A DNA stretch of 64,000 nucleotides, taken from an uncultured Dokdonia sp. (GTDB lineage: Bacteria > Bacteroidota > Bacteroidia > Flavobacteriales > Flavobacteriaceae). The notes below the pieces were generated by a model, which was not told where the DNA came from, searched no databases, and saw only the letters and a program-made list of their open reading frames with translations. Both the position numbers and the translations under genes were made by a program. The stretch covers positions 62,001 through 126,000 of the forward strand of contig CANNDF010000002.1 in assembly GCA_947503305.1 (NCBI GenBank), given 5' to 3'. How positions within the stretch are numbered: position 1 is the stretch's first letter; each line of letters opens with the position of its first letter. This document shows positions 1-64,000 of the stretch, one piece after another.

Positions 1-480
1 AAACCCTTGTGAATAGGCAAATTCTTCGGCACCTTTACTTGCCATAATTACATGAGGTGTTTCCTCCATAACTTTTCGAGCAAGGGCAGCAACATGTACA
101 ATGTTTTCAACAGCAAGCACAGCCCCATAATCTCCATCTGGAGACATCACGCAAGCGTCAAGAGTTACATTACCTTCACGATCGGGTGTAGCCCCTATAC
201 CTACTGTAGTATTTTCTTCATTTGCTTCTTCTACAGCGACTCCAGAAATAATAGCATCTAGTGCAGAATTCCCCTGTTCAAGTAATTTTCCTGATGCATT
301 ATTTGCCGAAGAGGTATTCCAAGTGCTTATAGATATAGGAGATGGTTTTATGAGTGGTTGCGTTTTCGCGAAAGCATCATTAGAGCCTTCCTTACCTCCT
401 TCACAACCTAACGCTACCGTTCCAGCGACAATACCAGTTCCCGTAAGTACTGTGTTCTGTATAAATTTTCTTCTATTCAT
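1..480 (-). CDS. N4-(beta-N-acetylglucosaminyl)-L-asparaginase (glycosylasparaginase), N-terminal part
   Basis: The gene starts at 480 (ATG) and runs off the left edge, giving 160 residues without a stop. It begins MNRRKFIQNTV with a twin-arginine-like export signal ending near a Cys (GTVALGC), so it may be an exported lipoprotein. Next comes ISTWNTSSANNASGKLLEQG and NSALDAIISGVAVEEANEENTTVG, typical of the alpha chain of Ntn-hydrolase family 2 glycosylasparaginases; the family cleaves the GlcNAc-Asn bond of glycoproteins. The autocatalytic Thr lies beyond the window. A near-consensus -7 box (TATCTTCG on the minus strand, 509-516) lies 29 nt upstream. Codons 23-27 carry a one-mismatch copy of the genome palindrome (362-375). 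Confidence 0.82.
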   Translation of the reverse strand, partial: MNRRKFIQNTVLTGTGIVAGTVALGCEGGKEGSNDAFAKTQPLIKPSPISISTWNTSSANNASGKLLEQGNSALDAIISGVAVEEANEENTTVGIGATPDREGNVTLDACVMSPDGDYGAVLAVENIVHVAALARKVMEETPHVIMASKGAEEFAYSQGF

Positions 481-558
481 GAAGCTATAGTTTTTTAAAA
501 CCCTTCATCGAAGATACAGAAAAGATTTCTCCCTTTATGGGGAGTTATTTTAAATTAG

Positions 559-584
559 TTTGTATGAAATTACTTATAAATTTG
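559..584 (+). promoter_or_regulatory. Bacteroidota-type promoter of cutC
   Basis: TTTG at 559-562 and TAAATTTG at 577-584 match the -33/-7 consensus, though the 14-nt spacer is short. The box ends 14 nt before the ATG at 599, so a TTG codon at 560 cannot be the start. Confidence 0.55.
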
Positions 585-598
585 TGTACTTTAGAGAT

Positions 599-1321
599 AT
601 GATATTAGAGATATGTGCAAATTCGTATCAATCTGCTATTGTTGCTCAAAATGCAGGAGCACAACGCATAGAATTATGCAGTGAGCTGGCCTTGGGGGGG
701 ATTACCCCAAGTCATGGTCTTATAGAAAAAGTAGTTTCTGAAGTAGATATTCCAGTGTATGTCTTGATTCGACCCCGAAGTGGAGATTTTACATATTATG
801 ATGATGAGTTTGATGTGATGCTTCGTGATATTGCTTTTTGTAGAAATATGAAGGTTGCGGGTATTGTTTCTGGAGTATTGCATTCTGATCTTACGATTGA
901 TGTAGAACGCACTCAACTGTTAGTTGATGCATCTGGAGGGATGACATTTACTTTTCATCGTGCTTTTGACTGGACTCCCAATGCTATGGATTCCCTTAGT
1001 CAATTACAAAAAATAGGTGTGGATAGGATTTTAACATCTGGACAATCGCAAACCGCTCAAGCGGGTCTTTTTTTATTAAAGGCGTTATTGAAAAAAGCAA
1101 AAAATAAACCTATTATTCTCCCAGGTGGAGGAATAAGACCTATAAATATTGGGCAATTTATTGAGGCTGGTTTTAAAGAAATACATGCTTCTGCGAGTAA
1201 TACAATTTCTAGTCTTGAAGGTACCTTTCCTATGCATAATCTACAAGCAATACAACAAAATTTGCAAACTTATTCTGACTCAGAAAAAATTAAACAATTG
1301 TTAGACGCCATGTATAGCTAG
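599..1321 (+). CDS. cutC: CutC family protein (copper homeostasis / cytosolic TIM barrel)
   Basis: 240 residues, the normal CutC length. Recognised from [34 protein letters not shown] near residues 20-40, [17 protein letters not shown] near 55-75 and [10 protein letters not shown] near 190. CutC folds as a TIM barrel in the cytoplasm; it was first linked to copper tolerance in E. coli, but its biochemical role is unsettled. I chose the ATG at 599 because an upstream in-frame TTG (560) lies inside the promoter. The stop overlaps the lepA stop by 4 nt in convergent orientation, with no terminator between them. Confidence 0.9.
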
Positions 1322-3114
1322 TCATTTAATTTAAGAACTGCCATAAATGCCTCTTGAGGGATTTCTACATTACCTACTGCCCGCATACGTTTCTTTCCTT
1401 TTTTCTGTTTTTCTAGAAGTTTTCGCTTTCGCGAAATATCTCCCCCATAACATTTTGCGGTAACATCTTTACGAAGTGCTTTTACAGTCTCTCTAGAAAT
1501 GATTTTTGCACCAATAGCAGCTTGTATAGGAATGTCAAATTGTTGTCTTGGAATCAATTGCCTTAATTTTTCACACATCTTCTTGCCAATGTCATAGGCA
1601 TTATCTTGATGTAATAATGCCGAAAGAGCATCAACCGGTTGACTATTGAGTAATACATCTACTTTGACAAGCTTAGAAGCTCTCATCCCAATAGGTGAAT
1701 AATCAAAAGAGGCATATCCTTTTGATACTGTTTTTAATCTATCATAAAAATCAAAAACAATTTCGGCTAGAGGCATATCAAATGTTAATTCAACACGCTG
1801 AGGTGTCAAATACGTTTGATTTGTAATTTGCCCACGTTTTTCAATACAGAGGGACATTACAGGTCCTACAAAATCTGCTTTTGTAATGATAGATGCCTTG
1901 ATATAAGGTTCTTCTACACGATTTAGTTTTGAGGGATCGGGAAGATCTGATGGGTTGTTGACCAGAATGGTATCATCTGGATTTTTATGAATATAAGCAT
2001 GATACGATACATTAGGAACTGTAGTGATTACAGTCATATCAAATTCACGTTCTAAACGTTCTTGTATGATTTCTAAGTGTAACATTCCTAAAAACCCACA
2101 TCTAAAACCAAAACCTAAAGCTGCAGAGCTTTCTGGCTCAAAAACTAATGATGCATCATTTAATTGAAGCTTTTCCATGGAAGCACGTAGTTCCTCGTAA
2201 TCCTCAGTATCAACAGGATAAATACCAGCAAATACCATAGGTTTTACATCTTCAAATCCTTCAATAGCATTTTGAGTTGGGTTCTTGGCGTCAGTAATAG
2301 TATCTCCTACTTTTACTTCACGAGCATCCTTTATACCTGTGATAAGATAGCCTACATCTCCTGCCTTTATTTCCTGTTTGGGTACTTGATTAAGCTTTAA
2401 GGTTCCTACTTCGTCAGCTCCATAGGTGTTTCCTGTTGCAACAAATTTTATTTGTTGATTCTTTTTTATACTACCATTTAATACTCTAAAATAGGTTTCT
2501 ACTCCTCTAAATGGATTATATACAGAATCAAAAATCAATGCCTGTAATGGTTCTTCTGGTTGTCCTGTTGGTGCGGGAATACGTTCAATAACTGCTTCTA
2601 AAATTTCAGTGATTCCTATTCCTGTTTTTGCGGAAGCAGGAATAACATCATCAGGATCACAGCCTAAAAGATCTACAATGTCATCTGTGACTTCTTCTGG
2701 ATTTGCACTAGGAAGATCTACCTTATTAAGTACAGGAATAATTTCAAGATCATTTTCAAGGGCAAGATATAAATTGGATATCGTCTGCGCTTGTATGCTT
2801 TGAGCTGCATCTACTACAAGTAAAGCGCCTTCACAAGCTGCAATACTTCGAGATACTTCGTAAGAAAAATCTACATGACCAGGAGTGTCTATTAAATTGA
2901 GAACATAGGTTTCTCCTGCATGAGTATATTCCATTTGGATCGCATGCGATTTTATAGTAATACCTCGCTCTCGCTCCAGATCCATACTATCAAGAAGTTG
3001 TGCTTGTGCCTCACGTTTGGTTACTGTTGAGGTAGCATCTAATAGACGATCTGCTAACGTGCTCTTTCCATGGTCTATATGAGCGATAATACAAAAATTC
3101 CTAATGTGTTTCAT
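1318..3114 (-). CDS. lepA: Translation elongation factor 4 (LepA) GTPase
   Basis: 598 residues, the family length. Ribosome-dependent GTPase that remodels or back-translocates stalled ribosomes. GTPase motifs from the N-terminus are AHIDHGKST (P-loop), RGIT, DTPGH and NKVD. The C-terminal LepA domain carries [19 protein letters not shown] and the basic tail [15 protein letters not shown]. The ATG at 3114 gives the usual start [17 protein letters not shown]; an in-frame TTG at 3138 lies within the -7 box (3136-3143) and is not a start. A near-copy of the genome palindrome (1425-1438) falls on the conserved SRKR codons and is probably coincidental. Confidence 0.98.
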
Positions 3115-3135
3115 ATGTAATCTGGGTAATGGGTG

Positions 3136-3143
3136 CAAATATA
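3136..3143 (-). promoter_or_regulatory. -7 box of lepA
   Basis: On the minus strand this reads TATATTTG, an exact TAnnTTTG. Transcription should begin near 3130, giving a leader of about 15 nt. Confidence 0.65.
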
Positions 3144-3251
3144 GGTTTATCCTAGCTATTTCTTGAGGTGCCCGATAGAAATTGTGTATTTCATCGAAAA
3201 AATAGTTTTTACAACTTTTGATTCTTGAATTTCGGTTATTTTTAAGGCTAA

Positions 3252-5669
3252 ATGACTGTGCCAGCCCGACTTTTGTTTACCCTGTTGCTGGGGTTGTGTT
3301 CTACATATGTTGTATCTCAGGAATACACAATATCGGGATTAGTTTCTGATACTAGTGGAACACCTATACCTTATGCAAATGTGGTTCTTTTTACTGCCGA
3401 AGATACTTTGGTAAAGGGAGCAATTTCTGATGATGATGGTTCTTTTTTAATAAATAATATCCCTTCAGGGGACTATCTTTTAAAAGTTAGCTTTGTAGGC
3501 TATGAAGATTATATAACCGATAGTTTTTTAGTATCAGAAAATAAAACATTACCCAGGATAGAGCTTTCAAAAAATATTGAAAATCTAGAAGAAGTTACGG
3601 TAATAAGTAAGAACCCTACTATTCAAAAAAAAGCTGATCGACTTGTATTTAATGTAGAGAACTCCATTGTTTCAAATGGGAGTACATGGGATATTTTAAA
3701 GAAGACTCCAGGGGTAGTAGTAAAGCAAGGAGAGCTTACAGTACGAAATGAAAGTGTAAATGTATATCTCAATGATAGAAAAGTAGAATTGAGCTCTGAA
3801 GAAATTCAAAGTTTATTAGAAAGTGTAGGGGGAGATGCTATTAATTCTGTAGAGGTAATTACAAATCCTCCTGCAAAATATGATGCAGAAGGAGGCGCTA
3901 TTTTAAATATAGTTACATCAAAATCGATATCAATAGGGTACAAAGGGAATATCACAGCTAGAGGTACTTACGGGATTTTTCCTAAACATTATTTTGGTAC
4001 AAGCCATTATTTCAAATCTAAGAAACTCAATCTTTTTTTTAATTATAGTTTCAGCCCTCTCAAGAGAACATTAGAAAGTGATAATTTTACTGAATACCAA
4101 GATCAACAAGGGCAACCTATAGCAAATTGGGTTCAGGATTATGAACGTAAAACATGGTCTGATGCTCATAATGCAAATCTTATTTTGGATTATAAAGTAA
4201 CAGAAAAACAGACCCTTAGTTTTTCTGCAATAGGCCTATATTCTCCAGATGTATTTGATTTTGCACGTTCTCAAACCGACGTAAGTCTGGTAGAAGATCC
4301 ATTTACTATCGGTACAACTAGTAGTATAGATAGTGATCGCAATAATCTTGCATTAGACCTAAAGTATACAATTGACATGGGAAATGGAAGTTTAAGTGCA
4401 AATGCGCACTTTACATCCTTTAGCCGTGAGCGTTTGCAACGATTACGCTCCCTTTATAATGATAATCAGGGAGCTTTATTTAGAACTGTAAGCTTTACTA
4501 GTGATGCACTACAAGATATAGAAATATATACAGGGCAAATAGATTATGAAACACGTATAGGAAATGTTCAATTTGAGGCCGGTGGAAAAATTGCAGCTAT
4601 AGATTCTCAATCAAAAATAGATTTTATCGATATAAATAATGAATCTGTTAACGGACTGTCAGAAGCTCAAAATGATAACTTTCTTTATGATGAAAATGTG
4701 ATTGCTGGGTATGTTTCTTTTGGAAGAGAGTGGGGTAAATGGAGCTTAAAAGGAGGCCTAAGAGGAGAGCAGACAAACTCTGAAGGAAATTCACTTGTTT
4801 TAAATGTCATCAATAAGCTTGATTATTTTGAATGGTTTCCATCAGTATATATACAGCACTCACCGTCAGAAAAACACAGTTTTAGTATAGACTATGGTCG
4901 TAAATTAGACAGACCTCGTTATGAGGACTTAAACCCTTTTGCGTATTTTCTAAATGAGAATAATTTTGCACAAGGGAATTCTGGATTGCTACCTGCTTTT
5001 GCAAATAGGTTTAATTTTAATTATACCTTATCAGGAAAGTATTTTTTTGATTTGTATTATAGAGATAATGGAGATAATATATTGACACTTCCTTTTCAGG
5101 ATAACGCAACTCAAGTTTTACGTACAGAGCGTCAGAATGCATTTGATAGTAAGTCATGGGGTATAGATTTTACGCATGGAAGGTCCATTGTAAAGTGGTG
5201 GTATTTTTATACCTATATGAGTGTATTTCATGAAGAAGAAACATTTATTGCTAAAGAAAGTAGTAATGCAATTGTTACTAATGAAGTTGATGGTTTTTAT
5301 GGCTCTTTTTCTAATTTCCTTACTTTTAGTAAAGACAAGACATTTACTGGAGAAGTTTCTATAGATTACTTCTCAAAATTTTTGTCTGGGAGTTATGTCC
5401 AAGAATCTACAACAAATTTTAGAATAGGTCTTAAAAAAACATTTTGGAAAAAAAGAGCTTCTCTATCTGTAACAGTAAATGATATTTTAGGAGAAGCAAA
5501 TGCTCGACTTACTTCTCGCTATTTAAATCAAAACAATGGTTATTTTGCAATTCCGGAAACACAGAATGTCCAAATTGGATTTACCTATAATTTTGGTAAT
5601 TTTAAACTAGAAGATAATAACCGTAACATCAGTAAAGAAGAACGAGATCGTCTTCAGGTAAAGCAATAG
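3252..5669 (+). CDS. TonB-dependent receptor-like outer membrane beta-barrel protein
   Basis: 805 residues with a Sec signal ([18 protein letters not shown]). A carboxypeptidase-regulatory-like Ig-fold domain spans about 24-105 ([33 protein letters not shown]). A plug-like region spans about 115-225 ([31 protein letters not shown]) and a long beta barrel follows. This matches the flavobacterial 'outer membrane beta-barrel family' related to TonB receptors. No substrate can be inferred. It is monocistronic and converges on the next gene, with 4 nt between the stop codons. The C-terminus (LQVKQ) lacks the usual terminal aromatic residue. Confidence 0.8.
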
Positions 5670-5673
5670 ACTA

Positions 5674-6783
5674 TTAATCTACCCAGTCTACAATAAATAA
5701 GTTTGTATCTCTACCTCCTCCATTATTTCGATTGGAAGAAAAGGCAAGTTTTTTACCATCGTTTGAAAAAACAGGAAAGGCATCAAAGGTTTCTCCATGA
5801 GTAATACGCTCTAAGTTTTTTCCATCAATGTCAATCATATATAGATTAAAAGGGAAGCCACGCTCTGCCTCAAAATTTGATGAGAATAAGATTTTTTTAC
5901 CACTTGGATGAAAGAAAGGACTCCAATTTGCATTTCCTAAACGTGTGAGTTGTCTTAGATCAGAACCATCAGCATTACAGATATAGAGTTCCATGTCTGT
6001 GGGTTCTACAAGTCCTTGTGCAAGAAGGCCTTTGTATTTGGCAATTTCTTCTTCAGTTTTAGGACGTGAAGACCTGAAAATAAGTTTTGACCCATCTGGA
6101 GAGAAAAAAGCGCCTCCATCATATCCTAATTCGTCTGTAATTTGTTTTACATCAGAACCATCAATATTCATTGTGTATAATTCTAAATCACCACTCCGTG
6201 TCGAAGTAAATACGATTTTATCCCCCTTAGGAGAAACTGTTGCTTCGGCATCATACCCAGGTTCATCTGTAAGTTGTCCTATAATATTGCCATTTAAGTC
6301 AGATACAAAGATGTCAAATGTATCATATACAGGCCATACATAGTTTCCATTTTTTCTCAAAGGGACTTCAGGGCATTCTTTGCCTCCTAGATGCGTAGAT
6401 CCATATACGAAACTTTTATTGTCAGGCAGAAAATAAGCACAGGTAGTACGTCCCATGCCTGTACTTATCATAGGTGGCTTACTATCCTTAAACGTTTCTC
6501 CCAAATTCATTAAAAACATTTGATCACAACCTACACCCCAATCTGTATAATTAGATTGAAATACTAATTGTTTGTCATCAAAGCTCCAATATGCCTCTGC
6601 ATTATCCCCTCCAAAAGTAACTTGTTGCATATTTTTAAAATGAACCTCCTCTGGATATATAAGTGGATTGTCAATTGCTTTTACGGTTTCTTCTGGGTTA
6701 ATTGTTTCTTGAGAAGTTTTTTCTGGATTTTGATTGCAGGAAATAACAATAAAAATAAATGCTAGGGAATAAAAACGTTTCAT
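5674..6783 (-). CDS. WD40-like beta-propeller (PD40/TolB-type) lipoprotein
   Basis: 369 residues starting at MKRFYSLAFIFIVISC, a lipoprotein signal with the Cys at residue 16. Repeated propeller blades are visible: FVSDLNGNIIGQLTDEPG, LYTMNIDGSDVKQITDELG, LYICNADGSDLRQLTRLG, LYMIDIDGKNLERITHGE. Each is followed by a [FV]SPDG[SD]K-like strand. PD40 repeats are shared with TolB and tricorn protease; it probably works as a surface or periplasmic binding protein. An ATG further upstream (6834) was discarded because it lies before the -7 box at 6809-6816. It is divergent from the M28 peptidase, and the two may act together on peptides (inference). Confidence 0.85.
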   Translation of the reverse strand: MKRFYSLAFIFIVISCNQNPEKTSQETINPEETVKAIDNPLIYPEEVHFKNMQQVTFGGDNAEAYWSFDDKQLVFQSNYTDWGVGCDQMFLMNLGETFKDSKPPMISTGMGRTTCAYFLPDNKSFVYGSTHLGGKECPEVPLRKNGNYVWPVYDTFDIFVSDLNGNIIGQLTDEPGYDAEATVSPKGDKIVFTSTRSGDLELYTMNIDGSDVKQITDELGYDGGAFFSPDGSKLIFRSSRPKTEEEIAKYKGLLAQGLVEPTDMELYICNADGSDLRQLTRLGNANWSPFFHPSGKKILFSSNFEAERGFPFNLYMIDIDGKNLERITHGETFDAFPVFSNDGKKLAFSSNRNNGGGRDTNLFIVDWVD

Positions 6784-6798
6784 GAGGTGATAAATCAT

Positions 6799-6806
6799 TA
6801 ATTTTG
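6799..6806 (+). promoter_or_regulatory. -7 box of the M28 peptidase gene
   Basis: TAATTTTG, an exact TAnnTTTG, 22 nt upstream of the ATG at 6829. Only 2 nt separate it from the opposing -7 box of the beta-propeller gene. Confidence 0.6.
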
Positions 6807-6808
6807 TG

Positions 6809-6816
6809 CAAAAATA
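6809..6816 (-). promoter_or_regulatory. -7 box of the beta-propeller lipoprotein gene
   Basis: On the minus strand this reads TATTTTTG, an exact TAnnTTTG, 25 nt before the ATG at 6783. It lies back to back with the box at 6799-6806. Confidence 0.65.
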
Positions 6817-6828
6817 CAGCATTCTATT

Positions 6829-8067
6829 ATGCAAAAGATAATTTTTACTATTCTATTATTTGCTTTCTTTTCTTGTACAAAAGAAAGACCAGTTACTGTT
6901 TCTATGAAAGATGATGTGGTTTTTCTGGCTTCAGATGATATGCAAGGTCGTGAGACGGGCACAGAGGGTGAACGTAAAGCAGCTTCCTATATTAAAAATC
7001 GTTTTAGTACCATTGGACTTACTCCTATGGGTAATGACGATACGTATTTTCAAACATTTTCATTTGCTCCAAAAAATGACCCACATGGAGAAGTACGCTT
7101 TCGCGAAAGCGGAAACGACACACTAATTACGGGTACAAATGTGATAGGATACTGGAATAATAACTCTGATAATACTATAGTAATAGGTGCTCATTATGAT
7201 CATTTAGGTCTAGGAGGGGAAGGGTCTTTGCATAGAGATGGAGAGGTTATACATAATGGTGCAGATGATAATGCGAGCGGAGTAGCAATTATGTTACATC
7301 TCGCACAAGAATTGCAGGAAGATATTTATAAAGGAAACAATTATTTGTTTATTGGTTTTTCTGGAGAAGAAATGGGCTTACTAGGATCAAATTATTTTAC
7401 CAAAAATGCAACGATAGATCTAAGTTCGGTTAATTATATGATTAATATGGATATGGTAGGCCGTCTCAATGAAGAAAGAACATTGGCAGTACATGGGGTA
7501 GGTACATCACCTCTTTGGAGTCAGACAGTTTTTGCAGCAAATACAGATTTTAAACTTGCAGAGCATGAAAGTGGTGTAGGCCCTTCTGATCATACGTCTT
7601 TTTATCTTAATGACATCCCTGTATTACATCTATTTACTGGACAGCATGAGGATTATCATAAGCCAGGTGATGATAGTGAAAAACTCAATTATGAGGGGAT
7701 GGAGTCTATTAAAAAATATATAAAAGACATTATTGCTGAGTTAGATGATAATGGTAAAATAAAATTCACAAAAACAAAAGATGAGAGTTCGGCAGTGCCT
7801 AGCTTTAAAGTAGGCTTAGGGGTTGTACCTGATTATTTGTTTTCTGGAAAGGGGATGCGTATTGATGGTGTAAGTGAAGGTAAAGCTGCTCAAAATGCAG
7901 GACTTCAAAAAGGAGATATCGTCATTAAGATGGGTGATAGTACGGTTGTAGATATGATGAGTTATATGCGTGTACTTTCTACGTTTGATGGAGGTGATAA
8001 AACGACAGTAATTATTGATCGTGACGGAGAAAAAATAGAGAAGGATATAGAATTTGTAAAAGATTAA
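6829..8067 (+). CDS. M28 family zinc aminopeptidase lipoprotein with C-terminal PDZ domain
   Basis: 412 residues. Lipoprotein signal MQKIIFTILLFAFFSC. The metallopeptidase core shows the M28 zinc ligands: GAHYDHLG (His/Asp), HNGADDNASG (bridging Asp), GFSGEEMGLLGS (general base Glu and zinc Glu), NMDMVGRL (Asp) and HEDYHKPGD (last His). A PDZ domain covers about 318-405 (GLGVVPDY, AAQNAGLQKGDIVIKMGD). It should release N-terminal amino acids from peptides in the periplasm or outside the cell. Codons at 7097-7110 are a perfect copy of the genome palindrome, read as F-R-E-S, in the segment before the catalytic core. Confidence 0.93.
   Translation: MQKIIFTILLFAFFSCTKERPVTVSMKDDVVFLASDDMQGRETGTEGERKAASYIKNRFSTIGLTPMGNDDTYFQTFSFAPKNDPHGEVRFRESGNDTLITGTNVIGYWNNNSDNTIVIGAHYDHLGLGGEGSLHRDGEVIHNGADDNASGVAIMLHLAQELQEDIYKGNNYLFIGFSGEEMGLLGSNYFTKNATIDLSSVNYMINMDMVGRLNEERTLAVHGVGTSPLWSQTVFAANTDFKLAEHESGVGPSDHTSFYLNDIPVLHLFTGQHEDYHKPGDDSEKLNYEGMESIKKYIKDIIAELDDNGKIKFTKTKDESSAVPSFKVGLGVVPDYLFSGKGMRIDGVSEGKAAQNAGLQKGDIVIKMGDSTVVDMMSYMRVLSTFDGGDKTTVIIDRDGEKIEKDIEFVKD
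7097..7110. repeat. Genome palindrome GCTTTCGCGAAAGC, copy 1 (intragenic)
   Basis: Perfect 14-bp copy, extended to 16 bp as CGCTTTCGCGAAAGCG. Inside the M28 peptidase gene, read TTT-CGC-GAA-AGC. Confidence 0.9.
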
Positions 8068-8092
8068 TTTGCTTACTTTAATAAAGGTATAA

Positions 8093-9088
8093 ATGGCAAA
8101 AATAGGAGATATAGACGTTGGAGATTTTCCGTTATTACTGGCTCCAATGGAGGATGTAAGCGACCCTCCGTTTCGTGCTTTATGTAAAGAGCAAGGCGCA
8201 GATGTTGTGTATACAGAATTTATATCATCAGAGGGCTTGATACGAGATGCGGCTAAGAGTGTGATGAAGTTGGATATCTATGAGAAAGAAAGACCTGTGG
8301 GAATTCAGATTTTTGGAGCTGTATTAGATTCTATGCTTAAAAGTGTAGAAATTGTAGAAGCGAGTGGTCCAGATATTATAGATATCAATTTTGGGTGTCC
8401 AGTTAAGAAAGTAGTTTCAAAAGGAGCAGGAGCTGGTATTTTGAAGGATATTGATCTTATGGTGAAACTTACGGAAGCTATGGTAAAACATACAAAGTTG
8501 CCAGTAACTGTTAAAACACGTTTAGGATGGGATCATGATAGCATACGTATCGTAGAAGTTGCTGAGCGTTTACAGGATGTTGGGTGCGCTGCTATCTCTA
8601 TACATGGTCGCACACGAGCACAAATGTATAAGGGTGATGCAGACTGGCGTCCCATTGCTGAGGTAAAAAATAATCCAAGAATGCATATTCCTGTATTTGG
8701 TAATGGTGACGTAAATACTCCTGAACGTGCTATAGAAATGCGGGATACTTATGGGCTTGATGGTGCTATGATAGGTAGAGCTTGCATAGGCTATCCTTGG
8801 TTTTTTAATGAAGTGAAACACTTTATGAAAACGGGAACACATAAAAAACCTCCAACATTACAAGAGCGCGTTTCTGCAGCTCGCAGGCATTTACAAATGT
8901 CTATAGATTGGAAAGGTGAAACCTTAGGTGTTTTTGAAACACGTAGGCATTATACAAATTATTTTAGAGGCATTCCACATTTTAAAGAATATCGGATGAA
9001 ACTAGTTACTAGTGATCGTAGTGAAGATGTCTTTACAGCATTAGATATAATCGAAAAAGAATTTATTGGGTACGAATTTGTACGCTGA
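8093..9088 (+). CDS. dusB: tRNA-dihydrouridine synthase (DusB type)
   Basis: 331 residues. FMN enzyme that reduces specific uridines in the D-loop of tRNA using NADPH. Motifs in order: LAPMEDVSDPPFRALC, EFISSEGLI, GCPVKKVVSKGAGAG (with the catalytic Cys of the N-x-G-C-P motif), TVKTRLGWD, ISIHGRTRAQMYKGDADW, GNGDV and GRACIGYPWFF. It starts 25 nt after the M28 gene and may be co-transcribed with it. It converges on the permease gene, with 3 nt between the stops. Confidence 0.95.
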   Translation: MAKIGDIDVGDFPLLLAPMEDVSDPPFRALCKEQGADVVYTEFISSEGLIRDAAKSVMKLDIYEKERPVGIQIFGAVLDSMLKSVEIVEASGPDIIDINFGCPVKKVVSKGAGAGILKDIDLMVKLTEAMVKHTKLPVTVKTRLGWDHDSIRIVEVAERLQDVGCAAISIHGRTRAQMYKGDADWRPIAEVKNNPRMHIPVFGNGDVNTPERAIEMRDTYGLDGAMIGRACIGYPWFFNEVKHFMKTGTHKKPPTLQERVSAARRHLQMSIDWKGETLGVFETRRHYTNYFRGIPHFKEYRMKLVTSDRSEDVFTALDIIEKEFIGYEFVR

Positions 9089-9091
9089 TTT

Positions 9092-10300
9092 TTAAAGATT
9101 ATTGTACAAAAATCGTTTGTTAATTCTGCTAGAAGCAAGTTTTGCTGCAAGTATACCTAAAACAAAAATGGTTGTATATACTAGAAATAGATTTGTAATT
9201 TCAAACTTTACTGGGTAGGCGAGTGAAGCTGTAATCCTTACCAATGAAAATTGTTGCTGTAGAAATACGATAATAACTCCAATTAGAATTCCTAATGCGC
9301 CACCTATCACAATCATTAATGCGCCTTGATAAAAGAAGGTTCTTCGTATTTCTGCTAAAGTAGCACCTAGATCTGAAAGGGTTTTTATATGTTTCCTTTT
9401 ATCAATTATTATCATAATAATGCTCCCTATGAAACTAAAAAGTGCGATAATAAGAACTAGGGTACAAATAAAATAGAGTGCAAGGTTTTCTGTATTGAGC
9501 ATTTTATACAGTGCATCATTGAGCTCTGTTCTATTTTTTATAATAATAGTATCTCCAAAAATTTCTTTTATAGAAGAGCGAATATTTTCTTCAGCTACAT
9601 TAGGATTTAATTTGATTTCTAAAGTGCTTACTGTATTAACGGGATAATCTAAAAGCCTGCCTATAAAATCTATGTTTGTAAATAAATGGTCATTATCTAA
9701 GGACTCTCCCGCCTGAAAGATGCCACTTGCAACGGCACTTGAACTACTAAAAGCCTGACTAGGATCTGTGATTTGACCCGTTCCTGGTTTTGGAACCATA
9801 ATTTTAAGTAAATTACCATAATCACTGATTCCAAGAGATAAACGCCTTCGTATTCCATAACCTATTGCTACTTCAGGTTCGTCTATACTAGGCCATTTAC
9901 CTGCAAATATGGTAGTGTCTACGTTATTTACTTTTAAATAATTTTCATCGACTCCTTTTATAAAGGCTAGATGTGTCTTTCCATCATATTCTAGATAGGC
10001 ACGTTCTTCTATGACTTTTGAAACATATGCAATTCCTTCTAAATCTGTGATTGCTTTTTGCTGACCATCTAAAAGTGTAATGGTCTTTCCAGAACTGGGT
10101 AATAGTTTAAGATCTGGATCTACAATAGAAGTAACAGCAACATTAAAATCTTTAAGTCCAGAAAATGCAGAGAGTACTATAAATAGTACAGCTGTTCCTA
10201 TAATGATACTTATGATAGAGATAAGTGTAATAATATTGATAGCATTGGTTCCACTTTTTGAGAAGAGGTAGCGCTTTGCAATATATAGTGGGAATCGCAT
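9092..10300 (-). CDS. ABC transporter permease of the FtsX/LolC-E type
   Basis: 402 residues. An N-terminal membrane helix (about 22-52) follows the Lol-type start FPLYIAKRYLFSKSGTNAIN. A periplasmic domain of about 220 residues comes next, then three helices near 275-300, 325-350 and 370-392. That is the 4-TM topology of FtsX/MacB/LolCE permeases. The best guess is a lipoprotein-release (LolE-like) subunit; no ATPase is adjacent. The ATG directly abuts the rbfA stop (TAA then ATG), so translation is coupled to rbfA. Confidence 0.85.
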   Translation of the reverse strand: MRFPLYIAKRYLFSKSGTNAINIITLISIISIIIGTAVLFIVLSAFSGLKDFNVAVTSIVDPDLKLLPSSGKTITLLDGQQKAITDLEGIAYVSKVIEERAYLEYDGKTHLAFIKGVDENYLKVNNVDTTIFAGKWPSIDEPEVAIGYGIRRRLSLGISDYGNLLKIMVPKPGTGQITDPSQAFSSSSAVASGIFQAGESLDNDHLFTNIDFIGRLLDYPVNTVSTLEIKLNPNVAEENIRSSIKEIFGDTIIIKNRTELNDALYKMLNTENLALYFICTLVLIIALFSFIGSIIMIIIDKRKHIKTLSDLGATLAEIRRTFFYQGALMIVIGGALGILIGVIIVFLQQQFSLVRITASLAYPVKFEITNLFLVYTTIFVLGILAAKLASSRINKRFLYNNL

Positions 10301-10693
10301 TTACGATTTTTTTCTTTTCTCTAATAGCGTAGGATCTTCCAGTGGGTTATCTCCGCCTTTCAATGATTTATCTATCTCTTCCATATATTCTAAAGAATCG
10401 TCTATATAAAATTGCAGTTCAGGCATACGTCTCAGTTGATGACGTGTAAGCTGCGAGATACGATGTTTGATGGTAGACTTTACTAGATTTACTTCTTCAA
10501 GAATGCTTTTAGCTTGAGCGTTAGGAAAAACACTCATATATACTTTTGCTATAGATAAATCTGTTGGGACTTTTACTTTTGAGACAGATATGATAATCCC
10601 TGACTGACCATTGTCTCGTAAGGCACTTTGTAATACCTGAGCAAGATCTTTCTGTAAAACGCCTGCTACTTTTTTCTGTCTATTTGATTCCAT
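10301..10693 (-). CDS. rbfA: 30S ribosome-binding factor RbfA
   Basis: 130 residues, family-typical. Single KH-like domain protein acting late in 16S rRNA maturation and cold adaptation. It starts MESNRQKKVAGVLQKDLAQVLQ; the helix-kink-helix region is near 60-95 and RRMPELQFYIDDSLEYMEEID is the conserved C-terminal strand/helix. The ATG at 10693 was chosen over 10708 because the -7 box (10698-10705) overlaps the longer form. The first base of transcription may be at or next to the start codon (leaderless). Confidence 0.95.
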   Translation of the reverse strand: MESNRQKKVAGVLQKDLAQVLQSALRDNGQSGIIISVSKVKVPTDLSIAKVYMSVFPNAQAKSILEEVNLVKSTIKHRISQLTRHQLRRMPELQFYIDDSLEYMEEIDKSLKGGDNPLEDPTLLEKRKKS

Positions 10694-10697
10694 GATA

Positions 10698-10705
10698 CAA
10701 AAATA
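10698..10705 (-). promoter_or_regulatory. -7 box of rbfA-permease operon
   Basis: On the minus strand this reads TATTTTTG, an exact TAnnTTTG, only 4 nt before the rbfA ATG. This implies a leaderless or nearly leaderless mRNA. Confidence 0.65.
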
Positions 10706-10761
10706 CATTATTTATAGATTGTAGTACTTTTGTAATACTAATGTTTTCATAGAAGGTATGT

Positions 10762-10775
10762 GCTTTCGCGAAAGC
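10762..10775. repeat. Genome palindrome, copy 2 (intergenic)
   Basis: Perfect GCTTTCGCGAAAGC, 18 nt upstream of the methylmalonyl-CoA epimerase ATG, in the gap between divergent rbfA and mce. Confidence 0.9.
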
Positions 10776-10793
10776 GTAATATAAAATACACCA

Positions 10794-11204
10794 ATGCAAA
10801 AAATTGAACACATAGGAATTGCTGTTAAAGATCTGGAAGTATCCAATGAATTATACGCCAAATTACTTGGAAAATCTCATTATAAAATAGAGGAAGTCCT
10901 ATCAGAGGGAGTCCGTACCTCTTTTTTTGAAGTAGGGCCTAATAAGATAGAATTACTAGAGGCAACTAGGGATGATAGTCCTATTACTACTTTTATAGAA
11001 AAGAAGGGGGAAGGGATTCATCATCTAGCATTTGCAGTAGAAGATATAAAAAGTGAAATGGCTCGTTTAGAAAAGGAAGGATTTGTATTACTCAATAAGA
11101 CCCCTAAGTTAGGTGCTGATAATAAGCTTGTTGCTTTTGTACATCCCAAAACTGCAGGTGGAGTTTTGGTAGAATTATGTCAAGAAAATAAGAATAAGCA
11201 ATAA
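10794..11204 (+). CDS. mce: Methylmalonyl-CoA epimerase
   Basis: 136 residues, a single vicinal-oxygen-chelate (VOC) fold protein. It interconverts (R)- and (S)-methylmalonyl-CoA in propionate/succinyl-CoA metabolism. Recognised from IEHIGIAVKDLEVSNELYAK at the N-terminus, GIHHLAFAVEDI at mid-protein (metal-binding His) and GGVLVELCQ at the end (metal-binding Glu). Monocistronic, followed by tRNA-Met. Confidence 0.93.
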   Translation: MQKIEHIGIAVKDLEVSNELYAKLLGKSHYKIEEVLSEGVRTSFFEVGPNKIELLEATRDDSPITTFIEKKGEGIHHLAFAVEDIKSEMARLEKEGFVLLNKTPKLGADNKLVAFVHPKTAGGVLVELCQENKNKQ

Positions 11205-11209
11205 ATTCT

Positions 11210-11240
11210 TTTGTTGAGTAAGGGAATTGTTATAAATTTG
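11210..11240 (+). promoter_or_regulatory. Promoter of tRNA-Met
   Basis: TTTG at 11210-11213, a 19-nt spacer, then TAAATTTG at 11233-11240. This is a textbook Bacteroidota promoter 11 nt upstream of the mature tRNA. Confidence 0.8.
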
Positions 11241-11251
11241 CACCCGTTTTT

Positions 11252-11325
11252 GGTCCCATAGCTCAGTTGGTTAGAGCATCTGACTCATAATCAGAGGGTC
11301 CTTGGTTCGAGCCCAAGTGGGACCA
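11252..11325 (+). tRNA. tRNA-Met (anticodon CAT)
   Basis: 74-nt cloverleaf: acceptor GGTCCCA/TGGGACC with discriminator A at 11325, D-arm GCTC/GAGC, anticodon stem TCTGA/TCAGA with loop CTCATAA, and T-arm CTTGG/CCAAG. G1-C72 pairs, so it is not initiator tRNA. CAT could also be the lysidine-modified Ile2 tRNA; elongator Met is preferred. CCA is not encoded. Confidence 0.95.
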
Positions 11326-11450
11326 CTTTTTATAAAAAAAAATAAACCCATCATACTTTGTAAATAGCTGAAATTCTAGTTTTTGCAGATATGATGTTTT
11401 TTTATTCCTATTTTTTAATTAATTTTTTTTAAAAAAATAGAGGTGTTTAT

Positions 11451-11490
11451 CGATAAAATGCTTATTATTGCCGATGAAAAGCATATTATT
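11451..11490 (+). repeat. Pair of 19-nt imperfect direct repeats, candidate operator
   Basis: 11451-11469 and 11472-11490 share 16 of 19 bases (CGATNAAANGCNTATTATT). They are spaced 21 nt apart, two helical turns, and lie 50-90 nt upstream of the -7 box of the mini-protein gene. The rest of 11326-11541 is AT-rich with no other feature seen. Confidence 0.4.
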
Positions 11491-11541
11491 AAGATAATAT
11501 TAATAAGTTTAAAGCGTTAGTATTTTAAACAATTTAAGCTT

Positions 11542-11549
11542 TATTTTTG
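11542..11549 (+). promoter_or_regulatory. -7 box of the PID-CTERM-like mini-protein gene
   Basis: TATTTTTG, an exact TAnnTTTG, ending 6 nt before the ATG at 11556. A TTG at 11547 is part of this box, not a start. Confidence 0.65.
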
Positions 11550-11555
11550 CAGTAT

Positions 11556-11795
11556 ATGAGCCCCAAACTCAGAAACTTATATGTTACTATGGCCCTTCTT
11601 TTTACTGGGCTTTCTGTGTATGGTCAAGAGATCATAGATGGTGGTGGTACACCTCCGCCTCCGCCTCCGCCTGCAGGGCCTCCATTACCAGGTTTAGTAG
11701 TTCCTATAGATGAGAATATTATTGTGCTTGTACTATCAGGATTTGTAATAGGGGTTTATTACTATATAAAAAATAGGGTTAAGCATACATCATAA
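11556..11795 (+). CDS. Small secreted protein with PID-CTERM-like sorting tail
   Basis: 79 residues. N-terminal signal sequence (LYVTMALLFTGLSVYGQE), then a glycine/proline spacer (GGGTPPPPPPPAGPPLPG), then VPIDEN, a hydrophobic helix (IIVLVLSGFVIGVYYYI) and a short basic tail (KNRVKHTS). The tripartite end of short motif, membrane helix and basic residues is the architecture of exosortase-type sorting signals, and PID followed by the helix matches the Bacteroidota PID-CTERM type. The mature protein is little more than a linker, as in other members of this group. No exosortase is encoded in the window. Function unknown. Confidence 0.7.
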   Translation: MSPKLRNLYVTMALLFTGLSVYGQEIIDGGGTPPPPPPPAGPPLPGLVVPIDENIIVLVLSGFVIGVYYYIKNRVKHTS

Positions 11796-11798
11796 ATA

Positions 11799-12386
11799 TC
11801 AATATACTTCGGTAAGACGCTTTACATATTTTCCTATAACATCAAATTCGAGATTTACTATAGTTCCCTTTTTGATATACTTAAATACAGTGTGATCATA
11901 TGTATAAGGGATAATAGCTACGCTAAACTTATTCTGATTTGAGTTGACTACTGTAAGACTCACTCCGTTTACAGTGATTGATCCTTTTTCAATTGTGATA
12001 TTTGACAATGCTTTATCGTAAGAAAAATCGTACAAACAACTGCCATTTTCTTCTTTTACGGCTTCACATATACCCGTCTGGTCAACATGCCCTTGGACAA
12101 TATGTCCGTCTAAACGGGTGCCAAGTACCATGGCCCTTTCTAAATTAATAATATCACCTACTTCGAGAGAACCTAAATTGGTTTTTTCTAATGTCTCATT
12201 AATAGCTGTGACTGTATATAAATCACTTTCTATAGCTACTACTGTGAGGCAGACGCCATTATGAGAAACACTCTGGTCTATTTTAAGTTCATGTGTTATC
12301 TGACTTTGTATGGTGAAATGTACATTATCTTGCTCTTTTTCTATATTGATAATCTTTCCTAAATCTTCAATAATTCCTGTAAACAT
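11799..12386 (-). CDS. ribE: Riboflavin synthase, alpha chain
   Basis: 195 residues containing two lumazine-binding half-barrels. The first starts MFTGIIEDLGKI and holds VSHNGVCLTV; the second starts near residue 98 with GTRLDGHIVQGHVDQTG and holds GSITVNGVSLTV. It dismutates two 6,7-dimethyl-8-ribityllumazine molecules to riboflavin. The N-terminal MFTGI is diagnostic and fixes the start. It is divergent from pdxA, linking riboflavin and vitamin B6 synthesis in one 61-nt intergenic region. Confidence 0.96.
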   Translation of the reverse strand: MFTGIIEDLGKIINIEKEQDNVHFTIQSQITHELKIDQSVSHNGVCLTVVAIESDLYTVTAINETLEKTNLGSLEVGDIINLERAMVLGTRLDGHIVQGHVDQTGICEAVKEENGSCLYDFSYDKALSNITIEKGSITVNGVSLTVVNSNQNKFSVAIIPYTYDHTVFKYIKKGTIVNLEFDVIGKYVKRLTEVY

Positions 12387-12404
12387 GAATGACTATAATT
12401 TGGT

Positions 12405-12412
12405 TACTTTTG
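12405..12412 (+). promoter_or_regulatory. -7 box of pdxA
   Basis: TACTTTTG, an exact TAnnTTTG, 35 nt before the ATG at 12448. Confidence 0.5.
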
Positions 12413-12447
12413 TGCTGTAAAAATACAAAACCATAGTAAGGTATATA

Positions 12448-13509
12448 ATGAAGAGAGATCAAAAAATAAAAGTCGGAATATCTATAGGTGATATTAATGG
12501 AATAGGCGTAGAAATTATTCTCAAGACTTTTGAGGATCCTATGATGTTGGATTTTTGTACCCCCATTCTTTTTGGTTCTGTTAAGGTATTGTCTTTTGTA
12601 AAAAAAGGACTTGGAAGTCAAGTAGCATTACATGGTATAGATACTCTTGAAAAAGTGATAGATCATAAAGTAAATGTATATAATGTTTGGAAAGAACCTG
12701 TTAAAATAGAATTTGGTGAGGCTACAAAGGAATCTGGAGCATATGCATTGAAGTCTTTTACTGCCGCAGTAAAAGCCCTTAAAAATAATGCTATAGATGT
12801 TTTAGTTACTGCGCCCATTAACAAAACAAATATTCAATCAGATACCTTTACATTTCCAGGCCATACGGATTATTTAGCTCAAGAACTAGAAGGGGATGCG
12901 ATGATGCTTATGATTACAGATACACTTAAGGTAGGCTTATTGACAGATCATGTTGCAGTAAAAGATGTAGCGTCTCATATAACACCAGAATTAATTACAA
13001 AGAAAGTAGAAACACTGTATAAAACCCTGCAAAGTGATTTTGGAATTACTAAGCCTAAAATAGCTTTACTAGGGATTAACCCTCATGTAGGTGATCACGG
13101 AGTTATAGGAGTTGAAGATGATGTAGTTATGATTCCTACATTAGAAAAAATAAGAGAAACAGGAAAGATTATATACGGTCCTTATGCGGCCGATAGTTTT
13201 TTTGGTTCTGGTAACTATAAAAATTTTGATGCCATACTAGCAGCTTATCACGATCAAGGACTTATTCCTTTTAAAACACTTTCTTTTGGGAAAGGGGTTA
13301 ATTATACAGCTGGGTTAGATCATATACGAACCTCTCCAGATCATGGGACAGCATATGAGATTGCAGGGAAGAATACTGCAGATCCAAATTCTTTCAGAGA
13401 GGCTGTATTTGCAGCTATAGATATTTATAAAAAAAGGAATGGATATAAGGTTTTGACAGAGAATGTATTGAAAATTTCTCCAAGAAAATCGGGAGGGAGA
13501 GGTAGATAA
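12448..13509 (+). CDS. pdxA: 4-hydroxythreonine-4-phosphate dehydrogenase
   Basis: 353 residues. NAD-dependent metalloenzyme of the DXP-dependent pyridoxal 5'-phosphate pathway. Key segments: VGISIGDINGIGVEI, VTAPINKTNIQ, FPGHTDYLAQEL and DHVAVKDVASHI (metal/substrate His), GINPHVGDHGVIG, and AAYHDQGLIPFK with the conserved HDQGL. The C-terminal tail KISPRKSGGRGR is a basic extension. Confidence 0.96.
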   Translation: MKRDQKIKVGISIGDINGIGVEIILKTFEDPMMLDFCTPILFGSVKVLSFVKKGLGSQVALHGIDTLEKVIDHKVNVYNVWKEPVKIEFGEATKESGAYALKSFTAAVKALKNNAIDVLVTAPINKTNIQSDTFTFPGHTDYLAQELEGDAMMLMITDTLKVGLLTDHVAVKDVASHITPELITKKVETLYKTLQSDFGITKPKIALLGINPHVGDHGVIGVEDDVVMIPTLEKIRETGKIIYGPYAADSFFGSGNYKNFDAILAAYHDQGLIPFKTLSFGKGVNYTAGLDHIRTSPDHGTAYEIAGKNTADPNSFREAVFAAIDIYKKRNGYKVLTENVLKISPRKSGGRGR

Positions 13510-13599
13510 CTCATCAAGAGATATAATATATATTTATACATTTTTTAGCACTCCTTCATAAAAAGGATTTTAACTAATAAATAAAATAGTTATGTGCGT

Positions 13600-13628
13600 T
13601 TTGAAATACATATTTTTATGTATCTTTG
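13600..13628 (+). promoter_or_regulatory. Promoter of the DUF177-rpmF operon
   Basis: TTTG at 13600-13603, 17-nt spacer, TATCTTTG at 13621-13628. This rules out an upstream in-frame start at 13594 and supports the ATG at 13651. Confidence 0.7.
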
Positions 13629-13650
13629 CACGCTCCTAACGGATGATGTA

Positions 13651-14196
13651 ATGAAAGATTTGAAACTATTTACCATACAGTATGTAGGTTTAAAAGAAGG
13701 GGAACATAATTTTGAGTATCACATAGATCGATCGTTCTTTGATTATTTTGAATTTGATGACTTTAATAATGTAGACTTACATGTAAGCCTAGATTTTGTC
13801 AAAAAGACAACCCTTATGCAGTTGCATTTTAAGGTTAGTGGTGTCGTAAATGTAGATTGTGACTTAACTAATGAACCTTATGATGAGCCTATAAGTGGTG
13901 CTTTTGAAATTGTAGTAAAATTTGGTCATGAATATAATGATGAAAATGAAGAAATTCTAATTTTACCTTACGGTGAATACGAGTTAAACGTTTCTCAATA
14001 TATATATGAGTTAATTATATTATCGGTTCCTAATAAAAGAGTTCACCCTGGAGTGAAAGATGGAACGTTAAAGTCAGAAATTCTAGATAAGCTTGAGGAA
14101 TTAAGCTTAAAAGATACAGATGAAGAAGAGAAAGATGATCAATCAAAAACAGATCCCCGATGGGATTCATTAAAAAAACTATTAACAGATAAATAA
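13651..14196 (+). CDS. DUF177 / YceD family protein
   Basis: 181 residues starting MKDLKLFTIQYVGLKEGEHNF. YceD-family proteins are almost always encoded directly upstream of rpmF, as here (9-nt gap), and are linked to 23S rRNA accumulation or ribosome assembly. Seen: VSGVVNVDCDLTNEPYDEPI near 75-95 and PYGEYELNVSQYIYELIILS near 115-135, which is the conserved core. The Lys/Asp/Glu-rich tail (DTDEEEKDDQSKTDPRW) is typical. The second cysteine of bacterial relatives is missing. Confidence 0.85.
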   Translation: MKDLKLFTIQYVGLKEGEHNFEYHIDRSFFDYFEFDDFNNVDLHVSLDFVKKTTLMQLHFKVSGVVNVDCDLTNEPYDEPISGAFEIVVKFGHEYNDENEEILILPYGEYELNVSQYIYELIILSVPNKRVHPGVKDGTLKSEILDKLEELSLKDTDEEEKDDQSKTDPRWDSLKKLLTDK

Positions 14197-14205
14197 GAGT
14201 ACGTA

Positions 14206-14406
14206 ATGGCACATCCTAAAAGAAAAATCTCAAAAACAAGAAGAGATAAAAGAAGAACGCATTACAAAGCTGCAATACCACAAATAGCTGTAGATCCTAC
14301 TACTGGAGAAGCTCATTTATACCATAGAGCACACTGGCATGAAGGAAAGTTATATTACAGAGGTCAGGTAGTTATTGATAAAACCGGAGATGAAGTAGAG
14401 GCTTAA
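14206..14406 (+). CDS. rpmF: 50S ribosomal protein L32
   Basis: 66 residues beginning [20 protein letters not shown], the invariant L32 N-terminus. The zinc-ribbon cysteines are absent, so this is the zinc-independent (C-minus) paralogue type. Second gene of the DUF177 operon, followed by a strong terminator. Confidence 0.97.
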
Positions 14407-14435
14407 AGAAGTGACTACATTCATATAGTATATAG

Positions 14436-14461
14436 ACTCTCACAATGTGAGAGTTTTTTTT
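14436..14461 (+). terminator. Rho-independent terminator after rpmF
   Basis: Perfect 8-bp stem ACTCTCAC/GTGAGAGT with an AAT loop and a run of T from 14454. Confidence 0.85.
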
Positions 14462-14578
14462 ATGAATGTTTTTTTAGAAAAAAAGTTAATTTTTAATTCA
14501 TTTTGAACAAAAATTAGTACTTTTCCCTCCATTTTACGTTATTTTTCAGATAAAACGAATATAACCTAACTGAAGCAA

Positions 14579-15574
14579 ATGAATAAAATCTCAGCGGCAA
14601 TTACAGCTGTAGGGGCATATGTTCCAGAATACGTACTCACCAATAAGATATTGGAGACTATGGTTGACACTAATGATGAGTGGATAACCTCACGCACAGG
14701 AATTAAAGAAAGACGCATTTTAAAAGATGAAGGTAAGGGTACTTCTTACCTTGCTATTCAAGCCGCAAAAGATTTAATGAGCAAGAAAAACCTTGACCCG
14801 TTAGAGATTGATATGGTTATTGTAGCAACGGCGACACCTGATATGCCAGTAGCATCTACTGCTGTATATACAGCATCTCAGATAGGCGCTACAAATGCAT
14901 TTGCATATGATCTTACAGCGGCATGTTCAAGTTTCTTATATGGGATGTCTACTGCATCAAGTTATATAGAATCGGGACGTTATAAAAAAGTCCTACTTAT
15001 TGGGGCCGATAAGATGTCCTCTATTATAGATTACACAGACAGGGCCACCTGCATTATCTTTGGAGATGGTGCAGGTGCTGTTCTTTTTGAGCCTAATGAA
15101 GAAGGGTATGGCTTGCAGGACGAGCTTTTGAGATCTGACGGTATAGGCCGTGAATTTTTAAAGATAGATGCTGGAGGTTCTATCCTTCCGCCTTCACATG
15201 AAACAGTAGATAATAAGCAGCATTACGTCTTTCAAGATGGAAGAACAGTATTTAAGTTTGCAGTTTCAAATATGGCAGATGTAAGTGAGAAAATTATGAA
15301 CAGAAACCACCTTACAGGGGATGATGTCGATTTTCTTATAGCACACCAAGCAAACAAACGAATAATAGACGCTACTGCAAAACGCATGGAATTAGATGAA
15401 GACAAGGTGCTCATCAATATTCATCGTTATGGCAATACGACATCAGCAACATTACCACTGTTGATGAGCGATTATGAAAACCAACTTAAAAAAGGAGACA
15501 ACATTGTTTTTGCCGCTTTTGGTGGTGGATTCACATGGGGTTCTATATACCTAACCTGGGCCTACGACTCCTAA
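14579..15574 (+). CDS. fabH: Beta-ketoacyl-ACP synthase III
   Basis: 331 residues. Starts fatty-acid synthesis by condensing an acyl-CoA primer with malonyl-ACP. The catalytic triad is visible: Cys in TAACSSF (about residue 115), His in AHQANKR (about 258) and Asn in YGNTTSA (about 288); GGGFTWG is at the C-terminus. A near-consensus promoter (TTTTG near 14503, TACTTTTC near 14517) precedes it. First gene of fabH-accB-accC, which supplies both the primer step and malonyl-CoA. Confidence 0.96.
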   Translation: MNKISAAITAVGAYVPEYVLTNKILETMVDTNDEWITSRTGIKERRILKDEGKGTSYLAIQAAKDLMSKKNLDPLEIDMVIVATATPDMPVASTAVYTASQIGATNAFAYDLTAACSSFLYGMSTASSYIESGRYKKVLLIGADKMSSIIDYTDRATCIIFGDGAGAVLFEPNEEGYGLQDELLRSDGIGREFLKIDAGGSILPPSHETVDNKQHYVFQDGRTVFKFAVSNMADVSEKIMNRNHLTGDDVDFLIAHQANKRIIDATAKRMELDEDKVLINIHRYGNTTSATLPLLMSDYENQLKKGDNIVFAAFGGGFTWGSIYLTWAYDS

Positions 15575-15605
15575 AACCTAAACTAAACAGACTAACAAAC
15601 AAATT

Positions 15606-16097
15606 ATGGATTTAAAAGAAATTCAAAACCTCATCAGATTTGTTGCAAAATCAGGAGCTAGTGAAGTAAAGTTAGAGATGGATGATGTAAAAATCACTAT
15701 TAAAACTGGGGCAGATGATGAAAAAGGAGCTACGACAATCCTACAACAAATGCCAGCAATAGCACCTGCACAATCTGCACCTGTTGCTGCACCTACTCCA
15801 GCAGCAGAGCCAGTAGCACCTGCACAATCTGCACCTGCTGAGAGCGATGATTCTAAATACATTACGATTAAATCTCCTATCATAGGAACATTCTATCGTA
15901 AACCATCACCAGACAAACCTACATTTGTAGAAGTAGGAAATTCAATATCTGAAGGTGATGTACTTTGTGTTATTGAAGCGATGAAGCTTTTTAATGAAAT
16001 AGAAAGTGAAGTATCTGGTAAAATAGTCAAAGTATTGGTAGATGATTCATCTCCTGTTGAATTTGATCAACCATTATTCTTAGTAGATCCTTCATAA
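15606..16097 (+). CDS. accB: Biotin carboxyl carrier protein of acetyl-CoA carboxylase
   Basis: 163 residues. N-terminal dimerisation part ([17 protein letters not shown]), an Ala/Pro-rich swinging linker at about 55-85 ([17 protein letters not shown]), then the biotinyl domain with the biotin-accepting Lys in [13 protein letters not shown] near residue 128. It carries CO2 between AccC and the carboxyltransferase during malonyl-CoA synthesis. The linker contains a 21-nt in-frame duplication encoding APAQSAP twice. Confidence 0.96.
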
Positions 16098-16135
16098 GCC
16101 CTTGCGGGTATTTTAATGTAGTTGAGTAGGAGACC

Positions 16136-16149
16136 GCTTTCGCGAAAGC
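16136..16149. repeat. Genome palindrome, copy 3 (between accB and accC)
   Basis: Perfect GCTTTCGCGAAAGC in the 86-nt accB-accC gap. No T-run follows, so it is not a normal terminator. Confidence 0.9.
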
Positions 16150-16183
16150 AAAACCCTCACAATTCACAATAAATTGAACACCT

Positions 16184-17530
16184 ATGTTTAAGAAAGTACT
16201 TATTGCAAATAGAGGCGAGATCGCTTTACGTGTTATACGAACATGTAAGGAGATGGGAATAAAAACAGTAGCTGTGTACTCAACAGCAGATCAAGAAAGT
16301 CTTCATGTTAAATTTGCAGATGAAGCCGTATGTATAGGACCACCTCCTAGTAACGAATCTTATTTGAAGATGTCTAATATTATTGCTGCTGCAGAGATTA
16401 CTAATGCAGATGCTATTCATCCAGGGTATGGTTTCTTATCTGAAAATGCAAAATTTTCTAAAATTTGCGAGGAACATGATATTAAATTTATTGGAGCCAG
16501 TGCAGACATGATTAGTAAAATGGGAGACAAAGCAACTGCCAAAGCTACTATGAATGCTGCTGGTGTACCTTGTGTACCTGGATCTGATGGAATCATTGGT
16601 GATTTTGAAGAATGTCAAAAACTAGCATTGGAAGTAGGATATCCAGTAATGCTTAAAGCTACCGCTGGTGGTGGTGGTAAAGGAATGCGTGCTGTCTGGA
16701 AAGAAGAAGATCTTTTAAAAGCGTGGGAATCTGCACGTCAAGAATCTAAAGCTGCTTTTGGGAATGATGGAATGTATATGGAAAAGCTTATAGAAGAGCC
16801 TCGCCATATTGAAATTCAAGTAGTAGGTGATAGTAAAGGAAAAGCATGTCATTTATCTGAAAGAGATTGCTCAGTACAACGTCGTCATCAGAAACTTACC
16901 GAAGAGACGCCATCTCCATTTATGACAGATAAACTTCGTGAAGATATGGGTGCGGCAGCAGTACGTGCAGCAGAGTTTATAAAGTATGAAGGGGCTGGGA
17001 CTGTAGAATTTTTGGTAGACAAACATCGTAACTTCTACTTTATGGAAATGAATACACGTATTCAAGTAGAACATCCTATCACAGAGCAAGTAGTGGATTA
17101 TGATTTAATACGTGAGCAAATTTTTGCAGCAGCAGGTGTCCCAATTTCTGGTAAAAACTATTTTCCACAATTACATGCGATAGAATGTCGTATAAATGCA
17201 GAAGATCCATTTAATGATTTTAGACCTTCTCCAGGACGCATTACAAACTTACATGCGCCAGGAGGGCATGGAATACGTATTGACACCCATGTGTATAGTG
17301 GATATATGATTCCGCCTAATTATGATTCTATGATTGCTAAGCTGATCACTACAGCACAAACACGAGAGGAAGCTATCAATAAAATGAAACGTGCTCTTGA
17401 TGAGTTTGTTATAGAAGGTATTAAAACGACAATTCCTTTCCATAGACAATTAATGGACCATCCTGATTATATTGCAGGAAACTATACTACGAAGTTCATG
17501 GAAGACTTTGAGATGCAACCTATTGATTAG
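16184..17530 (+). CDS. accC: Biotin carboxylase subunit of acetyl-CoA carboxylase
   Basis: 448 residues. ATP-grasp enzyme that carboxylates biotin on AccB. Seen: [21 protein letters not shown] (N-terminal Rossmann-like domain), [11 protein letters not shown] (glycine-rich ATP loop, about 160-170), [26 protein letters not shown] (catalytic Glu/Asn/Arg, about 285-300) and ECRINAEDP. It follows accB and ends at a strong bidirectional terminator. Confidence 0.97.
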
Positions 17531-17540
17531 AAAATATAAA

Positions 17541-17570
17541 AAAACCGATCATTTAGATCGGTTTTTTTTT
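17541..17570 (+). terminator. Terminator after accC (bidirectional)
   Basis: Stem AAAACCGATC/GATCGGTTTT with loop ATTTA and T-run to 17570. A-runs on the left arm make it usable by the convergent serine-hydrolase gene as well. Confidence 0.85.
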
Positions 17571-17586
17571 GGACTAGATGATCGGT

Positions 17587-19239
17587 TTATTTTTTGGTAA
17601 ATCTAACATTTTGAATTCTTCCTGAGCTTAGCAATAGATCTGATATTTCTCCTTTGCTGTTTTTTACAATTTCTACTTGATAATTATAATTGTTTGCTAA
17701 GAGTTGATTAGGAGAAATTAGCACAGCATCCATTGTCTTTTTTCCTCTTTTTACAATGTATTTATTTTGTTGATCATACTGGACACTGATAATTACTTCT
17801 GTTTCATCATTTACATAATCTCCGTTTAATGCATTGTAGTTATAATTTGTAAAATCATTTTCTGCTCTTGTTAAAGTGTAAGGCGCATGGGATGTGTGAT
17901 ACGCAGTTATTTGCATCTCACCTTGATTATTTTTAATAAACTCTTGTTTAAAAGTAGGATCGTTCCATTGGTAAAAGGTGTTGTCATTTTCTCGTAATAA
18001 CTTGGTGTCATTTCTTCCAGATCGTAATAAATACATTTCACCATCTTTTTCTACGATTTCAAAAGTGTATCCATTTTCTGTTTGATAAATGCCAATAGCT
18101 TCATCTATGGTCACCTTAGCCCCTTCTGTTGGAGGAGTTAGTACATGAGAAGCACTGTCATCAGAAATATCTAGGAATAGGTTTGCCATTTCTAATGTTT
18201 GTCCTTTAGGGTACACTTTTCCACTATTGGTGAGGGTGACTATTGAAAAATTTGAAAAACGTGCGATAATTGATTTCCATGCGCCTGTTGCGCCTTCGTG
18301 ATATGTATATGGAACTCCTTTGTATTCTTCAAATTCAAGACCATATCCATATTTTTTTTGCGCATCACTAGGTATAATGGATTGACTTTCTATGATTAAT
18401 TCTTTTGAAAATCGCTTTGTCTGTTGGGTCTGCACTATTTTTTCCCATTGTAGCTGGTCTTCTAGTGTAGAAAATATATTTCCATCTCCGTATATATTAC
18501 AGATCCATTTATAACTAGTCCATGTATTAAAATTAAAATAAGGTTTGGCAATAGGTCCTCTTATCGTTTCATAGTCAGACTCAAAAGATGTATTAGGCAT
18601 ACCTAACTCTTTAAACATCTTATTTGTATAAACTATAAAAGATTCTCCAGATACCTTAGAGACTATTTCCGCAAGAAGGATATAATTAGAATTACTATAT
18701 GAATAATCTGTACCTGGGACAAAATTAAGTTCTGTTTGCTTGCTAAGAATTTTAAGGGCATCTTTATTATCAAAGGTTTGTTTCCACCATGTAATTCCTT
18801 GTAATCCCCACAATCTATGAACATCACGTATGCCACTTGTATGATTGAGTAAGTTTTTAATTTTAATTTTCTCTTTTACTCCTGGATAAAACTCTGGAAA
18901 ATATAGCCTAAGATCATCTTCAAGAGTCATCTTTTTATCATTTATCAAATCTAGTATGGCAAGTGCGGTAAATTGTTTTCCATCAGATGCGATATTAAAT
19001 CGAGAATGAGAATCAATAAGAGTGCTGTCTTTTAAATGCGCATAGCCTCCATATTTTGTATACATTATTTTTCCGTTAGATATGATACCAGTAGCAATAC
19101 CTGGTGCATTTTTTGGAACATCTCTAAGTGCAATTTCGTCTAAAAGTGCTCTTTGTTCTGGAGAAATTTCTAATGTCGATTGACCAAATACAATTGTTGT
19201 GAATGTCAAGAATAATAGTGTAAGTACAGATAGTTTCAT
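17587..19239 (-). CDS. Serine hydrolase of the class C beta-lactamase / PBP4* family
   Basis: 550 residues with a signal peptide (MKLSVLTLLFLTFTTIVFGQ). The beta-lactamase fold shows the SxxK nucleophile in ASDGKQFTAL (about 86-95), YSN in YSYSNSNYILL (about 165) and HEG in YTYHEGATGAW near 310 in place of the KTG triad. About 200 further residues form beta-rich C-terminal modules. Such enzymes act as periplasmic esterases, D-amino-acid peptidases or penicillin-binding enzymes; no lactam resistance can be inferred. The upstream AraC regulator is on the same strand, 76 nt away, and may control it. Confidence 0.85.
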   Translation of the reverse strand: MKLSVLTLLFLTFTTIVFGQSTLEISPEQRALLDEIALRDVPKNAPGIATGIISNGKIMYTKYGGYAHLKDSTLIDSHSRFNIASDGKQFTALAILDLINDKKMTLEDDLRLYFPEFYPGVKEKIKIKNLLNHTSGIRDVHRLWGLQGITWWKQTFDNKDALKILSKQTELNFVPGTDYSYSNSNYILLAEIVSKVSGESFIVYTNKMFKELGMPNTSFESDYETIRGPIAKPYFNFNTWTSYKWICNIYGDGNIFSTLEDQLQWEKIVQTQQTKRFSKELIIESQSIIPSDAQKKYGYGLEFEEYKGVPYTYHEGATGAWKSIIARFSNFSIVTLTNSGKVYPKGQTLEMANLFLDISDDSASHVLTPPTEGAKVTIDEAIGIYQTENGYTFEIVEKDGEMYLLRSGRNDTKLLRENDNTFYQWNDPTFKQEFIKNNQGEMQITAYHTSHAPYTLTRAENDFTNYNYNALNGDYVNDETEVIISVQYDQQNKYIVKRGKKTMDAVLISPNQLLANNYNYQVEIVKNSKGEISDLLLSSGRIQNVRFTKK

Positions 19240-19315
19240 TTGATATTTGTATTAATTGAATACGCAAATATCCCTGTATATAGCATGTGAGGCGCTTCAT
19301 ATCATGATTTGACAC

Positions 19316-20491
19316 TTATTTGTGATGTGTTTTTATAAATTCTTTTGGGGTTAAAAGCGTATGTTTTTTAAACGCTCTATTAAATGTAGATTTTGAATTG
19401 AATCCAGAATCTAAAGCGATGCCTAGTAAGGTCTGTAAGTTTGCTTCTCCTAACTCTAGTTTTTGTATTACTTCTTTACTCCTATAAGTATTTATAAAAT
19501 CATTAAAGTTCATCTTGAATCCTTTATTGATGACTTTTGAAATCATTTTTGGAGTGGTACTTAAATCTTGTGCGAGATCAAATAAAGTGAGTGTAGGGTT
19601 TTTAAATACTTTATCAGTAATCATTAATTCTTTAAGTTTGGATTTTAATATCTCATACTGCTCGCTCTCTTGAGTGCTCTCTTCTTCTATTATTTTTTTT
19701 GCCTCATGATCATCAGAAGGTTCAGGTTTAAATACATCTGATGTATGAAATGGAATAATTGCTTTTGCTGTATTAATAAGACCACTTATTGAGATATAAT
19801 AGAACAAGATTGAAAAGGAGAGATAATACCAATATTTTCTTCCAAATTCTCCCCATTCTGGATTTATGATAAAGAATAATAAACGTATGACAAGTAATAA
19901 AAGAAATGCAATTAGAAATCGTTGTATCCATTTGAATAAGATAGAGTCTGCATAACTCACAGTTTGATATGTTGTTTTTTTATAGTGATGATACATTTTT
20001 AAGCTTAACACTAAATAATAAATCATAGAGATAAAACCTGCTATTTGATACCAAAGGTCAAAGTCTTTATCCCTTCCGTTTGCATAAAAGTAGTATTCAT
20101 CAAGAATGCCTTTATCTGCTATTAAAATAATAAACGAATAGAGTAAATAAATAATGGCTGGAATAAAATGAACGCTATCTTTTTTTGTAGACTTAAAAGA
20201 TTTATAGAGGGTGTTTTTAATATAAAAATAAATGACAGGAGGTAGTAAGAATAATTGTTGAAATGGTGTAAAAAATAAAATTTCACGATATAGTTTTTTG
20301 GAATACCACCCTGCATACCCAAACATAAAAGGGGCTATATATAGGGAGCACAAAAAAATAAATGCGGCTAGCCAAATATTTGATCTATTTTCTGCTTGAA
20401 TCCCTTTACGAAGTAATATTATGGAGAATATAATTCCATGTATAAAGAAAATGAGTAGTGTTGCACTCTTGAAGCTAAAATCAAAAAACAT
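19316..20491 (-). CDS. Membrane-anchored AraC-family transcriptional regulator
   Basis: 391 residues. About 245 N-terminal residues make six or seven hydrophobic helices (LLIFFIHGIIFSIILL, IWLAAFIFLCSLYIAPFMFG, FLIAFLLLLVIRLLFFI). A short acidic linker (PSDDHEAKKIIEEESTQES) leads to an AraC double helix-turn-helix at about 285-390, including TPKMISKVINKGFKMNFNDF and GFNSKSTFNRAFKKHTLLTP. This is the flavobacterial '7TM plus AraC' design, assumed to sense a membrane or extracellular cue and regulate neighbours. A paralogue with the same architecture lies at 35245-36360. Confidence 0.88.
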   Translation of the reverse strand: MFFDFSFKSATLLIFFIHGIIFSIILLRKGIQAENRSNIWLAAFIFLCSLYIAPFMFGYAGWYSKKLYREILFFTPFQQLFLLPPVIYFYIKNTLYKSFKSTKKDSVHFIPAIIYLLYSFIILIADKGILDEYYFYANGRDKDFDLWYQIAGFISMIYYLVLSLKMYHHYKKTTYQTVSYADSILFKWIQRFLIAFLLLLVIRLLFFIINPEWGEFGRKYWYYLSFSILFYYISISGLINTAKAIIPFHTSDVFKPEPSDDHEAKKIIEEESTQESEQYEILKSKLKELMITDKVFKNPTLTLFDLAQDLSTTPKMISKVINKGFKMNFNDFINTYRSKEVIQKLELGEANLQTLLGIALDSGFNSKSTFNRAFKKHTLLTPKEFIKTHHK

Positions 20492-20528
20492 GTACAGATG
20501 GTATATGGATAAATTTATTTTATAAAAA

Positions 20529-20547
20529 TTCCTAACGAAGTTAGGAA
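20529..20547. promoter_or_regulatory. Inverted repeat upstream of the membrane AraC gene
   Basis: Perfect 8-bp arms TTCCTAAC/GTTAGGAA around GAA, 38 nt upstream of the regulator ATG. There is no T-run on either side, so an operator is likelier than a terminator. Confidence 0.4.
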
Positions 20548-20626
20548 AATATGAGCTTTTTATTATTTGATTATTTGAGTAAAGGAGAAACCTCGCAATT
20601 TGAGAACGTTAGTTAATAGCATATAA

Positions 20627-20653
20627 AAAAACCGCCTTAGTATGGCGGTTTTT
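20627..20653 (-). terminator. Terminator after the polyferredoxin gene
   Basis: Stem AAAACCGCC/GGCGGTTTT with loop TTAGTAT. A/T runs lie on both sides, so it can serve the minus-strand gene ending at 20677. A degenerate palindrome-like CACTTTCGTGAAA (minus strand) follows at 20656-20668. Confidence 0.75.
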
Positions 20654-20676
20654 ATTTTCACGAAAGTGAAGGTATA

Positions 20677-22311
20677 TTATTTATTATTTACATAATTCAT
20701 TAAGTCTACATCGTTTCCTAACAATACATCTTTAGGATTAATACGTCCTTTTAATGAATCGTTTTCAAGTTTGAGTACACCGCGAGGACATACGGCAGAA
20801 CATACACCGCAACCTACACAACTAGAGCGTACAATATTTTCTCCTTTCTGGGCATATGCTCGTACATCGATACCTTGTTCACAATAGGTAGAACAGTTAC
20901 CACAAGAGATACATTGTCCTCCGTTTGTAGTAATTCTAAATTTAGAAAATAGACGTTGCTGGATTCCTAAGATCCCTGCCATTGGGCACCCCATACGGCA
21001 CCATACACGATTTCCAAGAATAGGATAAAATCCTGTTCCGATAACTCCAGAGAAGATAGAACCTATACCAAACCCATAGAAAGTTCGCATCGCACCATCT
21101 AGTGCGTATTCATTTGTATTTAATCCAAAAGAAAAATAAGAAGCATTGATTTTGATTTGGCTAAAATCCATAAATGACATAGCTACTAAAAAGCCTATAG
21201 TAATTACAAAAGCACCTATAGCTCCTTTAAAAGCAGAAGTATTGAGTTGGTCCTTTTTGTAATATAATACAATAGCAAACACGAGTGTAAGAAATGCGCC
21301 TACACTAATGAGGAATGTGTTTTTGGTAAACCAATATTTTGTACTGTCATATCCTAAATACGTAGAGATTACTGCCGTAGTCATTACTACCGAAAACACA
21401 AGGACAGTATTAATCATCCAGCGTTCAAGTTTCCATGCTTTCATTCCTTTATCAGAAAGATGGCGATAAGGATCTCCTGCAGTTTCTGCAAGACCTCCAC
21501 AACCACATACCCATGAGCAATACCAACGTTTTCCGTATTTATAGGTGAGAATAGGTGATATTACGAAAATAGTCAGTATTCCAAAAATTAAGAAAGCAAG
21601 GCCTACTGTTTGTGCATTAATAAATTGATCTACTCGCCATTGATCAAATGCATAGTAATTAAGTGGCCACATTAACTTAAGATCGTTATAGGGTAAAGAA
21701 AAATTGTCGGTATTAAGTCTTGCCATTAATTCTGGAATCACAAAAGCAAATGCGGTCTGAAAAAACATTACACTAACAGTACGTAATTGTTCGTAACGGT
21801 TATGTCTGTATTTCCACATGAATTTTATTCCAAAAGCAAGTATTGCAATGGTGTAGAGTGTTCCATATACAAACCATTGGCTTGCAGGGTTGCCACTTAA
21901 AAAACGACTTAAAGGGTCAAATAATCCTACGAGACCTGTATTTGCTCCGTCTACTCCTTGACCTAACCCCAAAACTCCAGCATAGAAATAAAGGATTATA
22001 TAAAAGCCAGTAAGTGCTATTCCAGCCATCCATCCCAATACTCCTCTAGATGACATCGATTTAAACCAGACACCATCATTTTTGATTCCAGGTAGCTTGT
22101 TTGCATAGGCGCCTTTTGCAAAGACAATAATTCCTGCTGTAATTGCAGAAAGAGCAATGGCAAGCCATACAGCCTGATTTCCTAAATTCACATTAAAAGT
22201 GGCCAATAATAAAATGAATAATCCCGCCATCCCAACGAGAACACCTATTTTTTGTGTTGTATTTATACTTGCGGGAGCTCCGCCTGTAAGTGACATATTA
22301 CGTTCTATCAT
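20677..22311 (-). CDS. Membrane polyferredoxin (NapH/NosR/CcoG-like 4Fe-4S protein)
   Basis: 544 residues. Multiple membrane helices (IGVLVGMAGLFILLLATFNV, VWLAIALSAITAGIIVF and others to about residue 420). Cys motifs of the NapH/NosR type are YCSWVCGCGG near 268 and WCRMGCPMAG near 445. Two classical 2[4Fe-4S] ferredoxin motifs follow: CISCGNCSTYCEQG (about 468-481) and CVGCGVCSAVCPRG (about 500-513). It probably passes electrons from the quinone pool or cytoplasm across the membrane to a partner. The FAD oxidoreductase just upstream on the same strand is the obvious candidate partner. A start at 22296 (MSLTGG) is equally possible. Confidence 0.85.
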   Translation of the reverse strand: MIERNMSLTGGAPASINTTQKIGVLVGMAGLFILLLATFNVNLGNQAVWLAIALSAITAGIIVFAKGAYANKLPGIKNDGVWFKSMSSRGVLGWMAGIALTGFYIILYFYAGVLGLGQGVDGANTGLVGLFDPLSRFLSGNPASQWFVYGTLYTIAILAFGIKFMWKYRHNRYEQLRTVSVMFFQTAFAFVIPELMARLNTDNFSLPYNDLKLMWPLNYYAFDQWRVDQFINAQTVGLAFLIFGILTIFVISPILTYKYGKRWYCSWVCGCGGLAETAGDPYRHLSDKGMKAWKLERWMINTVLVFSVVMTTAVISTYLGYDSTKYWFTKNTFLISVGAFLTLVFAIVLYYKKDQLNTSAFKGAIGAFVITIGFLVAMSFMDFSQIKINASYFSFGLNTNEYALDGAMRTFYGFGIGSIFSGVIGTGFYPILGNRVWCRMGCPMAGILGIQQRLFSKFRITTNGGQCISCGNCSTYCEQGIDVRAYAQKGENIVRSSCVGCGVCSAVCPRGVLKLENDSLKGRINPKDVLLGNDVDLMNYVNNK

Positions 22312-22374
22312 TTTTAGTGCCCGCTTACACGGGTGGTTTTAGTTATACTTTTATTAGGACTAAATAATTATTTT

Positions 22375-23688
22375 TTACGCTTTCGCAAAAGTGTTTTCAC
22401 TCTTATAAGCGCTTAGAATCTCTTTTTCAAAATGTTTGTAAAATTCAGGGTCAAAATTTGCTGTTGCTAAGTTTTCCATCACATAATCAGAACTACGTTC
22501 TTCTGTAAGCCATCTGTCAAAAACTTCATGACGCATCCGAATTCCAAAAGTGTTGATTCCTAAAAATTTACCTGTACCTACTTCTGTAGCAACAGTAATA
22601 CATTTTGTATCATCCTCATGTTTCCAATGGAAAAGCTGTTGATGCTCCATATTACTACGCTCGCTAAAAACCCATCCATAGGTTTGATATTCTATATCTA
22701 AGAACTTTGCGCTATTAAACCAATGTCCAGGTTTGTATTCTATACGATTACCGCATAGTGTTTGTGCTACTGTTTCTCCCATCATACGTCCTGTATACCA
22801 TACGGCTTCAATAGGACGTCTCATGCCTATACCTTCATGTTGCTCTGCACAATCACCTACGGCATATATATCAGGAATATTGGTTTCTAGGTAACGATTT
22901 ACTTTTATACCTCGTCCTAATTCTATACCGCTATCTTTTAAGAAATCTATATTTGGCGATACTCCAGCAGTTAATCCTACAAAATCACAGGCAAGTTCTT
23001 CTCCAGTTTCTGGAATAACAACTGCGCGAGCACGACCATTTTCATCGGCAATAATTTCTTTAAGGTTTGTACTTAATCGTAAATCTATATGGTGATTTAA
23101 TATATGACGATTAATCATTGCACTTTCTCCTGCAGGTAATACGCCATTCCAAAAGCTTTCTTCACGTACCAAAAAGGTAACAGGAATATTACGAGAATTA
23201 AGCATCTCTGCAAGTTCTATACCTATAAGACCTCCACCCACTATAACAGCTCGTTTACAGACTTCATTATTTGGCGCATACTCTTCTAATGCATCCAAAT
23301 CTTGTTTTGAGTACATGCCCCGAACTCCTTTTAAGTCTTGCCCAGGCCAACCAAATTTATTAGGTTTTGAACCTACAGCAAGTACAAGTTTGTCATATGC
23401 CATTGTACTACCATCGGCAAATTGTAGGTTCTTATTTGCATGATCTACGTTTTCTACAAAAGCATTTTTAAGATCGATACGGTTTTTCTTCCAAAAATAG
23501 TCTTCGTACGGTTTGGTATGCTCAAACTTCATATGTCCCATATAGATATACATAAGTGCTGTACGGGAAAAGAAATGATCGGTTTCGGCAGAGATAATGG
23601 TAATTCTTTTGTTAGATAGTTTTCGGATGTGGCGGGCAGTAGTAACGCCAGAAATTCCGTTACCTATGATAACGATGTGTTCTTCCAT
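22375..23688 (-). CDS. FAD-dependent NAD(P)H oxidoreductase (ferredoxin/rubredoxin reductase-like)
   Basis: 437 residues from MEEHIVIIGNGISGVTTARH. First Rossmann site IIGNGISG near residue 6, second NAD(P)-binding site VVGGGLIGIELAEML near 150, and the FAD-binding C-terminal motif PDIYAVGDCAE near 285. No Fe-S or CxxC redox motif, so it resembles the reductase of rubredoxin/ferredoxin systems. It likely feeds or drains the polyferredoxin encoded 63 nt downstream. A longer frame from 23754 exists, but the shorter ATG gives a standard N-terminal beta strand. The last codons (AFAKA) contain a diverged palindrome copy (22379-22392). Confidence 0.85.
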   Translation of the reverse strand: MEEHIVIIGNGISGVTTARHIRKLSNKRITIISAETDHFFSRTALMYIYMGHMKFEHTKPYEDYFWKKNRIDLKNAFVENVDHANKNLQFADGSTMAYDKLVLAVGSKPNKFGWPGQDLKGVRGMYSKQDLDALEEYAPNNEVCKRAVIVGGGLIGIELAEMLNSRNIPVTFLVREESFWNGVLPAGESAMINRHILNHHIDLRLSTNLKEIIADENGRARAVVIPETGEELACDFVGLTAGVSPNIDFLKDSGIELGRGIKVNRYLETNIPDIYAVGDCAEQHEGIGMRRPIEAVWYTGRMMGETVAQTLCGNRIEYKPGHWFNSAKFLDIEYQTYGWVFSERSNMEHQQLFHWKHEDDTKCITVATEVGTGKFLGINTFGIRMRHEVFDRWLTEERSSDYVMENLATANFDPEFYKHFEKEILSAYKSENTFAKA

Positions 23689-23886
23689 AGAGGGTTGTTG
23701 TTTTAAGTTTTCGCAAAGACAGGATATACCTGTTTTTTGAAATACATTATACATAATGTCGTCTTAAAGATAGTGAACTTAATAGTTTGTTTGTATTTAG
23801 AATGATTTTAAATATGAGCTTATGTGTAAGGTTTTCAAGCTTTTTGCGACACGAGTTTTTTTTAATATTGAGGAAAATTTGACAAA

Positions 23887-23894
23887 TATTTTTG
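23887..23894 (+). promoter_or_regulatory. -7 box of the DUF547 gene
   Basis: TATTTTTG, an exact TAnnTTTG, with TTG at 23868-23870 (16-nt spacer) as a possible -33 element. The ATG is at 23940. Confidence 0.5.
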
Positions 23895-23939
23895 TAAGTG
23901 CTTTTAAAATGACACGACCTAAGCCAACAGAAAAATAAA

Positions 23940-24656
23940 ATGACAATGAAAAAAATAACCACTCTTATAGCCCTCTTATTTATAAGTATAAGCTTTGCAC
24001 AAAGTCCCGATACTTTTATTAATAAAGCAGATACTTTTTTTAAGACATATATCAAAAATGGACGTGTAGATTATCAAACTATAAAAAATGATCCTACAAC
24101 ATTAAATGAACTTGTAGCACTTGCAAAAGATGTGCGTGTTTCAAAAGGGGATGTAAAAAATTACCAAGCTTTTTGGATCAATGCTTACAATATTTCTGTG
24201 ATTAAAGGGATCGTATCTAACTATCCTACAAAATCGCCTTTAGATATTAAAGGGTTTTTTGACAAGACAACGTATGATTTAGGGGGTAAGAAAACGACCT
24301 TAAATGACCTTGAAAATAAATTACTCAGAGCTGTATTTCCTCAAGAAGCGCGCTTCCATTTTGTACTTGTATGTGCAGGTTTAGGGTGTCCTCCCATCAT
24401 TAATGAGGCATATACGCCTACAAAGTTAGAGACTCAACTACAACGTCAAACTACACTAGCGCTTAACAATCCTAATTTTATAAAAGTAAAAGGAAAGAAA
24501 GTACAAATCTCACAAATTTTTGAGTGGTATAAAGGAGACTTTACTCAAAATGGAGATGAGATAAGCTATATAAATAAGTTTAGAAAAGAAGCTATTCCAT
24601 CTGGAGCCAAAGTTTCTTACTATCCTTATGACTGGACCTTAAATAAAACAAAATAA
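23940..24656 (+). CDS. DUF547 domain secreted protein
   Basis: 238 residues. Signal peptide (KKITTLIALLFISISFAQ), then the DUF547 core: GRVDYQTIKND, YQAFWINAYNISVIKGIV, LNDLENKLLRAVFPQEARFHFVLVCAGLGCPP and a C-terminal IFEWYKGDF plus YYPYDWTLN. The conserved Cys pair in VCAGLGCPP may be catalytic or structural. DUF547 has no assigned reaction. A second copy in this window (37080-37973) is a lipoprotein version with the same C-terminal YDWTLNN. Confidence 0.85.
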   Translation: MTMKKITTLIALLFISISFAQSPDTFINKADTFFKTYIKNGRVDYQTIKNDPTTLNELVALAKDVRVSKGDVKNYQAFWINAYNISVIKGIVSNYPTKSPLDIKGFFDKTTYDLGGKKTTLNDLENKLLRAVFPQEARFHFVLVCAGLGCPPIINEAYTPTKLETQLQRQTTLALNNPNFIKVKGKKVQISQIFEWYKGDFTQNGDEISYINKFRKEAIPSGAKVSYYPYDWTLNKTK

Positions 24657-24676
24657 AACCAAAAACAACCAGAAGT

Positions 24677-24723
24677 CTTCCAACCTGAATTTATAGATTT
24701 TTAATAAAATCAGGTTCTGGAAG
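24677..24723. repeat. Imperfect inverted repeat in the leader of the OMP gene
   Basis: Left arm CTTCCAACCTGA (24677-24688) and right arm TCAGGTTCTGGAAG (24710-24723) pair with a 2-nt bulge around an AT-rich loop. It ends 20 nt before the ATG at 24744. No T-run follows. Confidence 0.5.
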
Positions 24724-24743
24724 CACAAATCAAATCAAAAAAA

Positions 24744-25631
24744 ATGAAAAAGATTTTTACACTAGTATTTGCAGTACTATTTACAATAAGTGCTTTTGCA
24801 CAAGATGATACAGATGAAGATCAGGGATCGGTAATACAAAATTTGACCCCTTCAAAGTTAATAGGAAAAGGACAGGTTGATATCAAATGGTTTAATAACT
24901 TATTTACACAAACCAGAGCAGCCGACAGTAATGGAGATGTCTCTACCATAGATAGAGAAAATTTCTTTACATCTACATTAGAAGCGTTTTATGGAGTCTC
25001 AGAAAACAGACGTGTAAGTGTAGGTGCTATACTAGAATTTAGATCAAATACTGTTGGAGGCAGAGGTGCTTTAGATGTTTTTAGTTTTGATGGCGAAAGA
25101 GGTTCTGCGCGAAGCGGTCTGACTAATATTGCTCCTAGTGTAAAGTTTGTTCCTTTTAAGAGTCTTAGTAACTTCTCAGTTCAAAGTTCTTTATTTATAT
25201 CATTGATAGGGGATGAATCTGATGCCGATGGAGTTTTCTTAGATCAGGATGGATTTACCTTGCAAAATAGATTCTTTTATGATCTTCCTTTAGGAAGTAC
25301 AAAAGAATGGCAATTGTTCTTTGATCTAAATACAGAGTTCAATTTTGGAGATGAGGAAGATAGTTTTGCAAATAATAGTTTGCGTCTTATTCCAGGAGTT
25401 TTCTTAAGTTACTTCCCATCTTCCAAGTTTACAGTTCAAGGATTTGTACAACATTTTCAACTTATAGATTTAGGAAATGAGTTTGAACAAGATTTAACAG
25501 CTCTAGGAGCTGGTGCAAAATATCAACTTACAAAGACATTAAACTTAGAAGTATTATTTAGTGGTTTTGTACGTGGAAACGATACAGGATTAGGAGAGTC
25601 TTACAACTTAGGACTTAGATACGTTCTTTAA
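24744..25631 (+). CDS. Putative outer membrane beta-barrel protein
   Basis: 295 residues. Signal peptide MKKIFTLVFAVLFTISAFAQ, a short acidic segment (DDTDEDQGS), then alternating hydrophobic strands through to the end (RVSVGAILEFRSN, FSVQSSLFISLIGD, WQLFFDLNTEFNFG, LNLEVLFSGFVRG, SYNLGLRYVL). This is a small porin-like barrel with no plug. Family not recognised. It follows the DUF547 gene on the same strand after an 87-nt hairpin-bearing leader. Confidence 0.65.
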   Translation: MKKIFTLVFAVLFTISAFAQDDTDEDQGSVIQNLTPSKLIGKGQVDIKWFNNLFTQTRAADSNGDVSTIDRENFFTSTLEAFYGVSENRRVSVGAILEFRSNTVGGRGALDVFSFDGERGSARSGLTNIAPSVKFVPFKSLSNFSVQSSLFISLIGDESDADGVFLDQDGFTLQNRFFYDLPLGSTKEWQLFFDLNTEFNFGDEEDSFANNSLRLIPGVFLSYFPSSKFTVQGFVQHFQLIDLGNEFEQDLTALGAGAKYQLTKTLNLEVLFSGFVRGNDTGLGESYNLGLRYVL

Positions 25632-25644
25632 AATATTATATATC

Positions 25645-25679
25645 GCCTAGCTGGATATATGAATTTATTCCCGCTAGGC
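25645..25679 (+). terminator. First of two hairpins after the OMP gene
   Basis: Perfect 7-bp arms GCCTAGC/GCTAGGC around a 21-nt AT-rich loop. It has no T-run and precedes the true terminator by 15 nt. Confidence 0.4.
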
Positions 25680-25693
25680 TATAGTATCCAAGT

Positions 25694-25743
25694 GCCTCGC
25701 AAAGTTTTGAAACCGGTTATAGAAGCTTTGCGGGCCTTTTTTT
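25694..25743 (+). terminator. Terminator after the OMP gene
   Basis: GCCTCGCAAAG pairs with CTTTGCGGGC (one bulge/wobble) around a 21-nt loop, followed by seven T. Confidence 0.75.
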
Positions 25744-25792
25744 AACGTTTTACTAACTAAATAATGCAGTAAATTAGTTTTCAAAAAAATAT

Positions 25793-26797
25793 ATGAATAC
25801 TGATATACGCATTTTCTTAGTAGTATTATTTATTGGGATGCAAAGTTGTACATCTCAAACGGAAAAAATTAATGGAATCAGTTTTGTGGCTTCTAGAGAT
25901 AAAGCGACACAAGAGCATATAGTTCCTGTACAAAATATAGGGGCAAATTATGCAGCAGTAATGCCTTTTGGTTTTATACGTAGTCTGGATAACCCCGATA
26001 TAGTTTATAATACAGATAGACAGTGGTATGGTGAACGTAGGGATGGGGCAAAAGAGTATATCAAGTTATTACAGCGTAATAATATCAAGGTATTATTAAA
26101 ACCACAAATATGGATATGGAGAGGAGAGTATACGGGGTATCTCAAAATGGAAACCGAAGATAAATGGAAACAGCTTGAAGAGTCTTATCGCACATTTATT
26201 ATAGATTATGCAAAACTGGCTCAAGAAACAGAAGTCTCTATGTTTTCTATAGGTACTGAACTTGAGCAATTTGTAATTAATAGGCCTGACTATTGGGGAG
26301 CATTAATAAAAGAGATAAAGACCATATATAAAGGCAAACTTACGTATGCATCAAATTGGGATGAATACAAAAGAGTTCCTTTTTGGGATGCTATGGATTA
26401 TGTAGGGATAGATGGTTATTTTCCGTTATCAGAATTACAAACTCCTACAGTTGAGAGCGCGAGACAAGGATGGCAATGGTGGAAAGGAGAACTATCTACT
26501 TTTGCAAAAACAAATGATAAGCAAATCCTCTTTACAGAATGGGGATATCGTAGTGTAGATTTTGCAGCTAAAGAACCATGGGTGTCAGATAGGTCTCAAA
26601 CGGGAGTAAATCTAGAAGCACAAGCAAACGCGACTAAAGCAACTCTAGAAGAATTATGGAAAGAAGAGTGGTTTGCAGGAGGTTTTATCTGGAAATGGTT
26701 TATTCATCATGATAGATCAGGAGGAAGTGATAATAATCGCTTTACTCCACAAAATAAACCTGCAGAAATAGTAATAAAAGAATTTTATGCGCAGTAA
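25793..26797 (+). CDS. GH113-like glycoside hydrolase lipoprotein
   Basis: 334 residues. Lipoprotein signal MNTDIRIFLVVLFIGMQSC. TIM-barrel glycosidase with the likely acid/base Glu in MFSIGTELEQF (about 162) and the nucleophile Glu in ILFTEWGYRS (about 250). LLKPQIWIWRGEYTG and DYVGIDGYFPLSE are further conserved loops. GH113 enzymes are beta-mannanases; the substrate here is unproven. The stop overlaps the next start by 11 nt, so the two lipoproteins are translationally coupled. Confidence 0.8.
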   Translation: MNTDIRIFLVVLFIGMQSCTSQTEKINGISFVASRDKATQEHIVPVQNIGANYAAVMPFGFIRSLDNPDIVYNTDRQWYGERRDGAKEYIKLLQRNNIKVLLKPQIWIWRGEYTGYLKMETEDKWKQLEESYRTFIIDYAKLAQETEVSMFSIGTELEQFVINRPDYWGALIKEIKTIYKGKLTYASNWDEYKRVPFWDAMDYVGIDGYFPLSELQTPTVESARQGWQWWKGELSTFAKTNDKQILFTEWGYRSVDFAAKEPWVSDRSQTGVNLEAQANATKATLEELWKEEWFAGGFIWKWFIHHDRSGGSDNNRFTPQNKPAEIVIKEFYAQ

Positions 26798-27530
26798 AAA
26801 CATCTTGTATATTATAGTACTTATCCTTACTTCCTGTGAGTCTGATGATACAAATAATAATGAAGTTTTTACAGAGACCCTTGCCACATTAGTTGCTCAA
26901 AATACCATTGAAATAGATAATGTAATTGCTTGCGCATCAGGATCCGAAAATCCTGATGAAATTATTGCTTATGTATATCCTCGACCTGGTGCCTCTGACA
27001 TACGTTATTTTGAAACTGAAAATACAACAGTAGATAAAAACGATTACGCAAACTATGTTCAGATAGCGTTACCTGCCGAAGATTTTTTTAATGGTTATCT
27101 TAAAACATTTACGAGGCAAACAGCTGTAGAAAAATGGGTAATTATAAGCTTTCGCGAAAGCGGAATCCTTCATCTGTCAAATCCTATTCGATTAAAACAC
27201 CAATCACAAAATACCAGTTTTAGTACAAATGTAGATATCAATCAAGAAGTGGTAGGGTCCCCTCTTTTTAAGTGGGAAGCTATTGTGCAGTCAGAAGATG
27301 CCATCTATTTTCAAGTAATTTCTGATGGAGCAAATGAACTGCTATCTGGCACCTATACATTTGAACCTCAATTTAGGTATTATGAATTGGATAATGTTGT
27401 ACTTAATATCACAGAAGAGATTCCACCAAGTCTTATCAATAATACAAATTATGGCTTTACACTCATGGCTGTAAGTGAAGATAATTGGGTCAATACTTTT
27501 ATATCAACATCGTTTATAACTGCATTCTGA
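26787..27530 (+). CDS. Hypothetical lipoprotein
   Basis: 247 residues; family not recognised. Lipoprotein signal MRSKNILYIIVLILTSC, then an Asp/Asn-rich stretch (ESDDTNNN) and a mainly beta C-terminal region. It overlaps the GH113-like gene by 11 nt, so it probably acts with it, for example as a glycan-binding or scaffold partner (inference). A perfect palindrome copy (27148-27161) is read as S-F-R-E-S-G near residue 122, as in the M28 peptidase. Confidence 0.65.
   Translation: MRSKNILYIIVLILTSCESDDTNNNEVFTETLATLVAQNTIEIDNVIACASGSENPDEIIAYVYPRPGASDIRYFETENTTVDKNDYANYVQIALPAEDFFNGYLKTFTRQTAVEKWVIISFRESGILHLSNPIRLKHQSQNTSFSTNVDINQEVVGSPLFKWEAIVQSEDAIYFQVISDGANELLSGTYTFEPQFRYYELDNVVLNITEEIPPSLINNTNYGFTLMAVSEDNWVNTFISTSFITAF
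27148..27161. repeat. Genome palindrome, copy 4 (intragenic)
   Basis: Perfect GCTTTCGCGAAAGC inside the hypothetical lipoprotein gene, frame TTT-CGC-GAA-AGC. Confidence 0.9.
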
Positions 27531-27650
27531 TTTTAATATCGTAAAGCTTTATTTTGATTGTGTTTTCTTTTGTAGAATAAAGGGTTCTATATGTAATTAT
27601 CTACTGTTTATTACGTCTAAAAAAATCAAAACTACAAAACAGAAATACAC

Positions 27651-28910
27651 ATGAAGAAAGCCATCTTACTACTGGTTTTGATGGTGACTTCTTTTGCATA
27701 TTCGCAGGAGGCTGTTATCACAGAAATAAAAATAGAAGGTCTTAAACGTACTAAAGAATCTTTTTTAAAAAGATTGGTCAAAGTAAAACCTGGTAGTGTG
27801 TATGATTCTTTAAAAATCGCTACGGATGTTGATCGTTTAAACAGGCTTGCAGGTATAGCAAAAGCAACATCAAAAATCACACAAGTAAGCCCTACAACTT
27901 ATACACTCACCTATGAAGTTGTCGAAAACTTTACAATTATTCCAGGTGTTCGTATTTCTACGGCAAACAATGGAGAATTTGCTTTTAGGGTTTCGGCATT
28001 TGAGTTTAATGGTTTTGGTACCAATCAAATTTATGGAGGTTTCTATCAAAGAGATGTATTTGATTCTTTTGGAGTATTTTGGGAGGCTCCATTTTTATTT
28101 ACAAATAAACTGGGACTCGGAATTAACTATCAAAATAATGTGTCTTTGGAGCCTGTCTTTTTTGAAAATAACACTGTAGATTATCGTTTTGATAGCAAAG
28201 CATTTGAGGTGAGGTTATTGTATGAATATGATTTTCATAATCGAGCAGAGCTAGGGGTTAATATTTCAAATGAAACCTATGACTTTGAAGAAGGGATAAT
28301 TACAGAGGAAATTCCAGAATCTTTGGGTGCAGATAAGATTACCATTGTTGCAGAATATGAATATAATGATCTAGATATTGATTATCAATATGTCTCAGGA
28401 TTTCGAAGTTTGTTAAACTTACAACTAGTCACTGGTGGTGAAGGTTTTTTAAATGATTTTTTTATTGGACGTAATGATTTTGAGTATTTTAAAAAAATTG
28501 GACAAAAAGGAAATTGGGCAAACAGGGTGAGGTTGGCATTTGCATCTAATGATGAAACTCCTTTTGCTCCTTTTGCATTAGATAATCAACTTAATATAAG
28601 AGGGGTGGGTAATACTATTGATCGAGGTACCGCCGCGGCCGTACTCAATACCGAGTATAGACATACTTGGTATGAAAAAGGATGGTTTGTATTGCAAAGT
28701 AATGCTTTTATTGATGCTGGTACATGGCGCAATCCTGGTGGAGAATTGAGCGATCTCGTAGATGGCACTAATACACGATTCTATCCGGGAGTAGGTGTAC
28801 GTTTTATTCATAAACGTATTTTTAATGCTGTTTTTAGATTAGATTACGGGTTTGGAATAGGAGATAATGCTACAAATGGTATTGTTTTTGGAATTGGGCA
28901 GTATTTTTGA
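27651..28910 (+). CDS. BamA/TamA-like (Omp85, surface-antigen) outer membrane protein, copy A
   Basis: 419 residues with signal peptide MKKAILLLVLMVTSFAYSQ. One POTRA-like domain follows (ITEIKIEGLKRTKESFLKRLVKVKPGS, residues 22-95). The Omp85 barrel includes the conserved lid-loop type motif LNIRGVGNTIDRGT and ends FGIGQYF with the terminal Phe expected for BAM substrates. Canonical BamA has five POTRAs and about 800 residues, so this is a mini-Omp85. Its tandem paralogue follows after 49 nt. A role in assembly or secretion of surface proteins or lipids is inferred. Confidence 0.85.
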   Translation: MKKAILLLVLMVTSFAYSQEAVITEIKIEGLKRTKESFLKRLVKVKPGSVYDSLKIATDVDRLNRLAGIAKATSKITQVSPTTYTLTYEVVENFTIIPGVRISTANNGEFAFRVSAFEFNGFGTNQIYGGFYQRDVFDSFGVFWEAPFLFTNKLGLGINYQNNVSLEPVFFENNTVDYRFDSKAFEVRLLYEYDFHNRAELGVNISNETYDFEEGIITEEIPESLGADKITIVAEYEYNDLDIDYQYVSGFRSLLNLQLVTGGEGFLNDFFIGRNDFEYFKKIGQKGNWANRVRLAFASNDETPFAPFALDNQLNIRGVGNTIDRGTAAAVLNTEYRHTWYEKGWFVLQSNAFIDAGTWRNPGGELSDLVDGTNTRFYPGVGVRFIHKRIFNAVFRLDYGFGIGDNATNGIVFGIGQYF

Positions 28911-28959
28911 TGGTATATCTAAAATTGCAAACGTACCTTTACATTCATAAAATCATTTG

Positions 28960-30222
28960 ATGATCAGAAAAGTAATCTTCTTTTTTTTATTTCTCATTCC
29001 GGTATTTCTATTTGCACAAGAATATAGAGTTGCCGATGTAAAAGTTCAAGGGAATAAAAAAATAAAAACTTCTTTTGTAAAGCAGATATCAGATGTCAAA
29101 GCTGGATCTGTTTTAGATTCGATTAAGATAGAAACAGATATAGCGCGTCTTAAACGTACACCTTCTGTTGCTCATGCGTACTATCAAGTATTTTATTCTC
29201 ATGATAATGAATACAACGTATTTTATTATATAGAAGAGAATTTTACAATTATACCTCAGCTTAGTGTATATACTGCAAATACAGGAGAATTTGCTTTTAG
29301 GGCCGGAGTATATGAATACAATACTTTAGGGCGTAATATTACATTTGGCGGTTTTTTTCAACGCGATGTTTTTAATTCTTTCGGGATTAATTTTAGGTCA
29401 CCTTATCTCATTGGAAATAAAATAGGTCTTGCGCTTAATTTTCAGAAACTAAGTACTCAAGAGCCTGTCTTTCTAGATAATGGTACTGCAGATTATGAAT
29501 ATATAAATACTTCTTTTGAGGTATTGGGCTTATATGAATTTAATTTTAATCATCGTGTAGAAGGAGGGATAACTCTTTTTAATGAAGATTACGAATATCT
29601 TTTTGGAGCAACAGATCCAAGTGTTCCTTTAGACTTTGATGTAGACAAGATCCTTTTTAAAGGAATTTATCAATATACTAACATTGATTACTTTTTTCAA
29701 TACCAAGAGGGCTTTAGTAGTACCTTAGTGATGCAATATGTGTCTTCATCTGAGAATACATTACCAGATTTTGTAATAGGGAAGAATGATTTTTTATACT
29801 TTTTACGAGTAGGAGAAAAAGGAAACTGGGCAAATAGATTGTCTTTAGGACTTGCTTCTAATGATGATTCTCCTTTTGCTCCTTTTTCTGTGGATAATAA
29901 TCTTAATATACGAGGGGTAGGAAATACTATTGATAGAGGTACTGGTGCTATTATTCTTAATACAGAGTATAGACATACGTTTTTTGAAAAGTCGTGGTTT
30001 GTATTGCAAGGAAATGCCTTTGTTGATGCAGGTACTTGGCGTAACCCTGGTGGTGATTTTGGTGATTTTAGTGATGATCAAAATATACGTGTGTACCCTG
30101 GATTGGGAGTGCGATTTATCCATAAAAAAATATTTAATGCTACGTTTCGTATAGATTATGGTGTAGGGATCACTCCAGAGGCTACAAATGGGCTTGTTTT
30201 TGGAATAGGACAGTACTTTTAA
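28960..30222 (+). CDS. BamA/TamA-like outer membrane protein, copy B
   Basis: 420 residues starting at ATG 28960; the TTG three bases earlier is not needed. Signal peptide MIRKVIFFFLFLIPVFLFAQ, one POTRA (VADVKVQGNKKIKTSFVKQI) and the same barrel as copy A, including LNIRGVGNTIDRGTGA and VFGIGQYF. The last 110 residues are nearly superimposable on copy A, while the mid-barrel loops have diverged. It is a tandem duplication product and is probably co-transcribed with the VOC protein downstream. Confidence 0.85.
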   Translation: MIRKVIFFFLFLIPVFLFAQEYRVADVKVQGNKKIKTSFVKQISDVKAGSVLDSIKIETDIARLKRTPSVAHAYYQVFYSHDNEYNVFYYIEENFTIIPQLSVYTANTGEFAFRAGVYEYNTLGRNITFGGFFQRDVFNSFGINFRSPYLIGNKIGLALNFQKLSTQEPVFLDNGTADYEYINTSFEVLGLYEFNFNHRVEGGITLFNEDYEYLFGATDPSVPLDFDVDKILFKGIYQYTNIDYFFQYQEGFSSTLVMQYVSSSENTLPDFVIGKNDFLYFLRVGEKGNWANRLSLGLASNDDSPFAPFSVDNNLNIRGVGNTIDRGTGAIILNTEYRHTFFEKSWFVLQGNAFVDAGTWRNPGGDFGDFSDDQNIRVYPGLGVRFIHKKIFNATFRIDYGVGITPEATNGLVFGIGQYF

Positions 30223-30247
30223 TAGAGAATTTGTACATTTATAACGT

Positions 30248-30751
30248 ATGAAAAAAATACTATTCCTTCTGTTTGTAAGTATGAATCTTATAGCAACAGC
30301 TCAAAAAGAATTTTCCTCAAATACTATTCAAATAGGTATTGTAGTATCCGATTTACAAGCCTCTATAGCTTTTTATACGGATGTTATTGGGATGCAAAAA
30401 ACAGGCGCCTTTAATGTAACTTCTAGCGTGGCAAAAGCTACGGGTCTTACAGATGGAATCCCTTTGGAAGTAGAGGTTCTAAAATTGGAAGATTCACCAG
30501 AAGCTACAGAATGGAAACTTATGAGCTTTGGGAATAAAGGATCTAATGATACCTATATTAATCAAGGAGTAGGAATGCGCTATATTACTATTTTTGTAAA
30601 TAACTTAAAAACAGTAATTCCAAGAATCAAAAAGCACAAGATTCCCATGTTGGGAGAGACTCCTACAAAACTTCCAGATGGTCGCTATTTTATATTAGTT
30701 CAAGATCCTGATGGAGTTTTTATAGAACTTATAGGAAAATATACATCATAA
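30248..30751 (+). CDS. Secreted VOC (glyoxalase/bleomycin-resistance fold) protein
   Basis: 167 residues. Signal peptide MKKILFLLFVSMNLIATAQ, then a single VOC domain: IQIGIVVSDLQASIAFYTDV, GVGMRYITIFVNNLKTVIP and DGRYFILVQDPDGVFIELIG with the metal-ligand-like Glu. VOC proteins are usually cytosolic, so the export signal is unusual. Substrate unknown. It sits 25 nt after copy B of the Omp85 pair and ends in a terminator. Confidence 0.8.
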   Translation: MKKILFLLFVSMNLIATAQKEFSSNTIQIGIVVSDLQASIAFYTDVIGMQKTGAFNVTSSVAKATGLTDGIPLEVEVLKLEDSPEATEWKLMSFGNKGSNDTYINQGVGMRYITIFVNNLKTVIPRIKKHKIPMLGETPTKLPDGRYFILVQDPDGVFIELIGKYTS

Positions 30752-30789
30752 AAATCGCCTCATACTTTTATAATCTGAGACGATTTTTT
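30751..30789 (+). terminator. Terminator after the VOC gene
   Basis: Arms AAAATCGCCTCA and TGAGACGATTTTTT pair with one mismatch. It is usable from both sides because the next gene converges. Confidence 0.75.
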
Positions 30790-30802
30790 GATATAGAATA
30801 TA

Positions 30803-31567
30803 TTATTCTTGAGTAAATACAGAGCGATCTACGTTTCCAAATGTGATGTTATTCCAAGTTGTTATTGCAGGAACTTCCCCTATGATTTCCCCATTCCAAT
30901 TGGACTTAATATAATTTCTTTTAGAAGGGATTTTTATTCCGTCTACGGTTTCATAATCGAAACGCATAAGATTAGGTTGAGTAATTCCAAAGGCAGTAAT
31001 AGTAAATAAGAATTGGTCGATCAGTTTTGTTTCCTTATTGAGATATACTATGTATGTATCTTGGGCATCACCTATGTTGGAACCAAAAGAGATTTTTATT
31101 AAATGATACGATTTTCCATCTAGGGTAGTTTCTCCTTCATAGGTTTGATTTACCCCATTATCAAGTAATTTAAAAAACATAGTAAACCAATAATAATTTG
31201 TCTTACGTAAAAACCGGGCAAAACCTAGCGCTTGTTCTTCTGAAGTATTGTTACCATCAATCGTAACCCAAAAATTTGTACCATCATACCCTTCAGTTAC
31301 GAGTCCGCCTTTTGGAGCCAGCATCGTATGTGTTGTAAAATCTGCTCGGGATAATTCTCCATCAAATACGTATTGTTCTTTTCCTATAAAATGCAATCCA
31401 GAATTGGGGTCATTATATTCATAATCATAGGAAACACTTCCTTTATTATAAAAATTTTGACTTCCTCCTAATGCATCCATCATTTCAGAAAGGAGTTGCT
31501 TAGGGTCTTGTGCATATACGCCTTGTAGCAAGAATATGCTTGCTAATAATACGATTGTTTTTTTCAT
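30803..31567 (-). CDS. Secreted protein, LolA/outer-membrane-lipoprotein-sorting-like
   Basis: 254 residues. Signal peptide MKKTIVLLASIFLLQGVYAQ. The body alternates beta strands with a pattern seen in LolA-fold proteins: GSVSYDYEYNDPNSGLHFIG, FWVTIDGNN, YIVYLNKETKLIDQFLFTI and MRFDYETVDGIKIPSKRNYI. A hydrophobic-ligand-binding half-barrel is plausible but not proven. The frame ends 6 nt before the dehydrogenase gene region, so it is likely the last gene of the azoR operon. Confidence 0.6.
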   Translation of the reverse strand: MKKTIVLLASIFLLQGVYAQDPKQLLSEMMDALGGSQNFYNKGSVSYDYEYNDPNSGLHFIGKEQYVFDGELSRADFTTHTMLAPKGGLVTEGYDGTNFWVTIDGNNTSEEQALGFARFLRKTNYYWFTMFFKLLDNGVNQTYEGETTLDGKSYHLIKISFGSNIGDAQDTYIVYLNKETKLIDQFLFTITAFGITQPNLMRFDYETVDGIKIPSKRNYIKSNWNGEIIGEVPAITTWNNITFGNVDRSVFTQE

Positions 31568-31573
31568 TATATG

Positions 31574-32434
31574 TTAGTTTTGAGAGTTTATATATTCATA
31601 GACTGCTGTAAAATCCATATCACCTAGCCCTGTTTGTTTTGCTTTTGCATAAGTTTCTTTTACTGTATTAAGATTTGGGGTAGAGATCCCATTTTCATAG
31701 GCAGATATGCTAGATAAATGTAGGTCTTTATGTATCCATTTCAAAGGGAAGTTTGTCTCATAATCACGGTGTTCTAATTTTGAACGAACTGCAGCCATTA
31801 CTGGTGCTACTACAGGAGTTGCTGTGAGTACATCAAATAATGTGGGTTTTTTTAATCCCATGGCTTGTCCCATTGCTAATGCCTCGGCAAAGGCAATCAT
31901 TTGAGCGCCTAACAGTTGATTGATAAGCATTTTCATAGCAGATCCTTTCCCAACTTCGCCGAGGTATAGCGATTTTTTTCCCATAATATCCAATAGCGGT
32001 TGCGCATTAGATATGTCTTTGTCGTTACCACCAATGAGAAATAACAGTTCTCCTGCAGCTGCAGGACCTTTTGTGCCAGCGACGGGTGCATCTAAGTAAC
32101 AAATGCCATGTTGAGATGCTTTATTTGCAATCTCTACCGAGAAAGAGGGATTGACAGTACTAGAGTTAATCCATAAAGAACCTTCTCTAAGATTTGTGAT
32201 GAGTTCATAGTGTAGTTCTCTTATAACTTCAGGAGTAGAAACCATAGTAATAATAATATCACTTTGTTTTGCAACCTCTGCAATGGTATTACTCCATACC
32301 GCTCCGTTTTCAAGTAACTCACTAGCTTTTGATCGGGTTCTGTTGTAAATGATAAGCTCATATCCAGCTTTTTGAAGATTAAACGCCATACGACTTCCCA
32401 TAATTCCTAATCCTATAAATCCTATTTTTTGCAT
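31574..32434 (-). CDS. NAD(P)-dependent beta-hydroxyacid dehydrogenase (3-hydroxyisobutyrate dehydrogenase family)
   Basis: 286 residues. Rossmann motif IGFIGLGIMGSRMAFNL at the N-terminus, NRTRSKASELL, substrate loop LDAPVAGTKGPAAAGELLFLIGG near 120-142, and the catalytic Lys in GSAMKMLINQLLG near 170. The family includes 3-hydroxyisobutyrate, tartronate semialdehyde and glyoxylate reductases; the exact substrate is not readable. It begins 1 nt after the azoR-like stop, giving a tight operon under the AraC site at 33113-33140. Confidence 0.88.
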   Translation of the reverse strand: MQKIGFIGLGIMGSRMAFNLQKAGYELIIYNRTRSKASELLENGAVWSNTIAEVAKQSDIIITMVSTPEVIRELHYELITNLREGSLWINSSTVNPSFSVEIANKASQHGICYLDAPVAGTKGPAAAGELLFLIGGNDKDISNAQPLLDIMGKKSLYLGEVGKGSAMKMLINQLLGAQMIAFAEALAMGQAMGLKKPTLFDVLTATPVVAPVMAAVRSKLEHRDYETNFPLKWIHKDLHLSSISAYENGISTPNLNTVKETYAKAKQTGLGDMDFTAVYEYINSQN

Positions 32435-32435
32435 C

Positions 32436-33050
32436 TTATAAATTTTTAATGATTGTTAATGCTTCTTTTTTTGTCTTTTCAAAAATATCTGGGGCCAAAG
32501 ATGTTCCTTCTAATGGAAGGACTGTAATATCTGTAATACCTATAAGCCCTAATACCGTTTTTAAGTAAGGTGTAAGAAAATCATAGCTTTTCATTTGATC
32601 ATTGTTATAGACTGCTCCTGCACTGGTAATGATATAGGTTTTTATGTTATTGAGTATTCCATAAAAGCTATTGTCTTGTGCGACACCAAAAGTATGATTG
32701 ATCCGTACGATTTGATCAACCCACGCTTTTAATGCAGAAGGAGTTCCAAAATTGTACATAGGGCTGCTTATTACTAAAATATCTGCACTTTTTAATTCTT
32801 CTATCAAAATGTCAGATTGTTTGGTAGCGTCTCTTAGGGTCTCCGTAAATTGATCCTCTGGCGTATAGAACCCTTCAATTGTTTCTTGTGTAATATGTGT
32901 TATAGGGTGCTTGATAATATCCCTTATTACAAGAGAAGCTTCAGGATAATCTGTGATTAGTTTTTTTAAAAGAGTATCTGCTAGTGAACGGCTACTGGAT
33001 TGTTCTGTACGAGAGCTTGCGTCTATTCTAAGAATATTCATCTTTATCAT
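32436..33050 (-). CDS. azoR: FMN-dependent NADH-azoreductase / flavodoxin-fold quinone reductase
   Basis: 204 residues. Flavodoxin fold with N-terminal LRIDASSRTEQSSSRSLADTL (FMN phosphate loop), the SPMYNFGTPSALKAWVDQIV motif near 95-115 typical of AzoR/AcpD, and TSAGAVYNN. Reduces quinones or azo compounds with NADH. A second Met (33041) is an alternative start. First gene of an operon with the dehydrogenase; a 28-nt repeat also found upstream of the AraC gene lies 63-90 nt upstream. Confidence 0.87.
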   Translation of the reverse strand: MIKMNILRIDASSRTEQSSSRSLADTLLKKLITDYPEASLVIRDIIKHPITHITQETIEGFYTPEDQFTETLRDATKQSDILIEELKSADILVISSPMYNFGTPSALKAWVDQIVRINHTFGVAQDNSFYGILNNIKTYIITSAGAVYNNDQMKSYDFLTPYLKTVLGLIGITDITVLPLEGTSLAPDIFEKTKKEALTIIKNL

Positions 33051-33112
33051 TTTTAGATTAATAATAGGACAAAGATGTACAGATATAGTAGTGCGAAATT
33101 TGCTTAAAATTT

Positions 33113-33140
33113 AAAAGTTGTGATTTTCGGTCAAAAAATT
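33113..33140. promoter_or_regulatory. 28-nt repeat, copy 1: candidate AraC operator of the azoR operon
   Basis: Differs at one base from 34057-34084. Core GATTTTCGGTCAAAAAA. Located 63 nt upstream of the azoR start and overlapping the araC stop by 2 nt. Confidence 0.65.
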
Positions 33141-34005
33141 AAATAGTACTATTTTTTCGATTTTCTATTTGATATTGCTTTGGAGAATTTCCATATTTTT
33201 TATGAAAGGCTTTTATAAAGTGAGATACATTATCATACCCTACACTTATAGAAATGTCTGTAACAGATCTAGGTGTTTTACAAAGTAACTCACAAGCGTG
33301 TTCCATACGTTTTTCAATGAGCCATTTTTTAGGAGAAAGGTTAAATTTAGATTTAAAATCTCTCTGAAATGTAGAGATACTCCTTCCTGTAAGATATGCA
33401 TAATCTGCTATGTCTAGCGGTTTCATATAATTTTTAAGCATAAATTCCCGTACACTTTTGCGCTCTCTATTTTTTATAGAACGGATTGCATTTACAAATG
33501 ACTCTCCCAATTTTGAGATGCTTATTAAATGTAGTAATTCTAAAAGTTTGGGTCTTGTAAATTGATGCATTCCCTTCCCTTGATATAAGGTAAGCAATGT
33601 GTCTGTAAAAAGGCGTAAGTCATCATAATAGGGGAGTACAAATGTACTTTGCATCTCTTGAGTTGGGACTGTTTCAAAATACGTTAAAAACTCATCACAG
33701 ATATCATCATCAAAAAAGAAAACCACTGCTTTAAAAATGCTATTTGCAGGAATTAAATCTGTCACAGCATACATCCCTTTTGGTAAAAGAATGAAATGAT
33801 TTTTGTGTACAATAGTTATATGATTGTGATCATCTTCTATTTGTAAAGAACCTTCTAAGACTAGAGTCAATGCATTTGCAGCTAGATAGCGCTCATTATT
33901 TGTGTCTGCTTGGGTTATTTGTTTTGCAATGACACAAGAGTTGCCGTCTATGAGTATTTTTTCTATACCTGGGTGCATATAAAATGCATGGGGAACTACT
34001 TTCAT
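33139..34005 (-). CDS. AraC-family transcriptional regulator (cytosolic)
   Basis: 288 residues from MKVVPHAFYMHPGIEK. N-terminal AraC-binding cupin-like domain (about 10-150; LVLEGSLQIEDDHNHITIV), then a double helix-turn-helix near 190-285 (DIADYAYLTGRSISTFQRDF, VTDISISVGYDNVSHFIKAFHKKYGNSPKQY). A longer frame from 34038 exists, but its first codons ATGCTTTCGCGAAAGC are the genome palindrome, so I prefer the ATG at 34005. Two matching 28-nt repeats, one upstream of itself and one upstream of azoR, suggest it autoregulates and controls azoR-dehydrogenase. Confidence 0.88.
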   Translation of the reverse strand: MKVVPHAFYMHPGIEKILIDGNSCVIAKQITQADTNNERYLAANALTLVLEGSLQIEDDHNHITIVHKNHFILLPKGMYAVTDLIPANSIFKAVVFFFDDDICDEFLTYFETVPTQEMQSTFVLPYYDDLRLFTDTLLTLYQGKGMHQFTRPKLLELLHLISISKLGESFVNAIRSIKNRERKSVREFMLKNYMKPLDIADYAYLTGRSISTFQRDFKSKFNLSPKKWLIEKRMEHACELLCKTPRSVTDISISVGYDNVSHFIKAFHKKYGNSPKQYQIENRKNSTI

Positions 34006-34022
34006 ATCTTCTGCAAGATTAC

Positions 34023-34036
34023 GCTTTCGCGAAAGC
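34023..34036. repeat. Genome palindrome, copy 5 (at araC 5' end)
   Basis: Perfect GCTTTCGCGAAAGC. On the minus strand it follows A-T so as to create an in-frame ATG (34038-34036), 33 nt before the preferred start. Confidence 0.9.
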
Positions 34037-34056
34037 ATATTATATCACAATTTACT

Positions 34057-34084
34057 AAAAGTAGTGATTTTCGGTCAAAAAATT
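34057..34084. promoter_or_regulatory. 28-nt repeat, copy 2: candidate AraC autoregulatory site
   Basis: Same sequence and orientation as 33113-33140 with one mismatch, 52 nt upstream of the araC start at 34005 and touching the yceI-like stop. Confidence 0.65.
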
Positions 34085-34641
34085 TATATTTCAATACGGA
34101 TGGTTCCTCTTAATACAATTTTGTCTGCAATTGCGTTTTCTTTCAATTTTTCAAATACAGAGGGAGAGTTATATGTAATGCCATAATCCAATCTATTCAT
34201 AGTGTGATCAAAACGTAGGATAATTTTCTTGTTTTCTAGTGTTGCAACTACTGCGATTTTTTCTGTTTGCTTTTTGTCTTTAATAGACATTCTTCCAGTT
34301 AAATAAGTGCTGGTTCCTATTATAAAAGGTTCTGTAAGTTCAAAAATAGCTTCGGGATATTTTTTTACATGAAAGAAGTCTTTATCTCGTAAATGTTTTG
34401 TCAATTGACTATTTTCCTGATAAAGTGATTTCATATCAACGGTAATAACGAGGCTTTGAATACTATTTTCACGTACCTGGGATTGTATGTTTTTAATAGC
34501 GAGAGTTCCTTCTGGGGCATAAGTTCCTACTGCTGCTTTTCCACTCCATAGTAAAGTTTGTAGTTTTTGATTTGTGTTGCTTTCCTGAGCACAGGATGTA
34601 AGTGTTATTAACACAGTTAGAATTGTGATTGCTTTTTTCAT
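34084..34641 (-). CDS. YceI-like lipoprotein
   Basis: 185 residues. Lipoprotein signal MKKAITILTVLITLTSC, then a YceI lipocalin-like barrel: GTLAIKNIQSQVRENSIQSL, DFFHVKKYPEAIFELTEPFI, YLTGRMSIKDKKQTEKIAV and MNRLDYGITYNSPSVF. The family binds polyisoprenoids or other lipids in the periplasm. It lies 6 nt after 34648-35136 and forms an operon with it. Confidence 0.85.
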   Translation of the reverse strand: MKKAITILTVLITLTSCAQESNTNQKLQTLLWSGKAAVGTYAPEGTLAIKNIQSQVRENSIQSLVITVDMKSLYQENSQLTKHLRDKDFFHVKKYPEAIFELTEPFIIGTSTYLTGRMSIKDKKQTEKIAVVATLENKKIILRFDHTMNRLDYGITYNSPSVFEKLKENAIADKIVLRGTIRIEI

Positions 34642-34647
34642 GAGTAT

Positions 34648-35136
34648 TTAGTTTAAAAGGTTATCAGTAGTGTGTATCATTTCATACCCACAAATGGTTT
34701 CTCCACTTGGGGTAGTGCCTATAAAGTACCATAAGGCCCATCCTCCAAAAAGGCGACTGTCTACACGCCAGTTTTTTGCCCATGTATAGGGTTCACCTTG
34801 TTCTAGTTGTTGCTTTTTGGTTCCAAAATTTTTATCGAGCTCATTAAGGGGATATGATTTTCGTAAATTCCATTGATTGTTGTAATATAGATATGCACCA
34901 TATTCTATAACGGTAATGTCGCTTGTTTGACAAAGAATTGCGGTGGCATGTTTCCAATAGTACTTTTTTTTGATTTGTATAGGGTTATTGATTTTTGGAA
35001 AATGATTGACAGTAATCAATCGAGGTAAGTTTTCTAATTTCTCTGGGCAACTATTTACTGGAGGGGTCCCATAATTTACCTGAGCTTGGCTTATATATGA
35101 TAGCAAGAGAAATACAGTAATAAAAATATTTTTCAT
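34648..35136 (-). CDS. Hypothetical secreted protein
   Basis: 162 residues from MKNIFITVFLLLSYISQAQ, a clear signal peptide; the longer frame from 35160 adds only MSNPKTDK. Aromatic-rich mature protein (KKYYWKHATAILCQT, WAKNWRVDSRLFGGWALWYF) with three Cys and no recognised domain. The pairing with YceI suggests an envelope role. Confidence 0.65.
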   Translation of the reverse strand: MKNIFITVFLLLSYISQAQVNYGTPPVNSCPEKLENLPRLITVNHFPKINNPIQIKKKYYWKHATAILCQTSDITVIEYGAYLYYNNQWNLRKSYPLNELDKNFGTKKQQLEQGEPYTWAKNWRVDSRLFGGWALWYFIGTTPSGETICGYEMIHTTDNLLN

Positions 35137-35191
35137 TTTGTCCGTTTTTGGGTTTGACAAGACAAATATGAAATTTATGTATACGCCAGTC

Positions 35192-35213
35192 GTCTCAAAT
35201 TAAGATTTGAGAC
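35192..35213. promoter_or_regulatory. Inverted repeat between the membrane AraC gene and the 34648-34084 operon
   Basis: Perfect 9-bp arms GTCTCAAAT/ATTTGAGAC with loop TAAG and no T-run. It lies 56 nt upstream of the secreted-protein start, so it may be its operator. Confidence 0.45.
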
Positions 35214-35244
35214 CTTTGTATAGGTGTCATTTAAAAAAATGATA

Positions 35245-36360
35245 CTAAGGAAGCTTTGATTTTAGGGCGCTGGGGGCATTTCCTGTAATTTTCTTCACAG
35301 CACGATTAAAAGAAGCTTTAGAGTTGAAGCCAGCGTCATATGCGAGTGCTAAAAGGGTATATTTCTCATTTTTAGGATCCTGTAATAAACGTTTTATTTC
35401 TTCGATACGAAGCTCGTTTATATAGTCTGTAAATTTTTTGTTGAGAATAGTATTTAGTGTTTTGGTAAGAAGATAGGGTTTTGTGTTTAGCTTTTGCGAA
35501 AGCGTACCCAAAGTAAGTTCTGGATCTTTATATAATGCTTGAGATAGCATTACATTTTGAAGTTGTGTTGCGATGTTTTCTAGTTGTTCTCGTTCTCCAT
35601 CAGAAAGTACCACGGTTTCTTTAAAGGCCTGATCTTTACGACGCGTAAATCCTTCAAGCCCTAACCAATAGGTGATAACTGCCATAATGATAAAAATAGG
35701 ATACCCAAAAAAGTTAAAAGCATAATCAAAAAAGAGAAAATCAATTGCTGTAGTGAGTGTAAAAATCACTGAGAAAATAACAAGTGCAATTACCACACGA
35801 TTGATCCATTGAAGTTTTCCTTGAATTAATTTATACCCTTCTGGTGTAGGCGGGTTTTTGAGTAATTTCCAAGAGATAAAGCTATACCATAGGATAAGCG
35901 CACCACTTATTATATACATTGTGGGGTAGTGCATCCATGCCATATACCCATAATATCCTAACCATGAAAGGCTTTCTCGTGTGCCATCCCAATAGAAATT
36001 CTGCGCTTTTATAAAAAAGCTCCATAAAACCTCAATAATTACAGGTATAAAATGGATCCAATATCCTCGTTTCCATTTAAAATTGGGAAGGGTGTAACTA
36101 CGCACAAAAAAGTAAATAAGTGCACCGTATATCCAATTCATTTCTAGAAAAAAGTAGTAGAATACATCATACCTGCCTAGTCCAAAGAAATGACATATTT
36201 CAACGATAAGACGATACGAAAAGAAAAAGAGAATGGTAGCTAAAAAGCGATTTGCTACTCTGTGTATAGTTGCTGTTTTCCATAAAGCAATACCATATAC
36301 AATACCTTGTATTGCACCAATGGCGAGTAACATGACAAGAAGTACTACTTTAATTTCCAC
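35245..36360 (-). CDS. Membrane-anchored AraC-family transcriptional regulator
   Basis: 371 residues. Seven hydrophobic N-terminal helices over about 240 residues (LLVMLLAIGAIQGIVYGIAL, WVLWSFFIK region, VIALVIFSVIFTLTTAIDFL, IFIIMAVITYWLGLEG). An AraC DNA-binding domain covers about 265-370 (ELTLGTLSQKLNTKPYLLTK, LAYDAGFNSKASFNRAVKKI). Architecture and helix sequence resemble 19316-20491. Codons 35490-35503 are a one-mismatch palindrome copy, within the helix-turn-helix region. It may control the downstream 34648-34084 operon. Confidence 0.87.
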   Translation of the reverse strand: MEIKVVLLVMLLAIGAIQGIVYGIALWKTATIHRVANRFLATILFFFSYRLIVEICHFFGLGRYDVFYYFFLEMNWIYGALIYFFVRSYTLPNFKWKRGYWIHFIPVIIEVLWSFFIKAQNFYWDGTRESLSWLGYYGYMAWMHYPTMYIISGALILWYSFISWKLLKNPPTPEGYKLIQGKLQWINRVVIALVIFSVIFTLTTAIDFLFFDYAFNFFGYPIFIIMAVITYWLGLEGFTRRKDQAFKETVVLSDGEREQLENIATQLQNVMLSQALYKDPELTLGTLSQKLNTKPYLLTKTLNTILNKKFTDYINELRIEEIKRLLQDPKNEKYTLLALAYDAGFNSKASFNRAVKKITGNAPSALKSKLP

Positions 36361-36383
36361 ACCTCTAAGATAAAGAAGTGTTG

Positions 36384-37076
36384 TTAAGAAGCAATTTTCT
36401 TTTTATAGTATTCATGAAGCTCTTCTGCAGATGCACCTAACCATTTTTTTACATAAATAGTCCAATAATGATATTGAAGTTTCCAGACCCCCTTTTTCTT
36501 GTAGAGTCTACAGGAAGTCGTCAGTTTTTTATTGATAACTACAAATTGTTTTCGAGCATATAATTTATTAATCAAATCATTATCCTCATAAATGGTATAT
36601 TTTTCATCAAAACCGCCAAGTTCTATAAAGAGTGCTTTTGTAATAAATTGACTTTGATCTCCTCCTCTACAAGCTCGCCATGAGAATTGTGTTAACCAGC
36701 TAGCTAGGCGTAACCACCAGTGATTACTATCAAAACGCATGCGAAAACAACCTGCTTGATTTCCTTTTGAAATTTCATTTAAAATAAGTGCGTCATAGTT
36801 TTTAGGAGGAAAACTATCTGCATGTAAGAAATATAGAACATCATTAACGGCAACACGAGCTCCGACATTCATTTGTCGAGCTCTTCCTTTTGGAGCTTCA
36901 ATAACAGTAACTCCTGCATTTTTTGCAATTGTAACAGTCTCATCTATACTGCCTCCATCTACTACTATGATCTCTACTTGTTGTTTTCTAGTAGAAACCT
37001 TTTCTATGTGTTTTAGTAAAGCGCCTATAGTAGCGGCTTCATTTAAAACAGGTATGATAATGGATATTTGGGGCAT
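36384..37076 (-). CDS. Family 2 glycosyltransferase, TIGR04283-like (arsenosugar-associated)
   Basis: 230 residues. GT-A fold: ISIIIPVLNEAATIGALL, IIVVDGGSIDETVTIA (DxG sugar-nucleotide motif), GRARQMNVGARVA and FLHADSFPP (DxS/DxD-like metal site near 85), YEDNDLINKLY. The GRARQMNxGA and FLHADS signatures are those of the TIGR04283 transferases that accompany arsenosugar radical-SAM genes. It is last in a desaturase-DUF547-GT2 operon, about 7 kb from the arsS-arsM cluster. Confidence 0.82.
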   Translation of the reverse strand: MPQISIIIPVLNEAATIGALLKHIEKVSTRKQQVEIIVVDGGSIDETVTIAKNAGVTVIEAPKGRARQMNVGARVAVNDVLYFLHADSFPPKNYDALILNEISKGNQAGCFRMRFDSNHWWLRLASWLTQFSWRACRGGDQSQFITKALFIELGGFDEKYTIYEDNDLINKLYARKQFVVINKKLTTSCRLYKKKGVWKLQYHYWTIYVKKWLGASAEELHEYYKKKIAS

Positions 37077-37079
37077 TAT

Positions 37080-37973
37080 TTAATTATTGAGTGTCCAATC
37101 GTACTCTTTGTATTTCTTTTTGGCTTTTGGAGAAATGGTAGTTTCAGAATATTTATTTAAAAAATCAATCAAAGATCCATCTGTTTTAAAATCTTTTGCA
37201 AACCAACTGAATATTTTTGAAACTTGAATGTTATTTGCGGTAATGGTATTACGTTGTGTGTCATTTATAAAACGTCTTGCAAGATCATCTAATTGTGCAT
37301 CTACTTTTTGAGCTGTAAAGGCTTCATTGAGTAATGGAGGGCATGAAAAAGAGGCACAATTTATTCCAAAATGAATACGGGCATCTCCCATTTTACGTAA
37401 AATCTGATGTTCAATTTGATTGAGATTATAGTATTTTTCACCTAGTTTCCAGAAACGTTGATCCCAAGGATTTTTGATGTCTTTAATACTAGAAAGTGGG
37501 TAATTACGTAAAATAAGATCAATAGTCATTGCATTATATGCATTCATCCAGTACGCAAGTTGATTTTCCTGACTCCATGAATCTTCAGGTAATTGTTCTC
37601 CAAGTGCTTTTATATAGTTTCTGAGTATTCCCCAATTGCTTTTAAAACCTTCATAATTTACAATCCCTTCTTTTGATACATATTGAGTGAGAAGTTCATT
37701 GTAATTACTATGATCAAACGCTTCTAGAGGAATTTCTACTTCTGCGACAACTTCTTCTTTAGTATCTGTTACTTCAGGAAGTGTTTTTTCTTCTTTTTCT
37801 GCAGGGATTATATCGGTTTCTACTTCGGGTGCGGTGCGCTCAGGGGTTTTTGTAATCACTTTTTCTTCAACAACAGAAACTGTTTCTGGAGTAGAAGGAG
37901 TACTCACTATTTTTTTACCTCCACCACATGCTGTAAGGAGTATAGCTATAGAAATTATTGCGATGTATTTCAT
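37080..37973 (-). CDS. DUF547 lipoprotein
   Basis: 297 residues. Lipoprotein signal MKYIAIISIAILLTAC, a low-complexity Pro/Glu/Thr/Val linker (residues 20-85), then the DUF547 core (VNYEGFKSN, AYWMNAYNAMTIDLILRNYP, ARIHFGINCASFSCPPLLNE, YKEYDWTLNN). The Cys pair CASFSCPP matches the paralogue at 23940-24656. It overlaps the desaturase stop by 4 nt (ATGA) and precedes the glycosyltransferase by 3 nt: a tight operon. Confidence 0.85.
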   Translation of the reverse strand: MKYIAIISIAILLTACGGGKKIVSTPSTPETVSVVEEKVITKTPERTAPEVETDIIPAEKEEKTLPEVTDTKEEVVAEVEIPLEAFDHSNYNELLTQYVSKEGIVNYEGFKSNWGILRNYIKALGEQLPEDSWSQENQLAYWMNAYNAMTIDLILRNYPLSSIKDIKNPWDQRFWKLGEKYYNLNQIEHQILRKMGDARIHFGINCASFSCPPLLNEAFTAQKVDAQLDDLARRFINDTQRNTITANNIQVSKIFSWFAKDFKTDGSLIDFLNKYSETTISPKAKKKYKEYDWTLNN

Positions 37974-38863
37974 TTTTTTACTTTTAGAGGGAGTGCTTCT
38001 TGGCTTAGGAAGTCTGTTGGAAATTCTTCATCTCCAGGAAATCCTAGTTCTATATCACGTCCATCATGCGGAATATGACTAGTGCCAAAAAGATAATCCC
38101 ATACACTAAGAGTAAGTCCAAAATTTACGCCATACTTTACAGATGCAGGTAATTTTTTTGCATGATGCCATATATGCATTTTAGGATTATTAAAGACATA
38201 TTTTAAAAGCCCATAGTCCCAACCTAGGTTTGCATGATTTAAGTGTCCTATGGTCAATGCAAAAAAATGAACAATAGCTACCTGTTCTACATCAAAACCT
38301 CCTATGATCGCTAGAGGGATATAAAGCATAGATTTATAAACTACAGGTTCCATCCAGTGATAACGTAACTGAGCTGCAAATCCCATTTCTTTTACAGAAT
38401 GATGTACTTTATGAAAATTCCATAAAAAGGGGACACGATGTAAAAAACGATGGACATTCCATTGTGCAAAATCGGAGATGATAAAAAAGACAATAAGACT
38501 TATTCCAAAAGGAAGATTGTCTACATCAAATAACTGGAAACTACTCACGGAAAGGCCTATGCTTCCTAATCCATCATTGAATAAAGCCTCTACAGTATTT
38601 GATAATGCAATAAATACGATAAGATTTAATAGAAAGAAATTAAAAAACATATAGAAGGTATCTAACCAAAAATCTTTTCTGAAAATGCTCTGATCTTTAC
38701 GCCACGGGAACGCTATTTCTAAAGCCCATACAAGTAAAGAGACGATCACTAATCCCCAAAAGTAATTGTTCCAATCACTGTTGAATAAAATCTCATTTTT
38801 AAGATAATCCCAATATCCAGAATAGGAATTAAGAAAAATGTCTATATACTTTTTCATAACCAT
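37970..38863 (-). CDS. Sterol desaturase / fatty-acid hydroxylase family membrane protein
   Basis: 297 residues. Several membrane helices (YFWGLVIVSLLVWALEI, LLNLIVFIALSN, LIVFFIISDFAQW) and the di-iron histidine boxes HRFLH, HKVHH, HLNH and HIWHH near 135-225. The family hydroxylates or desaturates lipids, sterols or carotenoids with O2; the substrate is not readable. First gene of the operon with DUF547 and the TIGR04283-type transferase. Confidence 0.85.
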   Translation of the reverse strand: MVMKKYIDIFLNSYSGYWDYLKNEILFNSDWNNYFWGLVIVSLLVWALEIAFPWRKDQSIFRKDFWLDTFYMFFNFFLLNLIVFIALSNTVEALFNDGLGSIGLSVSSFQLFDVDNLPFGISLIVFFIISDFAQWNVHRFLHRVPFLWNFHKVHHSVKEMGFAAQLRYHWMEPVVYKSMLYIPLAIIGGFDVEQVAIVHFFALTIGHLNHANLGWDYGLLKYVFNNPKMHIWHHAKKLPASVKYGVNFGLTLSVWDYLFGTSHIPHDGRDIELGFPGDEEFPTDFLSQEALPLKVKK

Positions 38864-39053
38864 CTAAATATACGAATATGGGTAAAAAGAGGTTTTCTCA
38901 AGAGGTGTTTTTTTCTATTTCAATATAAGGGTTACCTATGTTATTTTATGATAACTATGCATTTTCAGATTTACTTATAAAAAATGACCCAAGTAAATTT
39001 ATGCTACTTTTAGAATACATAGGTAAAAAAAATAAAAGATAGATGTAACCTTT

Positions 39054-39061
39054 TAATTTTG
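39054..39061 (+). promoter_or_regulatory. -7 box of the ECF sigma operon
   Basis: TAATTTTG, an exact TAnnTTTG, 40 nt before the TTG start of the sigma factor. Confidence 0.45.
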
Positions 39062-39101
39062 ATAAGGTCTTCATAACAAAACCAACCATCAATACACGAT
39101 T

Positions 39102-39629
39102 TTGAATCAACGAAGTGATGAACAGATAATGCAGGAAGTGTCAGGAGGAAACCTGGACGCGATGGCAATACTTTTTGAGCGGTATCACAAATGGATATAT
39201 AATTTTTTATACCAGATGGAACCTGATGAGGCAGTATGTGAAGACCTTACTCAAAATGTATTTTATAAAGCAATGCGCTATCGTACATCTTATAAAGGAG
39301 GGAAGTTTTCTTCCTGGATTTTTAAAATTACTCGCAATGTTTTTTCAGATCATATTAAAAAGAAAAAACCCAATGTAACCCTAGAGAATCTTGTACTGGT
39401 CGAAGATGAAAGTAAAGAAGATTTGAGTAATGAAGTAAGGAGGTTACGTATAGTATTAAATATGCTACCAGTAGGAGATAAAGAATTGATAATAATGAGT
39501 CGTTTTCAGGGGATGAAATACCATCAGATTGCAGATGTTATTGGGAGTAATGAAATTGCTGTTAAGACAAGAGTCCATCGGATTATAAAAAAAATGAAGA
39601 CCATATACTTTGAAAAAAATACGTTATGA
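39102..39629 (+). CDS. RNA polymerase ECF sigma factor
   Basis: 175 residues with a TTG start (MNQRSDEQIMQEVSGG). The next in-frame Met would remove part of region 2. Region 2 shows FERYHKWIYNFLYQ and DLTQNVFYKAMRY (DLxQ.vF); region 4 shows MKYHQIADVIGSNEIAVKTRVHRIIKKMK. The stop overlaps the anti-sigma gene start by 4 nt (ATGA), standard coupling for ECF/anti-sigma pairs. Confidence 0.93.
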   Translation: MNQRSDEQIMQEVSGGNLDAMAILFERYHKWIYNFLYQMEPDEAVCEDLTQNVFYKAMRYRTSYKGGKFSSWIFKITRNVFSDHIKKKKPNVTLENLVLVEDESKEDLSNEVRRLRIVLNMLPVGDKELIIMSRFQGMKYHQIADVIGSNEIAVKTRVHRIIKKMKTIYFEKNTL

Positions 39630-40411
39630 AGTGTTCAGAAATAGAAAATAAATTAATTGCTTATATCGAAGATGATCTTACTATAGAAGAGGCTCAGTAT
39701 ATTGAAAAGCATATAGATCATTGCGAAGACTGCAAGCAAGAACTCGTATTTCTAAAACAAATACTAGGAGGATTCGAAGCTATAGAAAGAAAACAGCCCA
39801 GTGATAAAGTGCGTGAAGGTTTCTTAGCGTCTTTGGAAGAAGAAAAACTTGTGAGTTCTAAGGTTGTTACCATTCAAAATGAGAATACTTTTCCCTGGAA
39901 AACGGCTTTTCAAATAGCTGCATCTGTATTATTACTTATAGGGGGGTATGCATTAGGTAGCTTTCGCGAAAGCGTAAAAAGCACATCACAAATAGCTGTG
40001 CTACAAGAAGAAACTTCTGAGCTTAAACAAAATGTAATGCTTGCTATGTTGGATAATAAATCTGCAAGTAAACGTATTCAAGCTGTAAATTTTTCGGAAG
40101 AAATAGTAATGCCAGAAACAAAGGTTTTAAGCGCTCTTATAGATAGGTTGCATTATGATGGAAATATTAATGTCAGAATAGCAGCTGCAGAAGCACTTTC
40201 AAAATATTCAGAAAATATGCATGTCAAAGATGCATTTATAAAATCACTAACCATTGAAAAAAACCCAAACATTCAAATTGCTGTGATACAGTTTTTGGTA
40301 AAAGTTCAGGATAAACGCGCGCTTGTTCCAATGCAAGAGTTATTGGATCAAACTGAAACACCAAATTATGTAAAAGAGCAAGTAAATAAGGGAATCCAAA
40401 AATTTATTTAA
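39626..40411 (+). CDS. Anti-sigma factor with zinc finger, TM helix and HEAT-repeat tail
   Basis: 261 residues. N-terminal anti-sigma zinc-finger (zf-HC2-like) with HIDHCEDC at about 28-35 (HxxxCxxC), one TM helix near 95-112 (AFQIAASVLLLIGGYALG), then HEAT-like helical repeats (NVRIAAAEALSKY, NIQIAVIQFLVKV, RALVPMQELL) in the periplasm. HEAT repeats as the sensor part are uncommon in anti-sigma factors. A perfect palindrome copy (39960-39973) is read S-F-R-E-S just after the TM helix. Confidence 0.88.
   Translation: MKCSEIENKLIAYIEDDLTIEEAQYIEKHIDHCEDCKQELVFLKQILGGFEAIERKQPSDKVREGFLASLEEEKLVSSKVVTIQNENTFPWKTAFQIAASVLLLIGGYALGSFRESVKSTSQIAVLQEETSELKQNVMLAMLDNKSASKRIQAVNFSEEIVMPETKVLSALIDRLHYDGNINVRIAAAEALSKYSENMHVKDAFIKSLTIEKNPNIQIAVIQFLVKVQDKRALVPMQELLDQTETPNYVKEQVNKGIQKFI
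39960..39973. repeat. Genome palindrome, copy 6 (intragenic)
   Basis: Perfect GCTTTCGCGAAAGC in the anti-sigma gene, frame TTT-CGC-GAA-AGC, immediately after the TM codons. Confidence 0.9.
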
Positions 40412-40429
40412 AATCAAAAAACAATAATT

Positions 40430-41290
40430 ATGAGACAAATAGTAATATGCATCGCAATTTTGTTAGGGCTAAATTGCTCGACAAATGCACAAGAAGCATT
40501 TTTTAAAGAATCGCTTCAAGGAATTAAAAAAGTAGAAATAGAAGCTAGTACTTACATGACTGTGGTTGCAGGAACAGCAAATGAAGTAAGCTTTCAGTGG
40601 GGAAGTCATTGTGAAGGGTGTAAAAAATCTCTTTTTGAAGACGAAGATGAGAATGACTTTCTTCATGAAAAAGAGGATAATTTTTTTCACGAAAAAGATA
40701 CCAGCAGAAAAGATAAAGCCAAAGGACTAAAAGCAATTTATGCCGGGGGCGAGGATAATACAGGAATGGGGATGTACTTAGAACGCGATGGTGAAGTGCT
40801 GCGTATAAAAGATTTAAAACCTATTACACAGCGTAAACCTTTTACCATTACAGTACCAAGTACAATAGACCTTCATTTAGATTGTGGAAACTTGGGAAGT
40901 GCCTTGGTCAAAGGGATTACTTCTGAACTTGAAATTAACTCCAATGTGGGAAGCATTCAATTATTAGATGTTACTGGACCGATTACAGCAAATAGCGCTA
41001 CTGGAAATATTGATGTAATATTTTCCAGTGTCAGTCAGAATGCCCCTATTTCTATAAGCACAGCTACAGGCGATGTAGATGTAAGCCTACCTACAAATGT
41101 AAAAGCAAATGTGATTTTAAAATCTACCATGGGTACAGTATATAGTAATTTTGATCTTGAAAAACCGCGAGAAGATGGTTTAAGAGTGGTAGGTAATACT
41201 AGAAAAATAGAAGGCACCCTTAATAATGGAGGGGTAAAAGTACATTTAAGCTCTTCGGTAGGAAATATTTACTTGAGAAAGAAAGAATAA
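40430..41290 (+). CDS. Secreted DUF4097-like protein
   Basis: 286 residues. Signal peptide MRQIVICIAILLGLNCSTNAQ, a charged Glu/Asp/Lys/His insert at about 70-105 (EDEDENDFLHEKEDN), then right-handed repetitive beta strands (LEINSNVGSIQLLDVTG, ITANSATGNIDVIFSSV, ISISTATGDVDVSLP) typical of DUF4097 beta-solenoids. The expected role is at the envelope, as a target of the sigma/anti-sigma pair upstream. Cys-rich GSHCEGCKK near 58-66 could bind metal. Confidence 0.8.
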   Translation: MRQIVICIAILLGLNCSTNAQEAFFKESLQGIKKVEIEASTYMTVVAGTANEVSFQWGSHCEGCKKSLFEDEDENDFLHEKEDNFFHEKDTSRKDKAKGLKAIYAGGEDNTGMGMYLERDGEVLRIKDLKPITQRKPFTITVPSTIDLHLDCGNLGSALVKGITSELEINSNVGSIQLLDVTGPITANSATGNIDVIFSSVSQNAPISISTATGDVDVSLPTNVKANVILKSTMGTVYSNFDLEKPREDGLRVVGNTRKIEGTLNNGGVKVHLSSSVGNIYLRKKE

Positions 41291-41307
41291 TCTAAAAAAT
41301 AATCGAT

Positions 41308-42009
41308 ATGAAAAATCTAATAAGTATACTGCTTGTGTTATTCTGTAGCGCAAGTATGCTATCACAACGACTCGTAGAGAAGCAAGAGACTGTATCAAAA
41401 AATGAAACCATTTTTTTGAATTTCAAATTTGCAAATGATATAAAAGTAGAGCAATGGGATAAAGACCAAATTGCTATAGAAGTATCTGTAAATATAGATG
41501 ATGGGGAAGGAAATACATATTATGATCTTAAAACCAAGCGTAGTTCAGGAGAACTTAAGGTCTATTCTGATTTTGGAGATTACTTCAAAATGAAGCAGGA
41601 AAAGAGAAACCGTGATAATCATTATTATAATCATTCAAGTACAGAAATAGATTATGTGGTAAAGATCCCTAGAAATGCATCTTTAAGAGTAAAAAGTATT
41701 TCGGGTAGTCTTATGGCAAATACATTTGATGGAACGTTACGTACAGAGTTGATATCTGGTGATATTACCCTTAAAAAATATAATGGTGACTTACGATTAA
41801 AAACAGTAAGTGGCGATGTAGATGTAACGATGAATAAAGCAAAAATAGATGTGCGTACGGTTACAGGAACTATATATTCAGATTTGGATATTGATCAGAA
41901 TGGAAGAAAGTCTTCTGGATCTAATACCATAAGAGGAGTTATAAATAATGGCAATGAACTTATTGTTATGGAAACCGTGTCTGGTAATATTTATATGCGA
42001 AAAGGATAA
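41308..42009 (+). CDS. Secreted DUF4097-like protein
   Basis: 233 residues. Signal peptide MKNLISILLVLFCSASMLSQ, then the DUF4097 solenoid (LRVKSISGSLMANTFDGTL, LISGDITLKKYNGDLRLKTV, VSGDVDVTM, TVSGNIYMRKG). Fourth gene of the ECF operon and a shorter relative of its neighbour (both end with a GNIYxRK strand). Ends before a 19-bp inverted repeat. Confidence 0.82.
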   Translation: MKNLISILLVLFCSASMLSQRLVEKQETVSKNETIFLNFKFANDIKVEQWDKDQIAIEVSVNIDDGEGNTYYDLKTKRSSGELKVYSDFGDYFKMKQEKRNRDNHYYNHSSTEIDYVVKIPRNASLRVKSISGSLMANTFDGTLRTELISGDITLKKYNGDLRLKTVSGDVDVTMNKAKIDVRTVTGTIYSDLDIDQNGRKSSGSNTIRGVINNGNELIVMETVSGNIYMRKG

Positions 42010-42024
42010 CCTTTAAAGAATTCA

Positions 42025-42072
42025 GTAACAAAACAAAGGGTGTGTTTTTTAAAACACCCTTTGTTTTGTTAC
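42025..42072. terminator. Long perfect hairpin closing the ECF operon
   Basis: 19-bp perfect arms (42025-42043 and 42054-42072) around a 10-nt loop; the left arm starts GTAACAAAACAAAGGGTGT. Only a weak T-tract follows. The next gene converges, so it insulates both sides. Confidence 0.75.
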
Positions 42073-42117
42073 TTTTAGTATAGCTTAAAAGACTAATCTT
42101 GTCTAAATTGAAGTTGA

Positions 42118-42330
42118 TTAGGGATTTTCTTTTTTAGAAGCTGTGCTCATCCCTACTAGTGCATAAATAGCACAAGTGCCTACCAAAGATGTAAGTGTAA
42201 AAACACCTGCAATTATAAGGACAACAATACCCAATGTACCTGTAACGATATCAGAAAAGTATAAATACGCCAATATTACAGATACCACTAGTCGAATCAC
42301 TCTATCAATAGTTCCTACATTTTTTTTCAT
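42118..42330 (-). CDS. DUF2892 / YgaP-TM-like inner membrane protein
   Basis: 70 residues. MKKNVGTIDRVIRLVVSVIL followed by two membrane helices (LAYLYFSDIVTGTLGIVVLI and FTLTSLVGTCAIYALVG). The NxGxxDRxxR start and G-T-C-x-x-Y/L motif are typical of DUF2892, often next to rhodaneses or Crp regulators. Lies 18 nt downstream of a 29-residue membrane ORF. Confidence 0.85.
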   Translation of the reverse strand: MKKNVGTIDRVIRLVVSVILAYLYFSDIVTGTLGIVVLIIAGVFTLTSLVGTCAIYALVGMSTASKKENP

Positions 42331-42348
42331 ATGCCTGTTTTATTAGTT

Positions 42349-42438
42349 TTAAAAATGATCAATGACGAAGTATAAAGCTGCAAAAATGAGTGCGCAAATG
42401 ATACATGCCAGAAAAAGTTTAACAGCTTTAGTTTTCAT
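42349..42438 (-). CDS. Very small membrane protein
   Basis: 29 residues: MKTKAVKLFLACIICALIFA plus ALYFVIDHF, i.e. a basic start then one hydrophobic helix. GGAG lies 4 nt before the ATG. It sits tightly upstream of the DUF2892 gene on the same strand. Unknown function; short, so it could be fortuitous, but basic-plus-helix composition and operon spacing support it. Confidence 0.5.
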   Translation of the reverse strand: MKTKAVKLFLACIICALIFAALYFVIDHF

Positions 42439-42483
42439 CTCCGTAAAGATGCGAGAAGAAAAATAGTTATGCAGTGACTTTGG

Positions 42484-43113
42484 TCACCTCGATAGCATTT
42501 TTATACCCAAAGATGATTGGATGACTTTATTTTCGATTTCCAATTTTTTAAGTGATCGGCTTATTACCTCACGAACGGTACCTAATTCATCGGCAATTTC
42601 TTGATGTGTCATTTTTAGAAATTCATTCCCTGTGATTGCCATTTTTTCTTTTAGATAGGTATAAAGTCTTTGTTCTATATTTTGAAATAGTACTTGCTCA
42701 ATAGTATCTAATAAGGCTCCATAACGCACATCATATTGAGAATATATAAATGTATTAAAGCCAGGATATGCGCGTATCCACTGAATAATTTTATCATTAG
42801 GAAGTAAGAGGATTGTAGTGGTAGCTTCAGTGGTGGCATACACTTGACTGGGCAATCCATTCATACAGGCTTTGAAGGACATGATACAACTTTGTCCAGG
42901 CTCGATATAATAAAGGAGTAGCGATCTGTCATCATGATGAGAAGAGACATTTATGAGTCCTTCCAATACAATAGGGATTCCCGGGATATACCCATCTTGT
43001 TTAATAACTTCTTGTCCCTTTGGTATTTTGAGTATGCTACTGTTTTTTAGAATTTCTGTAATTAATTCTAGTTCCAGCAATGGGACTTTTTGTTTGAGTT
43101 CTTGCGGTGTCAT
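42484..43113 (-). CDS. Crp/Fnr family transcriptional regulator
   Basis: 209 residues from MTPQELKQKVPLLELELITE; a longer frame from 43146 starts inside the terminator of arsM. Cyclic-nucleotide-binding-like domain (PKGQEVIKQDGYIPGIPIVLEG, LLYYIEPGQSCIMSF) and a C-terminal winged HTH (LKMTHQEIADELGTVREVIS RSLKKLE). No Fnr-type Fe-S cysteines at the N-terminus. It lies just downstream of the arsenosugar cluster and could regulate it or the DUF2892 pair. Confidence 0.88.
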   Translation of the reverse strand: MTPQELKQKVPLLELELITEILKNSSILKIPKGQEVIKQDGYIPGIPIVLEGLINVSSHHDDRSLLLYYIEPGQSCIMSFKACMNGLPSQVYATTEATTTILLLPNDKIIQWIRAYPGFNTFIYSQYDVRYGALLDTIEQVLFQNIEQRLYTYLKEKMAITGNEFLKMTHQEIADELGTVREVISRSLKKLEIENKVIQSSLGIKMLSR

Positions 43114-43137
43114 AGCCAGTACTAAAGTACTAAAAAC

Positions 43138-43165
43138 AAAAGGCACGATACCAGTCGTGCCTTTT
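43138..43165 (-). terminator. Terminator after arsM
   Basis: Perfect 11-bp stem AAAAGGCACGA/TCGTGCCTTTT with a 6-nt loop, 61 nt after the arsM stop, and overlapping the region just upstream of the Crp start. Confidence 0.8.
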
Positions 43166-43226
43166 ATATATTTGAGAATATATGCTTTTACGAATCTGTC
43201 TTATGAGTAGACAGGAGTGTTTGTGC

Positions 43227-44195
43227 TTAGCAACAACCTCCTCCATCATAATGAAAAGTAGATTCACTTATAAAAATATCAGTACGGCCTAAATCGGCAA
43301 TTGCTTTTGCGGTTTTATCACAGATTGCCAATGGCTGATTTTTGAGTAAAACATGGCCCTTTTTATCATCAAAATAATCTTCACTACCATAATATATTGC
43401 TGCTTTTCCAGTAAAAATACAAGGCCCATCTTCAGGCATAGGGTCTTTAATAGCTGCTACTTCTATAGACTCTATGTATATAAGTTCATCTGTAGGATAA
43501 CTTTCCGGATTGAGAATACGATATGGCTTGCGGGCACGTATTTCAATAGTTCCAAACCCTACATCTGTGAGCGCTTTTACATATTCGTTTATAGGCAAAC
43601 TCCCACTTAAACATAAAGCGCGTAATCGATCATCATTGCGTAAAGTCTCATTCATAGGTTGTTCACAGGTTGGATCACTCATTACAAGACGGCCATGAGG
43701 TTTAAGTACACGGTACATCTCTTCTATAGCTCTTTTAAGGTCTTCTGCTTTGAAAATATTGAACAAGCAATTTTGAGCGGCTACATCTATAGAGTTGTCC
43801 TCTACAGGAAGGTTGAGAGCGTCTCCTTTTTTAAGGTCTACAAACTCACTTTTGAACCAAGGATTCATTTCTTCGGCTTCGATGAAGTTTTTACGAGATG
43901 CTTCTAACATCTCATCAACGACATCTACACCTACAACACCTCCTTTAGTACGATTGAAGTATGAAAACTGTAATAATTCCATACCGCCTCCTACACCTAC
44001 ATATAGCATTTTAGGCTCATTAGTAAGATCTCTTGCATTTACAGTACTCCCACAACCATAATTCATTTCTTGCATGATTCTTGGTATTTTAAGTCCAGGA
44101 AGTTCCCATATAGGATTGGTGGTACAACAAAGCCCTACATCTGGTGTTAAGGCAGCTTCTTTATATACATCTACTGTGGCATCTAAGTAACTCAT
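43227..44195 (-). CDS. arsM: Arsenosugar biosynthesis arsenite S-adenosylmethionine methyltransferase
   Basis: 322 residues. SAM-binding core MLYVGVGGGMELLQF near 64-78, GVVGVDVVDEMLE, and VEDNSIDVAAQNCLFNIFK, with cysteines placed as in ArsM: GLCCTT (23-24), MNYGCGS (48), QNCLF and ALCLSG. The C-terminus ends GGGCC, a Cys pair that can bind As(III). The family methylates trivalent arsenic; in arsenosugar clusters it supplies dimethylarsenite to ArsS. It is the last gene of the cluster, 58 nt after the purine nucleoside phosphorylase. Confidence 0.9.
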   Translation of the reverse strand: MSYLDATVDVYKEAALTPDVGLCCTTNPIWELPGLKIPRIMQEMNYGCGSTVNARDLTNEPKMLYVGVGGGMELLQFSYFNRTKGGVVGVDVVDEMLEASRKNFIEAEEMNPWFKSEFVDLKKGDALNLPVEDNSIDVAAQNCLFNIFKAEDLKRAIEEMYRVLKPHGRLVMSDPTCEQPMNETLRNDDRLRALCLSGSLPINEYVKALTDVGFGTIEIRARKPYRILNPESYPTDELIYIESIEVAAIKDPMPEDGPCIFTGKAAIYYGSEDYFDDKKGHVLLKNQPLAICDKTAKAIADLGRTDIFISESTFHYDGGGCC

Positions 44196-44253
44196 AGTTT
44201 TTATTTAAATTGTTAGGGGGGCTTAACAAATACTTATTGTTATTTGCCCATTT

Positions 44254-45066
44254 TTATAATGTTTTTATTAATTCTGAAAAAAGTGTAATCATTTTTGGTT
44301 CAGCCTTGGCGGCCATTGCAATAATTTCTGGAATGTTTACAGGTTCTAAATGATCAGGATCGCATTCGTCTGTAAGTACGGATACAGCAATCACAGGTAA
44401 TTTTAAATGATTTGCCACAATGATTTCTGGTACAGTACTCATTCCAACAGCATCTGCTCCTATAATTTTGAGATATCGATATTCTGCCCTCGTTTCAAGT
44501 TGTGGTCCTACTACTGATGCATATACTCCTTTGTGAAGATGAATTCCTTCTGTAGAGGCAATACTTTCTAATCGATTGTTTAATGTTGCATCATAAGGAG
44601 CACTCATGTCTGTAAAACGCTCTCCCAATTTATCGACTCCTTTAAAAGCTAGAGGAGAACCTCCTTGTAAATTAATATGATCATCTATAAGCATTAATTC
44701 TCCTTTTTTGAAGTTGAGGTTAATGGCTCCTGCGGCATTGGATACGAGAAGATGTTTGATCCCTAATGCATGCATAATGCGTACAGGAAAGGTAACGTCT
44801 GTAAGAGAATATCCTTCATATAAATGAAAACGACCTTGCATTACAATAACTTTTTTTCCCTCCAATGTTCCATAGATTAATTTTCCTGTATGAAACTCTA
44901 CAGTTGCCGTAGGGAAATTTGGAATATGATTATAGCTCACCTCCTTAAGGATTGTTATTTTATCTATAAGCTGGCCGAGTCCTGTACCTAAAATGATACC
45001 TATTTCTGGGGCATCTATTCCTTTTTTTTGTAAATACTCTGTGGTTTCGGTAATAATTTTTATCAT
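44254..45066 (-). CDS. Purine-nucleoside phosphorylase (trimeric family)
   Basis: 270 residues. IGIILGTGLGQLIDKI, VMQGRFHLYEGYS (GRxHxYEG phosphate/ribose site), LLVSNAAGAINLNFKKGEL, GVYASVVGPQLETRAEYRYL and VGMSTVPEIIVANH. It releases purine base plus ribose-1-phosphate. Asp stands in SVLTDECDP where 6-oxopurine enzymes carry Asn, so adenine or 6-aminopurine acceptance is conceivable. Start is 2 nt after the DUF2064 gene stop. Its position inside the arsenosugar operon suggests cleavage of adenine from the arsenosugar nucleoside (inference). Confidence 0.9.
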   Translation of the reverse strand: MIKIITETTEYLQKKGIDAPEIGIILGTGLGQLIDKITILKEVSYNHIPNFPTATVEFHTGKLIYGTLEGKKVIVMQGRFHLYEGYSLTDVTFPVRIMHALGIKHLLVSNAAGAINLNFKKGELMLIDDHINLQGGSPLAFKGVDKLGERFTDMSAPYDATLNNRLESIASTEGIHLHKGVYASVVGPQLETRAEYRYLKIIGADAVGMSTVPEIIVANHLKLPVIAVSVLTDECDPDHLEPVNIPEIIAMAAKAEPKMITLFSELIKTL

Positions 45067-45068
45067 AA

Positions 45069-45707
45069 TTAGCTGGTTATTTTGGCACTTCTTATAGGTG
45101 TGTATATATTAAACTCTGGGTAAGGTCTTAAGTCTTCTACATGATCGATATCATTAAGTTCTTCTAATACCTCTACAGAAAATGATTCTAAATCTTTTAA
45201 AGTGTCTTTTAAAACAGAATCTTCTCCCCACTTTTTATTTTTAAATACGCCAGGAATCATAGTAGTCATACCCAGTAAATAATATCCTCCATCTTTTGCT
45301 GGTCCTATTACAGTATCAGCTTGTGATAGCGCCGTAAAGGCTTGGTCTATATGGTATGGTCTTAGGTCATAAAGATCACTCCCAATGATAATCACTTTTT
45401 TATATCCGTCAGAAAAGGCTTGTCTGAACGCATTTTCTATACGTTGTCCTAAATCTTCACCTTCTTGTGCAAACTTTTCAAAAAGGGTGCCTTCCCAAAT
45501 ATCATGTTCTCCTATAGTTTCAGAGTATCCTACACGCTTTGTGGCGTTATTCTGTATTACTACATCATGAGTGTGTTGTAGTAATTTTATGTATATATCT
45601 AAGGCATTTTTTTGCCCGATACTTTTAGCAAGTCTTGATTTTACTTTTCCTAACTCAGGATTTCGTGTAAAAATAAGGAGTAGATTATCTTGATTTTTTT
45701 TACTCAT
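45069..45707 (-). CDS. DUF2064 / TIGR04282-like arsenosugar-associated transferase, copy A
   Basis: 212 residues. Begins NLLLIFTRNPELGKVKSRLAK (F.[KR]xPxxGxVKTRL nucleotide-transferase loop), then QRIENAFRQAFSDGYKKVII and IGSDLYDLRP (GSDxPxL metal site, with Asp conserved), VIGPAKDGGYYLLGM (GPxxDGGYxLxG). The family resembles MobA/CofC nucleotidyltransferases and travels with the arsenosugar radical SAM gene. Second DUF2064 copy at 46331. Confidence 0.88.
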   Translation of the reverse strand: MSKKNQDNLLLIFTRNPELGKVKSRLAKSIGQKNALDIYIKLLQHTHDVVIQNNATKRVGYSETIGEHDIWEGTLFEKFAQEGEDLGQRIENAFRQAFSDGYKKVIIIGSDLYDLRPYHIDQAFTALSQADTVIGPAKDGGYYLLGMTTMIPGVFKNKKWGEDSVLKDTLKDLESFSVEVLEELNDIDHVEDLRPYPEFNIYTPIRSAKITS

Positions 45708-45722
45708 TTATATATAAATAGG

Positions 45723-46211
45723 TTAGTTGTTGTATACTTTTATTCCTGTACGTATGTACTTTTTCCATTCTTTACTAAATACATGAACACTATCTGTAGG
45801 TTTATTTTGAGCGTTGAGTACTGGATACCCATTATCTTTCCATGCGAAAATACTTCCGTATAGGTTGTGTACATTGGTATACCCCTGTTCCTGTAAACGC
45901 TCGCCAAAATCTTCAGAGCGTATCCCTATTGAGCAATAGACTACTATAGGTTTGTTTTTTTCTGGATATAAACTTTCAAAAGAAGTATTTGGGTTTTCCC
46001 CACTCCATATGGCAGTAGGGATATGACTCACGTCATATTCTTCTTTTTTTCGAGTGTCCAATACTATATAATCTTTGAGGTGATTATATAGCTTATTTAC
46101 AGAAATATAAGGCACGCTTTGCGTATTGTATTCTTTTAACAGCGCATCCACAGTTTCCTGAGATAAAACAGGAAAAGAGATAAATAGTAAAATAGAGAAG
46201 TATGCCTTCAT
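45723..46211 (-). CDS. Secreted rhodanese-like sulfurtransferase
   Basis: 162 residues. Signal peptide MKAYFSILLFISFPVLSQ, rhodanese domain with VLDTRKKEEYDVSHIPTAI and the catalytic Cys in VVYCSIGIRSE near residue 101, then FAWKDNGYPVLN. Periplasmic or surface sulfur/arsenic thiol chemistry is possible. It lies between the two DUF2064 genes, 15 nt upstream of copy A. Confidence 0.87.
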   Translation of the reverse strand: MKAYFSILLFISFPVLSQETVDALLKEYNTQSVPYISVNKLYNHLKDYIVLDTRKKEEYDVSHIPTAIWSGENPNTSFESLYPEKNKPIVVYCSIGIRSEDFGERLQEQGYTNVHNLYGSIFAWKDNGYPVLNAQNKPTDSVHVFSKEWKKYIRTGIKVYNN

Positions 46212-46234
46212 CAGTACATATGTTAAACCTCTAG

Positions 46235-46340
46235 CATTCCTTTTTTTAGATGAGGAATGTAATTTGTATAATTAATTATTGTCGACCGGATATATGTGCA
46301 ATGCACATTATGTATTCTTGTAGGTAGATATCAAGAATAC
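46235..46340. repeat. Three inverted repeats in the rhodanese-DUF2064 intergenic region
   Basis: CATTCCT/AGGAATG (46235-46259), ATGTGC-AAT-GCACAT (46294-46308) and GTATTCTTG/CAAGAATAC (46312-46340). None is followed by a clear T-run. They may split the cluster into two transcription units or bind a regulator. Confidence 0.5.
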
Positions 46341-47032
46341 TTTACTAAAGGAGAACCTTTATTAAAATGAAGTTTAAAAAAGAGTATATTGATGTAATTC
46401 TGTATCGTAGTAAGATTCGTTTTGACTTTTGATACTAGTGTTTCTAATATTTCCCTAAGTGTATAGGTAATAAATAGCCTTTCGTTAAGAATCCTATCGA
46501 TATCGTAGATTACATCAATATCGGATAGCGATTTAAGAAGCAAGAATTTAGGTTTCTTATTTGCTTCTGAAGTAGTAGAAATATTTTTTATGAATTGTTG
46601 CGCAAGTTCATGGGTTTGCCAGGGTAATTGCTCAAAAGTGGTAGGATCAAATTGAGAATTATGTATTCCCATAAGATAGAACCCTCCATCTTTTGACGGG
46701 CCTAAAATAAGTGAGTTTTCTTCTAATAATTGTGCAGTGTTACGTATATCACTCGCTTGTAAATGGGGAGTGTCATTACCAATAGTAATTACATTTTCAT
46801 ATCCTTGAAGATATACATATTGTATAGCATTTGTGAGTCGCTGGCCAAACGTTTCTCCATATTGTTCATTTTCAGAAATATGAAAATAGGGCAGCGCTGT
46901 TTTCTTTACAATAGAGAGGGTATGAGTATTTAACTGTGTAAATAGCTTTTCTGCATTAGGGATAGGCTTAGTGATCGCTTCCTTGAAAGCAGATTGTGCA
47001 AAAACTAATATAGCAGTTTTACCTTGTTTCAT
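46331..47032 (-). CDS. DUF2064 / TIGR04282-like transferase, copy B
   Basis: 233 residues, longer and more divergent than copy A. Keeps QRLTNAIQYVYLQGYENVIT, IGNDTPHLQ (GNDxPxL in place of GSDxPxL) and LGPSKDGGFYLMGI. The first loop (AILVFAQSAFKEAITKPI) lacks the GxVKTRL arginine motif, so nucleotide chemistry may be impaired or changed. It starts 3 nt after arsS and shares its operon. Confidence 0.82.
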   Translation of the reverse strand: MKQGKTAILVFAQSAFKEAITKPIPNAEKLFTQLNTHTLSIVKKTALPYFHISENEQYGETFGQRLTNAIQYVYLQGYENVITIGNDTPHLQASDIRNTAQLLEENSLILGPSKDGGFYLMGIHNSQFDPTTFEQLPWQTHELAQQFIKNISTTSEANKKPKFLLLKSLSDIDVIYDIDRILNERLFITYTLREILETLVSKVKTNLTTIQNYINILFFKLHFNKGSPLVKYS

Positions 47033-47035
47033 TTT

Positions 47036-48091
47036 TTAAGCAACCGTACCTTGACAACTACTACCAGCTCCGGCAGTACATCCATAGCAATGCTGTGATA
47101 TTACGATATTACGATTATTAATAATTTCTTCATTATAATTTGCGATATGTTTAATCTTTGAATTTACTTTTAATCCAAGCATTTGATTAAAATCACAGTC
47201 ATATAACCATCCATCCCAACTTATAGAGATCGTATTTGTACACATTACATTTGCTACAGCCATAGGATTGTAGGCATCTACAAGTTGATACATATAATCT
47301 TCATAATTTTCTGAGGCTATAAGATAATCCAAAAATCTGGCAATTGGTAAATTTGTAATTGCAAACAGATTATGGAATTGTATTCCAAAATCTTCCATCA
47401 GTGCTTTTTTGAAATCTTTTTCCATACTGGCCTGATCTCCAGGTAAAAATGCTCCCGAAGGATTGTAAACAAGATCCAAGCGCAATTCACTATCAGGCAT
47501 TCCGTAACCTACTGCATTTAATTCTTGGAGTGCTTTGATAGACTTATCAAAAACACCATCGCCACGTTGTTTATCTGTCTTTCCTTTGGTCCAGTGTGGC
47601 ATGGAAGAGATCACATGTACATTGTGCTTTTTGAAAAATTCTGGTAAGTCGTAGTATTTTTTATTGGCTCTTATAATCGTAAGATTACTACGTACAATAA
47701 AGTCTTTAATTCCAGCTTTACTAGCCTCTTCTACAAACCTTCTGAAGTTTGGATTCATTTCTGGAGCTCCTCCAGTGAGATCTAGTGTATGTGCTCCTGT
47801 ATTACGTATTACTTCTAGACATAATTCCATAGTTTCCCATGTCATGATCTCTTTACGATCTGGCCCCGCATCTACATGACAGTGATCACATACTTGATTA
47901 CACATATAGCCTACATTAATTTGTAGGATTTCTAATTTTCGAGGACGTAAGGGAAACTGTTGTGTTTCTTTTATTTTATCGGCAAAGGTAGGAAGCTCGC
48001 CATTTTTGAAAATGCCATTAGAGAGTATTTCTAACTGTCTATTTGCATCGGCAAGTTCGTTCCCCGTTTTTTTAAGCGATTTTGTGGCCAT
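47036..48091 (-). CDS. arsS: Arsenosugar biosynthesis radical SAM protein
   Basis: 351 residues. Radical-SAM cluster motif CNQVCDHC at residues 64-71 (CxxxCxxC) after EILQINVGYM, DLTGGAPEMNPNFRRFVEEA, LRLDLVYNPSGAFLPG, and a Cys-rich C-terminus CYGCTAGAGSSCQG. Known family role: makes 5'-deoxy-5'-dimethylarsinoyl-adenosine from ArsM product and SAM. Some homologues use selenocysteine in the C-terminal tail; here only Cys codons are present. Confidence 0.92.
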   Translation of the reverse strand: MATKSLKKTGNELADANRQLEILSNGIFKNGELPTFADKIKETQQFPLRPRKLEILQINVGYMCNQVCDHCHVDAGPDRKEIMTWETMELCLEVIRNTGAHTLDLTGGAPEMNPNFRRFVEEASKAGIKDFIVRSNLTIIRANKKYYDLPEFFKKHNVHVISSMPHWTKGKTDKQRGDGVFDKSIKALQELNAVGYGMPDSELRLDLVYNPSGAFLPGDQASMEKDFKKALMEDFGIQFHNLFAITNLPIARFLDYLIASENYEDYMYQLVDAYNPMAVANVMCTNTISISWDGWLYDCDFNQMLGLKVNSKIKHIANYNEEIINNRNIVISQHCYGCTAGAGSSCQGTVA

Positions 48092-48130
48092 AATTAATCC
48101 ACTTTACAGTGGGTATTTTTTATTGATACG

Positions 48131-48150
48131 TACGCTTTCGCGAAAGCGTA
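48131..48150. repeat. Genome palindrome, copy 7, extended to 20 bp
   Basis: Perfect 20-bp palindrome TACGCTTTCGCGAAAGCGTA in the arsS upstream gap, 4 nt from the end of the peroxidase-like gene. Longest copy in the window. Confidence 0.9.
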
Positions 48151-48153
48151 TAT

Positions 48154-48489
48154 CTATCCGTCTAATTTATTTACTTTATTCATCATCATAACACCGTGTA
48201 CTAAAGTAGCACCACTCTTAATGGCAGCACCTACATGTACAGCTTCCATCATCTCTTCTTTTGTGATTCCTTTTTGCAAACCATCTTTGGTATACGAATC
48301 AATACAGTATGGGCATTGTTCTGTATGTGAGACGGCGAGTGCAATTAATGATTTTTCACGAGCAGTAAGTGCGCCTTCTTCAAATACTTTTCCATAGTAA
48401 TCAAAGAATTTTGTTCCTAGCTCCTCACTCCATTCTGTAATTTTTCCAAATTTCCGTAAATCCTTAGGATCATAATATGAGTCTGCCAT
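48154..48489 (-). CDS. Arsenosugar-associated peroxidase-like protein (AhpD/CMD fold)
   Basis: 111 residues from MADSYYDPKDLRKFGKITEW; an upstream ATG at 48561 is not needed. Carboxymuconolactone-decarboxylase fold with redox CxxC (CPYC at 59-62) followed by IDSYTKDGLQKG, and HVGAAIKSGATLVHGVMM. Homologues accompany ArsS (TIGR04169-type). It may protect the oxygen-sensitive chemistry or reduce arsenic intermediates. A TATCTTTA near-consensus -7 box at 48514-48521 marks the operon start. Confidence 0.85.
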   Translation of the reverse strand: MADSYYDPKDLRKFGKITEWSEELGTKFFDYYGKVFEEGALTAREKSLIALAVSHTEQCPYCIDSYTKDGLQKGITKEEMMEAVHVGAAIKSGATLVHGVMMMNKVNKLDG

Positions 48490-48675
48490 TTTTGCAATTA
48501 TTTTGTTACGGTCTAAAGATATAGTTAATCGTAATTCTGTCCAATTCCTTACAGGGAACATACGATTTTTAACAGAAAAAAGTTTTGTGCATTTTTAATT
48601 TCTTTGATAATGAAGTGATAAAAGGGATATAATTTTATAGCTTTTATTCTTTTGCGTTTTTTTCTTAAAAAGATG

Positions 48676-48706
48676 TTGTCCATATTTAAATAAGGTTTTA
48701 TATTTG
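48676..48706 (+). promoter_or_regulatory. Promoter of tRNA-Phe
   Basis: TTG at 48676-48678, 20-nt spacer, then TATATTTG at 48699-48706, 15 nt upstream of the tRNA. Confidence 0.75.
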
Positions 48707-48721
48707 CACCCGCATTAGCGA

Positions 48722-48794
<73 letters not shown>

Positions 48795-48798
48795 CATA

Positions 48799-48828
48799 AA
48801 AACCCGAAACAATTGTTTCGGGTTTTTT
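48799..48828 (+). terminator. Terminator after tRNA-Phe
   Basis: 12-bp stem AAAACCCGAAAC/GTTTCGGGTTTT with AATT loop and T6. Confidence 0.85.
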
Positions 48829-49015
48829 GTTTTTATCAATTTTAACAGTTTCTGATTTGGGTAGTGTAATAAAAAAGTCATGTACTAAGACATGAATATA
48901 AATAAATGGAAAATAGTTAGATTAAGATATGGATATTGGTTTTTATCGTTCATTGATATATTTATGATATAAATACGCCTGGAAAAAACGGGAGACATTA
49001 TTAAAATTAGTAAGT

Positions 49016-49072
49016 ATGAATAAAATACTACTACTACTACTACTACTAGCGTTATTAACCATATTTTTATAA
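49016..49072 (+). other. Leucine-run mini-ORF on a (CTA)7 tandem repeat
   Basis: ATG-AAT-AAA-ATA, seven CTA codons, then GCG-TTA-TTA-ACC-ATA-TTT-TTA-TAA, encoding 18 hydrophobic residues. The (ACT)7/(CTA)7 microsatellite spans 49027-49048. The 305-nt gap 48829-49132 also holds a small hairpin (TCATGT/ACATGA near 48880) and is otherwise featureless. Could be a signal-peptide remnant or leader peptide; no evidence of translation. Confidence 0.3.
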
Positions 49073-49132
49073 AGTTTAGTGTAAAATAATATCCAAAGTT
49101 TGTATAAACATATAGGACATAACGTATCTAAT

Positions 49133-51637
49133 CTAAAAATAAACCCTCACAACAGCATTGGCAGTTGTTCCCAAAGAAAAACGTGAAAATTGAGTAGGTA
49201 TATCATCTTCCCCTAAACGGAAGAAATTATTAATCGTATTCTCTCTGTCTAAAACATTCCAAACAGAAGCACCTATCTCAGTATATAATTTCTTAGAGAT
49301 AGGCCATTTGTAAAGTAAGGAAGCATCTACTCTAAAAAAGTTTGCGATTCTTACGCTATTGGCTAATCCAAAATTAATTTCATCATCAACTACTTCACTG
49401 CCCGCAAGAGGTATGGAAGTTGGTTTTCCAGTCCTATAATTAAGTCCTGCTGCGATACGTAGTTTATCGTAAGAATAGGAGGTTCCAACCGTAATAGAAT
49501 GCATATTATCAAAATTACTGGGAAATGAGACATCTTCAAGACTCTCAAAGGTATATTCATTGACCATATAGGAATAGCTCAACCAACTGCTCAGATTTTT
49601 CAGTTGTTTTCGTAGTAAGAAATCGATACCCGTAACTTCATAGCTTCCTGTAGCCTTCGCAAATTCAAATTTTGTAGTAAATCCCTGGCTCTGTGCAGTA
49701 ATCCCATCTACTGTCTTATAGTAAACCGTTGCATCAACAAGCCAACCGTCTTTAGCATATCGTGTTCCTAAGGAGGCTTGTTTGCTTTCCAAAATAGGAA
49801 TGCTGTCATTATCGGTGAGTTGCCATCTTCTTCGTTCAACACCTAAAAAATCATTTTGAAAATTTATGATTTGTGATGTATTTTGATGCTTAAACTCTCC
49901 TAAAACCTCCACTTGAAAATGCTCCCCTATCGCTTTGTTTATACTAAGTCTTGGTTCTACTAAAACCGTATCAAACTCTCCTATATAATTAGTACGTAAG
50001 CCAGGCTTTATTGAAAACCCTCTGTCGTCTTGATAAAACGCTTGTACAAAAACTGCGTGTTCTCGGAGTACTTCGGAGTCACGTCGTAAAAAACGGGGCA
50101 CATCAATATCATTAAGATTAGTAATTTCAGACTCTGTAAACTGATATCCTAAAGAAACTTGAGCAACATCTAGGTTATAGTCTGCATTAATTTTAGCGCC
50201 AGTTTCCGAAACGATATTTTCCTGTAAAAAACGTTGTTGTTCGAGTACATTGGCATTTATCCCTTGCAACCTGTAATCTGTATTGTACACACTAATTTGA
50301 GTCGAAAACCTGAAATTCCATCGTCTATCGTAATAAAGCCCCGCTGCTATACTATTTTGAGACAAGCTACTTTCTCTGGTTTCTGTAATTCCTTCTAAAG
50401 AAGCTGTTTCATCAAAGGTTAGGTCATTGTTAACCACAATAAAATTTAAACGTATATTATCATCTTCTGTTGGTTTATATAGCCATCGAAAAGACGCATC
50501 GAAGAAAGAGAAGCTTTGGTTTGAATTAATAACACTCTGCTCATTTTCGGCAATCTCGGTTTCCTGCGTGACGCGATCAAAAAAAACGTCAAAAGTGGGT
50601 GTTCGTACCAGATCATCAATAGACCTTCTTCCTGCTATTTGTATTGAAGATTTTTCCCCTAAAGGAATATCTGCAAATGCGTCTGCACTAATAAAATTAG
50701 ACCCTGCACTTCCTTTGAAACGAGACTGTAACTGCTCGTCTGTTCGTAAATCAATAGTGCCTGAAACACCATCAGTCAACGAGGCTTCGGCACCATTAGT
50801 GACGACTGTAACCTTCTGCGTTATTTGAGGATTAAAGCTAGAGATGAGTCCAAAAAAGTGCCCGGATTGATACATTTTTATACCATCCCAAAGAATGAGA
50901 TTTTGATCGTTAGATCCTCCCCGAATATTGATATTGGAAACCGTTTCATCTATACTCTGAATCCCAGGAAGTGCCTGAACGGTTTGTAGAACATCCGTTT
51001 CGATTAGACCTGGTAAGGTTGTAAATCGGGAAAAATCAATACCCGTTGACCCATCTTCTTTTTTATCAATACCTCTAACAATATATCCTTTGAGAACAAT
51101 ACCTGTTATAGTTTCTTGCTCTTCGTACATTGGTATAGTATCACACTGATTTTTTGTAAAAAAACGCGCGACTCTCTTAATAGGCTTAAATCCCAAATAC
51201 CGAATTTGAATGATTTCATCGAGGCTTCCTACTATTATTTTAAAATAACCTCTAGCATCGCTAATGGTATTTGATGCATTGGATTGAATGGTAGCATCTG
51301 CAAGCGGTTGTTGAGACATTACATTCTGAAGATATCCACAAATCTCAAAAGTTCTGGTGATCGTAATGACCAATGCACTCACTCTGAAAAATCGCAAGTT
51401 TGTTTCGGATTCTAAACGTTTAAGCGCTTTGTTTAGATTATCTTCTGAAGTAGTCGGGAGAACATAAATATCACTGATTAAATCACTCTGATAGTTAAAC
51501 CGAACCTGATGCTTTTTGGAGAGTGCATCCAATACTTGTTTAATAGGTACCTTTTCCTGAGCATTCTGTCCGTGAAATAAGACACTCCAAAAAACAGCAA
51601 TTAAAAATAGGGTATATGAATAACGCTTATTTCGCAT
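49133..51637 (-). CDS. FecA-like TonB-dependent receptor with STN signalling domain
   Basis: 834 residues. Signal peptide (SYTLFLIAVFWSVLFHGQ), STN domain at about 27-95 (VPIKQVLDALSKKHQVRFNY), a carboxypeptidase-like Ig domain (about 110-170), plug with RGGSNDQNLILWDGIKMYQ near 240, then a beta barrel ending RVYF. The STN domain means it can signal through FecR to an ECF sigma. It overlaps FecR by 11 nt, giving a sigma - FecR - receptor operon. Ligand unknown; the divergent acidic lipoproteins are candidates to work with it. Confidence 0.9.
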   Translation of the reverse strand: MRNKRYSYTLFLIAVFWSVLFHGQNAQEKVPIKQVLDALSKKHQVRFNYQSDLISDIYVLPTTSEDNLNKALKRLESETNLRFFRVSALVITITRTFEICGYLQNVMSQQPLADATIQSNASNTISDARGYFKIIVGSLDEIIQIRYLGFKPIKRVARFFTKNQCDTIPMYEEQETITGIVLKGYIVRGIDKKEDGSTGIDFSRFTTLPGLIETDVLQTVQALPGIQSIDETVSNINIRGGSNDQNLILWDGIKMYQSGHFFGLISSFNPQITQKVTVVTNGAEASLTDGVSGTIDLRTDEQLQSRFKGSAGSNFISADAFADIPLGEKSSIQIAGRRSIDDLVRTPTFDVFFDRVTQETEIAENEQSVINSNQSFSFFDASFRWLYKPTEDDNIRLNFIVVNNDLTFDETASLEGITETRESSLSQNSIAAGLYYDRRWNFRFSTQISVYNTDYRLQGINANVLEQQRFLQENIVSETGAKINADYNLDVAQVSLGYQFTESEITNLNDIDVPRFLRRDSEVLREHAVFVQAFYQDDRGFSIKPGLRTNYIGEFDTVLVEPRLSINKAIGEHFQVEVLGEFKHQNTSQIINFQNDFLGVERRRWQLTDNDSIPILESKQASLGTRYAKDGWLVDATVYYKTVDGITAQSQGFTTKFEFAKATGSYEVTGIDFLLRKQLKNLSSWLSYSYMVNEYTFESLEDVSFPSNFDNMHSITVGTSYSYDKLRIAAGLNYRTGKPTSIPLAGSEVVDDEINFGLANSVRIANFFRVDASLLYKWPISKKLYTEIGASVWNVLDRENTINNFFRLGEDDIPTQFSRFSLGTTANAVVRVYF

Positions 51638-52529
51638 CTCTTATAAGGACCGAAGTTTCTGTATTAAACGTGTAGGTCAAATTGAGAGCTTGCGTAATTT
51701 CCTTTAAAGCATTCTCTAAGTTATTGTGTTCAAATGCTCCTGAGAATTTGATAGAAGCATCAATTTCATTGTATAAAACCTCTATATCATATTGCTTTTC
51801 TAGTGCTTCAAATACCTGGGCTATCGGTATTTCTTCAAACGCACTTAATTGTTGCAGCCATTCAGGCTGTGCCAGCACTATATCAACAACTTGGGGATCA
51901 TTGTTAGAGAAATAATAGGCTTTTCCAGCGGGCAATTTTGTGGTGATATTGTTATGTACTACTTGCACGAGACCTTCATAGCAGGAAACACTAAAAATGC
52001 TATCACGAGAAGTCACATTGAATTCCGTTCCTAATACCCTTATGGTTCCATAAGAAGTCTCTACATCAAATCGTTTCCCTTTAGCAACATCAAAAAAGGC
52101 TTCTCCTTTTAACTCAACGCTTCTCTGCGTATCCCATTCCTTCTCGTTATATCGGAGCTCGGAATCACCGTTCAATGTAACTTCAGAATGATCTGGAAGC
52201 TCAATCAACTGTTTTTCCGCTATATCAGTATTATAAGTTTCATAGGGGCTTTGTCCAAAAAGATAATAGAGTCCAAAGCCAACAACAAATACCGCTGCAA
52301 TACGCGATGCCATTCTAAACCAGTTAATTTTAGGATTTAATTTTTGTGTTAGCTGTTCATCTAATGCTTCAAAGGGTAGTACTTTTGACGGATTCTGACC
52401 TTTAAAACGTACGGCTTCTTCAAGAATCTCTTCGATCAAATCAACATCATCAAACGCATCATAAACCTCTTGCTCCTGAGGAGTAAGTTCGTTATTCAAT
52501 CGTTTTTTCATTAAGTACTCTTTATCCAT
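51627..52529 (-). CDS. FecR-family anti-sigma factor
   Basis: 300 residues. N-terminal sigma-binding helices (EYLMKKRLNNELTPQEQEVY), one TM helix near 72-90 (MASRIAAVFVVGFGLYYLFG), the FecR domain (IELPDHSEVTLNGDSELRYN, GEAFFDVAKGKRFDVETSYG, GTEFNVTS) and a C-terminal DUF4974-type STN-binding module (IAQVFEALEKQYDIEVLY). It passes receptor state to the ECF sigma upstream. Confidence 0.92.
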   Translation of the reverse strand: MDKEYLMKKRLNNELTPQEQEVYDAFDDVDLIEEILEEAVRFKGQNPSKVLPFEALDEQLTQKLNPKINWFRMASRIAAVFVVGFGLYYLFGQSPYETYNTDIAEKQLIELPDHSEVTLNGDSELRYNEKEWDTQRSVELKGEAFFDVAKGKRFDVETSYGTIRVLGTEFNVTSRDSIFSVSCYEGLVQVVHNNITTKLPAGKAYYFSNNDPQVVDIVLAQPEWLQQLSAFEEIPIAQVFEALEKQYDIEVLYNEIDASIKFSGAFEHNNLENALKEITQALNLTYTFNTETSVLIRDAK

Positions 52530-52579
52530 TCAATCCATTTTATAGTATTAAAACAACTTACTTGCTCATTGTCCCAAAC

Positions 52580-53164
52580 TTATTTTAATTTAAATCCATC
52601 AAGCTGTGTTTTCAGCATTGCAAAAGCGGCATAAATACGGTGCTCTGCCACCTTTTTAGTAACTCCTGTTAATTCTGCAATCTCTTTATGTGTTTTTCCT
52701 TCGACTTTACTCAATATAAATGCTTCTCGGTGTTCAGGTTTTAAACTTGATAATACTTTTTCATATTGCTCTAAAAACTGGTCTTTTCGCATCAAAAATT
52801 CAGGAGATTCATTGGTATAATCCTTAAATGTGACTTTCCTATAATTAAGTTTTACCTTCTGGTGTTTTGTCTCATTTAGCATTAAATTATTTGCAATGGT
52901 ATAGAGATAGGATTTTGCTGCTTCGGGTGCTACTTTTGCACAATTCTCCCACATCTTAATAAAAGCGTCTTGGACCTTATCAGATGGATTGAGTAATCCT
53001 CCATATTTATAATACAGTATATCGCTAAGCCCTTGGGCATACTTTTCGTACAACCTAGAAAAAAGCGATTTATCGCATATATTCTGATGTAATTTTTTAG
53101 ACAATGGCTTGCATATTGGGTTATTAAATATATCGAAAAAAAGTTTTATATTTTTTCGGGACAT
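52580..53164 (-). CDS. FecI-like ECF RNA polymerase sigma factor
   Basis: 194 residues. Region 2: LFSRLYEKYAQGLSDILYY, DKVQDAFIKMWENCAK; region 4: LKPEHREAFILSKVEGKTHKEI and AELTGVTKKVAEHRIYAAFAMLK. It lacks N-terminal membrane features. First gene of the sigma-FecR-receptor operon, which diverges from the lipoprotein pair across a 106-nt gap. Confidence 0.92.
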   Translation of the reverse strand: MSRKNIKLFFDIFNNPICKPLSKKLHQNICDKSLFSRLYEKYAQGLSDILYYKYGGLLNPSDKVQDAFIKMWENCAKVAPEAAKSYLYTIANNLMLNETKHQKVKLNYRKVTFKDYTNESPEFLMRKDQFLEQYEKVLSSLKPEHREAFILSKVEGKTHKEIAELTGVTKKVAEHRIYAAFAMLKTQLDGFKLK

Positions 53165-53270
53165 TTAAAAAGTGAGTTGTTTTAGTAGTAAACTTAGAGA
53201 AGAATAATCAGCATTTAAAATGCTTGACAATCTCTAAAATCAATCGAAATACGAACAAAATTTTATTATT

Positions 53271-55055
53271 ATGAAAATTATCAAAGCTACTTTCGTACTA
53301 TTACTTGGACTTGTACTCCTTGTTTCTTGTCGCACAGAAGATGACGCTTTTATTGATCCTCCGATTGAAGAAGCCATAACTGCTAATTCAACCGTTGCTA
53401 ATTTAATTAGTCGAACCACTCAAAATGACGGCTCACCTGATAATATCATTGATAATGCCAGTTGTTTGAGCATTCAGCTTCCTGTTACTGTTATTGTTAA
53501 TGGAATTGAGATAACCATTGATGATGAAGATGGTTATGAAGAAATTGAAGATATTCTCGACCTTTTTGACGATGATGTGGATAGCGTAGAAATTAGCTAT
53601 CCCGTAATTGTTATTTTGCCTGATTTTTCTACAGTTACTGTAAATTCTGATGAAGAATTAGCGGCATTAGCCACTGATTGTGTAGGAGAAAATGAAAACG
53701 ATGATGACATAGAATGTATTGATTTTCAATATCCGATAACAGCTTCTGTTTTTGATGAAAATAATGAGCTTATCGATACCATTACTATCAATAATGATGA
53801 GGAAATGTTTGATTTTATCGAAAATTTAGATGATTTTGTTGCCGTGACTATTGAATTCCCCATCATCTTAATTCTAGCAGATGGGACAACTGTAAGTGTT
53901 AACAGTATTCAAGAACTTATTACGGCAATCGAAAATGCAGATGATTCCTGTGATGAAGATGATGACAATGATTTTGATGATGATGATTGTGAATCTTGTT
54001 CTACAAGCGACCTTGATGCGATATTTACAGAGTGCGCCGAATGGACAGTCGATAAATTAGAGCGTGATGATGAGGATTTAGAAGATCAATTCAGCAATTA
54101 CATATTCTCATTCTCCTCTGACGGTATGATTACGGCTAGTGAAAATGGAAATGTAAGTATGGGAACTTGGGAGGCTTCTGGAACTACAGGTAATATAACA
54201 GTAGATATAGATATTCCAGATTTACCTGAGTTTAATGATAGCTGGACACTACATGAAATAGAAGAAGAAACCGGAGAAGTCAAAGTTGATCTAAGAATTG
54301 GCGATGATCGCTTACGCTTTGAAAGTGACTGCGCCACGGATGACGGTGGAGATGTGGATGACTCAGTTCTTGTAAACGCCCTAACAACTGGAGATTGGTA
54401 CGTTAATCTATTTTTTGATGATGTAGATGAAACTGCCGATTTTGCAGATTACGTGTTCAACTTTGCTACAGATAATACTGCTACAGCCACAGACGACAAT
54501 GGTACCACTAATGGGAACTGGTCAACCGGTTTTGGAGATGAAACCGATTTAGAATTAATTCTAAATTTCGGAACTGGCATTCCACTAGATGAGCTTCAAG
54601 AAGATTGGGATGTAATTGAAGTGACAGATGAGATAATACGACTTCGCGATATTAGCGGAGATGGTACCGAAGATTTACTAACCTTTGGAAGGACCCCTTT
54701 TGACGGAGGTATGGGAGGAGATGATTTGGAGGCAATTCTAGCCGATGGAATATGGTTTGTTGCCTCTTATACAGAAGACAATGACGATCAAACAGCTATC
54801 TATAATGGATATGAGATTGACTTTGAAAGTAATGGAACAGTAACAGCATCAAATGGAAGTAACATGAATAATGGAACTTGGATGGTATTTAGTGGAGGTA
54901 ATCAAATGGCGCTGAATTTTGGAACAGATGCCCCATTTGATGAGTTTAATGATGATGATTGGGATGTCATCTCCGTCTCTCCTGATGAAGTTACAATTCA
55001 GGATGTAAGTGGTGGAAATGGTGGAATAGACACTTTAACTTTACAAAAACTATAA
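53271..55055 (+). CDS. Highly acidic modular secreted lipoprotein
   Basis: 594 residues. Lipoprotein signal MKIIKATFVLLLGLVLLVSC. Two related domains of about 75 residues follow (from C65, IQLPVTVIVNGIEITI...VTVNSDEELAALATDC; and FQYPITASVFDENNELIDTI...VSVNSIQELITAI). Then a Cys/Asp/Glu segment (DEDDDNDFDDDDCESC) leads to three lipocalin-like modules of about 100 residues, each W-x(n)-Y-F-x-F-x-S/T-NG-x-W, ending with a DISG-G-(I/T)-D-x-L-T strand. Very low pI and possible Ca2+ binding are inferences. Divergent from the FecI operon. Confidence 0.75.
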   Translation: MKIIKATFVLLLGLVLLVSCRTEDDAFIDPPIEEAITANSTVANLISRTTQNDGSPDNIIDNASCLSIQLPVTVIVNGIEITIDDEDGYEEIEDILDLFDDDVDSVEISYPVIVILPDFSTVTVNSDEELAALATDCVGENENDDDIECIDFQYPITASVFDENNELIDTITINNDEEMFDFIENLDDFVAVTIEFPIILILADGTTVSVNSIQELITAIENADDSCDEDDDNDFDDDDCESCSTSDLDAIFTECAEWTVDKLERDDEDLEDQFSNYIFSFSSDGMITASENGNVSMGTWEASGTTGNITVDIDIPDLPEFNDSWTLHEIEEETGEVKVDLRIGDDRLRFESDCATDDGGDVDDSVLVNALTTGDWYVNLFFDDVDETADFADYVFNFATDNTATATDDNGTTNGNWSTGFGDETDLELILNFGTGIPLDELQEDWDVIEVTDEIIRLRDISGDGTEDLLTFGRTPFDGGMGGDDLEAILADGIWFVASYTEDNDDQTAIYNGYEIDFESNGTVTASNGSNMNNGTWMVFSGGNQMALNFGTDAPFDEFNDDDWDVISVSPDEVTIQDVSGGNGGIDTLTLQKL

Positions 55056-55065
55056 ATTAAAAAAG

Positions 55066-55563
55066 ATGAAGCATTTAAAAGTATATAGGATTATTTTAGT
55101 AATAGGGCTAATGATAATTATCGGCTGCTCAACAGATGATAGTAATAATGACTCTCAAAGCAGTACCGCTCAGGTAGAAGAAGCACAAAGTACTGCTCAA
55201 AATGGCACCTGGCGAATTACAAATTTCAACGATTCCGGACAGGATGAAACTTCGGATTTTAATGGATATGTATTCGCATTTGCTAGTAATGGGACGTTGA
55301 CAGTTACCAATGGTAACAATACCATAACAGGGAGTTGGTCAGTAACTGATGATAGTAACAGTAGCAGTGACAGTAGTGATGACGATGGTGATAGCAGTAG
55401 TGATGTAGATTTCAACATCTTTTTCCCAGTTCCTGAAAGCAATGATTTTGAAGATTTGAATGACGACTGGGACATTAATTCAATCTCAGATACTGTTATT
55501 GACTTAATTGATATCAGTGGTGGTAATGGAGGCACTGATATATTGACCTTTGAGCGGAATTAA
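55066..55563 (+). CDS. Small acidic secreted lipoprotein, single module
   Basis: 165 residues. Lipoprotein signal MKHLKVYRIILVIGLMIIIGC, then one copy of the module repeated at the C-terminus of the previous gene: NGTWRITNFNDSGQDETSDF, NGYVFAFASNGTLTVTNG, a Ser/Asp run (NSSSDSSDDDGDSSSD), NDDWDINSI and DISGGNGGTDILTFERN. It starts 10 nt after the previous stop and ends before a terminator. Function unknown; same locus and same fold imply a shared job. Confidence 0.75.
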   Translation: MKHLKVYRIILVIGLMIIIGCSTDDSNNDSQSSTAQVEEAQSTAQNGTWRITNFNDSGQDETSDFNGYVFAFASNGTLTVTNGNNTITGSWSVTDDSNSSSDSSDDDGDSSSDVDFNIFFPVPESNDFEDLNDDWDINSISDTVIDLIDISGGNGGTDILTFERN

Positions 55564-55621
55564 TGAAAAAGGAAAAGCAGTGATCAGGTGATTCCCATTT
55601 GCCCCAAAGCATTTCATCCAT

Positions 55622-55655
55622 AAAACCAGTCAAGGCTTCTTGGCTGGTTTTGTTT
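55622..55655 (+). terminator. Terminator after the acidic lipoproteins
   Basis: 13-bp stem AAAACCAGTCAAG/CTTGGCTGGTTTT (one G-T wobble) with loop GCTT, followed by a T-rich tract. The preceding 58 nt (from 55564) show no feature. Confidence 0.8.
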
Positions 55656-55729
55656 ATTGAATCTTTTCTAATGTAATGCCTCAAGGCTCGCCCCGAGGAT
55701 GATTTACTAAATGTTATTTTTTTTGGTGA

Positions 55730-55901
55730 AAGTATAGTGGAGATAAAGAATTACAAGAATTTGGAGTTAGCATTTACAATTACTACGACAGTAATAATCA
55801 AAACAATAATTCGCTATGGAATGTCTATAAGTAAAGCTAGAAATATTGCTGAGAACTCAGGTATTGCTTTTGAAATTGATTCAATGGCGTTTTTAGAATA
55901 A
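55730..55901 (+). pseudogene. Probable gene remnant
   Basis: Two overlapping open frames without good starts. 55730-55834 encodes KYSGDKELQEFGVSIYNYY then DSNNQNNNSLWNVYK and a stop; another frame closes at 55901 with MSISKARNIAENSGIAFEID plus SMAFLE (ATG at 55821). Both have coding-like composition, suggesting a decayed gene. The rest of 55656-56159 is non-coding and AT-rich, apart from the direct repeat at 55981. Confidence 0.35.
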
Positions 55902-55980
55902 AATAATATTAAACACTCGTTACAAACGAGCACTAAGGGGGTTATATAATATATCAAAGGGTAAAATATGAAGGGGTGTT

Positions 55981-56000
55981 GGTATATTTCTTTCGTCGAA
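55981..56000 (+). repeat. 20-nt direct repeat, left copy
   Basis: GGTATATTTCTTTCGTCGAA, one mismatch from 57265-57284. Both copies are followed by related AT-rich sequence (TTAAAATT, GGTAATT, ATCAATT in the same order). The two flank the coiled-coil lipoprotein gene. Confidence 0.6.
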
Positions 56001-56159
56001 TAGTAAGTGTATGAATCTATTAAAATTTATGAGTAATTATAGGTAATTTGCATATTATCAATTAATTAGTATCTTTATTTTATCCCTAAGTGTAATGTTA
56101 ATATCATAAATTGGTATAGAGATTACAGTTAGGGTTTTTTAATTAAAGTGGTATATGTT

Positions 56160-57182
56160 ATGGTATTTATAAAGTCTTTATTTCGTGTTTTACTACTCTC
56201 TATAATGTTTATAATATTTGGGTGCGCTCCAAAAATAACTGCACTGAAACTTGAAGAAGAGCTAAGAAATTGCCAATTAAATCTTGGTGAAACTGATTTG
56301 ACTCATACTCTTACAATAAAAAAAATAGATTCTCTTATTCATACAAATATGGCTTTAGAGAATCAAAATAACTCAATTGTGTCTGAAATAACAATGCTCG
56401 AAAATAACCTCAAAGAGGAAGAGCAAGTCATATTGGAAATGAATGAAAATTATCAAAGATTATATTCTTCTCAAGATAGTTTACGTGGATTGAATAGAGA
56501 ACTACATTTATTAAATTCAAACTTATCGAAAGAAATATCATTGCAACAAAAGATGTTGGATTCAGCAATGTCTAATAAAGATGAGAGTAAAATAAATTTT
56601 AGTTTGAGTGAAGGAAGAGTGGCTTTTTATTGTCCAAAAGAAATGGAATATCAGAGGCCTTATAGTGTTGTTGGTTTAATAGCTGACGTTATATCAAATG
56701 AAGAGGCAAAATTATTACTGATAAATAAAATAAAAACATTAGATGAAACAGTAGATGTAAATAAATTACAGAATGATTCAATTCTCGTGCGCCAAATACA
56801 ATACTATAATTTAGTTGAATTAAGTTTAGATAAGGCTAAGAACAAAGGTTTTGAAATTAAAAAAATACATACTTCTGACAAACAAAGAGTAGAAGCAAAT
56901 ATGGAAGGATGGCATTGGGAAGTAACACCAATAGATACTGAGCCACATCAAAAACTTATTCTAACTGTATTTTATTTAGATGAAAATAATGTTTCAAATT
57001 ATAAATTATCTAAGTCATATAATATAAAGGTCAAAATCAAATCTTCACGATTTTTTGCAAACTTACGAACTAGATTCATAGAAGATACAGAATGGACAAT
57101 AGGTACGATTGTAATTCCTTTTCTGACTTTCCTTTATGGAAAACGTCGTAAAAAAAAAGAAGAAGAAAGTAAAGAAGATTGA
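56160..57182 (+). CDS. Coiled-coil lipoprotein with C-terminal TM helix
   Basis: 340 residues from ATG 56160 (a GTG frame start at 56148 is possible). Lipoprotein-type signal FIKSLFRVLLLSIMFIIFGC, a coiled coil at about 50-140 (ENQNNSIVSEITMLENNLKE, LHLLNSNLSKEISLQQKM). A beta-rich domain with EGRVAFYCPKEM and EGWHWEVTPIDTEPHQKLIL follows, then a C-terminal membrane helix (TIGTIVIPFLTFLYGK) and basic tail (KRRKKKEEESKED). Having both a lipid anchor and a C-terminal helix is unusual. Family not recognised. It stands alone between two direct repeats. Confidence 0.65.
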   Translation: MVFIKSLFRVLLLSIMFIIFGCAPKITALKLEEELRNCQLNLGETDLTHTLTIKKIDSLIHTNMALENQNNSIVSEITMLENNLKEEEQVILEMNENYQRLYSSQDSLRGLNRELHLLNSNLSKEISLQQKMLDSAMSNKDESKINFSLSEGRVAFYCPKEMEYQRPYSVVGLIADVISNEEAKLLLINKIKTLDETVDVNKLQNDSILVRQIQYYNLVELSLDKAKNKGFEIKKIHTSDKQRVEANMEGWHWEVTPIDTEPHQKLILTVFYLDENNVSNYKLSKSYNIKVKIKSSRFFANLRTRFIEDTEWTIGTIVIPFLTFLYGKRRKKKEEESKED

Positions 57183-57264
57183 TGAGGTTTCATAACAGCG
57201 CTATTTATGAGAAGTCTCTATATATAGGAAAGCTGATAATAAAAAACAAGAATATATTTGGAAA

Positions 57265-57284
57265 GGTATATTTCTTTCATCGAA
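57265..57284 (+). repeat. 20-nt direct repeat, right copy
   Basis: GGTATATTTCTTTCATCGAA, one mismatch from 55981-56000, 1,284 nt apart, placed after the coiled-coil lipoprotein gene. Confidence 0.6.
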
Positions 57285-57436
57285 AGGCTTCTACAAGATA
57301 ACATTAGGAAACTACATTAAAATTGATGGTAATTATCTTTTAATCAATTGATTAAATAGTTAGGCTATTTTTGAGTTAAATGTGATAACCTAAACAAATT
57401 TCATTTTTTATAGGAGAATTTGTTCATTTTTTTTTC

Positions 57437-57458
57437 TGATTACGGTTTTCCGTAATCA
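57437..57458. repeat. Perfect hairpin upstream of a small ORF
   Basis: 9-bp arms TGATTACGG/CCGTAATCA with a TTTT loop. It sits 44 nt upstream of the small ORF at 57502. No T-run follows on the plus strand, but eight or more T precede it, so it could end minus-strand transcription. The rest of 57183-57501 is AT-rich and non-coding. Confidence 0.55.
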
Positions 57459-57501
57459 TTCAAATATGTAATAAGTTATTTTAGTTTGTAATATTTTGAT
57501 T

Positions 57502-57612
57502 ATGAGATATTTTAGGATAGGTATAAATAGAGTTGCTTATGCTGTAATGAGTTTGGTTCGTAATAACGAAAATCCTAAAGACGTATTCAAACTAAATTTA
57601 ATTAAACAATAA
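57502..57612 (+). CDS. Small ORF, 36 residues, unknown
   Basis: MRYFRIGINRVAYAVMSLVR then NNENPKDVFKLNLIKQ. Basic and amphipathic, ending 6 nt before the ATG of the next gene, so it could be co-translated with it. No family recognised. Support is limited to start, spacing and composition. Confidence 0.4.
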   Translation: MRYFRIGINRVAYAVMSLVRNNENPKDVFKLNLIKQ

Positions 57613-57618
57613 TATTTT

Positions 57619-58356
57619 ATGGACTTAATTACTGTCGCACCTTTTGTTCTTATTATTATTTCTTCAGTTTCTGTAATCTTTGCAATTAGAAAAGAGAGAA
57701 TTGCAAAAAGGCAACTTTTATTAACTAAATCCGCAAATGATAAGTATGAAAAGTTAAAAAGTGAGTATCAAGAAGTAAGTAAATTATTTAGTGGTAATGA
57801 TGAGTTCCTTCAGAATGTATATGAAACATTACCTAAAATCACAGAAATACTTAAAGAATCATGTAGATCTGAAAAAATTAGTGTTTTAAACTTTGGATTA
57901 GATTTAGAGACGGTAGTACCTTGGTTGAATAATTCAATATTGCCTGACGAATGTTTTTCTAAAGTTTTTATTGAATATAAAGCTTTAATTATAAATCCAG
58001 ATTCAGATAATATTAAATCATTGATTGATGGAGAGAGTGACCTTAAATCTATAACAGTAAAAAGTAGATTAGAAGAAATAAAAAAATTAAACTTTCTTAA
58101 TATAGAACAAGTAAATATAGAAGTTAAATCCTATGATATTCCTCCTGTATTTCATGGGTTTATTTTGAATGATAAACATCTTTTTTTAAGTTATACAGAA
58201 ATTATTAATGGAAAACTAAGAGGGGGGTTATTTCCTTATATTTATATGGAGTTAGATAATACATCCAAACTGAATAGTCATTACTTCAATATGTATAAAT
58301 CTTGGTTCTCTCACTTTTGGAACTCTTCAACATTAGTTTATAACTTAAAAAAATGA
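57619..58356 (+). CDS. Hypothetical membrane-anchored protein, coupled to GDPD
   Basis: 245 residues. N-terminal membrane helix (LITVAPFVLIIISSVSVIFA), a short coiled coil (residues 30-60), then a soluble cytoplasmic domain. Its end (PPVFHGFILNDKHLFLSYTE, LRGGLFPYIYMELD and a final FSHFWNSSTLVYNL) resembles inactive phospholipase-D-like sensor domains seen in some regulators; this is a weak impression. The stop overlaps the phosphodiesterase start by 4 nt, so the two are made together. Confidence 0.6.
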   Translation: MDLITVAPFVLIIISSVSVIFAIRKERIAKRQLLLTKSANDKYEKLKSEYQEVSKLFSGNDEFLQNVYETLPKITEILKESCRSEKISVLNFGLDLETVVPWLNNSILPDECFSKVFIEYKALIINPDSDNIKSLIDGESDLKSITVKSRLEEIKKLNFLNIEQVNIEVKSYDIPPVFHGFILNDKHLFLSYTEIINGKLRGGLFPYIYMELDNTSKLNSHYFNMYKSWFSHFWNSSTLVYNLKK

Positions 58357-59039
58357 AAAATTATCTTAGAATTGCACATAGAGGCGCTTCCGGTTTAGAA
58401 TTAGAAAATTCTCTCTCATCTTTCAAACTTGCTAATAAAATGGGAGCTGATATTATTGAGCTAGATATTCAGATTACTAGAGATAATGAGTTTATTGTAT
58501 TTCATGATTATAAAATTGATAGATGCACTAACGGAGTAGGAAAGGTTCAGGATTTTACTCTTAATCAGTTACAGAGTAAATATCTCTTGAATAATGGTGA
58601 ACGGATTCTTTCTTTGAAAGAGTTTTGTGAATATCAATCTAAGCAGTATTCAAAGGTAATTATCGAGTTAAAGAATCCGAATACATCTATTCAAGTATAT
58701 AATATTGTAAGAGAGTTTTTAGATGTCAAAAAAATTATTATTGGCTCTTTTTTTCATGAACAAATTTTGAATTTGAAGATATATGACAAAAGTGTTAAAA
58801 CTTGCGTGATGTTTGAGTGTTTTCCATTGTCTGTAGAATCTTTTATTATGGAAACAAAGACAGATTATGCAGCGATAGGTTTTGAATCTACTTCAAAAGA
58901 TCTTGTGTCAAGAATTCAATCAAAAGGAGTAAAAGTATTAGTTTGGACTGTAAATACTAAAGAAGATTCTGAAGATGCAATTAAGATGGGCGTTGATGGA
59001 ATTATTTCTAATAATTTACATTTACTTGAGAATAAATAG
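58353..59039 (+). CDS. Glycerophosphodiester phosphodiesterase
   Basis: 228 residues, cytoplasmic (no signal). GDPD TIM barrel: catalytic H9-R10 in RIAHRGASGLELENSLSSF, metal ligands in IIELDIQITRD and FHDYKIDRCTNG, then VIIELKNPN and LVWTVNTKEDSEDAIKMGVD plus GIISNN at the end. It hydrolyses glycerophosphodiesters to glycerol-3-phosphate and an alcohol. All usual catalytic residues are present. Coupling to the membrane protein upstream (4-nt overlap) suggests a lipid- or phosphodiester-directed two-protein module. Confidence 0.93.
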   Translation: MKNYLRIAHRGASGLELENSLSSFKLANKMGADIIELDIQITRDNEFIVFHDYKIDRCTNGVGKVQDFTLNQLQSKYLLNNGERILSLKEFCEYQSKQYSKVIIELKNPNTSIQVYNIVREFLDVKKIIIGSFFHEQILNLKIYDKSVKTCVMFECFPLSVESFIMETKTDYAAIGFESTSKDLVSRIQSKGVKVLVWTVNTKEDSEDAIKMGVDGIISNNLHLLENK

Positions 59040-59128
59040 CTACTCCTAATTATAATAAGGTTTTTTAGCGAAAGCGTAATTATCTATGCGGCTTTCATTA
59101 AAATTAAATAATTTTTACTTATGATCAC

Positions 59129-59605
59129 CTACCGATAACTCTCCAGCTCTTCTTCGATCTCTTCTCTAAGATCTATATCTCCAATGGTTTTATTAAGCTC
59201 ATAGCCTATCCATATGATAAACATCAAAATAGGGGCAATGATGATTAAGGCATACCAGAAGTCAAAATCATCGATATACGATATTTGATAATTAATAACG
59301 CCTAAGAATTGAAAAAGAAACATGGTGAGTGGGATAAGAATGGCCCATTTCCACCAATCTTTAGAAGTGATAAACCATAAGGTGGTAATTACAATAAATG
59401 TGATTTTTGTAAATAATGCGTGAATGAAGTTTTGAACATTACTAAATCCTTTACTTTCAAAAGTAAAAATCGCAGTTTCCCATACCTTGGAATCATCTGG
59501 GGCAAATTTATATAGATAAAATATAAAAGGTGTGATAGCAAGTAACAATGCGATCACACCTCCAATAAAAAATTGACGTTTCCTACCCGTTCGGCGGGAT
59601 CTCAT
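59129..59605 (-). CDS. Integral membrane protein, four TM helices
   Basis: 158 residues if begun at MRSRRTGRKRQFFIGGVIAL (59605); a longer frame from 59644 is possible but overlaps the upstream peptide gene more. Helices near 15-32, 60-85, 90-110 and 120-140. Acidic C-terminus IDLREEIEEELESYR. No family recognised. The start overlaps the end of the 41-residue peptide gene by 23 nt, so translation may be coupled. Confidence 0.65.
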   Translation of the reverse strand: MRSRRTGRKRQFFIGGVIALLLAITPFIFYLYKFAPDDSKVWETAIFTFESKGFSNVQNFIHALFTKITFIVITTLWFITSKDWWKWAILIPLTMFLFQFLGVINYQISYIDDFDFWYALIIIAPILMFIIWIGYELNKTIGDIDLREEIEEELESYR

Positions 59606-59708
59606 ATTTGTCCTTGTCGATGTTTGTTTCATTTGGGGTTGCATTAACAGTACTACTTACTGCAAAAACGGCTACTGCAAATACAGCAGCTAAAACTACT
59701 TTTTTCAT
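59583..59708 (-). CDS. Small secreted peptide
   Basis: 41 residues: signal peptide MKKVVLAAVFAVAVFAVSST then VNATPNETNIDKDKYEIPPN and a final G. The signal resembles other small flavobacterial secreted proteins (an Ala/Val-rich core with VNA near the cleavage site). The mature peptide would be about 18 residues. It overlaps the membrane-protein gene, so the two form an operon. Confidence 0.6.
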   Translation of the reverse strand: MKKVVLAAVFAVAVFAVSSTVNATPNETNIDKDKYEIPPNG

Positions 59709-59959
59709 AATCAAATGGGGTTTAATAATTAATAATTAGGCAAAATTCCCCCCTATTTGGTTTATTACGAATATTTTAAGTTATTTTTTGTCAATAAGTT
59801 GTCGACTACTGTTTATAAAAGTACAAAAAATCACCAGCGATCATAATAATTGCTTAAAATTTCGGTGAACAACACAATTTTTTTGTGAATAACTAGATGA
59901 TTTTTCAAAAGAGGGTCGTCTTTTACCATTCCATTAACAGGCTGGTATTTTTCAATTTG

Positions 59960-59967
59960 TATTTTTG
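59960..59967 (+). promoter_or_regulatory. -7 box of the coaX operon
   Basis: TATTTTTG, an exact TAnnTTTG, 17 nt upstream of the coaX ATG. The 59709-59959 gap is otherwise AT-rich, with a C6 run at 59749-59754. Confidence 0.6.
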
Positions 59968-59984
59968 GGCACTTATTATTAGGT

Positions 59985-60710
59985 ATGCAACTCATTATAG
60001 ATGTAGGAAATACTAGGGTCAAAGTAGCTGTTTTTGATAAAGAGGTTATGATTGCAAAAAAAGTCATAATTCTTGATCAGTTTATAGATGCTCTGGGAGA
60101 TTTTGTAGCGATATACCCCATTAAAAAAGCAATCATTTCTTCTGTAGGAAAGCTCACAGAAGCACAATCTAGATCTGTACAACTTCGTTTTCCTACGGTT
60201 ATTTTAGACCATACAACAAAACTTCCATTTAAAAATGATTATCAAACGCCAGAAACCTTAGGGGTAGATAGAATAGCTCTAGTAGCTGGCTTTGTAGAAA
60301 GATACCCGTCTAAAAATGGTCTTATTATAGATATAGGTACTTGTATAACCTATGATCATATAGATAAACACAAATCCTATAAAGGCGGTGCAATTTCTCC
60401 AGGAATTCGCTTGCGGTATAACTCACTTCATAGACTTACTGCAAATCTGCCGTTATTAGATATGGAACTACCAGAAACGATTCTAGGAAACAGCACAGAA
60501 TCTGCTATACATTCTGGTGTAGTAATAGGTGTACTAAAGGAAATAGACGGTGTAATAGATCAATATAAAAAAGAATTTCAAGTGGATACTATTATTTTAA
60601 CCGGAGGAGATGCAGAAATCTTGTCAAAACGATTAAAAAATAGCATCTTTGCGCACTCTAATTTTTTGATGGAGGGCCTAAATTATATTTTAAGATATAC
60701 GAATGATTAA
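59985..60710 (+). CDS. coaX: Type III pantothenate kinase
   Basis: 241 residues. MQLIIDVGNTRVKVAVFD (phosphate-binding loop DxGNTR), PETLGVDRIALVAGFVERYP and LIIDIGTCITYDHID (second Asp), then GGAISPGIRLRYNSLH and ILTGGDAEIL. First step of coenzyme A synthesis. It overlaps the next gene by 8 nt and heads the conserved coaX - OMP - TPR - lptC order. Confidence 0.96.
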   Translation: MQLIIDVGNTRVKVAVFDKEVMIAKKVIILDQFIDALGDFVAIYPIKKAIISSVGKLTEAQSRSVQLRFPTVILDHTTKLPFKNDYQTPETLGVDRIALVAGFVERYPSKNGLIIDIGTCITYDHIDKHKSYKGGAISPGIRLRYNSLHRLTANLPLLDMELPETILGNSTESAIHSGVVIGVLKEIDGVIDQYKKEFQVDTIILTGGDAEILSKRLKNSIFAHSNFLMEGLNYILRYTND

Positions 60711-61950
60711 AAAACTTAGTATTGCAGTAGCGTTAATTATCGCTGGAAGTATGTATGCACAAGAAGGAGGAACTGCATCACCCTACTCATTTTTTGGGAT
60801 AGGAAGTCAGCAATTTAGAGGCACTTTTGAAAATAGAGCCATGGGTGGAATGGGGGTCTATAGTGATAGTTTACACCTTAACTTATTAAACCCTGCACAA
60901 TTAGGACGTTTGCGATTTGTGACCTTTGCTATAGGGGGAAATCATAATGAGGTGACACTTAAAGACGGTAGTAATGAAGATAATACTTCTATTACTACAG
61001 TTGATTATATAGCGCTTAGTTTTCCTGTTTCAAGAAAAATGGGAGTTAGTTTTGGGCTGGTACCCTATACAGCTGTAGGATATGAGCTAGATGATAGTAC
61101 AGATGATGTCTTAAATCAATTCTCTGGAAGAGGAGGATTAAATAGAGCTTTTTTGAGTGCTGGATATAATGTATTTAAAGGATTGTATCTGGGAGGTAGT
61201 GTAAATTATAACTTTGGGAATATTCAAAATGAGGTGGTGCGCTCACAGGAAGAGGTAGAACTTGCTACCCGAGAACAGAACCGCTCCGATATCTTTGGGT
61301 TTTCTTTTGAACTGGCTGCTCAATATGATACTATGATTACAGATAATCTGGAATTGCGTACCTCTGTAAAATATGTTCCGGCTACAACAATTGCATCAGA
61401 AAATACACGTGAGGTAGCCTCAGTTATTTTTAATAACTTAGGACTAATACAAGATTTAGAAACTATTGATGTTCCTATTGCCGATACAGATTTTGATTTT
61501 CCATCATCATTTACAATAGGTGCCGGGATCGGAAAACCTAATAAATGGTTTTTTGGAGGAGAATATACCTCTCAAAAAACAAGTTCTTTTACAAATCGAG
61601 GATTTGAATTGAACGATGTGTCTTTTGAGGATGCATCTCAAATCCGTTTTGGAGGATTTTATATCCCCAAATATAATTCTGTGTCAAGTTACTTTCAGCG
61701 AGTAACTTACCGCGCTGGTTTTAGATATGAAGAAAGCGGAATTATGATTGGGAACGAAGATATAAATGAGTTTGGCATATCTTTTGGAGTTGGCTTACCA
61801 GCTGGGCGTAGAATTAGTAATATAAACCTTACTTTTGAAGTCGGACAGCGTGGAACGACAAATGCAGGACTGGTAGAAGAAAACTTCTTTAATGTAGGAG
61901 TTAGTTTATCTCTTAATGATATTTGGTTTGTCCAAAGAAAATTTAATTAA
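60703..61950 (+). CDS. Outer membrane beta-barrel protein (OmpP1/FadL-like)
   Basis: 415 residues. Signal peptide KKLSIAVALIIAGSMYAQ, then ASPYSFFGIGSQQFRGTFEN, AMGGMGVYSDSLHLNLLNPAQ and repeated barrel strands. The N-terminal SPYSxFGIG with NPA motif is typical of the flavobacterial OMP that follows coaX. It may transport hydrophobic compounds as FadL does, but this is inferred. The 8-nt overlap with coaX implies co-transcription. Confidence 0.8.
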   Translation: MIKKLSIAVALIIAGSMYAQEGGTASPYSFFGIGSQQFRGTFENRAMGGMGVYSDSLHLNLLNPAQLGRLRFVTFAIGGNHNEVTLKDGSNEDNTSITTVDYIALSFPVSRKMGVSFGLVPYTAVGYELDDSTDDVLNQFSGRGGLNRAFLSAGYNVFKGLYLGGSVNYNFGNIQNEVVRSQEEVELATREQNRSDIFGFSFELAAQYDTMITDNLELRTSVKYVPATTIASENTREVASVIFNNLGLIQDLETIDVPIADTDFDFPSSFTIGAGIGKPNKWFFGGEYTSQKTSSFTNRGFELNDVSFEDASQIRFGGFYIPKYNSVSSYFQRVTYRAGFRYEESGIMIGNEDINEFGISFGVGLPAGRRISNINLTFEVGQRGTTNAGLVEENFFNVGVSLSLNDIWFVQRKFN

Positions 61951-61969
61951 TTAGCATAAAACTTAGATT

Positions 61970-63349
61970 ATGAAAACTAAATTAACCACACTTATTGTAG
62001 CACTGTTTTTAATGACAGGAATTACAACGTTAAATGCCCAAATTAGCGAAGAGTGTATTACAACAGGCTCTATATTTACAGAATCTGCAAAAGTAAAAAA
62101 TTGGGACGCTGCTAAACCCGCTTTTGAAAAATTAAGAAACAACTGTCCTAACTGGTCACTAGCCCTATATCAATATGGAGAGCGTTTGATAAAAGCAGAT
62201 CTTAAAAAAGCTACAGGAGCAGAAAAGACAGCTATAGCTCAAGATCTTATTGCTTTCTTAAAGCAAAGAGAGCAGTATTTTCCTGCAAAAACACCTAAAG
62301 GGGAAAACGCAGCAGATCAAGCTCAGATCCTTTTTGATAATAAAATCGGAACTACAAAATCTCAGTTTGATGCATTTGACGCTGCATGGAAAATGGATAA
62401 GGCATCTATAAAAAGCCCAAAAAGTATCTATACTTATTTTAAACTTGCAGTAGAACTTAACAAAAACAATCAATACGATCTTCAGGATATATTTGATCTA
62501 TATGATGATGTTCAGAATAAAATGAACGAAGAGTCTACAAAGCTATCTGGAAAACTACAACCTTTATTAGATAAAGAAGAAGCAGGTCAAAAATTATCGG
62601 CAAAAGAAGCCAAAAGAAAGAAGGGATATGGGACAAACCTAAGAGCTTTCGGAGTTTTTGCAGGAAGTGTAGATAGTACGCTAGGACAACTAGCAGATTG
62701 CCCTAACTTAATACAGTTATATAATAAAGATTTTAACGCAAAACAAAATGATATCGATTGGATTCGTAAAGCTGCTGGACGTATGGCAGGTAAAGATTGT
62801 ACCGATGATCCATTATTTGTACAATTAGTAGAGCAGTTACATAAATTAGAACCATCTGCAAAATCTGCACAATATTTAGGAATTCTTGAAGACAAAAGAG
62901 GTAACAGTGCAGCTGCAGAAAGTTATTTCCAACAAGCAATTGATCTTGAATTAGATCCGAAAGAAAAAGCAAAATCATACTATAGACTTGCTGAAAAATC
63001 AAGAAAGAAAGGAAGCTATGGGAAGGCAAGAGGATTATATAATAAAGCCTTAGCAGAAGACCCGTCTATGGGAAGATGTTATCTTAAAATCGCAGCGATG
63101 TATGCATCAAGTGCAAACAACTGTGGAGATAGTGTATTTGATAAGCGTGCTGTATATTGGTTAGCAGCAAGTACTGCAGAAAGAGCAGGACGTGTAAGCC
63201 CATCACTTGCAAAGACAGCAAATGGAACCGCAGCATCTTATAGAGGTAAAGCACCAGATAAATCTATGATCTTTACAAACAACAAAGGAGGTCAAACCAT
63301 CAAAATAGGATGTTGGATAGGATCTAGTGTGCGTGTGCCAAGTCTCTAA
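61970..63349 (+). CDS. Secreted tetratricopeptide-repeat protein
   Basis: 459 residues. Signal peptide KLTTLIVALFLMTGITTLNAQ, Lys/Ala-rich helical body and TPR motifs toward the C-terminus (SAAAESYFQQAIDLELDPKE, AKSYYRLAEKSRKKGSYGKA, ARGLYNKALAEDPSMGRCYL). Ends with GGQTIKIGCWIGSSVRVPSL. A protein scaffold role at the outer membrane is likely. It overlaps lptC by 1 nt (TAATG). Confidence 0.8.
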   Translation: MKTKLTTLIVALFLMTGITTLNAQISEECITTGSIFTESAKVKNWDAAKPAFEKLRNNCPNWSLALYQYGERLIKADLKKATGAEKTAIAQDLIAFLKQREQYFPAKTPKGENAADQAQILFDNKIGTTKSQFDAFDAAWKMDKASIKSPKSIYTYFKLAVELNKNNQYDLQDIFDLYDDVQNKMNEESTKLSGKLQPLLDKEEAGQKLSAKEAKRKKGYGTNLRAFGVFAGSVDSTLGQLADCPNLIQLYNKDFNAKQNDIDWIRKAAGRMAGKDCTDDPLFVQLVEQLHKLEPSAKSAQYLGILEDKRGNSAAAESYFQQAIDLELDPKEKAKSYYRLAEKSRKKGSYGKARGLYNKALAEDPSMGRCYLKIAAMYASSANNCGDSVFDKRAVYWLAASTAERAGRVSPSLAKTANGTAASYRGKAPDKSMIFTNNKGGQTIKIGCWIGSSVRVPSL

Positions 63350-63933
63350 TGCATAAAATACATACACATATCATATACTTAGTCACAGCTTTTGCTGTGA
63401 CTTTGTTTTTTAGTTGTAAAGGAAAAGGAGAAGAGATACGTAAACTTCGTATGAAATCAGATGCTCCTATTGCAGAAGGAACAGGAATAAATCTTAAGTA
63501 TACAGATTCGGGTAAAGTAACCGCACATCTTAAAACACCTTTGCTTATGGATTATGGGAATTTAAGCTTCCCCTATGAAGAATTCCCAGAAGGCGTTGAA
63601 GTTACGTTTATAGATGAAGAGGGTAATGAAAATATTATTACTTCTAAATATGCAATCCGTTATAAACAAACCAATCTTATAGATCTAAGAGAAGATGTAA
63701 GTCTGTTTACAAGTGATTCTGTAACGCTTAACGCGCAACAGTTATATTGGGATCAAACAAATAATTGGATATTTACAGATCAACCCTATACTTTGATTAC
63801 AGCAGATGGGTCCCGTAATGATGGAGACCTTTTTGATTCAGACAAAGACTTTACAAATTTTGTATCTTTAAACAACGTAAGTAAACAATACGTAAAAGAA
63901 AGTACTAAAGAAGAAACCCCTCAAGAAGAATGA
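63349..63933 (+). CDS. lptC: LPS export ABC transporter periplasmic protein LptC
   Basis: 194 residues. Lipoprotein-type or membrane N-terminus (IIYLVTAFAVTLFFSC). LptC beta-jellyroll with KYTDSGKVTAHLKTPLLMDY, FPEGVEVTFIDEEGNENIIT, YAIRYKQTNLIDLREDVSLF, LNAQQLYWDQTNNWIFTDQP. Bridges LPS from LptBFG to LptA/LptD. The ATGA overlap with the next start is 4 nt. Confidence 0.9.
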   Translation: MHKIHTHIIYLVTAFAVTLFFSCKGKGEEIRKLRMKSDAPIAEGTGINLKYTDSGKVTAHLKTPLLMDYGNLSFPYEEFPEGVEVTFIDEEGNENIITSKYAIRYKQTNLIDLREDVSLFTSDSVTLNAQQLYWDQTNNWIFTDQPYTLITADGSRNDGDLFDSDKDFTNFVSLNNVSKQYVKESTKEETPQEE

Positions 63934-64000
63934 TGCGTTACGCAAAATATACAGAATGGCTATATGCAGTTATTGCAGTATTAGCTGCTTATGAAACTTT
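63930..64000 (+). CDS. Membrane protein, N-terminal fragment
   Basis: Starts MMRYAKYTEWLYAVIAVLAA and runs off the right edge after 23 residues. The start is amphipathic and then hydrophobic. It overlaps lptC by 4 nt (ATGA), so it is co-translated. Identity not readable. Confidence 0.6.
   Translation, partial: MMRYAKYTEWLYAVIAVLAAYET

What the first reader, a model, noticed from the sequence alone, without database searches (positions are those of the whole stretch)
7097..48150. A 14-bp palindrome, GCTTTCGCGAAAGC, recurs across the window inside and between genes
Perfect copies at 7097, 10762, 16136, 27148, 34023, 39960 and 48134. One-mismatch copies at 362, 1425 and 35490. More diverged forms at 22379, 20656 and 59065. 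At an assumed GC of about 36% a given 14-mer of this composition should occur far less than once in 64 kb. Copies are not followed by T-runs, so they are not terminators. Possible roles: binding site of a nucleoid-associated or chromosome-organisation protein, a methylation target (the centre TCGCGA is an NruI site), or a small mobile palindrome. I know of no description in this group.
Basis: seen in the sequence. Interest (0 to 1): 0.85.

Follow-up and report, generated by a model that had tools for sequence, protein, structure and literature searches.

The report
Genome-wide palindrome in marine Dokdonia
Marine bacteria of the genus Dokdonia carry hundreds of evenly spaced, almost flawless copies of one 14-letter palindrome that most sampled relatives lack; it looks like a self-recognition signal in DNA.

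Summary
GCTTTCGCGAAAGC has 7 perfect copies in the window and 570 in the 4.26-Mb genome, with 0 for the reversed control. Of 397 family genomes sampled, only two further genera are rich, 408-664 copies.

The real unit is about 52 bp: palindrome TACGCTTTCGCGAAAGCGTA with a C-poor left arm and a G-poor right arm, about 19 nt each.

Copies are more even than random, with few one-mismatch forms, enriched between genes, and perfect in 412 of 516 orthologous pairs against 7-19% for control 14-mers. In pdxA it replaced sequence without an indel. A 63-kb integrase-bearing island lacks it.

These match the published genomic profile of DNA uptake sequences, though those are not palindromes. No methyltransferase of three families is shared by all rich genomes, nor an extra ParB. 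Best reading: a self-DNA uptake or recognition signal, confidence 0.45. No reader protein was found; function is untested.

The parts
7097..7110 (.). perfect copy, inside an ORF (aminopeptidase/PDZ-like), frame reads RFRES; also in the G011 ortholog
10762..10775 (.). perfect copy, between divergent ORFs, 53 bp and 18 bp from their starts
16136..16149 (.). perfect copy in the accB-accC spacer; perfect at this place in 13 of the 15 other Dokdonia neighbourhoods fetched (not G005 or G012)
27148..27161 (.). perfect copy inside an ORF, frame reads SFRES; also in the G011 ortholog
34023..34036 (.). perfect copy overlapping the predicted start of an AraC-family ORF on the - strand (true start uncertain)
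39960..39973 (.). perfect copy inside an anti-sigma-factor-like ORF, frame reads SFRES
48134..48147 (.). perfect copy 6 bp after the stop of the arsenosugar-associated peroxidase ORF and 42 bp before arsS
362..375 (.). one-mismatch copy
35490..35503 (.). one-mismatch copy
1425..1438 (.). two-mismatch copy (reader said one)
22379..22392 (.). two-mismatch copy
16117..16168 (.). example of the whole ~52-bp site: 19-nt left arm, core, 19-nt right arm
   Evidence: arm length judged from per-position base counts over 158 copies

Best explanation
A genome-wide self-recognition signal of the DNA-uptake-sequence type, in palindromic form. Inferred mechanism: a receptor, probably a dimer because the site is symmetric, binds the ~52-bp site on DNA from the same or a related species, and that DNA is preferentially taken up and recombined into the chromosome. 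Each round replaces damaged or missing copies by perfect ones, so copies accumulate at tolerated places (between genes, just after stop codons, near protein N-termini) until roughly one per 4-8 kb, and related genera come to share the core with small differences at its edges. Shown here: the genomic pattern, gain or loss in place without an indel in one gene, absence from one foreign-looking island, and presence on some metal-efflux regions in motif-poor relatives. Inferred: the receptor, uptake itself, and the recombination drive.
For: Perfect copies outnumber one-mismatch copies: 60 to 13 (own sample), 100 to 8 (D. donghaensis sample), 43 to 9 (G281), 23 to 10 (G230); a paper on uptake sequences calls this excess typical of them and unlike regulatory sites (PMC1626085 Background). 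Even spacing: coefficient of variation 0.48 and 0.61 against 0.97-0.98 random. Non-coding preference: 27 of 60, 60 of 100, 23 of 43 and, weakly, 5 of 23 copies in 8-11% of the sequence. In pdxA the site is present or absent without an indel. Perfect in 412 of 516 orthologous pairs, controls 7-19%. Lineage variants: Dokdonia TAC..GTA, genus g11 T(C/T)C..G(A/G)A. Missing over 63 kb that hold four integrase-family recombinases. ComEC, the DNA-import channel, in 33 of 33 genomes. Riemerella columbina, placed in Flavobacteriaceae by its authors, prefers its own DNA, its signal unknown (PMC7965970 section 16).
Against: Known uptake sequences are not palindromes (PMC1939737) and are denser, near one per kb (PMC1626085). 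The excess of perfect copies is not universal among them: 438 perfect to 947 one-mismatch for the A. pleuropneumoniae 10-mer (PMC1939737). No receptor was found. ComEC is in all 18 motif-poor genomes tested too, so it does not single out motif-rich ones. No report of natural transformation in Dokdonia was seen (one paper holds both terms, seen as a listing only, with a title on another organism). All of these genomic features would also follow from strong selection for evenly spaced binding sites. Motif-rich genera need 3 changes on an AccB+AccC tree, which asks for repeated gain or transfer of a receptor, or many losses, unless weak branches hide one origin.
Confidence: 0.45

Rival explanations
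1. Binding site of a lineage-specific chromosome protein that needs one site every few kb: an architectural protein, or a recombination-initiation or repair-control site. A break or stop at the palindrome followed by 5' resection would leave G/T-rich, C-poor 3' tails on both sides, which RecA is thought to favour (recalled, not looked up).
For: Perfect symmetry suits a dimeric double-strand DNA binder. Even spacing and site-by-site conservation. Strand-biased arms on both sides in genic and intergenic copies alike. parS-like sites at up to one mismatch are in 15 of 15 motif-rich but only 5 of 18 motif-poor genomes tested; this may only reflect the pattern I chose, but it is a link to chromosome segregation that I cannot explain.
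Against: Regulatory protein-binding sites usually have a relaxed consensus (PMC1626085); chi in E. coli has far more one-mismatch than perfect copies, 8855 to 1008 (PMC1939737). Copies are in all 20 D. donghaensis tiles, 1-7 per 20 kb, unlike ori- or ter-bound systems (recalled). No conserved second ParB.
Confidence: 0.3
2. A highly iterated palindrome like cyanobacterial HIP1, created and kept by a methylation-linked repair bias.
For: Palindromic, hundreds of copies, many in genes, strong consensus; HIP1 10-mer 5648 perfect to 1830 one-mismatch in Synechocystis (PMC1939737); alternative HIPs replace HIP1 in some cyanobacteria (PMC4390886).
Against: HIPs go with matching methyltransferases (PMC4390886). 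Here C5 methylase PF00145 is in 6 of 15 motif-rich genomes, PF01555 over cut-off in 2 of 15 (0 of 11 Dokdonia), PF02086 in 9 of 15; G006, G009 and G281 have none of the three over cut-off, with 757, 808 and 664 copies. Reported HIP density is 1000-2000 per Mb; here about 130-275. 14 fixed bases plus arms exceed an ordinary methylase site (inference).
Confidence: 0.12
3. A short mobile or RNA-level palindrome (REP-like element, terminator or mRNA hairpin).
For: Palindromic; enriched between genes; 20 of 58 tandem intergenic copies start within 10 bp after a stop codon. 31 of 104 non-perfect orthologous pairs show a gap at the site.
Against: Substitution without indel in pdxA; 73 of 158 copies in two genomes are genic; copies inside likely operons (accB-accC); no pairing of the arms beyond that of swapped arms; no T-run.
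Confidence: 0.05

Closest known systems
DNA uptake sequences of Pasteurellaceae (USS) and Neisseriaceae (DUS)
   Same: Hundreds to thousands of copies, usually an excess of perfect over one-mismatch forms, even spacing, non-coding preference, not insertions, variants in related taxa; the H. influenzae USS also has flanking motifs (PMC1626085)
   Different: Palindromic with symmetric arms; about one per 4-8 kb rather than per kb; 14 fixed bases; other phylum; no receptor, uptake not tested
HIP1 and alternative HIPs of cyanobacteria
   Same: Palindrome, strong consensus, in and between genes, function unproven
   Different: Longer (14-20 bp plus arms), about 130-275 per Mb against 1000-2000, strongly enriched between genes in three of four genomes sampled, no shared methyltransferase of three families tested
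Chi sites
   Same: Spacing of a few kb (recalled for chi); strand-biased base composition
   Different: Chi is short, not palindromic and has a weak consensus by the perfect to one-mismatch ratio
parS, Noc, SlmA and MatP sites
   Same: Palindromic sites of DNA-binding proteins (recalled)
   Different: Those number tens at most and cluster by chromosome region (recalled); here hundreds, present in all 20 tiles sampled

Membership tests
DNA uptake sequence (USS/DUS) | genome-wide excess over chance | tested here: met
   570 copies, control 0; Markov expectation under 0.15 in 464 kb against 60
DNA uptake sequence (USS/DUS) | perfect copies outnumber one-mismatch copies | tested here: met
   60:13, 100:8, 43:9, 23:10
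DNA uptake sequence (USS/DUS) | more even spacing than random | tested here: met
   CV 0.48 over the first 326 kb of own C1, 0.61 over the first 67 listed sites of G016, random 0.97-0.98; over all 100 listed own sites CV is 1.15 because of large empty stretches, yet gaps under 2 kb are 3 against 19.9 expected
DNA uptake sequence (USS/DUS) | non-coding preference with many coding copies | tested here: met
   p 7e-13, 1e-36, 8e-12; weak in G230, 5 of 23, p 0.036
DNA uptake sequence (USS/DUS) | arises by substitution, not insertion | tested here: met
   one gene, pdxA, aligned over 16 Dokdonia and 6 loci of 5 other genera without gaps at the site; BLAST places a 1-2 column gap there for G017, and 31 of 104 non-perfect pairs overall have a gap
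DNA uptake sequence (USS/DUS) | non-palindromic, directional | tested here: not met
   perfect palindrome with symmetric arms. For this reason it is not filed as a member
DNA uptake sequence (USS/DUS) | raises DNA uptake; specific receptor | not testable with these tools
   needs transformation assays
HIP | matching methyltransferase in every genome rich in the palindrome | tested here: not met
   for PF00145, PF01555, PF02086 only, 33 genomes of which 15 motif-rich; other families not tested
Chi | short directional signal read by a RecBCD/AddAB-type enzyme | tested here: not met
   palindromic 14-mer; enzyme not tested
ParB/Noc site | extra ParB-family reader in motif-rich genomes only | tested here: not met
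   second ParB_N match in 5 of 18 Dokdonia and in 3 motif-poor genomes, none in own
REP/mobile palindrome | inserted element, mainly intergenic | tested here: not met

The most novel reading that the evidence does not exclude
A palindromic self-DNA or recombination signal of a new design, in which a dimer-bound core is flanked on both sides by strand-biased arms that become G/T-rich 3' single strands after resection, and whose reader has moved between Flavobacteriaceae genera, rewriting each host genome with several hundred copies.
Probability: 0.2. Interest if true: 0.92.

Novelty: new variant of a known kind. Interest (0 to 1): 0.8.

Why it matters
The 2006 paper whose Background I read says such uptake signals were not known outside Pasteurellaceae and Neisseriaceae (PMC1626085). 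If this is one, it adds a phylum, a symmetric design and a culturable marine host with complete PacBio genomes, and makes the origin of self-DNA preference in Flavobacteriia directly testable. If it is instead a chromosome-organising or recombination site, it would be unusually dense and strict (judged from recall). Either way it may mark DNA that has long resided in such hosts, so it could help to trace horizontally moved islands among marine Flavobacteriaceae.

Tried and rejected
Arms as a longer hairpin: rejected, real left-right pairs fold no better than swapped pairs. Terminator: thought unlikely (no T-run, inside likely operons). Autoregulated reader gene marked by close pairs: the closest own pair (237 bp) lies in a class-V aminotransferase ORF and just before an mfd-like ORF; not pursued. 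Similar palindromes in other genera: in 80 named loci of 6.7-21 kb no 12- or 14-base palindrome passing the script's filter came more than twice (four 12-mers came twice); some 8-10-mers came up to 6 times, for example GTTTTAAAAC 5 times in L081 (the script then stopped with an error before finishing L135-L154, and was not rerun). ParB paralogue: not met. parS replaced by this motif: unlikely, parS-like sites are present in all 11 Dokdonia tested, though reversed-pattern control gave 1 in G011. Methyltransferase association: not met for three families. No genomes outside the phylum were scanned. Literature: no paper holds the 14-mer; 'palindrom' with the inner 10-mer gave 2 papers, listing only; Dokdonia with 'palindrom' gave 5, listing only; some searches gave listings with nothing on this motif in the titles and abstract starts shown. 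Passages of PMC3587595 on PRO95 showed no mention of palindromes or competence. This covers open-licence PubMed Central only.
Full report
What is there. The window holds 7 perfect copies of GCTTTCGCGAAAGC and 4 more within two mismatches; 100 dinucleotide shuffles gave a mean of 0.08 and never more than 1. The window is bases 62001-126000 of contig 2 of a 4.26-Mb genome with 570 perfect copies and none of the reversed control. Markov models of order 1 to 5 expect less than 0.15 copies in 464 kb of this genome where 60 occur. No other 14-base palindrome occurs more than twice in that sample.

Which organism. Proteins place it in Flavobacteriaceae. The genus is therefore Dokdonia; the species of the window genome is not identified.

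Distribution. In 59 genomes, own included, all 18 Dokdonia carry it (369-905 copies), G027 has 578, G029 has 6 and 39 have none. Of 397 genomes of the family, drawn evenly, 80 have a match: 6 with 408-857 copies (two Dokdonia, three of genus g11, and G230), 74 with 1-19, and 317 with none. Of 395 genomes of the phylum, 354 are outside the family; 8 of those have one copy each and the rest none. All 80 named accC neighbourhoods (up to 21 kb each) from other flavobacteria lack it. On an AccB+AccC tree of 119 rows (one of 120 dropped for want of a match) the motif-rich label needs three changes (Dokdonia, g11, G230); weak deep branches do not rule out one origin. Low counts in other genera are often clustered. 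In 5 of them (G118, G127, G141, G254; G200) two copies lie exactly 933 bp apart; in the two where I checked the gene (G118, G127) both lie in one ORF of the outer-membrane efflux family, next to an AcrB-family pump, and in G118 near a heavy-metal P-type ATPase. I take such regions to have passed through motif-rich hosts; this is inference. In 446 kb of such pieces, chosen around perfect copies, the ratio is 41 perfect to 14 one-mismatch.

Anatomy. Around the core the consensus runs TACGCTTTCGCGAAAGCGTA in Dokdonia. For about 19 nt on each side, the left is poor in C and the right poor in G; this holds in genic copies of all three frames and in intergenic copies of all orientations. In the four samples left C/G are 0.07/0.26 (own), 0.06/0.24 (G016), 0.13/0.30 (G230) and 0.08/0.24 (G281); right C/G are 0.25/0.07, 0.26/0.07, 0.30/0.17 and 0.27/0.06. 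The arms do not pair: real left-right combinations fold like swapped ones. Genus g11 shares core and arms but prefers T(C/T)C..G(A/G)A at the edge (G281 sample).

Placement. By simple ORF calls, 27 of 60 (own), 60 of 100 (G016), 23 of 43 (G281) and 5 of 23 (G230) copies are intergenic, in 8-11% of the sequence. Of 58 tandem intergenic copies in own and G016, 20 start within 10 bp after a stop codon and 2 end within 10 bp of a start; 36 of 58 are nearer the stop (p 0.087). Of 73 genic copies 14 lie in the first 32 codons (expected share 0.087, p 0.004). Spacing is regular: CV 0.48 for the first 326 kb of own contig 1 and 0.61 for the first 67 listed sites of G016, random 0.97-0.98. Over all 100 listed own sites the CV is 1.15 because of empty stretches, but only 3 gaps under 2 kb occur against 19.9 expected. 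Only listed places were used, not all 570 or 899. One empty stretch, 326-390 kb, holds four integrase-family recombinases, a conjugation coupling-protein-like ORF, a D12 methyltransferase and very AT-rich genes; an RHS-repeat match stayed below Pfam's cut-off (nine of its ORFs were scanned). It looks like a mobile island. Density in 20 D. donghaensis tiles is 1-7 per 20 kb, lowest near 2.04-2.23 Mb.

Evolution. Around accC in 16 Dokdonia genomes the site between accB and accC is perfect in 14 of 16, own included; G012 has GCTTTTGCAAAAGC, still a palindrome, and G005 has lost it. In the neighbouring gene at window 12448-13509, pdxA by Pfam, 10 relatives have the site in frame (AFAKA), G005 has it with one mismatch, and own, G011, G014, G007 and G017 have other codons at the same place without gaps in the block shown, as do 6 loci of 5 other genera. 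Over all sites in these neighbourhoods 412 of 516 orthologous pairs (60 query sites; at least 150 bp aligned on each side) keep all 14 bases, against 7-19% for ten control 14-mers in the same alignments; pairs are not independent of each other. With the looser rule of 15 bp on each side it is 418 of 522; of the 104 others 73 have no gap at the site and 31 have one.

Mechanism. PMC1626085 (Background) lists for uptake sequences: even spacing, non-coding preference with many coding copies, presence in related taxa, and more perfect than one-mismatch copies, the last said to be unlike regulatory binding sites; the same paper argues that they are not insertions (passages). The palindrome shows all of these. 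PMC1939737 (passages) gives 5648 perfect to 1830 one-mismatch for the HIP1 10-mer, 1008 to 8855 for chi, but also 438 to 947 for one Pasteurellacean uptake 10-mer; so the ratio puts the motif with HIP1 and the strict uptake sequences and away from chi. Against HIP: of 15 motif-rich genomes, 6 have PF00145, 2 PF01555 over cut-off and 9 PF02086, and G006, G009 and G281 have none over cut-off, whereas every HIP-rich genome was reported to have a predicted matching methylase (PMC4390886, abstract and Discussion part 1 of 3). Against a second ParB: 56 of 59 genomes have a ParB_N match, most of them one, and a second copy is neither conserved in nor confined to motif-rich ones. parS-like sites are present, 1-3 per Dokdonia genome; at up to one mismatch they occur in 15 of 15 motif-rich and 5 of 18 motif-poor genomes, which I cannot explain. 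ComEC is in 33 of 33 genomes, so the import channel exists but does not discriminate. Self-DNA preference is published for Riemerella columbina with no signal identified (PMC7965970 section 16).

Verdict. I take a palindromic self-DNA signal of the uptake-sequence type as most likely (0.45), a chromosome-organising or recombination site next (0.3). It is not filed as a USS/DUS because it is a palindrome and uptake is untested. The symmetric arms, which would give G/T-rich 3' ends on both sides of a break at the centre, are the strangest feature and have no counterpart in the parts of papers I read.

Limits. Genes were called by ORF length, orthology by BLAST, samples are parts of genomes, the tree uses two genes, and the reader protein is unknown.

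Noticed in passing
window 56001-60000: G+C drops to 0.282 against 0.33-0.36 elsewhere, and the last 16 kb of the window has no perfect copy of the palindrome; possibly a recently acquired stretch.
   Followed up: no
window 47036-48561: arsS radical-SAM and arsenosugar-associated peroxidase ORFs side by side, with a palindrome copy between them.
   Followed up: no
window 49133-51637 and 26787-27530: ORFs of 834 and 247 aa with no NCBIfam match at E 0.001.
   Followed up: no
own contig C1 326-390 kb (L131-L134): 63-kb stretch without the palindrome, with four integrase-family recombinases, a conjugation coupling-protein-like ORF, a D12-type methyltransferase and very AT-rich genes.
   Followed up: partly
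L175, L176, L178, L179, L182 (G127, G376, G118): Efflux-pump and metal-ATPase regions in motif-poor Flavobacteriaceae carry the palindrome in coding genes, in several genomes as a pair 933 bp apart.
   Followed up: partly
33 genomes: parS-like sites within one mismatch of the recalled consensus occur in 15 of 15 motif-rich but 5 of 18 motif-poor genomes; may be an effect of the pattern chosen.
   Followed up: no
L048: Contig filed under a Candidatus Nitrotoga MAG groups with Flavobacterium in the AccB+AccC tree, probably mis-binned.
   Followed up: no
L081 (Flavobacterium circumlabens): Palindrome GTTTTAAAAC occurs 5 times in 21 kb where 0.08 is expected from base composition; perhaps another repeated palindrome.
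   Followed up: no
accB-accC spacer of G012 (L147): Variant GCTTTTGCAAAAGC changes both halves symmetrically, keeping the palindrome.
   Followed up: no
L385-L394 (G230): Third motif-rich genus has G+C 0.45, more one-mismatch copies (10 to 23 perfect) and weaker intergenic enrichment, perhaps a younger or fading case.
   Followed up: no
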